DNA of 64,000 nucleotides from Odiellus spinosus (taxonomy: Eukaryota; Arthropoda; Arachnida; Opiliones; Phalangiidae), in contig OY987227.1 in NCBI GenBank assembly GCA_963920705.1, forward strand, positions 14,425,602 to 14,489,601. Reading direction: 5' to 3'. A program made the translations under genes and the position numbers. Within the stretch, counting starts at the first letter, position 1. Each line of letters opens with the position of its first letter. A model generated the notes under the pieces. That model did no database searches. It saw nothing but the letters and a program-made list of their open reading frames with translations, and had not been told where the DNA came from. Below are positions 1-64,000 of the stretch, one piece after another.

Positions 1-1777
1 TAAACACTCTTTTTAAAACCTTCTCTTCGTTTTTTTAACGTCAACAAAATGTTTCGATGGAACCTCCTACGCCATCAAGGGACGAACTGAGTTTATATAG
101 AAAGCATCCCTAAAACCCTCTTGGCGTTCCCTAGCGCGCGCCTCAACCTCTCTCTATCCATCCTTTCGTTCGTTACTTAGTCGCACGTGACTCGCAAACT
201 ATACGTTGCTGCCAACGTTGTCGGTGCCAGTTTGAAATTTCGGTACAGTAAGATGCTAAAAACCTACGCGCTTTCTCATTCTTATCGTATTTGTTTCTTA
301 GGTAATCCGCGCTACGAAGATTCGTACTGTTTCTAACATACCGTATAGATTTGGTGGAGGACGGGAGGGTTTTGAGATGAGAGGAAGAGGAGCTTGATAC
401 TAGAAAAAGCAAATGAAAGAGAATGAGTGGTGGTGCATGCTGGTCCCCTATATGGGCCTACAATTTCCTTCGGGTTTAACGCTACGATTCCTTATTAGAG
501 GGAAGGAGACCACTTGGGTAGAAACGTTTACAGTAACTTGAGCCATTTCTCTAGCTTCGTACGTCTTCGTTCAAGTTGGTCGAACGAACGCTTCCCTATA
601 TAGATGTTGAAGAGAGAAGAGATGGAGGAGAAAATGGTCGAGGTGCTCCCGAAGGAGTAAAAGAAATGGGTGAAGTAAACCCAAAAAACGGAAAATAAAC
701 CCCCGAATGAATAGATGTTAGGGGATAAGCAAAAACCAGTAAACTGGTAATTAGTTATACTCCTTTTTACTCAAATCGGGCTTCTTCCGTGGATGAAGTT
801 ATTTAATACGTTCGTAAAAGTAAACCGATTGTAGTTACGGTGTTGAAGGAAGGAGGAAAAGGCGGTAAAGGGGTGATGGGAATGTATCCCTTATCCCGTG
901 TCGAGCTTATTCGGTCTTTTTACGTGGATGGTGTGTAGGATAGGCGGAAATGGCCGTAGCCAGGGTGGCGCCCGCCCATCCGTAGACCTTATATAGAGCT
1001 TCCACGGAGCGATTAACAAAATTGTTCTTTTTTTTTTGTTGCTCCATCCCTCTCTTTCAACCATCAGTCTCCGCTCTCGTTCAGACTCTTTTAGATTTTC
1101 TACACGCTCTCCTACTCGATCTTTGAATCCCTTGGTTTATCATTCACGACGACGCTACCTGAGGAAGGTTTTTTCTTCTTCTCCTACTAGTATTTTCCAC
1201 CCTTTTCTTCCTCGTCTATTCTAACTGGGCATATAGCTTCCTTTTTGGGGTCCTTTCCCTCCGCCCACTCGCATTTGTTCTCGAGTGTTTGGGGCACCCT
1301 GGTTAAGTGGCGATTCTGGTGGCAACCTTACGTACGCTTCTCCTCCCCTCCCTCCGTTTTCTCCATCGCATCGCGTCCCAACCGGGCGTACTCTCGTCTT
1401 AGAATCGATAGCCTAGGGCTCACGCTCGCCTTTGGCCTCCTTTTTGTTTTCATACCGTGAGTTCCGATTTTCTCTATCCCCTTCTTCTCTCCTCTCCTCG
1501 TTCTAAAAAAACAGGGGGTTGGGATAAAGCATCCCCTTTTCGCTTGTTCTAGAACGTGGCGTATTGAGGTCGGAAGGGCCTCCGGAATACAAAGATTTTT
1601 CTAGTCTATTTTCGTTAGCGTCCCTTTTTCGGACAAGATTTTCTAGTTAGGTTCGGTCCTTGGATTCAACGCGTGGAAAGCGTAAACCTACGACTCTATT
1701 ACTTACGCGCTAGCATAAGCGTACGCGATTAATCGAAGTATGCAACGACTATGCTATAACCAATGTGACCCCGAAAT
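1..1777. other. Noncoding stretch, pyrimidine-rich in part
   Basis: No credible gene is visible. Between about 1036 and 1500 the + strand is rich in C and T, which keeps two short frames open (62 and 71 codons). Their predicted peptides are serine-, phenylalanine- and arginine-rich low-complexity sequence with no recognisable domain. A minus-strand frame at 173-412 is similarly serine-rich. A TATATAGAG string at about 990 could serve as a TATA box, but nothing downstream supports a transcript. Confidence 0.6.
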
Positions 1778-1782
1778 ATTTC

Positions 1783-1948
1783 AACTAACAAAATCACGCG
1801 CGCATCTACCTATGCTCTCTCCATATCAGACACACGCCAGGTTTTGTTAGTTCGTACTTTTGATACCATTTGCCGTTAGAGGACTCTTCATGAACGCCAG
1901 GTTTTGTTATTCATCATTATCTATTGGACAGGAGTCCGTTATTAATAG
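1783..1948 (+). mobile_element. Foldback element family, copy A (partial)
   Basis: This block aligns with the element at 15945-16202. Shared parts are a GCCGTTAGAGGAC block, two CAGGTTTTGTTA-like blocks and a right end reading roughly GTTATTAATAG. Its central part (about 1783-1850) matches the reverse complement of the central part of the other copy, while its right part matches the other copy in direct orientation. This is what an element built of nested inverted repeats would show. The second outer arm seen in copy B is missing here, so this looks like a one-armed or deleted copy. No target duplication is recognised and no protein is encoded. The superfamily is unassigned. Confidence 0.65.
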
Positions 1949-1968
1949 ACCATAGGGTAAACAATGAA

Positions 1969-4023
1969 GTTCCCAGGAATGGTCGACCTGATTACTCCGG
2001 TCTCATACGCTTCTGATGTTAGAAGTTTAATGAACTTTAGATTTATACACGCTGGACAATAAAATTGTAATAATTATGAATTGATTCAGTCGGAGTCGAA
2101 AGTTGTGACTACTTTGTATATCTTTATTTGATTCTAATGAAGAAATATGATGCAGGTTATGTTTGATTTAAAAAATGTTTGACCATTTATTAACTCGTCT
2201 TAATTCTTGCGATGATTTTAAACCAGTCCCTCCCACCTTTGATTTAACATTTTGAGGCGAATAATGGACTTATGTTATATTATTCAACCGACTATAATCT
2301 ATTCCATTTTGATTTGCCAACAACGTACAAAATTAGCTTTCTAACTTCATACGTTCTGACAATTCAAGATGTAATGGTAGATATTCCTAATTTTGAAATT
2401 TTTTGTAAACCATAGCTATTTAGAATGCCATCGGTGTATATAGGCAAATTTATGATATCCTTGGAACACTTTGGGAACCTCCAGAAGAATAAGAATTCGC
2501 GAGAGAATCATTTTTTTTTTTTTTTTTTCTTATGTTAAATTTTCAGCTAAGAATTGTTATGGGAAGCACCTTAGCGAAAACTTTAATATGGTTTGGACTA
2601 TTTTGTTACGGTATTCCCCTATCGTTTCAACTGAATTTTCTATTTTTAGAGGACTTTTATGTTCGTAATAGAATCTCGTTTAGCGTTTATGCTTTTTAAA
2701 GTTCGTTTCTTTCGAATGATTGTATAAAGCCTAATATTGAAGGATAACCTAGTGTCAATTTACGTGCACGGATTAACTCGATGGATGGAAAAGAATCTTC
2801 TCCTTGTTATATACCATACCTAGACTTATTTTGTTTTGGATAAAAAAAAACATGAAACCGGTAACAATGTCTCTAGAGATTTCTCTCTTTTTCTCAGAGA
2901 CTCGTGTTTAAAGATCCGAATATCCTTCCCCCTATTTATTTGTGAAAAAGAAGAAAAAAATATCCCTCTTCAAACGAATCAATATTAAGACGTGGTTTAT
3001 TTTATTTATTTTTTCTCGGAAGGGATAATGAACTTTAAAAATTTTATTTCTGCACCACCATAATTGTACACATTGGCATAGTGACGGGGGGAACAAAACA
3101 CGCGATTGCGGGCTGACCCATTTGCTTAGGGTATTTTATTGTAGCCTCTCCGTGATCGCAGTTAATGGGACCCCTCGATTTGTGCCGCGGTTGGGCCCCG
3201 AATTTTGTTTTTACGTCGTACAATCAAATAAGTAAGACTCGAGTAATATAAATGTACTCAGTAATTGCGGTTATCAAAATTCCTTATGTTGAGAAGAACT
3301 CAAAATTTATAATGGAAAGACGTTTTAGTTTCAAACTAAAGAGTCAATATCGACCAGTTCAATACTTTTCATTCGTACTCTTCCAATCTTATTTTAAGTT
3401 TTATTTTCACTTTAAATTGAAATTTGGCCTCGGTACCTACAAATATAAGAGTTTATTTTTGGATTTCTTTCTAAAGATATTCTATCAACGTACATTGTAA
3501 ATAATACTTTTATAGACCTTTGATTTTCTTTGGAAAAGATACTCAAAATCCAGATCCGCTCGAACTACGCGAGTATCAGCGTCTAGAGATTCTAATTTGC
3601 TTTCTAGATTTCTACGTTTCTTTTTTTTTTAGTGGCTTTTCCACAAACTCCCACATCGCGCTAGATAGTTCCAATTTTGAATATTTTAAAATAAAAAAAA
3701 AAAAAAAAAACACGGATTTTGTCTTCTTGGTACTCGCAACAAAAAAAAACTAAATACTATACATTTAATTTCTTTAAACCAATGAAGTAATGTTGAGGAA
3801 AAGAGGCAAAAAAGTCTTTGGAAAATATTACTCGTTCAGAATTCTACACTTTGACTTAAGTTGAAGTGAGCTTTACTATATACAGCCTTACACGCCTTTG
3901 AAAAACGAACAAAAGATTTAGCCCCTAATAAATGTGGAAAAAAAATATATATATAATTTGCAAATTGGATGCAAATTTATTCCTAGACTTAGCTTTCACA
4001 ATAAGGCGTGAAGACTGAAACTA
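1969..4023. other. AT-rich noncoding stretch
   Basis: It contains a T18 run at 2511-2528 and an A18 run at 3693-3710. Open frames of 65-82 codons are AT-rich, with no motif and no similarity I recognise. I see no gene or structured RNA. Confidence 0.6.
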
Positions 4024-4025
4024 TA

Positions 4026-4202
4026 GATACGTTCACACTTGACCCTTTGGAACCGTTTTCAAATCGTGTCGTATGTTCAAATCGACAAAAGATATTAATT
4101 TTGTTTCTTGATCAAAGATCTACACGGTGACCCCAAAAATTTATAATTTGACCTTTCCAAAAAGGTTAAAACCGATTTCAAAGTCTGTAGTTTGAACGTA
4201 GC
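4026..4202. mobile_element. Small TIR element, TA-flanked (family of 3)
   Basis: The element has imperfect terminal inverted repeats. The left end reads GATACGTTCACACTTGACC. The reverse complement of the right end reads GCTACGTTCAAACTACAGAC. Both continue into a TTTGGAACCG/TTTGAAATCG block. A TA dinucleotide flanks each side (4024-4025 and 4203-4204), which fits a TA target duplication as made by Tc1/mariner-type transposases. The inner part carries GACCTTTCCAAAAAGGTTAA, which recurs at 14228-14313. It has no coding capacity and is interpreted as a non-autonomous element. Confidence 0.65.
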
Positions 4203-4204
4203 TA

Positions 4205-7200
4205 TTTTTTCTTTGTATACTTCAGAGTACATGTACAGTTGCACTTTTGCTATATTATAGCGAAGCCAAAATAATTCTAATTTCATTACCCCTTTAAGAT
4301 AAAGTACCCTAGAAACTATAGATATGAATATGGTTTATTCTAGGGTCGAAGTAGAAGCGTAGAAAAAAGCTAAGCTTTTAGTACATGGGCTTAGATATCG
4401 TCGAATAGAGATTAATTGGCATATTTATCTTTATTTTACTTGCGTGTCCTTATAATATTGCTAATTAGGATATCAGGATCCCTTAGACTTTAATTGTAGT
4501 ATAATTTCTCAATTAAACCTAAAGTTTTGTCCCTGAAAAACGTAGCTATTCCAATTACTAGGTATATATCAACTTTCTTAAATGACACAATACTTTTGGT
4601 GGCGAAAATTCCACCCCAGTACGTTTTTATCACCGCCATTAATATTATTATTTCGTTTTTTCCCGCGGTTTGTGTATCGCGACATTTTTCAGTATGTACC
4701 TTGGTTCTAAAAGCAAAGTCCCAGCCTCTATTGATCGTTCGGCGTTCAATAAACATTACACCCGCCTTTGATTCAAGTTGTAGGTTGGATTGAAAAATGG
4801 TCATTGTATAGGCCTCGGCGTTCGCGGATCGGGCGTTGTCAATGTTTCCTATTATCCTAAGAGCTCCCTTGTTTTCTTATCCCCAACCACCCCGTACTTA
4901 TTTATCATTTTTTTCACTGAATCTAATAGTTTTTTTCGCGCCCTTTTTTCAAGTACGCCTCTACGTAAGGAGATTGAAGCTTAACCAATAGCGTAGCCGA
5001 TGAAATTTTAAACGATGCGTTTTAAGCCACGCGGATTTACTCTACCGTAGTTTTTCCCTCGCGGGATTTGCCTCGCCCCTAATGGTTAACTGACGAGCGT
5101 AACTCGGAAGTCAGACGTTGCTCTAATACTCCTACTAATACAGGCGTCGCTCGTTAGTTGTTACTTCAATTTTTAGGCTTAATGTTGGCCCTTTTTCCCG
5201 GGTTCTTTCGGGCTAAGTAAACTTTTTTGGGTAATTGGAAATTTAGAATGGTGCACTCTTATAGAGTTCATTAGAGCCCTGAGTTTTTAATTTTATTTTA
5301 AAGGGAAAGTTCTAGGAAAACTTTGCCTTTTTAACTGGGTATTGGTTTTAAGGTCAAAGGTCAAAAAAATTTAATAAATTCACTTTGCGCAATCAATGCA
5401 AGTTGCGAATTGTATTTAAATTTTTAATGTTTAAAATAATTCTCCCATAGAAATATCTTAATTGTAATTAATAATATTTTTCCAAAGTGACGTACTCGAA
5501 GTTTAGGACAATCGCTTTCTTTAGAACTAAAATAGTCCACCATTCTCTCCGATTCGTTGCCTGCTACGTGAAAATTTGGTTGTTTTTTGCGCGAAACTTT
5601 CCCCGAAGTTAGATCAAAGAATTCTTTATCGGTCTACGGGGTGTTAAGAGTGGGATTAAATTAGGCCTAATTCTTCTACGCGAGTAAAGGCGGCTTAGGG
5701 TATTTTCTGGCGGTTACCAAGGCGTAAGGTTTAAGGTTTTGGGCAACCTAGCTCGTTAAGAGAGATGGTAGAAACTTTGGCGTTGGGCGCAAATCCCCCT
5801 TTCCCCCGCTTATTTCTTCTTTCTTTTTTTGTCTTTAACCCCCGGAGAAGTTGCTCGTAACGACTTTCTTTCGCGCCAAAGATTTTTCTTAGCTCTTCTC
5901 ATTAACGTTTTCTGTAAAACGGGCATTTGCGGATTGGTGCTCGTGGTTCTCTACGTTGATATACCTTATTTGGGGGCTTCGGCTACCGATAAGGGAAAAA
6001 CACGGTGGGTATAAAAAGAAACAAGATCAGCCAGCCTTAGCTTAAAACCCCCTCATCCGAAACTGCGACGTTTAGATATAGCTCGACGTCCCTAGAGTTA
6101 ATTGAATCTCTCTTTACGCTTCATTAGAGAAAAATGTACTTAAAACCTTTGTTAATCCTATTTCTTGACTATAATTAACGCGATTTGTATGGATTAATTT
6201 GATCAAACTAGCGAGTACTTGATTGGCCCATGGTACTTGTAACCCGAACCTCGATCCGAAAATAATTTTATTTCGGTAAGATCTCACCACGATTGCGATG
6301 TATTTAGCAAATTGGTGTTTTTTTTTTCAAACTGCTTTGTTCAAGATTAATTGATCTAAAGAGAAAAGTTGAGGCGGATTGCTTCATAATGTTAAAACTC
6401 TTAAATAAAAAGTAGTCGCACCATCTCGAACCTGTAACATCTCTAACCATACTCTTGGAGTATTAATACCTACCCATATATTATTAAATCTAAATATAGT
6501 TATCCAGTTTTACCAACTTAATCATTCGTTAAAGTGAGAATGAATAGGAAATTTGAGTGATATTTTATAGATTCTGCTATTAAAAGAAAACCCACTTTTT
6601 ATCAGTAAAAATACCAATTTTTTGGCATAGTGTTAAGACTGCTCGAAATAAAGTGTTTTACCACCCTAACAGGTCTTATTTTTAGCAACAGAATCGTTAA
6701 TTTTTTTCCCTCCTTTTGGATATAATCATAAGTAAATTACTACCTCTAAGTAGGTGTATAATTAACCCGAATCTCCAGTTCGGTAGAAACACGGGCTACA
6801 TTATTGTATTGTCAAAACTCGATAGGGAAACTATAACGGCGCCTTACGGTCCAAAATACCATAATTTACTTATTCAGTTTAATAAACAAATCAATTTAAT
6901 CGAATCCAAACTACAATTTTCTTTTTGGGAATGATCCCCATAATAAGACACTAACCAGCTGAAAAACTTGAACAATATTGAAGTGACCCCTATAAATTTA
7001 TTACAATATTTAAATTAAACATTTTTTTTTATGAAGAACCCTTGCGAACCCGAAACCTTTTTTTCAGGTTTTAAAAAAAACTAAGTACTGGGATTTGGCT
7101 TTTCGCTTTCACCCTTCTTTCTCGTCAGACTCTTTTTCCTGGCAAACAGTAGCCAATGAAGCGACCAATCTCTTTCTCTCGCTCTCACCCTTACCCTCGC

Positions 7201-7840
7201 ACACGACTTAAACTGGCAGCTCCCTGTCCAAGTAAACCGCCATAAAGAGAACTTGTATATTTTTTTCTTTCCTCTTGCCCCTATCTTCTCCGAGCTCCAC
7301 TTTCTTTTGGCCCCACGTTCCGGGATCCCCGTGGCCATATATATGTATAGGTATGTTTGCTTACGTAATGTTGACTCTTCGTGCCTTCTAGCTTAGCCTA
7401 GCTACCAGAACCCTCGCCGCTCGTCTCCAACGGCGTTTTCCATTATACAACAAACCTCCGAAGAAGCTGTAGGTGGCGCGTTTCTTGTTTGACTACTACT
7501 ATAGTTCGTTCAATGGCTTTCAAGCGATAATATCGAAGGTGGGGACAACGAGGCATCGAGCAATTATTTCTTCTCGCCTGCCTATTTCTTCGTACCTTTC
7601 ACAATATTACCTCTAAGCCATTGGACGAGTTTTGGTCAGTGGGGAAGGATGAATCCCCCATAGGAAGGTTGCATATGACGTCATGATAGTCTTTCCCACG
7701 GCGTGAAGTGATGACCATGCTGGTAACGCCTCTATGAGGTGCTAACGTAATCTAAGTAGTCGCGAAACCTTCCACCGATTTCTTACGCCAGGTTTTGACC
7801 CAAGCCAAGGCTTAGTGGCTCCATTTTCAACGGAGAATCG
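4205..7840. other. AT-rich noncoding stretch
   Basis: No gene is recognised. Open frames of 61-104 codons overlap each other on opposite strands at about 4490-4804, with no domain. A minus-strand frame at 7081-7338 gives a very basic low-complexity peptide in pyrimidine-rich DNA. One copy of the GGCGGATT motif lies at 6371-6419 and is listed separately. Confidence 0.55.
6371..6419 (+). repeat. GGCGGATT short interspersed motif, copy 1
   Basis: The copy begins GAGGCGGATTGCTTCATAAT, continues GTTAAAAC and ends AAAAAGTAGTCGC. It is followed by CACCATCTCGAACCT, which resembles the sequence just after the copy at 61091 (CACCATTTTGAACCT). The repeat may therefore extend further in these two copies. 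Confidence 0.75.
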
Positions 7841-7904
7841 GAATAACGTATACAAAGTTGCGGCTTGTACTTGCCCCTAGGTCTTGGTCTAATCTCTTCG
7901 TGAA

Positions 7905-8215
7905 AAGAGCGGGAAACTGTATAGATCTGTGTAATGAAATGCCTATGGTATTCTTTTTATAGGATCCGGGGAGGTTTGACCAGATGCAATGCTAATATAG
8001 CGTAATTTGAATTGAATACGTTATGGTTGGTTCTTGTCTTTAGGCATTGTAGTAATACGTCTTCAGTATTTTTTATCGGGAAGTTTTACCAAATACAACG
8101 CTTTCGCGATATAATTTGAATGTTGGATAATGTTGCTTAGACTTAGGTTTAAGCCTGGATCCAATGTAACCAAGAAAAGCGCGGGAAACTAGATATACAC
8201 ATCTATATTAAGTTC
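7905..8215 (+). repeat. Diverged local duplication
   Basis: Two word pairs recur in the same orientation. GCGGGAAACT followed by a TATAGATCT-like block occurs at about 7909 and again at 8181. A block beginning GGAGGTTTGACCAGATGCAA at about 7972 resembles GGAAGTTTTACCAAATACAA at about 8082, both continuing to TAATTTGAAT. The spacing is about 110 bases for one pair and 270 for the other, so this is an old, rearranged tandem duplication rather than a clean array. Confidence 0.45.
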
Positions 8216-9590
8216 TTTTAGTGTTTTTCATCTTGAACCAATGTTTTGACCGTGTAATTTTAGGATGGTTACATTGTAGTTGCTTGGATTAATAAAGAAG
8301 CCTACTCTTCCCGGTTATATCACTCGTTATCATATATTTCACAAACAATCAAATTAAATCGCGAAGAAAATGTTTCTTGGTCAAATTTTCTAAACACTCA
8401 CCGCGGACACGAAGTAATAAACAAATCAAGCGACAAGATTGATACATTTAGGCGCGAGCTCTTTTAAAAAGCGGTAGCTTCTGTATTAATCCAAGATATA
8501 GCTGATATACTTAGCTTTATAGGCCTTGGTTTAATCTAACACTGAAATATTTTTTCCGAATCAATATTCATTCTCCTTCATCTCGGAGTACGGCACCCCC
8601 TCGATCTGTCGTGTCTCGCCCCATAAGAGTCCTAGTGGGGTTCCTATTTTTTACCCCCAAAACCATCCAATATTATTCCCCTTACTCCTTGGTTCTATCG
8701 TCCTTATTATTGGGTTAACCTGACAATAGGAGGAATACCACCAGCCACGCTATTGAAATATTTAAAAGCCCCCCCCCCCCTCCGCCAAATCCCCCTAATG
8801 TAGTCATTGTCGGCGCCTAGACGCCAAATACAAATATTTAGTCTGTACTCAGTTGACAGTTTTGGAAGTAACCTACATTTCAATAGAAAAACACGTTCGT
8901 TCAATGTAAAATTAGTATACCTAGATAATCTTCTAAGATTGCAAACTATAGTCTCTTGCAATTTAATACGCTAGCTATATAAGGGGAGCCTATAGTTACA
9001 CCCTTACTGAAATACAAACGTGGAACTGATTCTAATTATAGCGCAAACGAAATTGGGTGAATAGTTTTAATTGAATTAGCCTGTGGAATGTCTTATTTGT
9101 AGAACTATTGTAACGTTTAGATATACAATATGATTATATTGGTTTGTGGTTGTCATGAGAATATAATGATTTTTTTCTTTGTTTTATGGATGACGCCATA
9201 AAACGGATATAAATTTTGAAATTAGAACATTTTTTTAAGCGAAACACCAGGGGTTATTGTTAGATTAAAATTAATTTTCTTGTTACTTGAAGTGTTCCCT
9301 ACACTTTGAGAACATTTCCTTATTTTAAAATCATTTATTTACAACTCGGTTTAAATTTTGTAAGTTGATATAAAGATATTGAAGAGAAGTTAGGGAACAT
9401 TTTTCTCTCTCTCTCCCTGAAAAATTGGTAATTGCGTTTTGGTAATTTGAACATTTTCCAAACGATTCATTTTTGGCGCGAATTTAAAGAGGGACCCATC
9501 TAAATTTCCTATATATAGTTAAGGTTTACGACCAATTGATATTTTGGAGACTAAAGTAAACGCTTAAAATTCCTTAGCCTCGCTTAGTTC
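8216..9590. other. AT-rich noncoding stretch
   Basis: It holds a C12 tract at 8769-8780 and a short CT microsatellite near 9405-9416. No gene or RNA is seen. A minus-strand open frame at 8707-8961 crosses the C12 tract and has no recognisable domain. Confidence 0.55.
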
Positions 9591-9599
9591 GGAATGTCC

Positions 9600-10120
9600 A
9601 ACTTCCTCGTATTTACGTATTTCGACGAAGGCCGCGCGAAGAGAAACCAAAATATTTAGCTAGAAATAACGTTAGTATTAAAAGCGTCTCGCCCCTGCGT
9701 AGTTAGCTTCTCCTGGCTACCGCTAGAGGGTTCGATTGAAAAGCGTAGTTTTCCTATATCCGGATCGTGGGCTGGCCGGCGCGCGCCATCCGATCTCTCC
9801 GTTTTCCCGCGCGCGCGCTCTACTTCTCCCGCCTTTTTTTTCCCCGTCGCCGCCGCCGGTGTTTGCGCCTTCTCTCTCTTCGAGTTTCGGGCGAAAATCG
9901 GGCCAAAAGCGCGGGAACGATTCCGAGCGACGCGTTCCAAGGGCGATTAGCTTTCTCTCTCTGGCTTTGCGTCTCTCTTTCTCTCTCCGTTTCTCTCTTC
10001 CCCGGCGAAATCCGACGGAAAAGGGGTTGAACGAGATATTCTCCTTCGACCAAAAGCTCACCGACGCCGCGTCAGAGAACGTATCCCGTTCCCGTTACCG
10101 CGTGTGAGGTGCTCGCGATA
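9600..10120. promoter_or_regulatory. CpG-rich island, candidate promoter
   Basis: This is the most GC- and CpG-rich block of the window, with GCGCGCGC runs near 9780 and 9812 and a CGCCGCCGCCGG stretch at about 9847, inside otherwise AT-rich DNA. Overlapping frames stay open on both strands (up to 123 codons, 9736-10107) only because the block lacks AT-rich stop codons. The peptides are low-complexity Arg/Ser/Pro and no domain is seen. CG-containing words stay frequent to about 10560. In animals such islands often mark promoters and first untranslated exons. Direction and transcript cannot be determined here. Confidence 0.4.
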
Positions 10121-10569
10121 GTATTACGTACCCGTAATTAATAACTTTCCGTCAAAATAATAATCGAAGAACCGATAATAAAAACCGAAATTCGACCTTT
10201 TCGCGAAGTGACAATCTCTTACATCAACGCCCGAAGTTAATTTTTAATCAACGCGGCGTGTTTTTGTGATCTCTATTCTCATACTATTAATTGGTCAATC
10301 GTCTACTAGCGTTTCGCGATAATAATCGTTTCGCTAAAAAAAAGGAAAATATTTATTTTTCCACTACACGATTGTATTTTTCGTAAAATAATATCGTCGG
10401 TAATTTGATCGGTGTCCGACCCCGGCGAATACCGGAAGTTATCGAGTTTCTGTTATACATTTATTTGTCTACTCACTTCCGGAAAGTAATTGGAAAAAAA
10501 AGAAAGAAAAAGCGCGGTAATATTTCGGCGTCTTCACCGACGACGTTAAATACCACGAAGTTTGGAGGG

Positions 10570-13500
10570 GAAATTCTTTTTAATCTGGTTTTATTCATCA
10601 TTAATGCTGGCTAACGATACGATGCAGTGGGCTTCTCTCGCCTCATGGCCTACCAGCCCTTTACTCCTTTGGGTAAGGACATTAACCTTTTTAATCGTAT
10701 CGGTTGAACACTTAATCGAATATAATTCCTATTGGGTTTATGACAAGTTTATGGGATATTCTAAGTGAAACGTAAATGAAAATTAGAATTCGATATTTAT
10801 AATATTTGGTTTGTGTCAAATCGGGTACGGAATTGTCTTAAAATCTTAATTTGTGATTAGTGTATTATTATTACATAATAATTTTGAAGAGCGTACTTAA
10901 ACATAAAAGCGCTTTTTGATACCGTACTCTTCATGCACTCGTGTATAAACCTCCGAAAGCACGCAGGTGTTACGTAAATTTGAAAAGCGCTTCGATGGGC
11001 AGCGTCTTTGCAAAAGCGCTCATCGAAACCCCTTGTAAAGCAGTTCATAGATTGGTGTAATGTAAACCAACACTTTTAAAAAAATTAATTATTTTAAAAT
11101 CTAATTATAAAATTTAAAGTTTTCGCTATAATGGGTTTTAGATCATTTGCCAAGTTACCTGAAAGTTTAGTTAATGATCAAATCTTTATTCAGGTATATA
11201 GATTCTACTGTCCATATAAATTCTTTAATCATCTGTGGAGACGTTCACGAATCTAATTATTCGAGTATCAATTTTAAATTTATTCTTGATCCTTAAGATT
11301 TTCGATATATAAAGAAATATTGAAAGTGATATAGAAAGTGGAGTTAAACGTCTTATACATTGCCTTTTAAATTTCTCCTCTCATGTGGTCACTCGATATT
11401 TCTCTGAGATCTAGTTCTTTAAGTAGCGAATGCTGAAACGGATTAATACACGCGGTTAAATATCATATGGTGTAAAAGTAGTCTAATCAAAGTTCCACTC
11501 TCGAACAGGATTATTCAGTAAAAGGATAGCAATGGGAATACCTTATATACCGAGCTTTTTAAATTGAAACCCACCATGCAATGTTCTTATTGGAAATTTA
11601 ACGCTTCTCCGGTTTCACCTTTTTTAACCCGCAAACCTCTCAAAACCTCACCCCCAAGGTTCAGGAAGAAGGGGGGGGGGAGGGGACCCTAAGGTTTGCT
11701 CGCGGAAATATAAGGAGTCGATTGATAGAAACGGAATGGTCTGGTTTCAATATCCGGAGAAATCCGAAATCGAAAAGATAGACCCGAAATCTTTTTTTTT
11801 TTTTTCTTCTTTTCTTTTGAATAGTTTCAGTGTTTCTGTCTGGTTTGTCCATTTTCTTAGAAGCAATATATATTTATATATAAAGGCGAAAGACTATAAT
11901 ATAATATTACTAGCCTATTATCTATTTCCTGCCTTTCAGTGTCTTACCTCTAAGATAGTGGACAGGTAGTGGTCCTTTTCTTTCTGGTCGCGTGCGTAGC
12001 TATGAAGTTTCAACCCCGCTTCGACTATTTCGTTTGTACTCGAAGTAACGTTTAATGTATTAATGATATAGGTAGGAGAGAAATTCGGTAAGGTGGACAT
12101 GAACCATACCCCCATTCTTTTCAGTACAATTACATCTTGATCGGATGTTGTAGCCATTACTATAGATATACTTTAGAATGTAGAGCTCTGGTTGTTAGCT
12201 GGATCCAGAAATTGGGCTCTTATATAGAGTTTCGGGGCTCAAATTAAACTGGTAATTGCGTGTTTTCTTTCGTTATAGTTACGTGATATATATAAGAATG
12301 TCTATACGGTTAGGGCCTTGGTCACGGTGTTTTAGGCCTTGAGCGCGATCCAATTTCTTACTTTGTACTATTACTTAGCTTCCATGGTCGTTGGAAATAA
12401 GTTATCAGGTTACGGAAGTTACTCTGCGTGGAACCTTTTATTTTCATCCTAATCGGATCCTTTCGGTAATCAAATAATTCGAAGTGATTTAAGCGATAAA
12501 AGGTCGAATGTAATATCAAGCGGAAACGGGGGAGTTCACATTATCTTGTTTTTCATGCTGCAAAGGTTAAAACAGAACCTACGTATTCAATTACCGTCTT
12601 TTTAAAAGGACTTTTGAATGGTTTTCTTTGAAAATAACAAACTTTACCCCGTTATTTTTGGGGTAATGTTATTCTAGGCTCTTTCTCGCAAAGAGAACAG
12701 TGCAACTCGTGAGTTTGAATAATAAGGGGACAAGCCAGAGTAGTAATAAGCTATATACTTTTTAGAGTTGCCAGAAAAAGAAAGGTAGACGAATTTTGGA
12801 TACTAAAATTGGTTCTCGTAAAAAGCAAACGTTCTAAAAATTCGATAAATGTTCAATGGGAGTCATCTTAGGCTTAGCATTTCTACGAGTATCTCGAGGC
12901 TTTGTTTACTTGGAGATCACGGGAGCCCCTAGGTTTACGAGTGTTGCCAACTCGAGGTGGAATCGACTTTAAACCCCTTTGTGAAATTGAAATTTCTTTA
13001 ATAACAAGATAGGTTGAATTAACAACTTTTTAACTTTAAGGCTGATTTGAAAATCATTTTTCTAATTCTTAAATTCATACAAAGAAATCAAACAAAACTA
13101 TATTTTAGTATGAGGTTTCAATCTTGAACCATGACACAGAACCACTTATGGGGCGTATGCCATTTTGCGCCATCAAGCTTTCCTTATTTCATTTTTAAAT
13201 TAACATTTCTGACTCGATTGATCTAATTGAATGCACCGATCTGTAGATCGCAGCTCACCGATATAGTGTTTGCAGACATATCACATATGTTCATTTTACC
13301 ATATCCACTTTTGTCTTAAACAGAGACAAAAACGCTGGTAAAACAAAGACAATTAGTATAAATATAGGTATTAATATGAAAAGCTATCTTGACTATTTTA
13401 GTATTATATGTATCGTATATTCAAGTATCCGTTGTTTATTATTGTTTTGGCCCCAATGTTTCGTGCATGGTTGGAAACTCTGGAACCAACCCGTTGGTCC

Positions 13501-14225
13501 CTATGGGCTAGCGAGCGGCGACTAGCTGATAAATTAAACTTTATTAAGCGTCCTTTATTTCGGCGGCAGCGTCCCTCCGATTGAGTACGAGCCAGAGTAC
13601 CATATATCATCGTAATCGCCCCTCCGGCTAGGGCCGTAAAAGAGACACCCTTACCATTTAAAGGGAGTCTGAAAACAATGTTTTATTACGTCACCCCTTT
13701 CAAATTGGTTATACTAGTACCCCATTACGCCCTTGCAAGTATCGTTCATTTAGAAATAATTAATTTTTGTAAGGAATAATTAACATCTTCCTAGTTTTGT
13801 GGCTGTAAAGTGTCAGTGTGTAAGAACCTTCGACCAATTAGCGCGCGTATTCTATTTAAAACTCCGCTAAGTGTAGTTCATTATTCGGCTTCAACTTTAT
13901 AACTTCTACTTTATATATTTATTGGACGAACTTGTCCAAATGAAACTATTTCACGCGTATCGAATGGTTATTTATTAATGTAATTTGTAATGTATAAGAA
14001 CTCCCAGCCAGATCGTGATACTGAAATTTGATATAGTCAGAAATAAATTGCGCCGTTATTTCTATTGTTTATTTCTTTAAAGGGTTATCAATCACGTTTT
14101 AGAATTTTTACTAGCTGGTAGAAAATTCCATTTAACTTAAACCTCTTTAAATAAAACATTTTTCCTCGGAAATTTTGAATATTCAAATTAATTTTTAAAT
14201 TAACAATTAAAATTTTTGATAAAGG
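10570..14225. other. Noncoding stretch
   Basis: No gene is recognised. It includes a G10 run at 11671-11680 and one GGCGGATT motif copy at 11431-11495, listed separately. Open frames of 62-77 codons have no recognisable domain and are AT-rich or low-complexity. Confidence 0.55.
11431..11495 (+). repeat. GGCGGATT short interspersed motif, copy 2
   Basis: This is a diverged copy reading GCTGAAACGGATTAATACAC, then CGGTTAAA, then GGTGTAAAAGTAGTC. The GGCGG is changed to AACGG. Confidence 0.6.
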
Positions 14226-14227
14226 AT

Positions 14228-14313
14228 CTCTACAGCTGACCCCAAATATTTACAATTTGACCTTTCCAAAAAGGTTAAAACTGGTGTCAAAGTCTCTAGT
14301 GTGAGCTCGGCTT
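14228..14313 (+). mobile_element. Fragment of the 4026-4202 element family
   Basis: The segment shares the CAATTTGACCTTTCCAAAAA block and a right end TCAAAGTCTCTAGTGTGAGC with the element at 4026. The left terminus is missing or too diverged to see. It is a truncated non-autonomous copy. Confidence 0.6.
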
Positions 14314-14929
14314 AAGGGTTCCCCAAAGAAAGCGCTTGTATGTCTGCTGCTCCTCACTTAAATCTGTCTCGAAATTTTTGAAGTTTTATTTAAAGGTCTA
14401 TTCGGATTAAATACGATTATTTTCATTCCTCTTCATATTCTTGTCATGATTTTCCGTTTCACCCTCTCCTTAAGCTCACGGACATTAACATTATCTCTTG
14501 TAGTGTTTATCGGGTGTGGCTTTTCATGGGTTCTATTTTACCGCGTACCCCTCCAATCTCCCTTGACCCCCTATTCTTCGCCCAATGGCCACTCCCGATT
14601 CGAGAGAACACTGCATCCCTGTTTTAGACAATTCCGGAACACCTTTACCCAATCTGTTCCAAAGGGTGACCCCATCCTTCTCTATTCGACGAGTAATTGA
14701 TGATATTAGATGAGGAAAACTAGGCTTAGTTCTCCACTCTAGGGAGGGACGTTTATAAACTATATATAAATACGGGAAAGCGCGTTGCCCGAGAATACTT
14801 TATTGGACCACTCGAAAATTGGCGTCACGTCATTAACCATAAGACAACGTATGTTCTTTTCAATGTATCTTTGTAAGAAGTGCTAGATACAAGAGTTAAA
14901 AGGAAGCTTCGAAACTTCCAAACATTTTT

Positions 14930-15330
14930 GTTCTTAATACTATAATACGGATCTTTGTTAAGCCTTATTATTAATTATATTTAAACTAATAGTTTATTAA
15001 ATATAATAAGCTTAAGAATACATACTCTATATTTTAATTATAAAACTATCAAAAATTAGGTTAATTTAAATATAAATTTTATACGCTATTCATTTTAATA
15101 ACGCAAAACTATAGCCTATTTAAGTAATTTAAATATTTTTCGAAAAGCAAAATGAACAATTCCTTTTAACATTTAACTCTAAAAATAGTCAAACCCATTT
15201 AAATATAATTTAAAATCGCTTACCACCTTAAATTAAGCCTTAATTATAATCTTAGTAATTTGTTAAAAAAGAATAAAATAGACTCCTGTTAAATAAGCCA
15301 GACTGTAGACTTTTCCAATTAGAATTTTAT
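14930..15330. other. Extremely AT-rich segment
   Basis: Almost the whole segment is A and T, with repeated TTTAAATATA-like words and very few C or G. It has no open frame of interest. It could be an old repeat remnant or an AT-rich nuclear-matrix-type region, but there is no positive evidence for either. Confidence 0.5.
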
Positions 15331-15944
15331 TCAAATTTAAATAAGCTCGTTTCATCGTCGAAGTTCGCTCTTAAACTATTCAAATTAAGCGTGGGGAGAA
15401 ACGTGTAGTTTTAAGTCTCCGCGGTCTGAATTTAATTAACGTCATCGGAAGTTTACCCTCGAAATATTTTGTCACGGTAAATAAAACCTCTAAAGTTTCC
15501 TCCTATTTCTGACTCTTTATTTATGACGTCAAGCAAACGCGTGTAAATCAGTTTTAAGACAGGTAGGCGGTTGGATGTCAAATTTTAAAATAACTTCAGT
15601 GACCCGAGTTTTGACACTGGGAGGTGTATTCGCCATTTAGTCGTTGGTTTTAAGTTGGAAAAGGGTTGAATTTTTTATTGGTTCTGTGGCAGTTCGTTTT
15701 TTAGAATGTCACCTTATTGCGTATAGAGCTTGAAGTAATAACGATTTTCTGGATATAAATGATTGAGAAAATATGTCAGTCACGTTTTTCTCTGTTTTCT
15801 CGTAACGTATATATTTTTTTTTATGTCCCCCACTTAGGTATATCAACACACAAATTCCATATGAATTTCGATAACCAAATGCAATTTACTTAATTCGTTT
15901 TAAAGGAAAAGTATCGTGACTTTATTTTATAAGTTAGGTGTAAA

Positions 15945-16202
15945 TTGTTAATAGTCCTAGTTTTATCTTAATAAAGATAAAGAACAAAACCTGTTGTTCA
16001 TAAGCGTCCTCTAACGGAAAACATTGGCAGAAGTAGAACAAACAAAACCACATCCGTGTCTTCTATGGATAGAGCGTAGAAAGACGCGTACGGGGTTTTG
16101 TTAATTCCTACGTTTCTCATTGTTTGCCGTTAGAGGACGCTTATAAACGACAGGTTTTGTTATTCAACTGTATCTGTTTAGATAGGTGTCCATTGTTGAT
16201 AG
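15945..16202 (+). mobile_element. Foldback element, copy B (both arms)
   Basis: The left arm at 15983-16026 and the right arm at 16119-16161 are inverted copies of about 45 bp with only a few mismatches; both carry the CCGTTAGAGGACGCTTAT block and a CAGGTTTTGTT end. The 90-bp centre has its own inverted ends (AACAAAACC against GGGGTTTTGTT). Outside the arms, ATTGTTAATAGTCCTAG (from 15946) and ATTGTTGATAGTTCTAG (from 16192) form a direct repeat. A similar word also ends copy A, so it is probably part of the element rather than a target duplication. No protein is encoded. Confidence 0.7.
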
Positions 16203-16794
16203 TTCTAGATTAGCGGGGCTTGCCGAAGGGCTGATATTCAGATCACGTACTCTACGTAATCGGTGTACAAGCCTCTGACTTTGACTGTACTAAAGTTATT
16301 ATGTAATTTTGAAGGTATTTAGCATAAACGTCATCCCGTAATCGGTGTACAGTACAATACCCTTGGTGTAGGGGTACGCTGAATTTAATGAGTTTAAAAA
16401 AAAAAAGGAAAAGGTTTTAAAATATTGTACCCTACTTTTATGCAAAATAGTTTATTACCAGGATATTTTGACAGTTCGTTTATTAGCGTAAGTGCAGTTA
16501 TAAGCAAAGGTCGTAAAATAAAACCTTGTCGTTTTATTGCGTAACGTAATATTGTATTGTTTTTGGTAATTTTTTTTTAAATCGAAACATCTTAATCGTT
16601 AGAAACTTTTGTTAAAATTTTCCAAACGATATATATTTTTTTCGCATCCTTCCATTGTCTGGATATTAATTATAGATATAGAGGAAAACTTCATTTCCCG
16701 ATATGTCTACTCGTATCATTTATTATATTTATTTTATTAATAAATAAATACATCTTTGAACCCTAGTCGAGCGTGCTGAGTTCACTTTAAACCG

Positions 16795-17175
16795 TTTAAC
16801 ATATTTGAATCAATGTGTTCAAAGATATAGAAACGACTAAACCGTTTCCTAGACAAATTTCAAGCTTCCCCCAACATTATTTAACTGTCTTAAGTGTTAC
16901 AAACTGAAGTCTTCTATTCGATTTATTATAATCAATGCGTTGCTAAGTACAACGAACGTTAATTAACCTAAGAAGTTTCCTACGCGAATTTTCTCCTTCC
17001 CCCAATATTATTTCATTGTGTTTAAGTATAACGAACTGTATAATACTCTTCGGGTTGTTATACGTATTTGAATCGATGTATTCTTACGTAGTGTTTGGAA
17101 CTGTGCTAAGCTGTCTTCTCCTCGCATTTTCTCCTTCCCCCCAATAATATATCATTGCTTGAAGTATAAAAGAAA
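16795..17175 (+). repeat. Diverged tandem array, 3 units of about 130 bp
   Basis: Each unit has an AATCAATG-like block (16808, 16930, 17071) and a CTTCCCCCAATATTATTTCA-like block (about 16865, 16996, 17134), followed by a TAAGTATAACGAACTG-like tail. Spacings are 122-141 bp. The copies differ at many positions, so the array is old. Its function is unknown. Confidence 0.65.
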
Positions 17176-17627
17176 GAATTTTCCGTAGACTCGTGTCGCT
17201 TCGAATTTCCAACTCACGCGATCTTCTCCATCTATTTGGGTTCGAAACATCTGGTTTGATATTTTATTTTCTATATATTTCCCCTTGAGGTTTGGGCTGA
17301 AAACTAGGGTGTTTTTTGGAAGGGGAGGGGGGCTAAATTAAGCTTGTAAACCGATCGATTCGTATACCCCGTACTTTCTCTTATTCCGTCTTTCCCAAAA
17401 TTACGGAGTTTGGAGGAAATATTATCTGAAATAAATGGATATAAGTTTATTAAATAACAGTTTATTTTTCTACTTAAAAACCTTTATTAAGCAAAACAGC
17501 GACTGAAAAATATATTTTTAACTATAAATAAAAGGAAGGGTGGCTCTGAATATGGAAGGAGGAGTCTGATTTTGGCAGTGAATTAAAAAATCTTCCCTCA
17601 TACCAATCAAAAGACGCCCCTTTGGCA
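17176..17627. other. Noncoding spacer
   Basis: The spacer holds a G-rich patch at about 17317-17333 and AT-rich DNA around 17430-17530. I see no gene, RNA or transposon terminus. Confidence 0.5.
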
Positions 17628-17630
17628 TTA

Positions 17631-17741
17631 TAAATCCCCGTGACATGTTCCGCGGCACGCGCGATTTCGCGAGCGAAAATACTCGAGTCATGATTTAGGG
17701 CGACGCAATGAGTACGTCACAGCACGTGTCGCGGGGATTTA
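17631..17741. mobile_element. 111-bp CpG-rich MITE with TTA target duplication
   Basis: The ends are inverted repeats. The left end reads TAAATCCCCGTGACATGT. The reverse complement of the right end reads TAAATCCCCGCGACACGT, with two mismatches in 18. TTA directly flanks both sides (17628-17630 and 17742-17744), matching the TWA target duplication of PIF/Harbinger transposons. The interior is CpG-rich (CGCGGCACGCGCG near 17652) and non-coding. The hairpin at 50661-50689 has similar arms and may be a remnant of the same family. Confidence 0.7.
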
Positions 17742-18687
17742 TTAAGCCACAGTTGAGGCGTTTCTTGAGTTGTCCCGATAGTACTACTTTTAATGGAATA
17801 CCAATATTCAAAACTAACGTCTTGCATAATTCAGAGGCACTTCCTGATGGTTTTTACTACGTAAACGAGTCTTATTTTTAGTTGTAGAATCGATAAAAAG
17901 TTCTTGATTTTTCTTTTTACCCGCCTTTTGTTTAATGGATTGGAGAGAATACAAGGAAAGCGTTTCTAATAAGTAATGAGTACCGGGGTATCATTAACTA
18001 TTTATTTTGTCCAAAATTTTTTAAAGTTAATGTATTTTTGAATTAGTTACTAGGATAAATATTGATATGTAATTTTACCATTTGTAAGAATATTCTACAA
18101 AATAATACGTGTACAGTTTTACGCCAAACAATTAGAAATATATAAATTCCAGTTTATAATGGTAAAATTTCGTGACCAACTTTTAGCTCAGTATGCTGAT
18201 AATGTTTTGGACGCCAACCACTTACCTTTTATCAGAAACTAATTTAAAACAAGTTGTGAGTCAGGATAGTTGCAATGTTGCTTTGTTCGTGTCAGAGGGA
18301 GGGGCAGCGACTGTTTCCCAATCGAAACGAGCAACTGAACAATTAGCTCGTTGAAAAGAAATCGGGGTATAATGACCACAGTCAATCACCGTCTACTTGC
18401 CCGACTCGGCGATGTATTATTTTCTTGATAAAAAATCAAATAGGGTCTGAAGGGGCTTCAAACCGTCTTCAACTGATAGGTATTGCGCTAGACGCTACAC
18501 TTGACCTGACTTCTCGTTAACTATTATTTTCTGGCTATGTTAAGGTTATAATGACGTCATTATTGATCTACCTATAACAAAAGTTAATGTTCTACCTAAG
18601 TCTTTAATTTATCATAGGAAAAACACGCTTATACAATCCCCTTTTTGGACAGAAGTTGCGCTTTTCCTCGAACACGGTTGTTAATAG

Positions 18688-18725
18688 GTTGAAACATTTT
18701 TACAGGCGTCTCGTAGAAAATGCAT
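18688..18725 (+). repeat. TTTTACAGGCGT dispersed repeat, copy 1
   Basis: This copy reads GGTTGAAACATTTTTACAGG then CGTCTCGTAGAAAATGC. The closest relative is at 40083-40120 and a weaker one at 30043-30080. It is a short dispersed repeat of unknown type. Confidence 0.5.
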
Positions 18726-18810
18726 TCTCGCGTGCCCCTTACGTAACACTTCTACAAGCGAAGTATTTGAATTCTTCTTTTCTACTAAACTATTGGAAGT
18801 TAAAATTATG

Positions 18811-18856
18811 GTTTAAGTTAGGCTTAATGAATATTTTCATTAGGCCTAATTTAAAC
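18811..18856. repeat. 46-bp near-perfect hairpin palindrome
   Basis: The arms GTTTAAGTTAGGCTTAATGA and (after ATATTT) TCATTAGGCCTAATTTAAAC are inverted copies with about two mismatches. It could be a miniature foldback element or a cruciform-forming site. No TSD was identified. Confidence 0.6.
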
Positions 18857-20330
18857 AAAGAAAAAGGTTCAGCGCTGAGCAAAACCATACGCGTATACAT
18901 ATAAAATAGCAATTTTCGAGTTCACTGTTTTGAACGTTTGTATATTTACATTGGGGGCCCCGAACTGACTTCCCTAAATTTCTGTAAGAATAAGTTATCT
19001 CTTCCCGAACCACCGTGGTTGTCATAGCTATAAATTCCTCTAGCGGAGATCAATTTTACCCGAGAGCTCTGGCAAAGACGAGTATTACCCGTTTTCTTCA
19101 AATACTCACTCGTAAATTCCCTTTGAATCAACAGAAAATTGGAATATAGAGTTGTCACGGAGGTTCGTTGTTTTCATCCCTTAGTGAGAATCGGAATTTG
19201 GTTATGACGGGGAAGCCGTTCTTCCATTCACCCCCCCCCCCCTGTCCAATTTGGTTTCCATAGCAACGAGATTGGTGACGGAAAAGGGAGAAAAGAAAGG
19301 CGGTGGGAGGTTGGGGGAGGATGCTATTTTTTCCCACCGCGCCTTCCTCGAGATAACTTAGATTATTCTTGGGTCTTCCTTCCTTCCTAAGGAAACAGAA
19401 TGGTTTTCGCTTTGCCTTGGCTTTTTCCTTGGCTCCCTCGCGTCGCTTCTTTGGGGGTTTTCCCCTTTCTCGGGTAATCCCGGATTAACCCTTCCTACTT
19501 CCTCTCATCCCCTCCATTCTCCTTTAGACTATCATCCGCCACCTTAAATCCACCCGGCCTTCTCTATACTCCTACCCCTCTCCCGGCCTCCCTCTACTCC
19601 TAACCCTCTGGCTCGGGCTCTCTCCCATCAATATTTCCAATTCCGTATATTTTCACGCTCTCCTTCACCACCTCGGGCTAGCGTTAGTTGCCTTTTAGGC
19701 CTCGTCTATACGTTTAGATCCTAAATATAATGAATATTTTTTCCAAGTATACGCTTTATTTTTATGTAGAAATTTTCCATCGTATAGAAAAAGATGTATT
19801 AAAGGGAAATACTCGCGTAGTTTTCTACTAACAGGCACTGAAATTGGGAAAAATGAAGGCCCAGGTGGTAGATAATTGTACCAAATAAGAGTTTTATCCC
19901 CTTTAAGGATACTGTTTGCGGTAAATATATCTTGGTGCCTATATATGGACTGATTTCATAAGATCATTCATTCTACGGTAAAATTTGATTCTTTACTTCA
20001 CAAGTATTGTAATATAGTATGGACCAACTAATTAGTCCTTCTTAAAGAGGAAGGAATCGCTTCTTAAGTTTAAATTATAATTAAAAGAATATTATTAAGA
20101 TTTTGTCCCTTACAAAGCTATACACTCCACTCTATAACACTGCTATAGTCAATAAAAACTCATCTTTTCAAGTATTAAAATATTAAACCGATTCGATATA
20201 ACTATATTATAGTTTTAATTATGAGTTTATATATTAAAATTCGCCCCTAAGGAGTATCAATTTTGTGAACCGATTATTGTGTAGAATAGTCTAACCCTCT
20301 TTAAGAGGGTTTTGAAATTTACAAAGAATG

Positions 20331-20390
20331 CTGAGGCGGATTGAAACACAATGTTAAACCTCATTGGTCATAAAATAGCATCGTTAAATT
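20331..20390 (+). repeat. GGCGGATT short interspersed motif, copy 3
   Basis: One of the best-preserved 5' halves: GAGGCGGATTGAAACACAAT followed by GTTAAACCTCATTGG. The 3' half has decayed to AAAATAGCATCG. Confidence 0.75.
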
Positions 20391-20519
20391 AATCTTGAAA
20401 TAGAAGTTTAGTTACAAAAGACCAGACTCTGATATCTAGACCAAAGTGGGGAATGTGGCTCAAATATATAGAGTCGATATTTAAAATTCAAGATTTGTTA
20501 AAAGCGTAGAGATTATTAT

Positions 20520-20570
20520 GGGCGGATTCATATATAATATTAAATCGTATAGTACTTAAAAGTAGTTTTA
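20520..20570 (+). repeat. GGCGGATT short interspersed motif, copy 4
   Basis: The copy reads GGGCGGATTCATATATAATA, then TTAAATCGTATAG, then AAAAGTAGTTTT. The central TTAAATCGTATAG matches the copy at 48181 and, inverted, the copy at 49440, which suggests a subfamily. Confidence 0.65.
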
Positions 20571-21339
20571 TAACAAACTTTTCTGGAATAGGAGTGTAGT
20601 AATCGGGGGTTTTGATCTCTCTCTAGGTTACGCCCTCTATTAAATCCGTTGTAATGATCCGTTATGGATATTTCCCCCTTTATCTTAATTTCATTTCTAG
20701 TTTACAGCGCTCGCGAAGCTAGACTCCCTCCCATCTCTTAAGATTCTTTATTAGAAAGATTTAGGTGAGCTTGGTCTATACTTTCTGAAATTTCAAACTG
20801 AATCTGAAGGAATTATAACTGTATTATTCAGAACCCTTAACTTAACCGAACTGCCTTTAAACGCGCCGTGATAACAATCTATAATAAATAAATAAAAAAT
20901 CTTATCTACCGTATGTACGGGTCTCGGTCTTTAGTATTCAATTATATTAGAAGATGATTAGTTTAATAATCCCGGTATATTTCGGCTTAACCGATAAGAA
21001 AATAATATTATAGACTGTACGTAAAATTGATCGAAAAAATGCGTGTTAAACTACCGCGTTTAATCTTGCGTTTTATTAGAAATTTCTTTCCAATATTTTT
21101 TTTTTTTTTTTGGGGGGATAAAACATTTTTTTCAAGGTCTAGTGGAACGTTTATTCCAATTTTTTAATTTGTAACAAAATTTACAATTGCGTTAAGTTGT
21201 TTTTACCGTAATATTTAATCTGTATTTAAATTTAGAATATTTTGAATATTTTTTAAAATTTTTGGCGTCGTCCGCTGAATGTTATTTAATTAAAAGGGAT
21301 CTAGAAAATTTGCGTTTCCAAATCACTTCTCAATCCTAA

Positions 21340-21439
21340 TACCCACTGTAGTTTAATGAGATTTAACCTAGGTTAATTGTGATTAAACCTCATTTAAATC
21401 TGATTAAACCGGCTAGTTACGCTTCGTCTGAAAAGGGTA
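21340..21439. mobile_element. PIF/Harbinger-like MITE, copy 1 (internally deleted)
   Basis: The element starts TACCC and ends GAAAAGGGTA, with TAA on both sides (21337-21339 and 21440-21442). The right arm (GGCTAGTTACGCTTCGTCTG) aligns well with the copies at 39913 and 56986. Most of the left arm after TACCC is absent, so this copy is about 50 bp shorter. Confidence 0.7.
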
Positions 21440-21444
21440 TAACT

Positions 21445-21996
21445 TTCCCTTAAATAATGAAACTAATTTAATCACGTGATCAAAGTACACACAATGGGTT
21501 TTTCTACGACTAAAAAAATCTGAATAAATATTGAATTTTGTTTTGAATAAAAAATTAAATTTTCTAATGGTTGGTCAATTTTGTGACTGTATTTTAGAGT
21601 TTTCGGAGTAATATTTGAATCAACAATTATCTTAAATTAGTGTAATTTTTCTCGAATACCTCTCCTTTAATACCACCTTTTTTTTCATCCGAAAAGAGTA
21701 CAGAGGTATTACCTAAATTGAAAAGCACGTTCGTCGGACCCATTCGCTTCCCCGAAAAATCTCTGATTGCTAAATCAATATTATAAAACTTTTTTTCTTT
21801 TGATTTTATTTCCCCATGCAATTTCCCTCTCTTTTTTTTCTTTCTCTTATTTTAAGGTCTTTACAACCCCCCTTCTTCCAAAACGGCGTTTTTCTTCAAA
21901 TTGGAAAATCACTGTAAAAATATTTTTATTAATGTATAGGTGAAAATATGGGGCGCGAATTTTGAATGTTTTATGAATTGTATGAAATAACTTTCC

Positions 21997-22033
<37 letters not shown>

Positions 22034-24367
22034 GGGTTCGAGTGCCAGACGATGATTATATTTGAACGAATTTTTTAAAAAAATAGTAGTAGATGTTCTA
22101 TGATTTTGCCTTGTATTTGATTGAAAAATATTGAAGACTAGTTCGCGTTTAAGCTTGAAATATTTATAAATTCTCCCCAACTTTTGCCATATTTTTAAAA
22201 ACAGTCTCGAAGCAAAATATTTTGAATATCGATATCGACCAGTTTAATACGTATAATAATCCTATATTTTATTTAATTGAAAAATTCTTTATTTTGCATT
22301 AATTTTGTTTCTTTTTCTATTTTTCTCTTTCTAGGTAAGTTTATCATTTTTCGTTATTGAACCATTATCGTTATATCTTATCGATCGGCATCGTAACACC
22401 ATCTTGACTTGATTCTGGTATTTCGTAAGTTATTACACTAAAAAACAAAAAATCCACAATGGTGTTTTTTTGGGGAAAAAACCTAAAAATATATGTTAAT
22501 CTGACCGTTGAAAATCATCTTAACTTACTGTACAATTTGTTTGGCCAATGTCGTCTGCTATAAGCAAGAAAAGGAGGCGACTTTAAAATGAGCTTTACAA
22601 GTTTTGATTACTTTGAGATTGCTGGTATTTTTATACAAGTATGAAAATGAAGTTAGGCTTAGCTGTTTGCTCCAATAACAACTTTAACTGTAAATTAACG
22701 AAACACGTTAATATTCTTTTTACGCAAATTTCAAAGCGCCAAACCGATTTAAAGTAAAGCGTTGCTCTTTTACATTATCCCCATTAAGAGTCAATATAAG
22801 AGAAAACGATGAACTTGTTTTAGTACGCGAATATCGAGGCAAGAACGCGTATGTAGACGCTCGAGAAGAATATTTTTGCTCGATAGGCGTCGCGATAATT
22901 ATCTTTTGAGCCCACGCAGTCTTCCGAAAATGAGGATCGTCTTGATCCCTTATTTTTGGGAAGAAACTCCAAAACGAAAACGGGGTATATAGTTTGTTTC
23001 ATCCTAAGAATGAAATACATTTCCTATGTAAAAGGAGCTATATCGGTGTTAAGTTTAACCCATTCTTAGTATATACAGTGTCGTGGTTTGTATATTGTAT
23101 TGCGAAAGACTCTGGCGAATTCCGTAACGGCGCGGTGTTTCAAACTGGGGAGAAACGCGTAAGCGATTTTATGATCCTATATTTTCCACGTCCTTATATG
23201 TACTCTCGTTTCGGGCAAAGTTTCAACACGTAGTACGCTTCGTATCTCATGCAATAAAGACGAAATTTAGCAGGTACCTTAGGTTTGTACGGGCTGAAAA
23301 CTGCAATTGGTTTACAAGCATCGCCAGCCTCGGGTTAAAATATGACTGTTATAAGCCAGGGACGTTCCAACGGACGGAAAAGGGAAACCCCCTATCCCTA
23401 TTCCATATACTCTTTTGCTTTTCCCCGACAGCGGTATAAACACTGCCGGGTTCCTCGCATCGTCCGTCTGTTGAATTAAAACCAATAGAATGAATAGCGG
23501 GGGTGAAGGAAAAACGTGTCATGACGTCACCACGCTTTTATTCATTTCTCCCCGAATTCTTCTAAGTTTCCATAATACTTTTAACGTATTTTGGAAACAA
23601 TGCCATGTAAGGCTCGACTCTTCCAAGTTTCCATCTTAGTACGTATTCCCCTTCCCCCTAAAATCGCCTCATTGCTTCCTTATACGCGGAAGACGATGTT
23701 TATACTATGGTCCAGCCAGGTATTGATCCCTTCTACCCTTCCCCTACACTTTTCCATATACTCCAACTATACATAGAGAGCGTGTTAGTTTTGAGACACG
23801 CGAATAGCTCGCCTTCCATCATGACCCTCCCCTCTCCCCGTTATCTCATTTCAGTTTTCAGCTTTAATAAAGCCTAGGTTTCCTTAGATCTCTACTAAAT
23901 CCGAATCGTTGCTATAATGACCCCCCCTTCTTTCGTACTCGCGAGTTATACAGAGCTCGAACCTTCGCGCACATGCACGGGTTTGTGTGTATCGCACGCG
24001 AACTCTCTTTTTACATATTTCTTTATTTTTCGCTCTCTTTCTCTTGGATTCCCAACAAACAACCGCGCTCTTGTCGACCTGCCTACAATCTTGTTTCGAG
24101 ATATTTCTCTTCTTTATAGTTCCACCATAACGTTCCCGTACTGTCTCTGTCTGGTACAGTTTGAAAATACTCTCCCTTGATTGTGTTTAGGTATTGACCG
24201 TATTGTCTTTTGAAAGGTTTCTAATTTTAGAGACACTACACTTATACTGATTTTATTTTTAAATGTGATTAGTATACAGGCATATAACTTCGCTTATTGA
24301 CAAAAAGTAATATTTTTTCTGCATTTAATTTTAATCTGAGCAAGGTTATATATTCAAGTATTGTGTT
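21445..24367. other. AT-rich noncoding stretch
   Basis: It contains an A31 run at 22001-22031, preceded by ATGAATTGTATGAAATAACT, a block with a close match beside the T29 run at 43262-43290. Several frames of 61-87 codons lack domains. From 23400 to 24180 the DNA is more C/T-rich. No gene is supported. Confidence 0.5.
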
Positions 24368-24368
24368 C

Positions 24369-24597
24369 ATTAGGCTTAACGATATTTGAAATTAGGCTTA
24401 ATGATATTTGAAATTAGGTTTAATGATATTTGAAATTAGGTTTAACGATATTTGAAATTAGGTTTAACGATATTTGAAATTAGGTTTAACGATATTTGAA
24501 ATTAGGTTTAACGATATTTGAAATTAGGTTTAACGATATTTGAAGTTATGCGCTTAACGATATTTGAAGTTATGCGCTTAACGATATTTGAAATTAC
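24369..24597 (+). repeat. 22-bp tandem repeat, 10 units
   Basis: The unit AGGTTTAACGATATTTGAAA plus TT is repeated. The GATATTTGAA block occurs at 24381, 24403, 24425, 24447, 24469, 24491, 24513, 24535, 24559 and 24583. The first seven steps are exactly 22 bases and the last two are 24, where the unit changes to a TTATGCGCTTAACG variant. Outer units carry AGGCTTAA instead of AGGTTTAA. The core units are nearly identical, so the array is recent or homogenised. Confidence 0.95.
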
Positions 24598-24599
24598 AG

Positions 24600-25347
24600 G
24601 CTCGACATAATGTTAAATCAATATTTAAAACTGTAAACTCGCGTGGTATTCAATTTTAAGTATATATACCGTCTAATTTTCTAAATTCTCTTCAAGTTTT
24701 GCGAACTATTAACAATTTTTATATTTCTAAATGGCCAAACATATGTTGGTTTAAGAATTAGGCCTAAAATTAAATGATTTCGTTTTGATCCTCCCATCCA
24801 CTTTGACCCCAAAATTTGGCCTTCTCTCGAGGCGTCGGAGATTGTCGCAAATAGGTATATGTATATAGGTTTAGCCTTGGCCCGCCTAAAGCCGAAATGC
24901 GTCGGAGCGAAGAGAGCTTTTGGAAAGCTCGGCGCTTCTAATCCGCGACTCATTCAACATTGGTACGCCTGACCGCCCCCCTTTACCAGCTATCTAGCGC
25001 GCTGTACATACGACGCTTTATTCGCTCGATAGAGGAACTAATAGAAAATCCCGCCAATAGATATTAAAGGAATAGTATATTTTCAAAATTGCTTTTTAGG
25101 GGCAGCTTCCAAATTAGACTAATTTAAACAATAAGTTTTAATTTGTTTAAAAATTATGGTTATATATTTGCCAGTAGGTGTTGTTCATTAAGTGATGAGA
25201 TTATCATATAAAAATTTCAATTTGCAATTACCATTTTAAAATAGTTTTAAAAACTCCAACCGAGAAAAATAAAACAGTTGTGCAGAGAAACGTAAGGCTG
25301 AGTGAAATGTAAAGGATTAATCCTTTATTTAAGAAATTATACCAGTT
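24600..25347. other. Noncoding spacer
   Basis: No gene is seen. A minus-strand frame at 24681-24953 encodes a 90-residue peptide without a recognisable domain. Confidence 0.5.
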
Positions 25348-25351
25348 TTAA

Positions 25352-25495
25352 AGGGAGAATGCAACCTAACAACCTTATCGTTTAAATGATCCACATGGCA
25401 AAAAATTAATAAACAAATATTAAACTAGAAATAAATTTAAAACTTATTCGAAAAATAGGCATAGTTGGATTCATGGAGATCCTGATTTCTTTTCA
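25352..25495 (+). mobile_element. TTAA-type MITE, copy 1 (left end only)
   Basis: TTAA at 25348-25351 is followed by the exact terminus AGGGAGAATGCAACCTAACA. The left arm continues through ATAAACAAATATTAAACTAG to GGAGATCCTGAT, all shared with the intact copy at 33359. Sequence after about 25495 no longer matches and I see no right terminus, so the copy is truncated or diverged. Confidence 0.7.
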
Positions 25496-25499
25496 TTTG

Positions 25500-28400
25500 A
25501 ATTAAGCGGCTTGGAAAAATTATTTGACCAGAGGAAGGGACTTTTTATTATTGAATTGCTGCTCTTCTAATATCAAAATAGGACATTTAATTTTTTTTTC
25601 TGCCACCTTTAATTGTGGAATCGAGAATTCCGTAAAAGCCAGCATCGTTGATAGACTTTATCTTTAAAGGGATAAAGAGTTAAAGCGAATGGAGAAAGGG
25701 GGTTTGAATAGAGCGGAGAAGGTCAGTTGGAAACAGTTCGGAATCTATTATCCGGCGAATTATCTATCTCTATATATACACACACTCTCGCTCTCTATCT
25801 CTTAGGCGAGCGCGTTTCTCTCGCTACAACTTCTGCTAGCTGATCAGTGGAAGCTGACGCTTTCCAGCGATTGAACTATGGGCAATGTTTAGGCCTAATT
25901 CGAATATATACTCCCTTTCCCTCTTAAAACCCCCGCTACCCTCTTTCTCCTCCTTCTCGTTTCTCCCGCTTTATTGTCTCTCGCGCCATCAATTGGCAAG
26001 GATGCTGGAAGATGCCGCGAAAGAGAGTTATAAGACGACTTAAATCCCGCGTAGAGCCTTTCTGACTCGCCCGTTTCGCCACCAAACTTTCCCCTTTCGT
26101 CTATAAATGTATAATCCGTCCGTCCGTTTAGCTTCGATAGAATTCAAAGGCACGGAGAAGGATAGGCTCGTTATTACACTTATCCGTTTCTCCGATTCAC
26201 CCCGTCTTTCACTCTATCGCTTCTAAAACAATAGACGAACTAAACACGGCCAGTCAGATTCAATTTGAGATTCCATCAAGTACCAATGTTAGGCCTTGTT
26301 TTATCTTTACGATTTGATTTGTTAGAGATAAAGGTAAGCCTATAGGCTATTCCACCTCGATATATTAGCTTATAAAGGCTTACAATTTCTATAAACGGAT
26401 GGATATTGCTTTTGAATGTGCTCAAAATTAATTTTTATCGTACGTTTGACTAAGAAAAAAAAATTGTTTGCAAACTAATGGAATAAATCGATGGAGGATT
26501 AACACACAATCACAAATCATATTACGTGATATATAATTAACGTAATGCGTTTTTTGCGTAGTACGTGTACAATGATTTAAAGTGACTTCTTTTGAATTAA
26601 GTTTTTAAATGGATAGTACCACGCAATTTTTATTTTAATCTGTGTAGAACGATTCGAGTTTCAAGAAATTCTAGGCTTGTCCTACAAACTTTCATATAAT
26701 TTTACTCATTTGATGACACGTAAAAACTGGAAAATTCTAGTAAAAATTTAATTAATTGTGTGCTCATAATTTGAATAATATTTTCGTTATCCAGCCGCGT
26801 TAGATATGTTTTGACTAACAAGTTCGTACATTTCTCAAGATCCTTATGGTTGATTTCTAGTGAATATTTTTAGGAAACAACCAATTAGACTTTTGTCCAA
26901 TCTTCATGATTGGTTATTGCTTCATTTATATATATGCAAGCTTTAAAATTTGGTATCAATCCTATTCGTCTTTAGCCACGTCGCATTTTGACAATTCCTC
27001 TCGAAAAGAAGAATAGAAGATGGCATATCCTTGTACTTTATGAAACCTGGAACAGTTTCTCAACTATATATATGGGTCTTAATGTTCCCTCGTTTCGAAC
27101 GTTCTATGTATGTCATACGGTATATAGGAGGGAATAGAAATTGTCGCAATAATGTCAGGGGCATTAGTCGTCTCGCATCCGTCCATTATAGCGGAAATAA
27201 TTAGTAAGGAACACTAACGCGGGGGAACGTTGGGAGCTTTGGACTGTTTATCGGACCCCCCACCCCTCTGTTCGCTCGCTTTTATTTGGAAGCCGCGATC
27301 TACGTTCAATCTCCGCCCCGTCATCCTCTGAAACGCGGGCTTCATTGAGACAGGAGAAGAGTCATATTTGAGAGACGGGAAAATTGTTTAGGTTCGCGCG
27401 CTCGGAGGTGTATATCTATATAGGTTCTAGCGATTGAAACCAGCAGTCTCTTTACTAGTTCGATACCAAAATAACTTGACCCGCCCCTCCTCCTAATCAG
27501 ATATAGCTGCGGGCGAAATTGAGTCCCCAATCATTTATCCCCGCACCCCTTCTCGCGGTAACCGGCTAATTCGACATCTCATTTATCATTCTGATATTTT
27601 TTTTAATTTTAATTATATACAAAATGAAATACCATGGCGAAAAAAAAATCAACAACTCGCTAAACTTTGCATTTTAGATACCGCCCGGTAATTAGAGAGA
27701 TTTACGGTACGTCTAGTTACTCGTATCGCCAAATTTGGATGATGTATCTGTATTTTAAAATTTAAGAAGATATTGAGTTACGTTTCTGAGATAATGAGAT
27801 TTCTGTATATATGTCGTGCCGATCAATAATTCACTTTTGTTTGATTTTATTTTTAGGGAGTTATGTTGCTTAGTTATTGTAGGAGTTAATTAGAATGATG
27901 CCTGATAACGAGAGAATACTTCAATATCAGACTCGCTCAGTTAAGCCTAATCGATCCGAAGTTTCACCCTATAGTTTTTGTTAGAACAAATAATTTTATT
28001 AAGTTTATTATTCGACGTTTTACCTTAATCGATATTGGTGGTTTTTCCTCAAAGGTTTTTAATTTAGTTTTGGAAACAAAGAAGCTAAAGAAAAACTATC
28101 GTTGGTTTTTGTCTGTTTGTGTTCGTGTCGTTCGAGGGCGACGGTTTTTAATAGAGTTTTAGGGACTTTTGTCTTAATAAAACTAAGATCAATTTAAATT
28201 CCGATCACACACACGCGTTTCGTGCTTGCAGGCCTCCGCGCTCGCTATTATTTTGGTCTCGGCTATGATTAAGAAGAGCTAGGGGTAGAAACTCTAGAGA
28301 AGCTCAAGCTAGCCAGCTAACTCGCCATTAGACCGTGTAGTATTTAAAAGAACTCATTAGGGCCTCGCTTAACTGCCTGGAGAATATCGTGGCATTACTG

Positions 28401-28580
28401 GCTGTGATGTGGGGGAAAGAAAAGGAGAGGTATACAGCGGTTGTTTTAAGGGGGGATAGGTCAACGAAAAGGCAAATCGATTTTTTGAAAGGGGAACTTG
28501 TAAAAGGAGGGTGAAAGAAAATCAAAATTATTGTAGTTAAATATGCATTCTCTCAACTCATAAATGTTACTTCATATCGA
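25500..28580. other. Noncoding stretch
   Basis: A moderately GC-rich, pyrimidine-rich patch spans about 25740-26250, including short TA/CA and CTCT microsatellites. Elsewhere it is AT-rich. No gene is recognised; the open frames are 62-65 codons. Confidence 0.5.
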
Positions 28581-28584
28581 TTGT

Positions 28585-28660
28585 CAGGGTTCATACAAAC
28601 CTGAAAAACCTGGAATGCCTAGAATATTGACAACAACATTCAGGTAAGTATCAGGGACTT
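28585..28660 (+). mobile_element. CAGGGTT-type terminus (half-site)
   Basis: The site starts CAGGGTTCATACAAACCTGA and continues AAAACCTGGAA. The first 14 bases match the terminus of the element ending at 59705 on the opposite strand. CAGGG-type ends followed by CCTGGAA repeats are seen in hAT-like non-autonomous elements of many invertebrates. No partner end is seen nearby, so the element is incomplete or strongly diverged. Confidence 0.45.
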
Positions 28661-28843
28661 AAATTTCGCCTAAATCAAGGGAATAAACTGCTTAGAAATA
28701 TTATTTTTACCTTAACCAACCAATTACTATTAATTTTGCATCTGAAGTAAATTATATTTGCTTTATTATAGAGTTAAAAAACTCTCGGCAATTTGAAGTA
28801 AATCAGTTTTAATTGGTTTTGAATTGAAACCTTTATCAAATAT

Positions 28844-29156
28844 CAAGAATCCATTCAGGTTCCATAAGAATATGGGAGGGCCGCGATTCAATAACCATCC
28901 TCCCAAACTTTGTTGCAAAAGTTCGTCTGCTTCGAACCGATTTTTCAAGTAAATCGCTCCTGACATTATATTATTAACCCGCGCCACTAACGACCTTGAC
29001 ATAATATTTTGGGTAATAAAAATGGAGCCGACCGAAAAAAGATCTAAGCGTACAAATGTTGCTTCGCAGACGAACTTTTGTTACGAAGTTTGGGAGGATA
29101 GTAACAGAGGCTAAAGCTATGCTCCCATATTCTTATGGAACCTGAATGGATTCTTG
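28844..29156 (-). mobile_element. 7-bp-TSD MITE family, copy 1 (313 bp)
   Basis: The outer inverted repeats are 34 bp and perfect, starting CAAGAATCCATTCAGGTTCC. Inside each is a second inverted block, CCTCCCAAACTTTGTTGCAA on the left, separated by unlike sequence. The flanks CAAATAT (28837-28843) and CAAATAA (29157-29163) form a 7-bp target duplication with one mismatch. Relative to the copy at 37401 it is inverted and about 96% identical by eye. A 78-codon frame (28766-29002) overlaps it but shows no transposase feature. A 7-8 bp duplication with CA...TG ends is compatible with P-like or hAT-like elements; the superfamily is not decided. Confidence 0.9.
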
Positions 29157-29169
29157 CAAATAAATTGTC

Positions 29170-30600
29170 TTTTATACTTATCGCGATTAAATCGGTGACG
29201 AAAGACATCCAATCAATTCAATTCCGTTAAGCCTCGAGTTGATGACTTCTTGGCTAAGCCTAATTCTTAATTTAGTATTCAAGATTGTATTCCGGACGTT
29301 TACCAACGGTTTGATTTATATATAGTAATCGATAATGCAATCAGCGCGTTCGCGAGCTATAAATCATTTAAAGCTTCGATTAATCTTATATCATTTCAGC
29401 CTCCCTTTAAAAGGATAGGGGTTGAAAGGGTGGGTAATTTCGCGCGTGCGAACGCCGTCTACTCTTTAACTAAATCCATTTTGTAATTATTTTTTGATGG
29501 TGGAATGTCTTTGGGCTGTCGACCCCTTCGCCCTACAGCTCCCCCCTACTCTTTCTCTCTCACTCGCCTCTTTGCGCCGATTAAACATTGCCGAAACTAT
29601 GCCTTCTATATATATACGACTACCCTTTCGTACTCGATTAACATCGAATACTGGTTTTCATACTTCACTGCATCCTATTCCGTGCTTAAGGAAAACTATT
29701 AGATAGTAAAACACCCAAGTTATCGCGCATACACCTGAATTATTCGAATTAGTTTTTTTACAGGATTTTGTGATTTTTCTTTTTGATTTGTTCATTTTCT
29801 GCTTAACTAAACTTACTAAACTATCTAAATCAATCTAAACGTATAGCATTTATGTTTATATATAATCTAACTCAGAAATTACCTCTTGCGAGGAGTAAGT
29901 AACTTAACCAAATATCTAATAATAAAGAGTAATTATTAGAAACTAAGATATAAAAAAAAATAAGTTTAATTTTACAGTTAAACTCCCGCAAAATCAATAA
30001 ACACCTAAATGTCGATTCTGCCCCGAACACCGGTACACGAAGGTTGCAACACTTTTACAGGGGCTCGTTTAAAATCGACAAAATTGTCTAGATATTTTTT
30101 TTTTTTTTTTTTTTCTATTTCTATTCTTTCCCTAGGTATTATTATATTAAGTATAGGTTTTAGGGTCGGGAAATAAGACGTCTATATAGTCTATATTAGG
30201 GTTTGAGCGAAGGGTCGTTTTTTTGAACTTTAGGGTCAGATATAATCAAGGGTTCTCGTTCCTTCTATCTCTCGTTCTCCACCCACCTATTTAAAAAGTG
30301 ACACGACATTCTTTAAACAAGTTTACTGTTTTCATCGCGTTTAACGCTAGCATTGCCTGTTTTTCTAAGAAACTTGTTCATATAGATAGAGGGGAAAGTA
30401 GGCTTAGTATCCACTGTCAACTATGACTGAGAAATACCTCTATATTTATATAGAGAGAATCAACCCGCGGATGAAAGGAGAAAAAAATTCCTAAATGACG
30501 CCCTATGTAATTTTTCTCGCTACGTGCTCGATCTGCTTCACTCTCTCTACTCTTCTTATATCATATTTAATGTGGGTAGTAATGTTTTCTCAGACGGCGT
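29170..30600. other. Noncoding stretch
   Basis: It includes a short pyrimidine-rich segment at 29494-29700, where two + frames overlap without recognisable domains, and a T20 run at 30095-30114. A weak relative of the TTTTACAGGCGT repeat lies at 30043-30080. No gene is seen. Confidence 0.5.
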
Positions 30601-30603
30601 GAG

Positions 30604-30670
30604 CAGGGTTGCCACAAGTCAGAATAGAACCGGGAAAAGTCGGGGAATTTAAAAATTGCGATAAAAGAAC
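30604..30670 (+). mobile_element. CAGGGTT-type terminus (half-site)
   Basis: The site starts CAGGGTTGCCACAAGTCAGA and continues ACCGGGAAAAGTCGGGGAAT. This is the same style of terminus as at 28585, with repeated GGGAA words. It lacks a visible partner end and is interpreted as the remnant of an hAT-like non-autonomous element. Confidence 0.4.
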
Positions 30671-30679
30671 AGCTAAAAT

Positions 30680-33350
30680 TCATAGAATTGAATCACAGAA
30701 CTTGGTATCCTATATGGCTATAGTGTTAGATCATGCCAAAGAAAAATATATATGGTATAGTTAATTGGTTAAGGAAAATTATCGAAGCGGGTCAGGGAAA
30801 ATCGTAATTTAAAATGGGGACATATCTTATATATTTTATACATATTTCACATGTAATCCCTTATTTATGAGCCATAATTAATATATTTATTGGAGGTTGC
30901 AATAAGGCAGTTTAAGCACTTGGAAACTTAATCTTTATTCAAATTAATGGTTAAGTCTAGTTACCAAATGCTCCCCCATTATAAAGAATTTCGAGTTTAA
31001 ATTTATGCATTTTTTTTATTTTTTTTGATATAAGTTGAAGGAAAAGGCAAGAAAAGTCCAAAAGTTTCTTTTCGAGAGATGATAATTTTTCTTATCTGGA
31101 TGGAAAAAAAAGTGGGTTCCATTTAAACCAAATATTTCTGATTCGATACGATCATACGGCTGACCTATTTCTTCCTAGCAATCTTCCTCAATCCCACTTC
31201 GTATCCTACCTCGTATTGGGCATAACCTTAAAATATAACCGAAAAATTTCAATATTTTCCGACTTTTTCCCCCCCTGCACTTCACGCTATACCGGTCTAT
31301 TACTCGAACGAAAACGATATATTTTACCAGTAGCCCCACTTCTACTAGAATTTCTCTCCTCTCTCTTTCACTCTCGATTCCACCCATAAAAATGACTCTA
31401 TCAATATATTTGGAAGCAATTTCTCCGAGGATAACTTAAAAGGACGGACGCGAGTCCTCGAAATCTGTTTGGGGGCGAAAATGGGTCGACCTCTATAATA
31501 TACTTTTGAAGTTACATTTACACGTTCATTTTGTTATGGCCTAGTTCGAATAGAATAATTTCGTGACGTCGTAATCTTGCCTTTTTAAAAGATGAATTTA
31601 ATATCGTAGATGTACATTCTATTCAACAGTTAACTTTCAAAGGCTCTATCTCGCCGAAACTCTAGTTGAGAAGCGAAATTTCCTACTTTTAACTTCTCAT
31701 AATTTTTGCCGCACCCCGTGTGAATATCCCTTCGCAAAATCTCATTCTCTTACGTTCGGTATCTTAACCTCACCCAATTTCATTTTTTGGACCAACCTAT
31801 AGGTAGGGGATGGTTCGCGAGGGTGGGGGGAGGTGATATTTCTGAGTAGCTTGATATCTGGGTGGATATTTTGAAGAGGTTAGGTGCCGAACGTCCCCCC
31901 TTTTAAACAAGGTACTTGGCAGTTTAAGGGCGGAAGAGTTATTGGCGAATAGGTTTAAAGTCAAAATGGAGCTCGCTGGTGTCAAATGGATCTATGCTAG
32001 GATAGCATCGCCGATATAAATGTCCCGGGTTCTCTCTACTTCAAGTACCGCCTCTCAACCATACTTCAAATTTCAATTCTCCCAAGTGACTTAAAAAAAC
32101 CTTACTTCAAATGAGGGAAGTAGTTTATCGAAGACTTTTTTTTTAAGTTAAAGGAATGGTTTAAAGTAAAAATATTCAAGATGACGCGAATAAATTTAAA
32201 TTTGGGTTCATTCTCGCGCTTGAAAATGAAAAATAAGTTTCACTTTTTGCTACGTGGAATGTTTAGGAATGTTCAAAAGATCTACTTTGAATTTTATTTG
32301 TTTATTTTACCTTGATTTCGGCTTCACGGTATAAGAGATGTTACTATGTTTAGCAAGCGATTATGTTAAATAAAAGTTTAGTGGATTAAATTATCTTCAT
32401 TAAGTGAAGGAAAACACCGTTTCGAACAATTGTAGTCGATTTCAATGGTAATTTTGTATAGAACTAAAACAAAGAGAAATTTCATCAATTGAATTATTAT
32501 ATTTTTACACGATTATTTAAAAGAAAAGTTATTTTTTTTAAAGTATGTCATTTTTGAAGGGTAATAGCTAGAAGTAATATATTTTGTAGAGCCAAGGGTT
32601 AAAAATCCATACTCAAAAGTTGCCGTCGAAAAAGATTTATGTCAACAAGTCATCTTCTTGAGTTACTTTTTAACATATTTGCTTTAAAATCCCATTTCAA
32701 AAAAAGTGTGCATTTTTCCAGACGACTATTGGTATTAAATATCTTATGCAAATTTGATATCTTGACGTTTTCGAGGGAAATAAAGGTTAAGATTAAGTTC
32801 CATCTTGAAATAAGTCTCCCCTACACTCCCCTAAAAATGTTAAAGTAAACTGAATCGACATTTTTTTTCTCTCTTTCTTTATCCTTTTTTTCTCGTTAAG
32901 GAAATTTGCCCGGGGCTTCAAATTTCTTATTATTATTATATATATAAGCTGTGTTGTTTTAGCAGTGGTACGGTCCACGTGATACGCGTATATAAATGTA
33001 TTGATTTATATCTAAATTAAGAAAGTAGTAAAAAAAAAAAACTGATTCTCGGGGGATCTCTCCAGCCCTGTAGCAAGGTTTTAAGTTTGCCGAAGAAATT
33101 TATTTTTTATATATAAAGCTGCCTTATTTGAAACCAAAATCTCTTCCACTTCATTTTCCAATACAATCTTGTTTAAAATATCATCTTAAAGGGAGGATAA
33201 AAATGAAAATCCAGTGAAGTTTTATCGATTCTAATATTAAAAATAAGGCATGTTTGCTTACCGTGTTCAAAATAAATCTTTCAATAAATGTTTCTAATTC
33301 AGAAAAGATTCAGATTTTTGTATTAATTCAATCTTAAGATGCCAAACCTT
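30680..33350. other. Noncoding stretch
   Basis: No gene is recognised. Frames of 61-76 codons on both strands lack domains. The DNA is AT-rich, with a G-rich patch at about 31820-31835. Confidence 0.5.
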
Positions 33351-33358
33351 TCTCTTAA

Positions 33359-33774
33359 AGGGAGAATGCAACCTGTCAAGAGATTTTTTTTTATCGATTT
33401 ATTATTGTTAGGCTTAATTCAACAGTAACAAAATTTACAAACAAATATTAAATTAGAAATGAATTTAAAACTTCCCATCAAAGTAGGCTTAGCTGGATTC
33501 TTGAAGATATCCTGAACTCCCCGTATAAGGACTAGTGACCAATGACATTGATCATGGAGATCCTGCATTCCCCATATAAGAGTCATCGATCAATGTCATT
33601 GGTCGCTATAAGGGAAGTTCAGGTGATCTCCACGAATCCAGCTAAGTCTATTTTGATGGCAAAATTTATTTCTATTTTAACATTTGTTTCTAATTTTATG
33701 GTACTGTTGGATTAGGCCTATTTAAACGATAAGGAATCGATAAAAAACACTTGTTTTTAGGTTGCATTCTCCCT
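33359..33774. mobile_element. TTAA-type MITE, intact copy (416 bp)
   Basis: TTAA at 33355-33358 and 33775-33778 flanks perfect 17-bp ends beginning AGGGAGAATGCAACCT. The inverted repeat continues imperfectly for about 150 bp on each side (ATCGAT, AGGC(C)TA, CAACAGTA, ACAAATATTAAATTAGAAAT and GGCTTAGCTGGATTC blocks). The centre contains its own hairpin, GACCAATGACATTGATC at about 33537 against GATCAATGTCATTGGTC at about 33587. A TTAA target duplication is typical of piggyBac and Kolobok transposons. No protein is encoded. Confidence 0.85.
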
Positions 33775-33779
33775 TTAAG

Positions 33780-36700
33780 GTTCTCTATTCCAACCATATA
33801 TGGAACTAAGTAAATCAGCTTCTTCCACATGGGAATAGATTGAGAGATTTACCCCAGAGTGTCGTTGCGCTGGGAAGCTATGGCGTATAAATCGTCGACG
33901 TACAATCAGTTCTTGTCAGATTGGCAAACTTACGTTTAATCCTTGTACTTATGTTAAAATCGTAGCTTTTAATTTCAACGAAGCGGGGATCGTGTAGAAC
34001 GATATTATTTAATTAGCGGACCGTTGATTTTACGGAATTTTCGACAAATTTTCTAGTCCCCTCGAACCGTACTCTAAATTTTCAAGGGTCGTTATAATTT
34101 TACCATCACTGAAATTTGATTTTAGCCGTCTATATCCATTTTCCTTGGCAATTTCTGAAACTACCTCTACATCCTCGGTGTGACTCGTAATTATGTAATA
34201 ACCCGCCTCGGTTTTCTCTAATTTGCGACAAACTAATCAGGAGTTGCAAAGTAGAGTTGGCGCTTCCAAAATGCTTTTAATCGAAAATAGTGGCGAAATT
34301 TTCAAATAGCGTTAGTCATTTTTCCCGCGATTGTTTCGCGCGGAAAATTAACCTTTTCTGTCCAAATATCTCCCTTATTTCATCCACCCCTCCCCTTCAT
34401 TCCTCTTTTGTTTTAATTCTAGTGGCTCTAGGAAATCAGTTTAAGATTCATCGCGATCAAAGCTAGGCTTCTTTGATGTATTTGATATTTTAAAGCGTAT
34501 GGTTATTTCTCGTTGATGTTTCTTCGTTTCCCCTGAATTCTCCGAATGATTGCGCCTATGGAGAAGAATCCGTTTTGCTCCTCCACCCCTTTTTAAATAC
34601 GCTTCGGAAACAATTTCCCAATTAAACAAAAATCGGCTTTTCTCGCTCTCTCTCTCTTTGCTGGCGTTCACTAAGCTCCTAATTTCACTTCACTTCATTA
34701 AACTCTAAAGCTTCCCCGATTTTATAGAGATTTAAACACGAGGTGGAAGGATAGAAAAAAAATGTAACAAGTTCAAAGAGGCAGAATGTCAAATATTTTA
34801 TATTTTCAATACTACATTTTTCGAAACAAATTTTAATATGTAAAACGTTTGTGTTTTGGTATACACAAAAATAGTTTTAAATCTAATTATCTCTTTGGCA
34901 ACCTTCGAGATGTGTATTTTGGGCAATCTAGCTTCGAGAAATACCTCTTGGGCCACCTAGCTTCGAGAGTATCTGTTGGCCAATATTTTAATTTGGCTAA
35001 AGTAACGTCAGGTTTTAGCAGAGGTTTTAAATAAACTTTTTCCATATTTATAGTTAATCGTTATATAGTTTGCACAATGAGCAGTCTTATAGGATATTTT
35101 GTTATGCTAAAATTGTTTATTAAACTTTTGATGTATTCGTATCTTCGTCATGCCTTTATCGAATAATTTTCTCAGTCATCCCAAACATTTCTGCTTTCAA
35201 AGAAAAACCTATGAAAATGAAAATAAAATAGAGAAAGGTCTTTGCAAGGATTTAAATAAAATTTCACCTTTAACCAGGGTCATTTTCACTTCGTTTTTAT
35301 TTTGATAAGGGGCTAAAAATCGTTCAGTGTTGTTCTATCCTCATCCTCCCTTTTTCCCTGCATGGAAATGTTGGCTCGCGAACAAAGACGGCTTTAGTTT
35401 TAGCTTTTTTTTCCTTTCTACCCGCTTGGCTCTATCCATAGGACCCCATTATTTTTCCCTAAATCCCCGCTTTTTTATGTATAGTAAGCTGGGAAAGACG
35501 GGATGGGGTTTTGCCCATCCACCCCAGGAATCCCCCTCCCAGAAGATTTCAGCCTTGGCAAAATATTGCATTCGCCTAACGACCGTAAACGCATTATAAA
35601 ATGTTTTTCAATGTATGGAGAGGCCAAACGACTATTTAGAACAACCTTGAATTATTGAATCTGGTGTGTTTTTATATTTACGATGTAGTAGTTATAGTTA
35701 AGGTAAAATATTTATGGTTGTATTGAACTTTTAACCCCTCTAACACAACTACAGGGTCAGAGTACATATCTTACGAATCTACTGGCCGAAAAATAATTTG
35801 CCCTTAGTTTTCCATGGTAAATTTATTTTCAGTTTATAACAGAAGCAGTTCATCCAATCGTATTTTACTATACTCGTTCAAGGGGGCATTTAAATTAAAA
35901 CATAACTCCACCCCCCCCCCCCCTCAAGTGATCTAAAACATACTGTAATTCAAAATATGTTTTCGAGGCTATTAAAAATTAACAACAGACCTTTTTTAAC
36001 GTCTTAAATTACAAGAGACTTGAGAAACGAGATTTAAAATTTTAGCTAAGCCGTCTCTTTGATATTAATAGTTGCTGTCATAAAATAGGAGGAGCTTTTA
36101 AAGGGGATGTTGCCGTCGACGTCTTCAGCTACGTAATAGCTTGTAAGCTCATAGCGCTCGTGAGCACGAACATTTCTTAAGCTTATTGTTTCTATATCCG
36201 AGTCAGCTCTCAAGCTCGGGTCTCTCCTGAGTGACCTCTAAGCCTCTGGCTCCTAGCGTTTTATGAAAACGGAAATAACTGCCCTGTATAACCTTAATGC
36301 CACGTGATTTCGTGACGTAGTTAGCAACATTCGAACAAAATGTCAAACCCACAAGTTCTTTTATAATAGCAACTATTGGTACGAAATTGTAAATTTAGTA
36401 GCCATATCCTTATAACCACGGTAAAATTGTAATCTATTTCACCGTATTAATGGTACGATAGTATGTATTTGACCAACTTGTTATTTTACCATTTTTTATT
36501 CCTGGTGTCCCCTTGTTTTTTTATGACCTAATAGTATTGCTCAAATAGGGAGGTTGTCTATGGTCTTGGCCATTTTTTTTCCCTCTTCTATGCTTATTTA
36601 TTACACGATAGATATTTTATTTTTAAAAGTGGCACGCAGGAATGACCCGAAAAGTGGAATATTTATGGTCTGAGCCTTAGTTTTCCTCCACTTTTTTGTC

Positions 36701-36885
36701 GTCTCCCTCCTATTCATTTATGGTCTTTGTTTTGACCATACAAACGAAAGGGATTATCAAAATTTATCCAAACACGAGCGCAGGCTGTGTTTATTTTACT
36801 ATAACCCTTGTTATATAAATATAAACTTTATGTATATATGATAATAAGACCGATTTACATGTTGGTACATGTATAATTGCGTTTA
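33780..36885. other. Noncoding stretch
   Basis: It contains a C13 run at 35911-35923. The segment 36090-36320 is less AT-rich, begins TTAAAGGGGATGTTGC (reminiscent of the TTAA element end) and contains CACGTG and TGACGTA words, but no partner end or frame supports a call. No gene is seen. Confidence 0.5.
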
Positions 36886-36890
36886 TACCA

Positions 36891-37169
36891 AAGCCCTGGT
36901 CAGACGATACAAGTTACGACACAACTTGTTCAGTCAAATAAGTTGTATCGTGTGCATAAATATTTGGTTGATTTGCTTGGAAAAAATGGATTAGTGATGC
37001 ATTTTTGCTGACTCATTTAGTTGATAAATTGGCAAAATTATAACTTGATTACTTGTTTCCCTGATTATATCCTAAACAAGCCGCAAATATAGTAGGTGTT
37101 TTACAGCGAAAATACCATTTTCGAATATTTTTTGAACCGTATTTTAGTTGTATCGTCTGAACAAGGCTT
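36891..37169. mobile_element. 279-bp palindromic MITE-like element
   Basis: The left end reads AAGCCCTGGTCAGACGATAC. The reverse complement of the right end reads AAGCCTTGTTCAGACGATAC, two mismatches in 20, both followed by AA. Inside the left half, ACAACTTGTTCAGTC and AAGTTGTATCGTGTG form further inverted words. I found no clear target duplication. The element at 44749 shares the inner GATACAA/TTGTATC theme and may be distantly related. Confidence 0.65.
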
Positions 37170-37400
37170 AACTCATTTTATTTTTAAATTTAATTCTATT
37201 TATATGTATTATGTTGCAGAAATAATATTATTATATTTATCCTTTATTATGTAAATAAGATTTAAATTTTAATACTAAAGCTGCTCGTTGTGTTCAAGGG
37301 GGATTGAATAGGAATATATATTTTAATTTTCTACGCGCCTAAGCTTTTCCCATATTGCCACCTACTCTTTGAAATATATATTAAGTTAATATTATAATAA

Positions 37401-37717
37401 CAAGAATCCATTCAGGTTCCATAAGAATATGGGAGCATAGCTTTAGCCTCTGGTACCATCCTCCCAAACTTTGTAACAAAAGTTCGTCTGCAATTTTCGC
37501 AACATTTGTACGCTTAGATCTTTTTTCGGTCGGCTCCATTTTTATTACCCAAAATATTATGTCAAGGTCGTTAGTGGCGCTGGTTAATAATATAATGTCA
37601 GGAGCGATTTACTTGAAAAATCAATTCGAAGCAGACGAACTTTTGCTACAAAGTTTGGGAGGATGGTTATTGAAGCGCGGCCATCCCATATTCTTATGGA
37701 ACCTGAATGAATTCTTG
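37401..37717 (+). mobile_element. 7-bp-TSD MITE family, copy 2 (317 bp)
   Basis: It starts CAAGAATCCATTCAGGTTCC and ends GGAACCTGAATGAATTCTTG. A perfect 7-bp target duplication ATAATAA sits at 37394-37400 and 37718-37724. The central 87 bases differ from the inverted copy at 28844 at one position. A + frame from 37559 predicts a peptide very similar to that of copy 1 (MSRSLVA start), simply because the DNA is nearly identical. Two close copies with clean duplications suggest recent mobility driven by an unseen transposase. Confidence 0.92.
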
Positions 37718-37729
37718 ATAATAACAAAT

Positions 37730-39660
37730 TATTTTTTACCCGATGCTCCGAAGTTAACAATGTAATCAAAAATTCATAGTCCTATAAACTAAATATCCCT
37801 CTGGAAAGTTAACATTTCATACACAAATTGTTATAATCTCTTTAAGAAGTTAGCAAATGCTTTCCAAAAATAATAAAAGGGTTAAAATTGTATTGTCAAA
37901 ATGTTAAAACATCTTTAGGAAGTTAGCATTTTAGTTTCAGACTTTTAACTCGTATAATTTCATTTTCTACTCTTATCTGGTCTTGCATAATTCAAACCCG
38001 GAAGTTAAATCTTAACTATAAAAGGTACGCGTCAGCCAACATCGTACGCTTAAATTTTCAATTCAAAACTACATATATAAAATTGAATTATACATATTTT
38101 AACAATATTTATTTAAATATATAGGTATATTTCAAATTTACCCAAGCATCATGGAATAGCATTCAATGATCCTCCTTGTAGTTTTGACCAAAGATAGGAA
38201 AATCCGCGGCCGTCTCGGAATCATAGCCGGTTATTTATACGTAAATTTTAAGTAAGCGATTAAAGTCATAGTCACGCGCCAACAATATAGGACGGACAAT
38301 TTACGAGGAGCTTACTTCGGCGAGGGAGGGGGTGATTCGATTATTAATCCCATACCCCCTAGAACTCTTCCTTTACTGGCCTTTCGCGTCTTTTTATATC
38401 CGAGATTTAGTTGGGAATTAGGACCGAGACGAATATATGTAGAAACTAGAGCGACGTACCATGGAATGAGGAGGGAGGGATCTGGGGGAGGAGCTGATGG
38501 AAGAAAAAGGGGGAATTGGACCCTAAAAGTCGCGTTTCCATAGTTAAACTTAATATTTTGTGTGAAATTATAATGCAAAACTACAATTATATTAAAAATA
38601 TACTTCTTGATGCGATGGTATTAGTCCCGTTTTAAACCAAGAACTTTCAAAATTATTTGAACAAAATCGGACATACTAATTGCATTATTAAATTTAAAAA
38701 TTAGTCCACAGTTATTTGAAAAAATTATAGCGTAGCGTATCTTTGTTGCTACCGTCGTGTTGTACGCGTCCTAAAACAAACTAAATTCTATATATGATAA
38801 TTTAATTTCCCAAAAAACATTCACGGTGGAAGAATCTTTGCTGTATGATTGGTCCATGAGCCCACGATTAATTTCTATTTTTGATTAGCTTGGCTAAAGA
38901 ATGTTAAATCATGTTAACGCGTCTTGAAAAATGGGATGGAAACAGGGCCATTCTTCCCCTTTTCATGATTCCCTCGGTATAACAACGCGGAATAATCCGC
39001 TGGCGATTATATCGGTGTTTAAACAATAAGCGTCATTCTCTCTTCCCCCCCCCCCAGTTTTGGGGGCGGCAGCAAAGACAATTACGTTTTCTCGGCTAGC
39101 TAATTTCAACCCCCTTCCAACCCCAAAAGAAATTTACGCGGAAGGTTGAAGGATAATAAGGTTCATCCCCTATCCCCTCTCCTCCTTCCTCAAACTCTCT
39201 TAACAAACATAAGAGAAAGGTCCCGTAGTCCGTTCCTGGAAATTACGGGAAGCTTAAGTTTTGATGGTTTTCGCTCCCCGCACGTTTTCCTAACTAATAT
39301 ATTCCATTTTCCTATATTTTCCGTACAGTCTTTAAAAGAAACTAATTTTGAAGCGAAATAAACCTCTTTTCTGATCAAATCTGGCTTCTTTTTGTGGTTG
39401 GAAAGTATATAGGGTTATATAACTAGAAGACCCGGGGAGATGGAACCTATGTCTTGATTAAAAAGGGCCATCTTTGTGCCATTCCCCTAAATTTGTTTTA
39501 TACGTTTCGTGGCAGTCTAGGAAAGGATCAATGACTCGTAGTTAATAGTTTGGTTCAATCAGGAATGTGCTTCTTACTTAAAATGTTACTCGGATATCCG
39601 TGAAAATTTACTTTAACTGGTCAGTTTTAACTTTTTGTTAAGGATTATAATTCTAAATTT
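37730..39660. other. Noncoding stretch
   Basis: It contains a C11 run at 39045-39055 and G-rich patches near 38325 and 38490. No gene is recognised. Confidence 0.5.
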
Positions 39661-39681
39661 TTGACAAGGAGGAGTAAACAC

Positions 39682-39711
39682 GGACTACGTAATCTTGTGT
39701 CAATCCGCCTA
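39682..39711 (-). repeat. GGCGGATT short interspersed motif, copy 5 (short)
   Basis: Read on the minus strand it is AGGCGGATTGACACAAGATT followed by ACGTAGTCC, so about 20 internal bases are deleted relative to other copies. The adjacent CGCCTAAGCTTTTCCCA word (ending about 39721) also occurs at about 37335, suggesting extended or shared flanks. Confidence 0.6.
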
Positions 39712-39912
39712 AGCTTTTCCCAGAACGCCAAGTCGCGTTAATTTCAAAAATTGTATTAACCACTCGTAATCATCAAACTAATTTTAGGAAATTCTGGAAT
39801 TTCAGTCTTAATTAATAGTTAAATTCTTTAATTAAATAATTAGTTCTCCTAATCGGAGAACATTTAACTTTTGATCAAATAGGTAAAAATAAAAAAATGT
39901 TATTAAGCCTTA

Positions 39913-40065
39913 TACCCTTTTCAGACGAGGGTAACTAGCCGGTTTAATCAGACTTAACCGTGGTTTAATCACGAATTAACCGAGGTTTATTGAAATGAGA
40001 AGGCCATGTAAACCTCGGTTATTCTGATTAAACCACGGCTAATTACGCCTCGTCTGAAGAGGGTA
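39913..40065. mobile_element. PIF/Harbinger-like MITE, copy 2 (intact, 153 bp)
   Basis: The left end TACCCTTTTCAGACGAGG and right end CCTCGTCTGAAGAGGGTA are inverted with one mismatch. TTA flanks both sides (39910-39912 and 40066-40068). Nested inverted words inside include ACCGAGGTTTA against TAAACCTCGGT. The TWA duplication is the hallmark of PIF/Harbinger insertion. The element is non-coding. Confidence 0.9.
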
Positions 40066-40082
40066 TTACACCAAAGTCAGGC

Positions 40083-40120
40083 TGTTAAAACACTTTTACA
40101 GGCGTTCCCTAGAAAATACC
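40083..40120 (+). repeat. TTTTACAGGCGT dispersed repeat, copy 2
   Basis: The copy reads GTTAAAACACTTTTACAGGC then GTTCCCTAGAAAATACC, matching the copy at 18688. It starts only 18 bases after the MITE that ends at 40065. Confidence 0.5.
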
Positions 40121-40555
40121 TTAGTTTCGTTCGCCCCTATGCTATGGCTTCACTTTGTGGATTGAAACTGTACGTTTAAAGCATTTCTAAGGACTTAAAA
40201 AAGATAACGATTAAGTGGCATAGTTTTTTTACATTTCGTATGTGGCATAATATACATAAATTATAGACTATGCAATAATTATAATTAGGTTAATTCCTAC
40301 GACTCGTTTCTCTTCTTTTACAAAATTACCTTTCATAATAATGTGTGTTTTTCTTCACCTGAAGATATTTTTACTCATTAACTAAATTTGTTTAATTTAA
40401 CGCTTGTTAAATATCGCAAAAATAACTTAACCTCTATAAATCAAGGTAAAATTAATAATGGAAATTCAAACGCGAGCACTTCGAGTTTAATTTAGAGTAG
40501 CACCTTTGCAATAAAAAAATCGCGCTTTTATAATCATGTTAAAGGGGAGTTTGTA

Positions 40556-40607
40556 TTGACTACTTTTTCCCAATAAAGTTTAACATTGTGTATGAATTCG
40601 CTTCAGC
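40556..40607 (-). repeat. GGCGGATT short interspersed motif, copy 6
   Basis: On the minus strand it reads GCTGAAGCGAATTCATACAC, AATGTTAAAC, then GAAAAAGTAGTC. Beyond its 3' end (+ strand 40540-40555) lies TTAAAGGGGAGTTTGTA, which resembles a TTAA-type transposon terminus. Confidence 0.75.
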
Positions 40608-40609
40608 TT

Positions 40610-43254
40610 TAGTCGTTTTGATGAAGTCACGTTTAAAGTTTAGCCTTAATGTCGAACAGGCAGTTTGGAATTATAAATTTTGAATGAATTTACTGAATTA
40701 ATACGCGTTACTAATGATGTAAAACAGAACATTAGACGCTTTTTTGTTATTATATAATTATAAAAACATTTCATAATACCGTGAGTATCTTTATAATTAT
40801 GACATACTTCATCAAATAAATAATTATTTAAATACTAGCGGTATTATGAATTAAAAAAAGTAAAACTTATTGCTTAATAATTCGGCTTGAAAACAAGTGT
40901 CTCGCTTAAATTATATTCGTGTAAATCTCGATTATATATGCTATAAATCCCGACGCTTAGAAGGGGTTGGGTGTCGTCTAGACGTCTTCTAATAGAAAAC
41001 ACGAGGGCTTTTTGCGTGTAGATAGCTTATTATACGTACTAATACGTAGAGTTCTGGCGAAGGATTATCATTCATTACGCTCTTTTCCAATTCCCAACTT
41101 GCCTTTCCAAATAATCCTGGCACTGTCGAAACTTAAACCCTCGCCCGAGCGGGGGGAGAAGGTTAATTACGAGGGTAGTACGCGACTGCCACTAGGGGTC
41201 GTTGATATTTTAAGACCGTTGTCATCGTTTAAGCTGGTCCTCGGTTTTAGAAGTAAATAAAAGTATATAGCGTATGTATAAGAATTCTTACGTATATACA
41301 AGCCCTTCGGTCCTTTTTCTCGTGTAATTCCCCTTTCGACGAAGACCGTGAGACTAGATTATAGATTCCAAAAACCCCAACTTCCCAGCTTGTTAGTTTT
41401 CGATAAATCCTCCCTCTTTCCGACTTCCAAACGCGTTATCCCAGCAATTGCGACATTTTAACAAGATGAGCTAGAGGGCGAAAGATAGTTTCGCTTACGT
41501 CTTTTAAAGACGACAGGTTGAATAGATATCTCGCGCGAGACTAAAAATGTGAAAAGCTATTAGTAAAATTAAGGCCAATTTTTGATTTAATATTGTAGTT
41601 TGTAATATCAGAAATTATAATAGTGAAATATTGAAATACGAAATTTGGCAGGAGAGTTTTACAATACGCGTATCTCTTCAAAGCCCGTCTTCTGAACACA
41701 TTTGATTTTTTGAGTAAGAATACATAGCTCTGTTTAAATTGTAGAAGGACTTCATTTCCGCTAATATAACCACAAACGTGCTCAACGGACTGAAACATCG
41801 AGACCAATTTGGTGTTTGTAATTAAATAATCGCGCTCAACATAGTTTTGGACTATAATAACTTTTATTTAAGAAGAAACTTCACGTTAGTTTTAATTTAT
41901 TTTCCCTAATTTTAGGGACGCGCTCGACTCTTAAATGCTGAAAACCAACTCCTCGAGACTCAACTTTTTTTTATTTTTCCCCGCTTTCTTCATTTTCTAA
42001 CGTTCAATGTTTAATCTTTTTCTGCCCAATTTTACAACGCCTTTCTCCTATAATTTCAAAACCCGTTATTATTCTATTTTTACGCTTTTAACTGTCAGCG
42101 CAGCTCTCATAGGTTATATTTATCCCCCCTTGAGGTTCCCCCTCCTTCCCCTAATATTGTTACGCTCCTGCACAATTTCCTTTGAAGGGCTAATCCTACG
42201 TATTTATACATGCAAACATTCCTAGGCCTTGGATTATAATGGGAGAAAAATATTTTAGATTCCAAATTTTTACAAAACAAATTGAGAATTATTACCACTT
42301 TTTTAAATGGGTTAATGAAATTCAAATTTAATTCAAATTTCAACTTACACGTGTATTTGATTTAATAGGATATGAAAGGTTATATTTTTATAGTGTTATT
42401 GCGTTTCCGTTTTATCGAGGTCGAGGCTTAAAAAATCTAGTAAAAGCCTTAGGCGTCGAGAATTCTCGCGTTTTTAAAAGCATGGGACCGGGGCTACATC
42501 GGTGCTATTGTAAAGAAAGCTAGGGAACCAGGGGAAAAAGAGTGGAGTAGAGGAAAAGTGGTAAGTTGGGGAATGAAACTCTTTCCGGTATCGCCGATTC
42601 TCAATTATCACGCTCGGTTTGGTCTCATTCTACCCCTGATCCCTTGCCGACATCTTCCCTCTTCATCAGTAAAATTCCAGCGGAGTCTCTTTGTATCTGT
42701 GGAGCGCTGAAGCCTCGCTCAATTCAATCTTAAGCCCCATTCACGTTTCTAAACAAAACCGCTCCTTCGTCGCTAAATAATCTTAATTATTATTCAATAA
42801 AAATAGTTGGAATCACCGTGATATCTAAAATTACGTACGCCTATGATTTAAATTTATCGGTATTTCGTTTATTTAATGTTTATTTTGTAATGTAATGGCA
42901 ACATACCGTTGAAATTTAAAATTATTCGTATTTATTTAGTTTAGCTCTTTAAAATTAACAGGGGCGGTAGCTTGCAATATCAAAAAGCATTAAATGGCTC
43001 CAAAAATATAGAGATTAAAACAAATAAAGTCCAATCCTCAGAAGTTTGACCTAAAAACAGGAAAGGGTGTCAAGTAGCGAACATCTTTTGGTAACGCACG
43101 AAGAAGAAAGAATTGTTGGCCAAAAACAACGAAAGTATGAAACTTATTGAAAATCGCGTAACAGCCGAGTTTCGCCGTAAAATTCTAGATATCTCCGTAA
43201 CATAGTTAGAATTTTGGGCTGATTTGTTAACACCCTTGGATACGAAACCCCCCA

Positions 43255-43292
<38 letters not shown>

Positions 43293-43535
43293 AAAGTATG
43301 AATCGTATGAAACATAACTTTCGATGTCAAGCTCGGAGGATTGAGCACAGATTTATTCACGTGAGAATAGTTCCACTATTTTTACGCGCCAAAAACATTA
43401 TCCTATATACGTAACTTTGGTTATTTGGCACTCCAGCGATTTAGGCCTGTTAAACTTCTCAAAGACCAACAAAATATTGGAGTGCAACGCGTTAGAATGT
43501 TCATCGCAAGGTTAGTTAGTTTTTTTTTGTTTTTT
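40610..43535. other. Noncoding stretch
   Basis: The longest + frame, at 41012-41260, has no recognisable domain. A T29 run lies at 43262-43290 next to a C-rich patch, and ATGAATCGTATGAAACATAA follows it. No gene is supported. Confidence 0.5.
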
Positions 43536-43539
43536 TTTT

Positions 43540-43608
43540 TTAGTCAGCGGGATCTTGTTTTAGTAAGCGCTTTCATACTTCCTCAAAAAGAGGGTTTCTT
43601 ATATACTT
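43540..43608 (+). mobile_element. Diverged fragment of the 61009-61426 element
   Basis: AGTCAGCGGGATCTTGTTTT followed by GCTTTCATACTTCCTC, then GAGGG and TTATATAC, aligns with the right part of the element at 61009 (AGTCAGCAGCGGGCTCTTG, GCTTTCATACTTCCCCCCG, TTATTATATAC). An internal stretch of about 20 bases is missing. The C/G hairpin of the terminus is decayed. Confidence 0.55.
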
Positions 43609-43609
43609 T

Positions 43610-44745
43610 TGCTACGAGGTTTATCTTTCCCTCAAGTGTGGCTACTTCGCTAACTGAAGTAGCGAAGTCTATAAGCTACCAAAATAATGTTTTGGTTTAA
43701 TTTATGTATGCAAAGTCGCGGAATATTTTGGTCTGAATGAACCTTTAGAAATTTTCTCTCGTTCGCTTTCTCTGTCACAAGCCCTGTTATCTAGAGGCTA
43801 TTTTCTCTTTCCATCCCTCTGGATATATATATTCCTGGGGACCGTAGGGATGGCGGACAGGGAGGGGGGGGGGGTAGATGGCCCGCGCTAATCCTGACAT
43901 AATCCTAGTCGGAGCGTGACGCTGGTGGAAATACCCCGGGGAGGTTTATTGCCCGAGAACTTTTTCGTTTGTTTTAACCCGAGAAAATTGGTTGGTTTAG
44001 AATTGTTTGATTTTAAAACGTCGGAATTAGGGAGAAAGAGAGCGAAAGAATTCGCTAGAGAGAATGCGAGATGCCAGAGGGGATTTTCGATAAATATAAC
44101 CAATTTCCGAATCCTTTCCTCCTCTTTCTCTTCATCCTCCTGATCCCGTTTTCTCCGCGTGCTTGGCTTATTCTCCGAAGCAATTCCAGTTTTCAGTTCG
44201 TAAAAAACTAATTAATATTTCTGTACGAGTTTGTTTCTAAAATATTTTTATTATATATTTAAGACAGGCTAATCTTTTTACATTTTGAAAACAAAGACTG
44301 GTCCTTATTTTAGTCTCTTTCCTATCCAGTTTTCAATTCGAACAAATATAGTCTAGGCTTTTCTTCTGTTCCTTTTATTGCTTAGAAACTACGAAGTGAT
44401 CGTATCGGCCTCGAATTTGGTAATAGACCAAACATTTTCGATTGGACCTTTCGAAGTTGGTTTCGCTTCCTACTTTCAGCTTCATCAGAATAAATAGAAG
44501 ATCCTTTAATAATAAACAGGCTTCAAGGAAACGCAGCAAATGTTTGCATGTTTTTTATTTTATTCTCTCTCTCTCTCCCCCCCCCCCCCCAGATATTTTT
44601 CAATACAACAAATTAATCTTTATCTCGTTTTGGCACGTGCTTTCGTATAACAACATCTACCAAATTTGCGGCGAAAGTTGAATGAGCGAAAAAATAGACA
44701 GGTTAAGTTGGAAACCATATGAAGAATGTGTTCGTAAACTGTCAA
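43610..44745. other. Noncoding spacer
   Basis: It has a G11 run at 43864-43874 and a (CT)n tract leading into C14 at 44577-44590. Overlapping frames on both strands at 43888-44143 have no recognisable domain. Confidence 0.5.
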
Positions 44746-44748
44746 TTG

Positions 44749-44870
44749 ACACGATATAATTAGTTGGTTTAACAACTAGTCCCAACTAATCCATCTCGTA
44801 TTCAGTCGATCCATCTAGTTTGACAAACTCCAGAAGATCAAACTACTTGAACCAACTAATTGTATCGTGT
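44749..44870. mobile_element. 122-bp palindromic element
   Basis: The left arm ACACGATATAATTAGTTGGT and the reverse complement of the right arm ACACGATACAATTAGTTGGT differ at one base in 20. The pairing extends weakly inward, and outward to an AAACT word. No clean target duplication is seen. It is probably a small MITE. Confidence 0.65.
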
Positions 44871-44874
44871 GAGT

Positions 44875-45450
44875 TTCCCTCTTAAAAATCTTTAACTCTA
44901 CGCGGCAAAGGTTAAATTATTAAACCGACTTGTTCCTCATCCATTTCTATTCTTATATTCCCTAATCTGACAGTCAATTTAGTAAAGCAATGCTCAGAAA
45001 GTTGAAAGAGGCTTCATTTTCTAAGCCTTAAAATCATCTGTTGTTTTATCCTTCCCTTAAATATTACCGTATTGTCTCAGTAATGTCGAACGGCCGCTAT
45101 ATTGTCGTTGATTCGGGATTTTTGGTACCCACGGGCGTGGGAATGACGGAAAATTAGAATGAAAGGGTCGTAAAATATTATATTCTATTGGGATTCACTC
45201 TGAAATTTCATTACGTAAGTCCCCGTATATTTCTAATAAAATAAACCTTATAGAAATGAAAATATAGTAAATAATTGTCTAGTTTGGTACGAGCGCTGAA
45301 TTCGGGCTGAAATTTTCCGGCTTTACGGCGAAGAACAAACAATCCCAATCAAATATTCTAATAGCGGCGCGATGTTCTCGTCTTTTTCTTTATTGAATCA
45401 AGAATGTTAAACCCACCCCACAATCACAAGGAAATATTATTATTCTTAGC
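44875..45450. other. Noncoding spacer
   Basis: AT-rich; no gene, RNA or transposon terminus is seen. Confidence 0.5.
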
Positions 45451-45455
45451 CCCTT

Positions 45456-45765
45456 AGTATACGAAAATTTGTTTTGCGTTGAAAATTGTGGTTTAAATTC
45501 AGTTTTGAGTTTGATTCCTTTGTTAATTCAATCTGAAAATAGTCATTATAAGCTTTTACTATTTGATAAGATTGCGTCTTTAATAATAGTAATAATAATA
45601 ATAAATTATCAACAAGATAATTAGTCCAGGAGTATACGGAAATTTGTTTTCTAATGAAAATTTTGTTTTAAATCCAGTTTCGAGTTCGATTCCTTTGCTA
45701 TCTATAAAAAGTCATAATAAGCTTTTTCTATTTGTTAAGTTTGCGTCTATAATAACAATATGCAG
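45456..45765 (+). repeat. Diverged tandem duplication, 175-bp period
   Basis: AGTATACGAAAATTTGTTTT at 45456 matches AGTATACGGAAATTTGTTTT at 45631. The similarity continues through a GAGTTTGATTCCTTTG block, a GTCATTATAAGCTTTT block and a GCGTCTTTAATAATA block. A short TAA-rich microsatellite (about 45586-45604) separates the two units. Confidence 0.8.
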
Positions 45766-45769
45766 TTCT

Positions 45770-48178
45770 TTTAATTGTCTAATTTCGTTCTGAAAATTGT
45801 TAATTTATTTATATATTTGTTTATTTGATAATACAGAGGTATTGATTCACTAAGCCACCTCTCACTAGAGAAACAGTAGTTTCGAACCGTAAATATAAAT
45901 TTTTTTGGCAGAGATTTGTTAAATTTAAAGCCTAATATTCAAATTAATATTATATCGACTACGAATTCTAATATTTAACCATTTCTAAAATCTAATATAT
46001 CAAAACGTTTATGACTTTGAAAGCTATTCTCGATTTTCGCTTTCACTTATTCTTAAATCGCTTCTGATACGCGCCTATGTTAGTATCGGGTTCAGTATAT
46101 TATACGATATTAACTCCGGATTGACTTACTTTCCCTCATCTCCCTCCCGGAGGTTGAAAAATATGGCTTTTTTTTATTTCGAGAAGAAAGTCGAGACTTC
46201 CTTCGAACCCGAGCCCGAGTTCTTCGTTTCGAAATTAACTTGGCCTGGCCGCTTTATTGCTCGGTAACAGATGCTCGATTGCTCGAAAATCTTCGAGAAG
46301 GACCACCGAACCTATACTAGTTTAAGGCTAGTCTCCCATCTATCGCTAAAGAAATCGAAACGCCCAAAAACTTGAAATTAATTGGAAGAATAGCTTTATA
46401 CGCGCGGATATTTTAGACTGACCCGTAGTTAATTCTTTTGTCCAAGAAAAGATTGCGTTTCAGATAAAGTTCAGACGTATTTAAACGCTATATTAAATTC
46501 TATATAGAAGTTAGAATTAGTTTAACTGTTTTTGAACAGGGAGTGATTTCTTTTAAATCGTTCTATCCTTCTCCATCTTGAGCTTCTCGTTCTCATTTCT
46601 CCACATCTTCCGAGCGAGTGAAACAGTGACTCCAAACCTATAAGAATGACCAAAATTCCCGTAGATAAACAGGTTTTTCAAGACTGAAATCGGTCTCTTT
46701 TAAGACTATACCCGTAACTGTTCCTTAAATCGTTTTTACTTCACATCACTTTCAAAACTAGACTTCTCGCTATTTCTACTATGCGAAATCGTAAAGATCA
46801 TGACGCCTTAGCCTTTCTATCTATTGAAAATTTGAACTGACGCGGACTGCTAGAGTTAAGACCCGGTGAAACGTAGAAAAGATCATTTTAGAGTTGACGC
46901 CCGATCGGTTTCGACTATTATTTCCTCCAGAGGTGGTGGGTGCCGATTTTCGGGTTGGTTCGAAACTTCTCACACTATTGCGGCACTCCTTTCGGAGGAG
47001 GGAAAGAGTTGGACATTTTATTGGCCAGAAGACTTTTAAATTATGCGAATTCTTTGGCTAGGTTTCGGTTTCCACTCGTTAAGGGGAGGGAAGAGTGGTG
47101 TTGGCGCCAAGCGGAATTGAAACCCACACCTTAGCTTTTTCTCTATGGACGCTTGAATCCCGGAAATCGATTCCTACGGACCACGGTCGTCTCTTTTTAC
47201 TGCTCTTGAGCCTCTGAGAAAACCTAAAGGTCTTTTTACCGCTTTTTCCCCCAGAAATTTACAATAGGACGACGGAGCCGTATATCTCATTTCAACCCTC
47301 CCCCACTCCCTTTAACCTTTTCTTGGAATCCTAGACTATTCGAGTTTTTCGAATTAATAAAGAAATATTAAGGACCGTAAGAGAAATAGAAATTCACAAA
47401 CTCTGTTTTACCTACATACCGAGTTGTCAAACCTTCGTTAAAAACAGTTTCAACACTCAAATTAACAACAAAAGAAGGTTTGAAATTAAAAAATGGGTTA
47501 TTTAAAAAAACAAAAGAAACCTACACTATGGTTTGAACTACATTAAGCTATTTCTGAAGAATATCATTTGATATACTAGTCCGAATGGCTCTTCTCCCTG
47601 ACTCTCTTTATTCGTTTTAGGAACCCACCTCTTTCTTAGTACTATTACCGAATTTTTCTCAAACATATATAGAGGATTTGCGCGACGTCGTGTTGGAAAG
47701 TCATCTACGGTAACTCATCTATACTAGTGACAGCGGGGGATGAATTTTATACGCTGACGTGATGGGCAAATCCTTTCCTCCTACATACATTTGAATTCCT
47801 TCTTCCTTTCTCTATCTCTCTTTCCACTTAAAATATTCACGTTAAATGTTTTCGGAGGAGTCTGGGACTTTTTTTTCACATCCTGGCTGCCTGTGAAAGA
47901 GTTTTATCGTATTATACAGTTCAGAGCTTTGTTCGACGAAACTGAATTACATTGAAAATGACTGGTTCGTGCCTTTGACTGTATAAATTGACGTTGAAAA
48001 ATGAAGACGAATTTTAAATTCGTCCGGTTTTCCAACTTAGTGTTAAGCTGAATCAAATTCAGATTGAAAATGACTTGTTTTTGGCCTTTGACAGCGGTTG
48101 AATCTTAGGGTTGAAAAAATATCTTTACCTTCACACATTTCATTTGTTCGAGGTTTATTTTTTTACTAAAATTGCCAA
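45770..48178. other. Noncoding stretch
   Basis: No gene is recognised. A + frame at 46940-47134 has no recognisable domain. The rest is AT-rich with short pyrimidine-rich patches. Confidence 0.5.
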
Positions 48179-48180
48179 AG

Positions 48181-48230
48181 CTGAAGCGAATTGATACGTT
48201 ATATTAAATCGTATAGGTAAAAAAGTAGTC
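48181..48230 (+). repeat. GGCGGATT short interspersed motif, copy 7
   Basis: The copy reads CTGAAGCGAATTGATACGTT, then TTAAATCGTATAGG, then AAAAAAGTAGTC. It shares TTAAATCGTATAG with the copy at 20520. Confidence 0.7.
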
Positions 48231-48234
48231 TTTT

Positions 48235-49438
48235 TGCAATACGAGTATATTTTCAAAACCATCTTTAGTAAGCTGCGAGTACAACGATATTTAAGCCTGA
48301 ATTTCTAATAAACTGAATCAGAGATGGGGGTAAGCCTACGTTTCTATCCGCTGCTTACTGTTTTGGAACGAATTTATGTTTTTTCCCAAACTTTTTCTTC
48401 GTGCTTTTACGCCGGATTTACGAGTAAAATATAGTCGGCATACGTTGGTTAATAAATTCCAAGATTTACCTTGGATGGAATATAGTGGGAAGCCCAATTG
48501 CCTGCTATCACTTTTTCTACGCCAAAGTTTTCCTATAGCCATGGAATAACATTGAGATTGCAACAAGTACAAGGACAAAAACTCCTTCAAATCCGTTTGA
48601 CTCCTTTTATATTTAGAGAAAACTTGTTCGGATCTCTCGCGCTGAATGTTTCGACTGGACACTTCTTTTTCTCTTTCTCTCTCTCCATCTTATTCGTTGC
48701 CTCCATCGTTTTTGGCGCGAAAATCGACGTAAGCCAGGTTGAGCCCAAAGCCTCGTGCCTTTTTCTTTAATCTTATTCCCGCCGCCACCAAATTTCGCAC
48801 CCTACCATATTTTAGCCTACGGAATTTACCCACTCAAAACTGAATAATTTTCCTTTGGCGCTTCGAAAGCAGGTACGCGTTGGAATAATAAAATTATGTA
48901 TTGTTTACACGATCGTTATTAGAATAATTTGATTATTTTAATCAAATTAATCATCCCGCTCTATTTAGGTCGGATAATCTTCGAACAGTACGTACTCAGT
49001 AAAGTTTTGTTTCAAGTTATATATAAACAAGATTGTCAAGTCGTAAGAGTAGCCACATCCCGAGAGGTCATTTGAAGTTTTTTCAGGGGAAATTTCAAGT
49101 TCTAAATGTTTTGTGAGACTCGACAATTTTTTGTTTTTCTTTGAGTTTTGGAAATCTTCGTGAGACAAGACTGTTTTCGTCTCCTCGCGTATCGACGTGC
49201 TTTGTACTCCAACAGAAACACAAACACCCACACAAAGGGAGTACACCACCTAGGGAGTGTGGCTAAAAACGGCGAAAAATGATGTTTGACTTTTTTTGCT
49301 TCGCTATACGAAAAGAGACCAAAATTTTCCGTTAGAGAATAAAAAAAACTTTTGGTAGGATAGAATCCCTAAAGGGTCGTCTTCCTTGCACAAACTGCGT
49401 AGAGCTATCCTCGTTCGTGTTCAAGTGGAGTTAACAAC
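48235..49438. other. Noncoding stretch with overlapping short frames
   Basis: A 108-codon minus frame (48336-48662) overlaps a 90-codon plus frame (48498-48770), and a 94-codon minus frame lies at 48965-49249. None shows a domain, signal peptide or repeat I recognise, and the composition is like the surrounding DNA. They are most likely chance frames, although a small exon cannot be excluded. Confidence 0.4.
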
Positions 49439-49439
49439 A

Positions 49440-49495
49440 ACTACTTTTAAATCGTATGGGATCTATCATTGTGTATTAATCCGCGTCAGATTTCG
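49440..49495 (-). repeat. GGCGGATT short interspersed motif, copy 8
   Basis: On the minus strand it reads ACGCGGATTAATACACAATG, then ATCCCATACGATTTAAAAG and TAGTTG. Its central ATACGATTTAA is the inverse of the TTAAATCGTAT seen in copies at 20520 and 48181, so the middle may be flipped or palindromic. Confidence 0.6.
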
Positions 49496-49499
49496 CTTT

Positions 49500-50545
49500 C
49501 TTAGCAATTGCTCCTGAATCCGAGTTAGCTTGGATGACTCGAGGGCAGCGTTATTCCACAGAAGTTTTTCCTTTGCCAGAAAAAGAGAAAGTTCGAATTT
49601 TTTTTTCTTATCTCGGACTTTTTCTTAGACTATCTTTTTCTACTCCCTTATTTTCATATGATCATAAATAATAAGTTTCTCTCCGAAGTCTCGCTCTATG
49701 TAGAATGGAAACATTCCTTTATTTCCGAGTAATAAGTAATCATACTTCTTTATAAGTAATCCTATTTTTATCTTTAAGTAATCCGACCTTTCTTTTTTAT
49801 ATCCAATTAAATCGAAGTGATAAATGGTAGCCACGTTGTACTTACAACCAAATAAGTGTAAAGCGTATACTAAAGCCTAGAATAGAAAATGACCAATCAC
49901 TGATTAGAACGAACGGACCTTAATGACGTTTCATTTCGTACAAAATAAATGTACCAATTTCAAAATGATAGATCTTATCGTATGATTCTTGACGTAAGCG
50001 CTTTTGTTATTCTCTAATTGTAGAAGTTCCCCCTGACGCCTAGTTACTCCTTGGACATTGATTAACGATTACATTTCTCTTAATCTGGACCCTTATTAAT
50101 TTACGATAAGAAGATAAGAATAACTGTTGTTTCTACTTTTGTTTCAAACGTCACTTATGGTAAAACTAAGATAACTTCTTTCCAACCCCACCTTTTCTCT
50201 CTTCAGAAATGGACTTTGTAGTTGTTATAGCTTTGCCTTTTTTTTTTTGTCTTTTGTCTCGAGTCTAGTTGGTAATTACGAGTGACAAACGCGTAGGAAG
50301 CGCCACCGAGCGGAAAACGAGACCTAATTAAAAGTCGTAAATGTCGTCATAATTTCTGTACTCGTATCGCTACGCATCCCTAAGCCTAACCCAAACCACC
50401 CCACTTGTATATTACACTTCTTACCATCTTACTTCCACCTTTTTACGTTTGGATTTGTACTTATTATTCCTCCCACTTTCTTACGGGTTACCAATCTTTA
50501 CAAGGTACTTCCACAGACTCTTTTCTAGCTTTTTATTATTTTATC
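49500..50545. other. AT-rich noncoding stretch
   Basis: No gene is seen. Small AT-rich frames only. Confidence 0.5.
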
Positions 50546-50603
50546 AGAGAGAGAAAGAGAAAGAGAGAGGGGATAGTACGTAGAAAGAGAGAGAGAGAGA
50601 GAC
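50546..50603 (+). repeat. (GA)n microsatellite
   Basis: Imperfect GAGA/GAAA tract with a uniform stretch at about 50585-50602. Similar shorter GA or CT tracts occur at 57555, 54826 and 44565. Confidence 0.85.
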
Positions 50604-50660
50604 AGGAAAAAAGTCCTTCCGTTTTCCGAGGATTTTCGAGCTTATAAACCTAGGAATAAC

Positions 50661-50689
50661 AAATCCCCGTCTCCTAATCACGGGGATTT
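50661..50689. repeat. Perfect 9-bp-stem hairpin
   Basis: AATCCCCGT and ACGGGGATT are perfect inverted arms around an 8-9-base loop, followed by a short T run. The arms resemble the terminus TAAATCCCCG of the MITE at 17631, so it may be a collapsed copy of that family. Confidence 0.5.
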
Positions 50690-50699
50690 TTGTCAATGA

Positions 50700-51015
50700 T
50701 TGATTTATGGTCTTATTTTAAAGGGATAATGAAGAAGATTAACGTGTTATTATTAAACTCACCAAACTTTCTCGTTATTTTGCAACTTATCATATAAGTT
50801 ACGTTTTAAGGCGCTTAACTTAATTTTAAGCTATAGTAAATATGACCAAATATCTGCGGCTAATAACGAACAGTGTCTTAAAAGTATTGCAGAGTTTGGG
50901 GTAGCGGGTCTTAATCACAATTTAATAATTAACTGTAAATTAACGAGCAATTTAATTCGGTGAGTTTATGAAATAATTTTTAATGAGTGTTTTAAAGCTA
51001 CTAATTAACTACAAA
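50700..51015. other. AT-rich noncoding spacer
   Basis: TTTTAAAGGGATAATG at about 50716 recalls a TTAA-type element end, but no partner is seen. No gene. Confidence 0.45.
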
Positions 51016-51017
51016 TA

Positions 51018-51173
51018 AACCGCATTCACACTGGACTTTGAAACAGTGTTTAACTCTTGTAAAGCTTAAAAAGGAAAATTTTGAAATGCATCTTGAGATT
51101 TTTGCTAGTAAAGTAGATTTGGTCAAATAAAATGGGTTGAAAACGGTTTTAAAGTATCTTGTGTGAACGTAGC
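51018..51173. mobile_element. Copy of the 4026-4202 element family
   Basis: The left end CGCATTCACACTGGACTTTG and the reverse complement of the right end GCTACGTTCACACAAGATAC keep the ACGTTCACAC terminal word and the TTTGAAAC/TTTAAAAC block of the family. The interior has diverged. Flanking target duplications are not clear. Confidence 0.55.
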
Positions 51174-51179
51174 TTTATC

Positions 51180-53215
51180 GGAATAAGTCCGGTTAATTAA
51201 TACTTACTTTTATGTCTCGAGAAACATAGTTGGCGTTGGAATGTCATCATTCATTTCCATTTTAATTTTTAAAATTTTAAACTTGAAATATTTTTACAAA
51301 ATTTTACTTGATTGTTGACAAATTTGATGTTCAACTATTAGAATTGTTTAGCTACACCTCCAGTAGTGTGGAGTGTAGGTATTACATGCGTTGCCGGTGC
51401 CGCCTCCGTTGGAAAAGTCGAAAAACAGTTGGAAATGATTACACGAAAAGCATTTAGAAAACTTGTTACAAAGTTAGTGAACAACCACCAGAGGTGTAGC
51501 TATTCTATGGGCTTGACCATCTTGTTCATATCTTTATGCTCCATATTTAAACTAAGATTTTGAAACGATATCACCATTGCAATTTTCATTATAACCAACC
51601 TAAAAATATTTAATATAACAGTAATATTATTATATTAACATTTTTTCTCCCTATCCAAAGCCAATAAAGGCAGCGAAAGTGAGAGTGTAGAGGTATAGAG
51701 AGGTTAAAGTATTTAAATTAATCAGACTTTAACGGTCAACTAATCATTCGGTGGTTTAACTCCAAGTTAAGGACTTTCATTTTCTTTTTTTCGTTAACCT
51801 AGGTAAATATTTGTCCCGTTAAACCTCGTTGAAGCTTGGCGTCCTTAATTTCGAATTAGAATATTATTTCCATTTATTCGTATTGTGATTAAACTTTTAG
51901 CGAAAGTTCCGCTCGGTTTCGTAACCGAATTAAATGAATTCCGCAAACGCGATTGTTCGTGTCTTTTTTCGCAAACAACGGAACCTTTACATTTTCCAAT
52001 TTAACAGCTTTATAGGGCTTTTTACCGCCGTTCTAATGATTTCTACCAAGTATATTCTCTATTGTATCCTTATATCCAGACTTTAGCCCCTTTTCTATTG
52101 TTTCAAGGGATAATGGAATGTCGATAAATATCTTTAATCATCATTGTTCTTTGATGAACGAGCCGTTTAAAGTAAAAATTTGACCCTTAATTCCGATTGA
52201 ATTAGAATAAAGGCACCAAAGATATTCAATAAAAGGAGATTAAAAAATATTGAGGGTCAAGTCTATAATAACTTATAGGACCGCTTAAATTTGGCAGATA
52301 ATCTGTATGAGCTAATTAAAAGTGCAGTAATGACATTTTAAAGATAATATTATGAATGTGTTTTGATAAAATGGACAAGAAAATAATCTGATATCCGAAA
52401 TGAACGTTAGTTGGGTTGAATTTGCTGGTTAAAAAATTATCTGGGTAGAAAAAGGAGAGTGTGTGATTTGCAAATTTGGGGAATTTTAAGCCATGAAGGC
52501 AGGTCTGTTATAAAATAAAAAAATATTTAAATTTGCAAAGAAGATTTTGATAACCTGAATTATAATTTTAGTCCAATTTAATCATGTTTTAATCAACTTC
52601 TTAATCATGAGAGTGACCTGCCCATTCGATTTGAACAATCATTAGAACGTTAGCACGGTAGTCGTTTGCGTATTTAAAACGATAGTGTAATCATGAAATT
52701 ATTTCAAGAAAAATTTTAGCTTTCCTCGAAAATTTTAAATATCTTTGTTTTGTCCATTTCATTTTCCCTTATTATATTTTTTTGGTGTTAAGGGTGGTAG
52801 GAGGACTGTCCCTCACAGCAAAACCTCTAAATCCATTCTCTATGCTAATTATTCCGCCGCCGGCTACCAGTTTCAATTCGGTTAAGTGCACTTCAATTTC
52901 CTTCTTTCGCTCCCTCCTACATACTACCTTTTTTTTTCTCTAACCTTGGGCCCTTAAAAAATTATACAACGTTAAAGGGTGTGGTTTTGCTCTCTTAATA
53001 TAACAACGCGTCGAGTTTTATTAATTTCTGGCGTTAAGAAGGGGGGGATTAAAATTACAACCCCTTTGGAGAAGAAAAATGATGGAAAAATTACGCCTTC
53101 TAGTTCAATTTTCCTTTTTTTTTTTTTTTTTTCTTCTTCTTTTTCTTGAAATACTTAAACTGATGGGGCTGGAAAGAAAATCTTAAAACTCAAAGTATAC
53201 TACATCTGTTTGCAA
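51180..53215. other. Noncoding stretch
   Basis: AT-rich, with a T18 run at 53115-53132 and a small purine-rich patch near 53040. No gene or RNA is recognised. Confidence 0.5.
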
Positions 53216-53216
53216 A

Positions 53217-53270
53217 ACTACTTTTATTCCCATCGTAGTTTAACATTGCGTATTAATCGGCATTACCTTT
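53217..53270 (-). repeat. GGCGGATT short interspersed motif, copy 9
   Basis: On the minus strand it reads TGCCGATTAATACGCAATGT, then TAAACTACGATGGGAATA and AAAGTAGTTT. Upstream on the + strand TTTGCAAAACTACTTTTATT matches the same position near the copy at 60459. Confidence 0.7.
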
Positions 53271-53274
53271 TGCT

Positions 53275-55010
53275 ATGGTGCAATTTGTTCGCTAAAAAAT
53301 AGTAAGATCTTTCAATCTTTTCCTAAGCCTAGTTTTCTCCATCCCAGATATATTCCAATTCTACAGTCTAAATCAGTTGGAATTTGATACAAGTAACAAC
53401 TTATTTTATTCACTATCTCTATGATAAAATGTCTTACAAGCACCGAAGAGCCTTGGTATGTTCGCGATGGAAATGAGAACTATTTTTGGTTTTTAGAAAT
53501 AGGATTCGCTAGAATCTAAGTTGTGTACCGGTACTCCTTTTTTCTATGTAGTTTATATTTTGTCTATATGCGTTATAACATCCCTAGTTATACTTTTTTC
53601 CGACCGACTACAAAGCTTTTTTTTTTACAGAGTTGAAAAGAAGTGAAAATATCTTTAAATTGATGGTGATGAAAATATTTTTAAACTCTTATATATTTAT
53701 ACTTTAAAATAAGAGATACATAAATTAAACCACTATCAAACTATTTTATGGTTAATCATATACATATTTTAAACTGAGATTTAAGTTTTAACGGAGTTTA
53801 AATTTGATAAACCAAAACATTAAACCATATAATTGTTTAACTTGTAAATAACGAAATTAAGCGAAATGTGTTGAATAACTAAACCTCACTCACATATAAA
53901 TATTAATGCGTTAGTTCGCTGTAATTCGGGACTATTTTACATAAAATCTTAGGTGGATTTAGAGTTTTAAACCAATTTAGCTAATGATAAACACAATGAT
54001 TGTACTTGTATATATTTAAGGTATGTTGTAAAATTATAGTACTCCTATTCAATGGTCAAACCTTAGGCACGTTAAACATGTTGATATTCATGTCTAAAAT
54101 AATTTGAGCTTTACCTCCATGGAAGAGGTAACAGAAAGGTGGTGTATCACCAATACACATGCTCATAAGATAACACCTATCTTTTTTCTCACTACATAAC
54201 GCTTCTGACTATAGCTTCGCTCTGATATTATTAAATGACAGTATATCATGTAAATGGTAAAATATTATAACCAGTTTTGTTATCCTTAAATATGTTAACT
54301 ATATTTCATTTTTAGTCTAAATTTGCATCAAATCCCGTTTGGTTTTTTCATCGAGAAAGTTCAAAATTCACCCCAACTAATGCTAACACGGTACAATTAC
54401 ATGTGAATTTTAGTCCATTTTAATATAGAGTTTATGATTATCCTACCGACCATTTTCTCACCTTTCAACGAAGCTATTTATTCATCCTTACCTAATATAT
54501 CCTCTAATATTTCTATAGGTGATGGCCCGTTTTCTCTCGCTGATTATTTTTTATTTCGTATATTCGATGAGTAATCATTCAATTTTTTATTCATATCTTG
54601 ATATAGACGCGTTCTTATATACTGTACGAGTTTCATATATAAGGATGATTTCCTTTTAAAGCCGCCAAAGTCGTCTCCTCCGCTAGACGAGCGTGGCAAA
54701 GATCCTTCTTACCCTTCAGCCCCCCCCCCCCTCTTTCACCCACTACTCTTATCTCGAACCTTCCTTATAAGAAACCTTTGAAAAATAGTAAGAAAAGAAA
54801 GAGAGAAATTCATTTTTTTTTTCTCTCTCTCTCTTACTCTCAATGCTCTGAGAAATATATATATTTCTCTCTCTGGCACTCTCTGGTGGCAGACTGCACC
54901 CCCAACTTCAAAACCGTCTTTCAATAAGGTTCGGGTTTCCCCGTAATTCATTTTTATCGACTCGAACCTATTTCATTATGCGTGCGACGCCCAATTTTTA
55001 TCAATAATTC
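53275..55010. other. AT-rich noncoding stretch
   Basis: It contains a C12 run at 54720-54731 and a CT microsatellite near 54820-54840. No gene is recognised. Confidence 0.5.
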
Positions 55011-55015
55011 GAACC

Positions 55016-55240
55016 TTTTTTTTTCAAGCCTAAATGAATTTAATATTTAATATATCCGTGGGTAAATGGTTTACCATTGGTATTTTTCTATAACTCTTAA
55101 CATATATATACCCTAGCTATAGTTTTTTAAAGTCTCGAAGATGTCTTGATCAATAATTTTCCGTCATATTAGAGTTCGAACCTGGATTATAATTGTGTAC
55201 CATTTATAGGCAACCGCCTTAACCACTGAGCCACGGTACC
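55016..55240 (-). mobile_element. tRNA-like SINE head (candidate SINE)
   Basis: Read on the minus strand from 55240 it starts GGTACCG and has a near-consensus A box TGGCTCAGTGG (55223-55233). About 50 bases on is a B box GGTTCGAACTC (55172-55182). GTGGTTAAGGCG in the D region resembles Leu- or Ser-type tRNAs. The acceptor and T-stem 3' halves do not pair, so this is not a working tRNA. An A9 run on the minus strand (55016-55024) could be the tail of a SINE of about 225 bp. No target duplication was found. Confidence 0.5.
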
Positions 55241-55244
55241 ATGC

Positions 55245-56015
55245 CTAAAATACTCCGTAACTTTTTAATCCACGCTCAATTTGGTGGGGATTGAAACCTA
55301 TTGAAAGGGGTGTATTATGATCTGACAGGGAGATTTTGAAACGTCGAAGGTTTCTGTCACCTAGTTGAGTGGTAACGTGACGTGAGCTAAAACTAATATG
55401 ATAGGTGTGGATATATATAGGGATTGTCCATCTTGTAAATATTCCAAGACGATAAATTACAGTAATTTTAGAAATTCGTAAGTCATATAAAACTCTTATT
55501 TCAATTACTAGTGCTCGTATCATTACAAAATACTCGAAACCATGGCATTATAGTCCTTCTCGAAACCCCATTTGTAAAAAAAGTCTCTTCTATTAAGATT
55601 TTGCAACGAATCTTCCGTTTTATAAATAAAGTAAATAAAATTATCCGCGTCTCTTTTTTGTCGGGGTGAAATAATATTAATATTGACAGGATTCTAGTAA
55701 CGAGACGGATCTTTTTCAAATATAGGCCTAATGCCAGACTTCGAGTATACTTCTAGATCGAAAAGAGATGATTTGAACGGTGCTAGTGGTGCAAATGGAA
55801 CTGCCGTAGAGTACCCCTGGGGATGTAAATAGTTCTAAAGCGCGTGAGGTGGAAAGAGCTAGGAAATGGTCCCAAGCAGAATCCTTTTCCTAATTGACAT
55901 CTGTAGCCGAGAAAATTTCTTTCATTTGGAAAAGTGGCTGGCGACGTCGACTCGAGAGTATACTCCTCATTCGATCGCGCCAAAGACTTTTCAAGAGCGT
56001 CTTGCAATATTGGAT
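55245..56015. other. Noncoding spacer
   Basis: Three minus-strand frames of 72-92 codons (55245-56007) have no recognisable domain and an AT-rich composition like the flanks. No supported gene. Confidence 0.45.
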
Positions 56016-56020
56016 AAAAC

Positions 56021-56070
56021 TGAGGCGGATTGATACGCGCTACGAAAAATCGTAGGCGAAAAAAAGTAGT
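56021..56070 (+). repeat. GGCGGATT short interspersed motif, copy 10
   Basis: The copy reads TGAGGCGGATTGATACGCGC, then a diverged middle ending in AAAAAAAGTAGTCG. Both conserved ends are well preserved. Confidence 0.75.
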
Positions 56071-56074
56071 CGTT

Positions 56075-56650
56075 GAAACTTCTCTGGAAGACTTGGTTTT
56101 CTTTCGGATTTTCTTTCTCCCATACCTTTCTGAATTCTTTTTTATTTTTCTCGCTATACCTCCATCTCAATCTAGTTCTTGCTTTTCGCCATTTTATCCG
56201 AGCTGCCGCTTCTCTCGCGACCTCTTGAGATTGACACGCGCCTCACTCCCTAAGTTTGAGCTGTCTTAATCGTATTCGATTGGCTTCGTGTTTGAGAGCG
56301 CATTCCCTATTCACCTATAGAGATCGAACTCTTATTGCCTCACTCAAAAAAATACTAAAAATAGTAGGAAAAAATAAACTCTTTCAATTGTCTTGTAAAG
56401 AAAGCCTTTTTTTATCGGATTATAAGTTAAAAACTGTTTCTATACTTATATATCAGTTAATTATATTTTAGTTATTAATAAATATGTGGTTTTAAATAAC
56501 GGGGAAAGATCAAGTCGTGATTCAAATTTTATTTAAATATATTTTGAACGCTTAATTGTCAAAAGTGGTGGATATTAATATGCCTAAAATATTATCAACG
56601 GTCGCAACAAAGGTTTCGTTGTAATTAGCGGTTAATTATCAAAGTAGAAA
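56075..56650. other. Noncoding spacer
   Basis: C/T-rich at first, AT-rich after 56340. Plus frames at 56030-56269 and 56256-56471 overlap each other and lack domains. Confidence 0.45.
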
Positions 56651-56654
56651 AAGT

Positions 56655-57178
56655 ATGCACTCGAAGCAATTACATATTTATCGTTTAAATAAGCATATTC
56701 CACCAGTAATTAAATTTAAAACTTACCCGTAAATTAGGCTTAGCCGAATTCACGGAGATCCTGAATTTCTTCGCATCGGAAGGTTCAGCGACAAATCGAA
56801 TACTTTTTGAAGTCTCATGGAGATCTCGCCTTAACAAAGGACTTCTGCTTATTAGTCGCAGACTAGTCAATTTTAATAAATTCAGAATTCATCTAAGCTT
56901 ATTTTCCGGGTAGTTTTAATTTCTTTCTAGTTTAATATTTGTTTGTAAGAAAATTAATGGTGGATTAGGCCTATTTAAACGATAATACCCTTTTCAGACG
57001 AGGCATAACTAGCCAGATATGGCCGAGGTTTAATGACAATTAACCCAGGGTTTATTGAACTGAGAAGGCTATGTAAACCTCGGTTAAATCTGATTAAACC
57101 ATGGCTAATTACCCCTCGTCTGAAGAGGGTATAAGGAATCGATAAAAAATTCACTTAATATTAGTTTGCATTCCCTCT
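56655..57178. mobile_element. TTAA-type MITE, copy 3, split by another MITE
   Basis: The right end GTTTGCATTCCCTC followed by TTAA (57179-57182) is a decayed version of the family terminus. TTAAATTTAAAACTTACCCG, GGCTTAGCCGAATTC, GGAGATCCTGAAT and GGATTAGGCCTATTTAAACG blocks all match the intact copy at 33359. The left terminus is diverged, so the start is approximate. The right arm is interrupted at 56986-57131 by a Harbinger-like MITE; removing it and one TAA restores the intact copy's order AAACGATAAGGAATCGATAA. Confidence 0.75.
56986..57131. mobile_element. PIF/Harbinger-like MITE, copy 3 (nested)
   Basis: It starts TACCCTTTTCAGACGAGG and ends CCTCGTCTGAAGAGGGTA, with TAA at 56983-56985 and 57132-57134. 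The unoccupied site is visible in the TTAA element at 33359 (AAACGATAAGGAATCG, one TAA), which proves both the boundaries and the 3-bp duplication. It is highly similar to the copy at 39913. Confidence 0.93.
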
Positions 57179-57189
57179 TTAATATAATT

Positions 57190-59265
57190 CTTACAGAGTT
57201 ATATTGTTCGATTTTTGACGTAATGAGTGTCATTTAGAAGCGGTCGTGAGACTGTATTCTATCTAGAATAAATCTCTTGTTGGCTAAAGACGTAGATATT
57301 TATGAGAATTGTCGATTAAAATTATTTATTTAAGTCAGTCAATTCCAGGAAATTCGATTATAGGGAGCGATATACGATATTTATGTCAATCTTATCTCTA
57401 AATATTATAAATGCTTTGAAACGATTATTAGCTTCATTCCTTAGTTAATACTTTAAGCGGATCAAAAATTTATCCGCTAGCAATTTTCTATATACGCTAT
57501 ACTAGATGGAGATTGAACGATATAATATTTCCTAATATCGATTTTAAAGGAGAGCGAGAGAGAGAGAAGGATATATAGATATCCATTGAACCGAAAGCGA
57601 TAATCGAACAGCTGCGAAGACTTTACTCCAATAGAATCTCGGAGAAACAGAGCTCGTTCCTTATTATATAACTCGGAAAAGAAAAATGGGCTAAAATTTA
57701 TTTTTTCTCCAAATATAATAAAGGAAATGAAAGTTAGCCCCCCCCCCCCCCATTGTTTTTATTTTCTTTATAGCTTTAGGAGAAAAGCGTGATCGAAATA
57801 TAGCAATAATAAGAAAATAAAAAAAAAAATGGAAATAAATTTTAATCTTTTTCATTCTATAAAATGATCTGCTTGGCTTGAAAAAAAAAACCTATGAGAA
57901 ATAAAAAAAAGGGCGGGTGAATGAGTATTTGACGCCGAATTAATGGAGGAAAAATAAAAAAAAGAAGAAACGAAACGTGGTGTAGAGGAAAACAGAAGAG
58001 GGAAGAGAGACGGAAGACTTAGAGCAAGCAGCCCTAGTTTTCGATGATTGTCCTTTTATGAGACGGCCTTATTTCCAGCCCTCTTTTATCCTCTATACTC
58101 CCCATAACCTCCCCCTACCATCTTCGGAAGCCAAAATTGGATGGCTTCTGTACTGATCGATAGGCGATAGCTGCCTTATCGATTCTTTAAAGGGTGGGTG
58201 TAAACTGCAATCAAAAACCTTTTTATTCAAAGGAATTAGCGACATGTTTTACGTATTGGTAATTTTCATAAAATATTTTTTTATGTTATAGATATACGTG
58301 TCTTGGTATTGCATCGAAGTCAGTAGCCAGAATGGGTTTCAATCAAATTATTTTAAATTTAAGCAATATGTCCTAGGAGCTACTTATTTTTTATTCATTT
58401 TAATAACTAGGATTAAGCGTTTAATCGCGTTTTGAATCAAAATTAAGGTAGATTCACATTGGTTTTGACGCAAAAACTAGATTCTTGGCCAAACAAATCA
58501 TGATCATCGGTTGATTCCGACTGCAAAGATATAGTTCAATCATTGGCAGTTATTCAAAAATTTTTGTTACATACGCAGGTTAAATTTCAACGAATCTGGC
58601 TTTGCATTTTTAATTCTATTGAAAATAATAATAATTTTCCCATTTCACTTTACCTTTAAATTATCCTCCTCCGTAACCTATTTGGGGGAGGGCGGGGGTG
58701 GTTCTATTCCTTTTGAAAACGAAGGCTCTCTTTTCTACGGGCCTTTCGTAAGGCACCCTTCCCTTCCCTTTCGCGAGGCTTAAGCCTTTTGGGCAGCTTA
58801 AGAATTTAATAAGTCGGCCTCTTTTAACGTCGCTTACCGACATAACGGCAGTTTCCAAATTAGTTTCCACCGAGTTTTAAACATTTCGTTTTGAAATGGA
58901 GGAATGGAAAAGGTCAGGAGAAGGGAAAGGGTGGAGTGGAATTTGAGCCAATAATTAGCTCGACTACCTGGGATTATTCCGCAGTCACGTACGGAAGTTA
59001 GGATATCTCCGGAAATAAGATTGCGTTCGCCGAATCTATTACGACTTCACGCTGTACATGAGCTTAGGAGGAACGAAAATAAGAAATACGCTCTCTCCCT
59101 CTCTCTCGCCAATTTGCGCTACGTGTTCTTGTAGCGTACCTAATAAACGTTTACGTGAAAGATGAGCTGAATCACGAAAAATATTTTTTTAATATAGATT
59201 CATTTGGTTAGAGGCTGCCAGACAAAAATTGGTTCCATAAATTATATCGTCATAGCGGCAAACAC
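57190..59265. other. Noncoding stretch
   Basis: It contains a (GA)n tract at about 57552-57567, a C14 run at 57738-57751 and A-rich DNA around 57810-57970. TTAAAGGGTGGGTGTAAACT at 58187 recalls a TTAA-type terminus without a partner. A minus frame at 58661-58870 has no domain. Confidence 0.5.
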
Positions 59266-59283
59266 GAACTTGTACTTGAACGT

Positions 59284-59705
59284 GATATGCCTTTGAACTT
59301 TGTAATCCTAGATGGTTCCCTCTTTAATTCAGAGAGTTAAAATTTAACGAAAGAACTAAATTATAATTTACATTATTCATACAAATCTCAGGGAAATAAA
59401 TTGAAGACTAAAATTTCAGGGAAATTTAAAATATTAGCGAAATTCACGGAAATCAGGAAAACTTGAGGTTTGGGCATATTGTGTCTAAATGGGTTGTTCC
59501 ATCAAATATTCTAAAAACCACTCTATTGTGTCCCAATGTTATTACTTCATTTTATTGACAGAAGTTTGTAATAGTTAAGGCGAGAAAAAGAAAAAATTAA
59601 AAGTGGATAGTTTGCGGTATTGAACCTGGATATTTCATGAAAATATTTGTGGAAAAACCTGTAAATTTCAGGGAAATCTGTATCCCTAATGTTGTATGAA
59701 CCCTG
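59284..59705 (-). mobile_element. 422-bp insertion flanked by 18-bp direct repeats
   Basis: The exact 18-base repeat GAACTTGTACTTGAACGT occurs at 59266-59283 and 59706-59723. The segment between ends, on the minus strand, with CAGGGTTCATACAACATTAG exactly at the repeat boundary, the same terminus as at 28585. Several CAGGGAAATTT-like words follow inside, and no long frame is present. An 18-bp duplication is longer than the 8 bp of hAT elements and more like a retroposon, so classification is open. Confidence 0.7.
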
Positions 59706-59729
59706 GAACTTGTACTTGAACGTATGGTG

Positions 59730-60455
59730 TACTTTTTACCGAACAAACCATTTACATTGTAAAAAGATGGTTATACGTCCAAGTAGAATTTGGATTTCTT
59801 GAACCGCCTGTTTTCAGTATTACCATTAAATAGGGTGTTACATTCTCAATTTCGAATCCTATTCTTTTATCCTCCTAGCGTTCCTTTATGCCCGTTCTCA
59901 ATATATCTTTCGATAGATTTTTTTTTTTCTTTTTCTTCTTCCTCTTCTTCTTTTTGCTCGGTACGTGATCGTACGAAGACTAGAGTTAGTCCGAAACTGT
60001 GTGACTATCTTCTTAAATTGAGCGTGTAATACGCTATTCGAGATCTTTATACCGCTTCGCCTTTCGTTTCGTTTCTTGACTCGATTTCGAGATATATTTA
60101 TATTCAGTCACCATCTTAGTAAGAACGAGAATGGCATAACAAAATTGAAGTTTTCAATGTGAAAATTTAATTTCTTTCAAGATTGCGAAACACTATGTAT
60201 TCGACTCTCTTTGCATTCACCCACATCTCTGATTCCTTTTTTTTTCCCCTACTTTTTCGGTAGTTCTTGTATTTGCATTCTACTTTTACTCTTTTAGGGT
60301 TTTTTTTCTATTCTTGAGTGTAGAGGAATATGTTGTCAAGAGAAGGAAACGGTTCGAAAGTGCGCCCCACTCTCTAGCCACTCCTTAGGGGCTATTTTTA
60401 AGTATTGACGCTATAGGGCCAAAGGGAGACTAAAAAAAAAGGTTATTTGTTTGCT
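59730..60455. other. Noncoding spacer
   Basis: Pyrimidine-rich around 59920-59960. A + frame at 59790-60029 is Phe/Ser-rich without domain. No gene is supported. Confidence 0.5.
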
Positions 60456-60458
60456 AAA

Positions 60459-60507
60459 CTATACTTTTATTATTTAAAAGGTTTAACATTGTGTATAAAT
60501 CCGCCTA
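60459..60507 (-). repeat. GGCGGATT short interspersed motif, copy 11
   Basis: On the minus strand it reads AGGCGGATTTATACACAATG, then TTAAACC and AATAAAAGTATAG. The 5' half is among the best matches to the consensus. Confidence 0.75.
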
Positions 60508-60509
60508 TG

Positions 60510-61005
60510 GTTTCGTAGTTTTTGGAACTGGTCTTTAAAGTAAACTATAAACGCTAACCTTTTATATTTTGTAAATAATCTTCACAATATTCACAACCTT
60601 GAATATATTTCAAGGTTATTGTAAATACTTTAATGGACCGATTTTTTGGGAGAAGGAAACCTTTTGAAGAAGCCAGGAGTGTGTTAGCCCCCTTTAAAAC
60701 TATATGTCTATCTACACATTACTTAAAAAAAATTGATATTTTTAAATGAAATGTAGAAGCAAATTAATTTAATAACTTAGTTTATTTTAATTTCAAGAGT
60801 AAAACGATAGGACGACTGTCTTAAAGTAGAATCTAAGAAGTCACAAAGACCTTATTTAACGGTGTTTAAAATTCGCGAATGTATTTAGGGCGAAACCTAA
60901 TTAATATATTTTTATGTTAAATTGTAATGATCACTTGGAGAATCATGAAAAGCTATGATTATAAATTCTGAGCGCTCTCCTAGTCTTACTATATTTTATA
61001 GATAT
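60510..61005. other. AT-rich noncoding spacer
   Basis: No gene is seen. AACCTTGAATATATTTCAAGGTT near 60595 forms a short perfect hairpin of unknown meaning. Confidence 0.5.
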
Positions 61006-61008
61006 GGT

Positions 61009-61426
61009 CAGAGGTATATAATAACCCCCTTCGGGGGGAAGTATGAAAGGTAGGCAAAATCGACGAACAACAAGTGCCCGGCGTAAATCGCGGCGGATCG
61101 ACACACCGCTTTACTCCCAAAAAATAGTTACACCATTTTGAACCTCACTAAATTTTCCCTACGCGCACTTCCGGAACTTGCGAGCTGAAGTCAACCTTCG
61201 ACTCCATTTTAACAGACAGCCTGACTCCTGAGACAGGAAGTTCTAAACACAAATCGAGCCGTCTTGTTTATACAAAGACCATTTACTAGAGTAGCGACAT
61301 TGAGAAGTCCAACGCGAGCTAGTGGCCTAGATAGTCAGCAGCGGGCTCTTGTTGTTCGTGATTTTTAGCATTAGTAGTATAGGGGCTTTCATACTTCCCC
61401 CCGAAGGGGGTTATTATATACCTCTG
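61009..61426. mobile_element. 418-bp MITE with 41-bp perfect TIRs
   Basis: The perfect inverted ends begin CAGAGGTATATAATAACCCC (61009-61049 and 61386-61426). A 7-bp target duplication ATATGGT lies at 61002-61008 and 61427-61433. Each terminus contains CCCCCTTCGGGGG, a perfect stem closed by a TTCG loop. Further in, ACGAACAACAAG (about 61063) is inverted against CTTGTTGTTCGT. CAGAG ends resemble hAT transposons, but 7 bp is one short of the usual 8. No protein is encoded. It carries a GGCGGATC motif inside. Confidence 0.92.
61091..61130 (+). repeat. GGCGGATT short interspersed motif, copy 12 (inside a MITE)
   Basis: CGGCGGATCGACACACCGCT is followed by CCAAAAAATAGTTACACC. It is diverged in the middle and lies inside the element at 61009, showing that the motif can travel with, or was captured by, a transposon. 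Confidence 0.55.
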
Positions 61427-61434
61427 ATATGGTG

Positions 61435-62900
61435 CATTATTCGAGGTAGATTTGAGATTACATAATCACCAATTGAAGAGCTATAGTTTTAATTTTCCTC
61501 CAATTAACCACAACCTGAATGCCACAATCTAATTATTAATAGAGTGCCTATCATTGTTGGTTCTATATCACAAATTTACAAGTTTTACCCATTTCATGAC
61601 GTCACAGCATTGTCACTCGCCAAAAATAGATCTGGAAGATTCACTTTTTAGTTAAACCAACTAATTACATTTTGGGCTAATTCCTGCATAGTGTAAAGCT
61701 ATTAAAATTCCTTCGTTATTTGGCATTTATTTCTGTAGTATACACAGATTCTCTGGGAAAATATATATCAAGATCTGATGATGGCGAATTTGAACCGTTC
61801 TTCGTTAATTATAGCTAAAAGGACGTACCCTAGGGGGATATGCTACTGCTAGTTCGTAGCTAAGCCTACCTTTGTCATTGATATAAAATACACTGACGAT
61901 TGTCCCTGGCGTTGAAATGACAAGTTCGCGCTGATCTCTTTAATACTGACTAATTCTATTTAGAGAGGGGATAGGAAGTGAGCTTTTCATCATGTTTCTA
62001 ACTCTTCTTACTTTTTTTCTTAATTCCCTGTCTCAACAAGAACTAAACTCAACACTTACTAGTTGGGTGCCTGGCGGGTGTGCGTGTGTGTTTTTTTTTC
62101 TCCTAACAACAACGGTAGTTTGAAGTTTCCGCGCGTTTTCGAAGCTTAGCTACCACTTATACCTAAGAAACTAAAGCCTAAAGATAAAGGCTACCCTTAC
62201 TGTGAGTCCAGCAGAAATCTTACGTTGACTTATTTTATGGTTTGTTTTTCACTTTGAGATGACACAGAGAAAAGGTAACCTCTTGGTTTTTCCCAGTAGG
62301 TAAAGAGGTAGAGATAAAGATACTCACGAAGCTTTGTTGGTGTTACAAATTCTTAGTGGAATCGAAAATACATCCTTTAGTTTTCTCCCTCACCTTCTTT
62401 TTTTTCTCGTATTTTTGCTTCTCTTCTTTCCAATTCGGTTTTTGATCGCTTCGGATCGAAGCTGGAAACAAAAACTTTTGGAAATAAAAAAAAAAAGAAC
62501 GAGTAGGAGAGCTAGATCCTTTATTTTGGGCCCGTAAGCCCGTTTGGTAATGGGCATCACCAGGAGGCTCCTGGTGCCCACTCTCTCTCTCTTTCTTGGC
62601 CTCCACCAAAAACTATCTCAGAAGCTAAGTTCGCACCGGATTTAGAAACCTCTTCGAAAAATGCAGAGGCAATCAGATTTCCGCGGAAAATGTTCGTGCA
62701 AAACTGGTAATGTTAAGTTTAAAAATCCTGGAAGCTGGAAATTAGAAGACAAAGACCAATCGAAAGTAGATAAAGTTCAGAATTATATGTCAAAAGTCAA
62801 TCAAAAGTCGAGAAAAATCAGAATTATATGACAAAGGTTATTCAAAAGTCGCGAAAGTTGAAGGCTAAAATATCCTTTGGAACTTCATGCTGGAAGTTAA
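61435..62900. other. Noncoding stretch
   Basis: No gene. Overlapping frames at 62334-62609 on both strands arise from T-rich or A-rich DNA and lack domains. Confidence 0.5.
62551..62580. repeat. 30-bp GC-rich hairpin
   Basis: TGGGCATCACCAGGAG pairs with CTCCTGGTGCCCA, leaving a 2-base bulge and a very short loop. It is a stable foldback in AT-rich DNA, of unknown function. Confidence 0.5.
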
Positions 62901-62907
62901 AAGTTAA

Positions 62908-63009
62908 GGCGCGTTTTCAATGAAGATTTTTTCGTCATAAATATGTTAAATTTCTATAGTTACGACGAAAAAGTTACTTTAGGCAAAACATCTTGATTGA
63001 AAACCTACC
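62908..63009. mobile_element. 102-bp TTAA-flanked palindromic MITE
   Basis: TTAA at 62904-62907 and 63010-63013 flanks inverted ends GGCGCGTTTTCAATGAAGAT and (reverse complement of the right end) GGTAGGTTTTCAATCAAGAT. An inner pair, TTTTTCGTC against GACGAAAAA, extends the fold. A TTAA duplication fits piggyBac or Kolobok mobilisation. It is unrelated in sequence to the AGGGAGAATGCAACC family. Confidence 0.75.
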
Positions 63010-63014
63010 TTAAG

Positions 63015-64000
63015 GTCGGAAAAATTAAGACATTTGAAATTAAATTAAGAATAAAAAGGAGAATTCAAATTTAAGGTATAGACCTAGTGGAATATCTATT
63101 TTTGAAAATCTTTTTAGCTACCTTGTCAACGGATTTAAGTTTAAGTAGTGTGAACTAGGCTTGGAAGAAAACGGGAGAGACTTTTTTCTGTCTTGAATGA
63201 AAGGGGGGGACACCAAAAAGCATTAACAGCCGGGGGAATGATGGGTAGGTTTTGGGCCGATGGACGTTAAGCTTTCTTACATATAAAAGTGCCCCCCCCC
63301 CCTATATTTTTTTCTCTTTCTGTCTTTTTTTTTTTTTTTTTTTTTCGATGCGAGGGATGCTGGGGGGAATTTGGTGGTGTAGGCCGCCTTCTCCGGTCAT
63401 CCTCATCTTACAGGAATGTCGCCTACAGCCACCATCTACTCCCTGCTATAGGCGAAAACCTATACTCTTGATCGAGTTTTGTATGTTTAAGTTCAAAGGG
63501 ATTGTTTGGGTTTTGGGGTCTATTACTCTGAGGTAATTACTCGAGAGTAATTGAGAATCTAGTACGTCTTGATCGTCTATAAACTTGCTGGATGGGTGTG
63601 TTTTACTGCGAGATTACAGGACTGTAAAACACAGGGAAATTTGATATTTGCTATAGGCCCTATTGGCTATGGAAAGAGCCCCATGAAAATGTTTCTTCCC
63701 TATTAGCTGGTCAACAACGTCTACTTATATGATCTGGCCTTTTATTGGTCTATTGATGGCGAAGACCGTATAGAAGACTTCCAATTGGACAGACAGGTCA
63801 AGTTATTAGTACGCTTTCATCGCAGAGAGGCCAATGGAATGCTAGATCATATAAGCAACGTTAAGCAGCCAGCGTATTAAAGGGGTTCTTTCAATAGCAG
63901 AAAAAGTTAAAAATGGAACAGATTTACCTAACGTTTTCTTTTGACCTGACTGTTAGTTATAGACATTGAAAATTTTCAAAAGTTAGGGGTTTTGAAACCA
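63015..64000. other. Noncoding stretch to window end
   Basis: It contains C11 at 63292-63302 and T21 at 63325-63345. Overlapping plus frames at 63252-63536 run through these tracts and encode low-complexity sequence. No gene is recognised. Confidence 0.5.

Follow-up and report, generated by a model that had tools for sequence, protein, structure and literature searches.

A dispersed repeat of about 118 bp with inverted-repeat ends and a well-kept interior in the genome of Odiellus spinosus

The window and its dispersed motif

The window, the whole stretch of 64,000 nucleotides analysed here (C3:14425602-14489601), comes from a 443,074,358-base genome made up of 286 contigs. No tRNA genes and no closed stop-to-stop frames of at least 150 codons were found in it. 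CpG is not depleted in the window (observed/expected 1.21); the same ratio lies between 0.83 and 1.43 in 19 of 20 sampled stretches and is 0.08 in the remaining one.

A sequence-only reading of the window had described a dispersed motif of about 50 bp at 12 sites. Profiles trained on those copies recover those same copies, which is circular; the profile used here was derived from 20 copies that lie elsewhere (L029-L048) and includes no window copy. Its matches at E<=0.001 number 14 in the window and include 11 of the 12 sites. The motif is real; the site at 61091 does not belong. In dinucleotide-shuffled sequence (264 kb) the profile scored at most 10.5 bits. The 20-base core, with up to three mismatches, occurs five times in the window against an expectation of 0.00 (0 of 100 shuffles), while the right block alone is weak, with eight matches at up to one mismatch against 3.5 expected and one shuffle in 100 reaching eight. 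Three of the places are new, at 26922-27025 (-), 46428-46542 (+) and, weakly, 37336-37382 (-). The copies are listed below by window position, with bit scores from the independent profile unless stated otherwise and with the position given in the earlier reading in brackets.

6324-6418, plus strand: unit copy (6371), 40.0 bits
11414-11517, plus strand: unit copy (11431), 30.4 bits
20298-20403, plus strand: unit copy (20331), 41.7 bits
20521-20610, plus strand: weak unit copy (20520), 18.2 bits; core and right block read directly
26922-27025, minus strand: additional unit copy, 20.9 bits
32282-32438, plus strand: fragment like the right-hand tail of architecture B (see below), without the unit; it scores 25.4 bits against the B profile and 51.0 bits against the tail profile
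37336-37382, minus strand: possible additional fragment, weak, 16.9 bits
39695-39756, minus strand: weak unit copy (39682), 19.6 bits
40348-40637, minus strand: architecture B copy with the unit at 40512-40620 (40556), unit 80.4 bits
46428-46542, plus strand: additional unit copy, 20.2 bits
48168-48233, plus strand: unit copy (48181), 47.8 bits
49415-49523, minus strand: unit copy (49440), 55.6 bits
53207-53301, minus strand: unit copy (53217), 42.5 bits
55988-56095, plus strand: unit copy (56021), 47.9 bits
60478-60544, minus strand: unit copy (60459), 30.7 bits

A genome search with window positions 56001-56120 returned nine matches, eight besides the query itself. The site at 61091, which had been taken for a copy lying inside a TIR transposon, is missed by the independent profile even at E<=50. 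It sits in a separate element of 420 bp with perfect 42-bp inverted repeats, represented in L016 and L033 by copies that are about 97% identical; this is a young inverted-repeat element, different from the repeat described in the following sections.

Extent and ends of the unit

The length of about 50 bp did not hold: the repeated unit, here called unit A, is a discrete sequence of about 118 bp with inverted-repeat ends, and the motif, with its two conserved blocks GCTGAGGCGGATTNATACACAATGTTAAA ... AAAAAGTAGTC, is its interior, the arms lying outside. The left end is close to TATACTYKTGTTCAAGAGNAGTTKGCAAA and the right end is its reverse complement, the left 29 consensus bases matching the reverse complement of the right end at 27 positions; both ends resemble TATACTYKTGTTCAAGAG.

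A genome search with a 108-nt consensus gave 1,982 first-look candidates, of which 40 were scored, yielding 45 matches (five of these from one tandem array). Thirty-eight of the 45 span the consensus from base 12 or earlier to base 93 or later. The matches have identities of 76 to 92%; the upper limit comes from a partial match, and the best score belongs to one that is 84% identical. In an alignment of 51 copies, which included both unit A and the longer architecture B, there is a weak rise of conservation above background near TATACT on the left and a return to background after GTATA on the right, the right end being the more sharply kept. The left part of these copies mostly resembles TTCAAGAG and not the head of B.

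The ends were also located with a single A copy and its own flanks (L044, 320 nt), which matched 39 other places in the genome. On the right, the final A of GAGTATA (base 208) is the exact stopping point of 14 of the 39 matches, while 18 stop within 206-209 and two extend past; on the left, seven begin at bases 90-92 and two earlier. These alignment edges fall at the ends of the inverted repeat. An exact arm-pair pattern, with the arms 58-86 bases apart, occurs at 14 genome places against 0 for the control. By eye, the 12 of these with printed sequence contain the core in eight cases and a diverged, GCCAATTTCTACGC-like interior in four; since each of the 12 has the core between its arms, in some of them in variant form, arms and core make up one unit. 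Two earlier suggestions are clarified by these data. A small unclassified repeat is indeed what is found, in that a single consensus can be extended to defined ends, and a transposon subterminal motif was near the mark, the motif being the interior of an inverted-repeat element.

Architecture B

Copies containing TGAAGCGAATTG...CTTCATTGGG have further sequence in common. This is architecture B, a repeat of a few hundred bp that holds the whole unit with its arms still recognisable. Its left side consists of TATA-rich DNA, GTCT repeats and GTCGGTCGGGAACGCTAAAG, and its right side is an AT-rich tail. The same interior is found next to either of two left parts, and a longer tail may be present or absent. 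Two B copies agree, by eye, as far as ACTAATTAA. No inverted repeat was seen by eye at the ends of B, which are approximate.

Genome searches with two B copies as queries gave 488 and 1241 first-look candidates, and 40 of each set were scored. With the query L064, 21 of the 40 other scored matches begin at bases 54-55, an edge that the GTCT repeats may shape. With L042 the scored matches fill bases ~143-436, and only L042 itself runs past 436; its genome alignment covers C3:14465949-14466238, the B copy at 40348-40637 of the window. Pieces of the B tail without the unit occur three times in the sequence examined (window 32282-32438, L024:2811-3023 and L009:2188-2346). B spread without an A-type left end. 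The simplest history would be that a mutated unit joined B and then spread with it.

Copy number, divergence and conservation

Across the 443-Mb genome the core pattern (23 specified bases) has 93 exact matches and the arm pattern (15 specified bases) 249, against 0 for each when the pattern is read backwards, and the exact strings are spread over many contigs. Thirteen unit copies lie in 20 sampled 10-kb stretches spaced over contigs C1-C3, or 65 per Mb, which suggests by extrapolation some 29,000 decayed unit copies genome-wide (Poisson interval 15,335-49,248). The window, which was chosen for the motif, holds 14 copies against 4.2 expected (P 1e-4).

Divergence from the consensus is 26.0% for window copies (12 of 14, those with at least 60 aligned bases) and 27.1% for sampled copies (12 of 13). 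Column identity in 47 copies is 0.87 for the core and 0.86 for the right block, the arms reaching 0.77 and 0.78; in the 21 window and sample copies the values are 0.81 and 0.84 against 0.66 and 0.76. By simple arithmetic (29,000 units with two arms each, subfamilies ignored), each base has been retained at a rate of about 0.78 in the core and 0.70 in the arms. The excess of the core over the arms arises in part because the core served to find copies. The base after GGCGGATT is variable, being G, A or T among the places listed and C in one, which points to several source lineages.

Nature of the unit

The alignments and searches described above establish the family, its ends and inverted repeat, the order of its copy number, its divergence and the presence of the unit inside B. 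As to class, we infer that unit A is most likely a MITE. Such elements are characterized by TIRs, a short non-coding sequence, a high and dispersed copy number, target-site duplications of the parent superfamily, and an autonomous transposon with the same ends. Unit A possesses TIRs (27 of 29 consensus bases, with coincident alignment ends and 14 arm pairs versus 0), is at about 118 bp too short to encode a transposase, and is dispersed in an extrapolated ~29,000 copies, its strings lying on many contigs. Unit A is probably, in our guarded judgement, an extinct, short, non-coding MITE-like element, perhaps TA-targeting, that has in part hitch-hiked in B. A putative transposase made elsewhere in the genome would have recognised the inverted ends of A and so spread it, and a TA target would be compatible with the ends TATAC...GTATA. 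Many A insertions may have come from several source lineages and would then have decayed to about 26% divergence, and a mutated A copy would have become part of architecture B and undergone a second spread along with it. The arms mutate independently, which fits dead DNA copies. Counting against a MITE are the interior, which is kept better than the arms and is unusual in this respect, the less sharp left end, and the spread of B without an A-type left end.

Neither the end scan nor six flank comparisons revealed a clear target duplication at the unit copies. The scan covered 1,120 combinations of end position and length (2, 4, 6, 8 and 9), the best z being 3.5, with no coherent position. With their own flanks, 10 of 51 copies have an exact 6-8 bp match close to the ends; swapped flanks give 5.3, so the excess is mild. 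In the six comparisons of own with swapped flanks, 145, 276, 470, 1032, 1494 and 2553 of 5,000 swaps were equally good; these are old copies. A TA duplication would be indistinguishable from the TATAC...GTATA of the element itself.

The earlier reading had also offered the core of a SINE, and a SINE-like superfamily deserves attention, although we consider it rather unlikely. In it a conserved interior domain of SINE type would be joined to an AT-rich tail and to different heads, that of A or the one with GTCT repeats in B. A LINE would have mobilised it, and A's inverted repeat would form the closing stem of the RNA. SINEs are recognised by a head derived from a small RNA (tRNA, 5S, 7SL or another), internal Pol III A and B boxes, a 3′ tail that is simple or LINE-like and duplications of about 7-20 bp. 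The identical interior with two left parts, with or without the longer tail, is what such a superfamily would give, as are the three tail-like fragments of B that lack the unit and the better preservation of the interior relative to the arms; the consensus RNA also folds better than shuffled sequences (z -4.97). However, a small-RNA head was found neither in the tRNA search of the window, which contains no tRNA-like gene, nor in the Rfam searches of the window and 17 loci. At gathering score no Rfam family is present in the window and none is convincing in the 17 loci, where a threshold of E<=10 gave 18 matches, all judged to be chance; one of them overlaps a copy (L041:1487-1533, SNORD75, 18.3 bits against a gathering score of 50). 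Unit A ends at GTATA and has no simple tail, the AT-rich tail of B is also found alone, no target duplication is clear, and the arms do not remain paired. In these tests (tRNA-like gene, Rfam, tail and target duplication) the core of a SINE thus found no support, and the case for it is weaker than that for a MITE. By eye, some copies contain an A-box-like TGGCATAATGG.

That B is the original element, with A a shortened derivative or simply the best-kept stretch of B, seems improbable to us. The presence of the whole unit with recognisable arms inside B, and the abundance of B with both queries, are in its favour; against this, the similarity of the flanked A copy L044 to other places stops at about the inverted ends, and the left part of the 51 aligned copies is mostly like TTCAAGAG, not the B head.

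A dispersed family of structured-RNA genes or ribozymes whose pairing is still selected is very improbable and was rejected on negative arm-swap and column-coupling tests, despite the consensus fold and the pairing changes in a 29-copy alignment, which exceed those in column shuffles (0 of 500 reach the observed value in four of five measures, 7 of 500 in the fifth) and are explicable by subfamilies. RNAalifold predicts no pairs from that same alignment, and the arms of a copy pair no better with each other than with swapped ones (swapping did as well in 2238 of 20,000 permutations for 33 copies and in 2272 of 20,000 for 51). The paired arm columns are at chance, with a slight excess at three columns, and no arm pair is among the 35 strongest column couplings listed. 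Compensatory changes that keep the stems paired, the mark of a conserved structured RNA, were not found in these comparisons, and because the arms decay independently a conserved RNA stem is not supported.

Relation to known elements and significance

The exact degenerate core pattern has no match in viral contigs or in prokaryotic genome contigs, and positions 1-25000 of the window gave no match to phages by megablast. A search of the open literature for the motif strings returned no paper that appeared to deal with repeats.

Like Tc1/mariner-type TA-targeting MITEs, the MITE-like unit A is short and non-coding, with TIRs, a high copy number and TA-compatible ends; unlike them, it keeps its interior better than its ends, and no target duplication was demonstrated for A. 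MER6/MER6A is described as a mammalian MITE carrying the V conserved SINE domain, MER6 being 865 bp long with 24-bp TIRs and this known domain, and CORE, V and Deu are named among highly conserved domains of SINEs (PMC6887750). Unit A resembles MER6/MER6A, as described, in being an inverted-repeat element with an interior segment that recurs in another kind of repeat; it differs in its length of about 118 bp and in an interior without a match to any domain tested, the comparison being one of descriptions. With the CORE, V and Deu SINEs the unit shares a single conserved segment in the centre, flanked by differing modules, but it has no known small-RNA head, unit A carries no tail, and target duplications are not clear.

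The interior might itself be an undescribed conserved domain, common to an inverted-repeat element and a second element and kept by selection on the elements or by host uptake, for instance as a protein-binding or regulatory site; we regard this as unlikely. Host protein-binding or regulatory roles have been proposed for the conserved domains of SINEs.

An abundant short repeat that would otherwise lie in the unclassified fraction of the genome is now bounded and described. Apart from this, and from offering a testable example of how an inverted-repeat element can retain its interior better than its ends and spread anew within another repeat, it is ordinary fossil mobile DNA.

Inverted-repeat element around position 61091

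The site 61091, listed as a motif copy in the sequence-only reading, is located within a young 420-bp inverted-repeat element, flanked by a direct repeat of TATGG (61003-61007 and 61428-61432). Two loci elsewhere in the genome, L016 and L033, each contain copies of this element with approximately 97% identity.

61008-61427: 420-bp inverted-repeat element with perfect 42-bp ends, starting TCAGAGGTATATAATAACCCCC

Other repeats in the window

The ~320-bp repeat possesses inverted ends of its own.

28841-29156 and 37401-37720: ~320-bp repeat, two copies in opposite orientation, 97% alike
21379-21440, 39928-40066 and 57014-57132: repeat family with CCGAGGTTTAATC-like inverted segments
4128-4195 and 14237-14304: 68-bp direct repeat pair, 90% identical
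24369-24596: tandem array of the 22-bp unit ATTAGGTTTAACGATATTTGAA, 10.2 copies

Repeats elsewhere in the genome

At C11:14007632-14008383 are found ~58-bp tandem repeats matching the DNA upstream of the architecture B copy (the longer repeat containing a unit) in locus L042. Among the 20 sampled 10-kb stretches of C1-C3, L028 (C3:29000001-29010000) exhibited a CpG observed/expected ratio of 0.08, unlike the other 19; this stretch may be satellite DNA close to the end of the contig.

The ~118-bp unit itself, together with an AT-rich spacer, occurs in at least seven tandem copies at C11:19369900-19371200 (L058), with a period of ~155 bp. In four further units the arms match and the interior is clearly diverged; these perhaps represent a third subfamily.

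C2:32252926, C11:2820275, C11:12102122 and C11:12317432: units with GCCAATTTCTACGC-like interior
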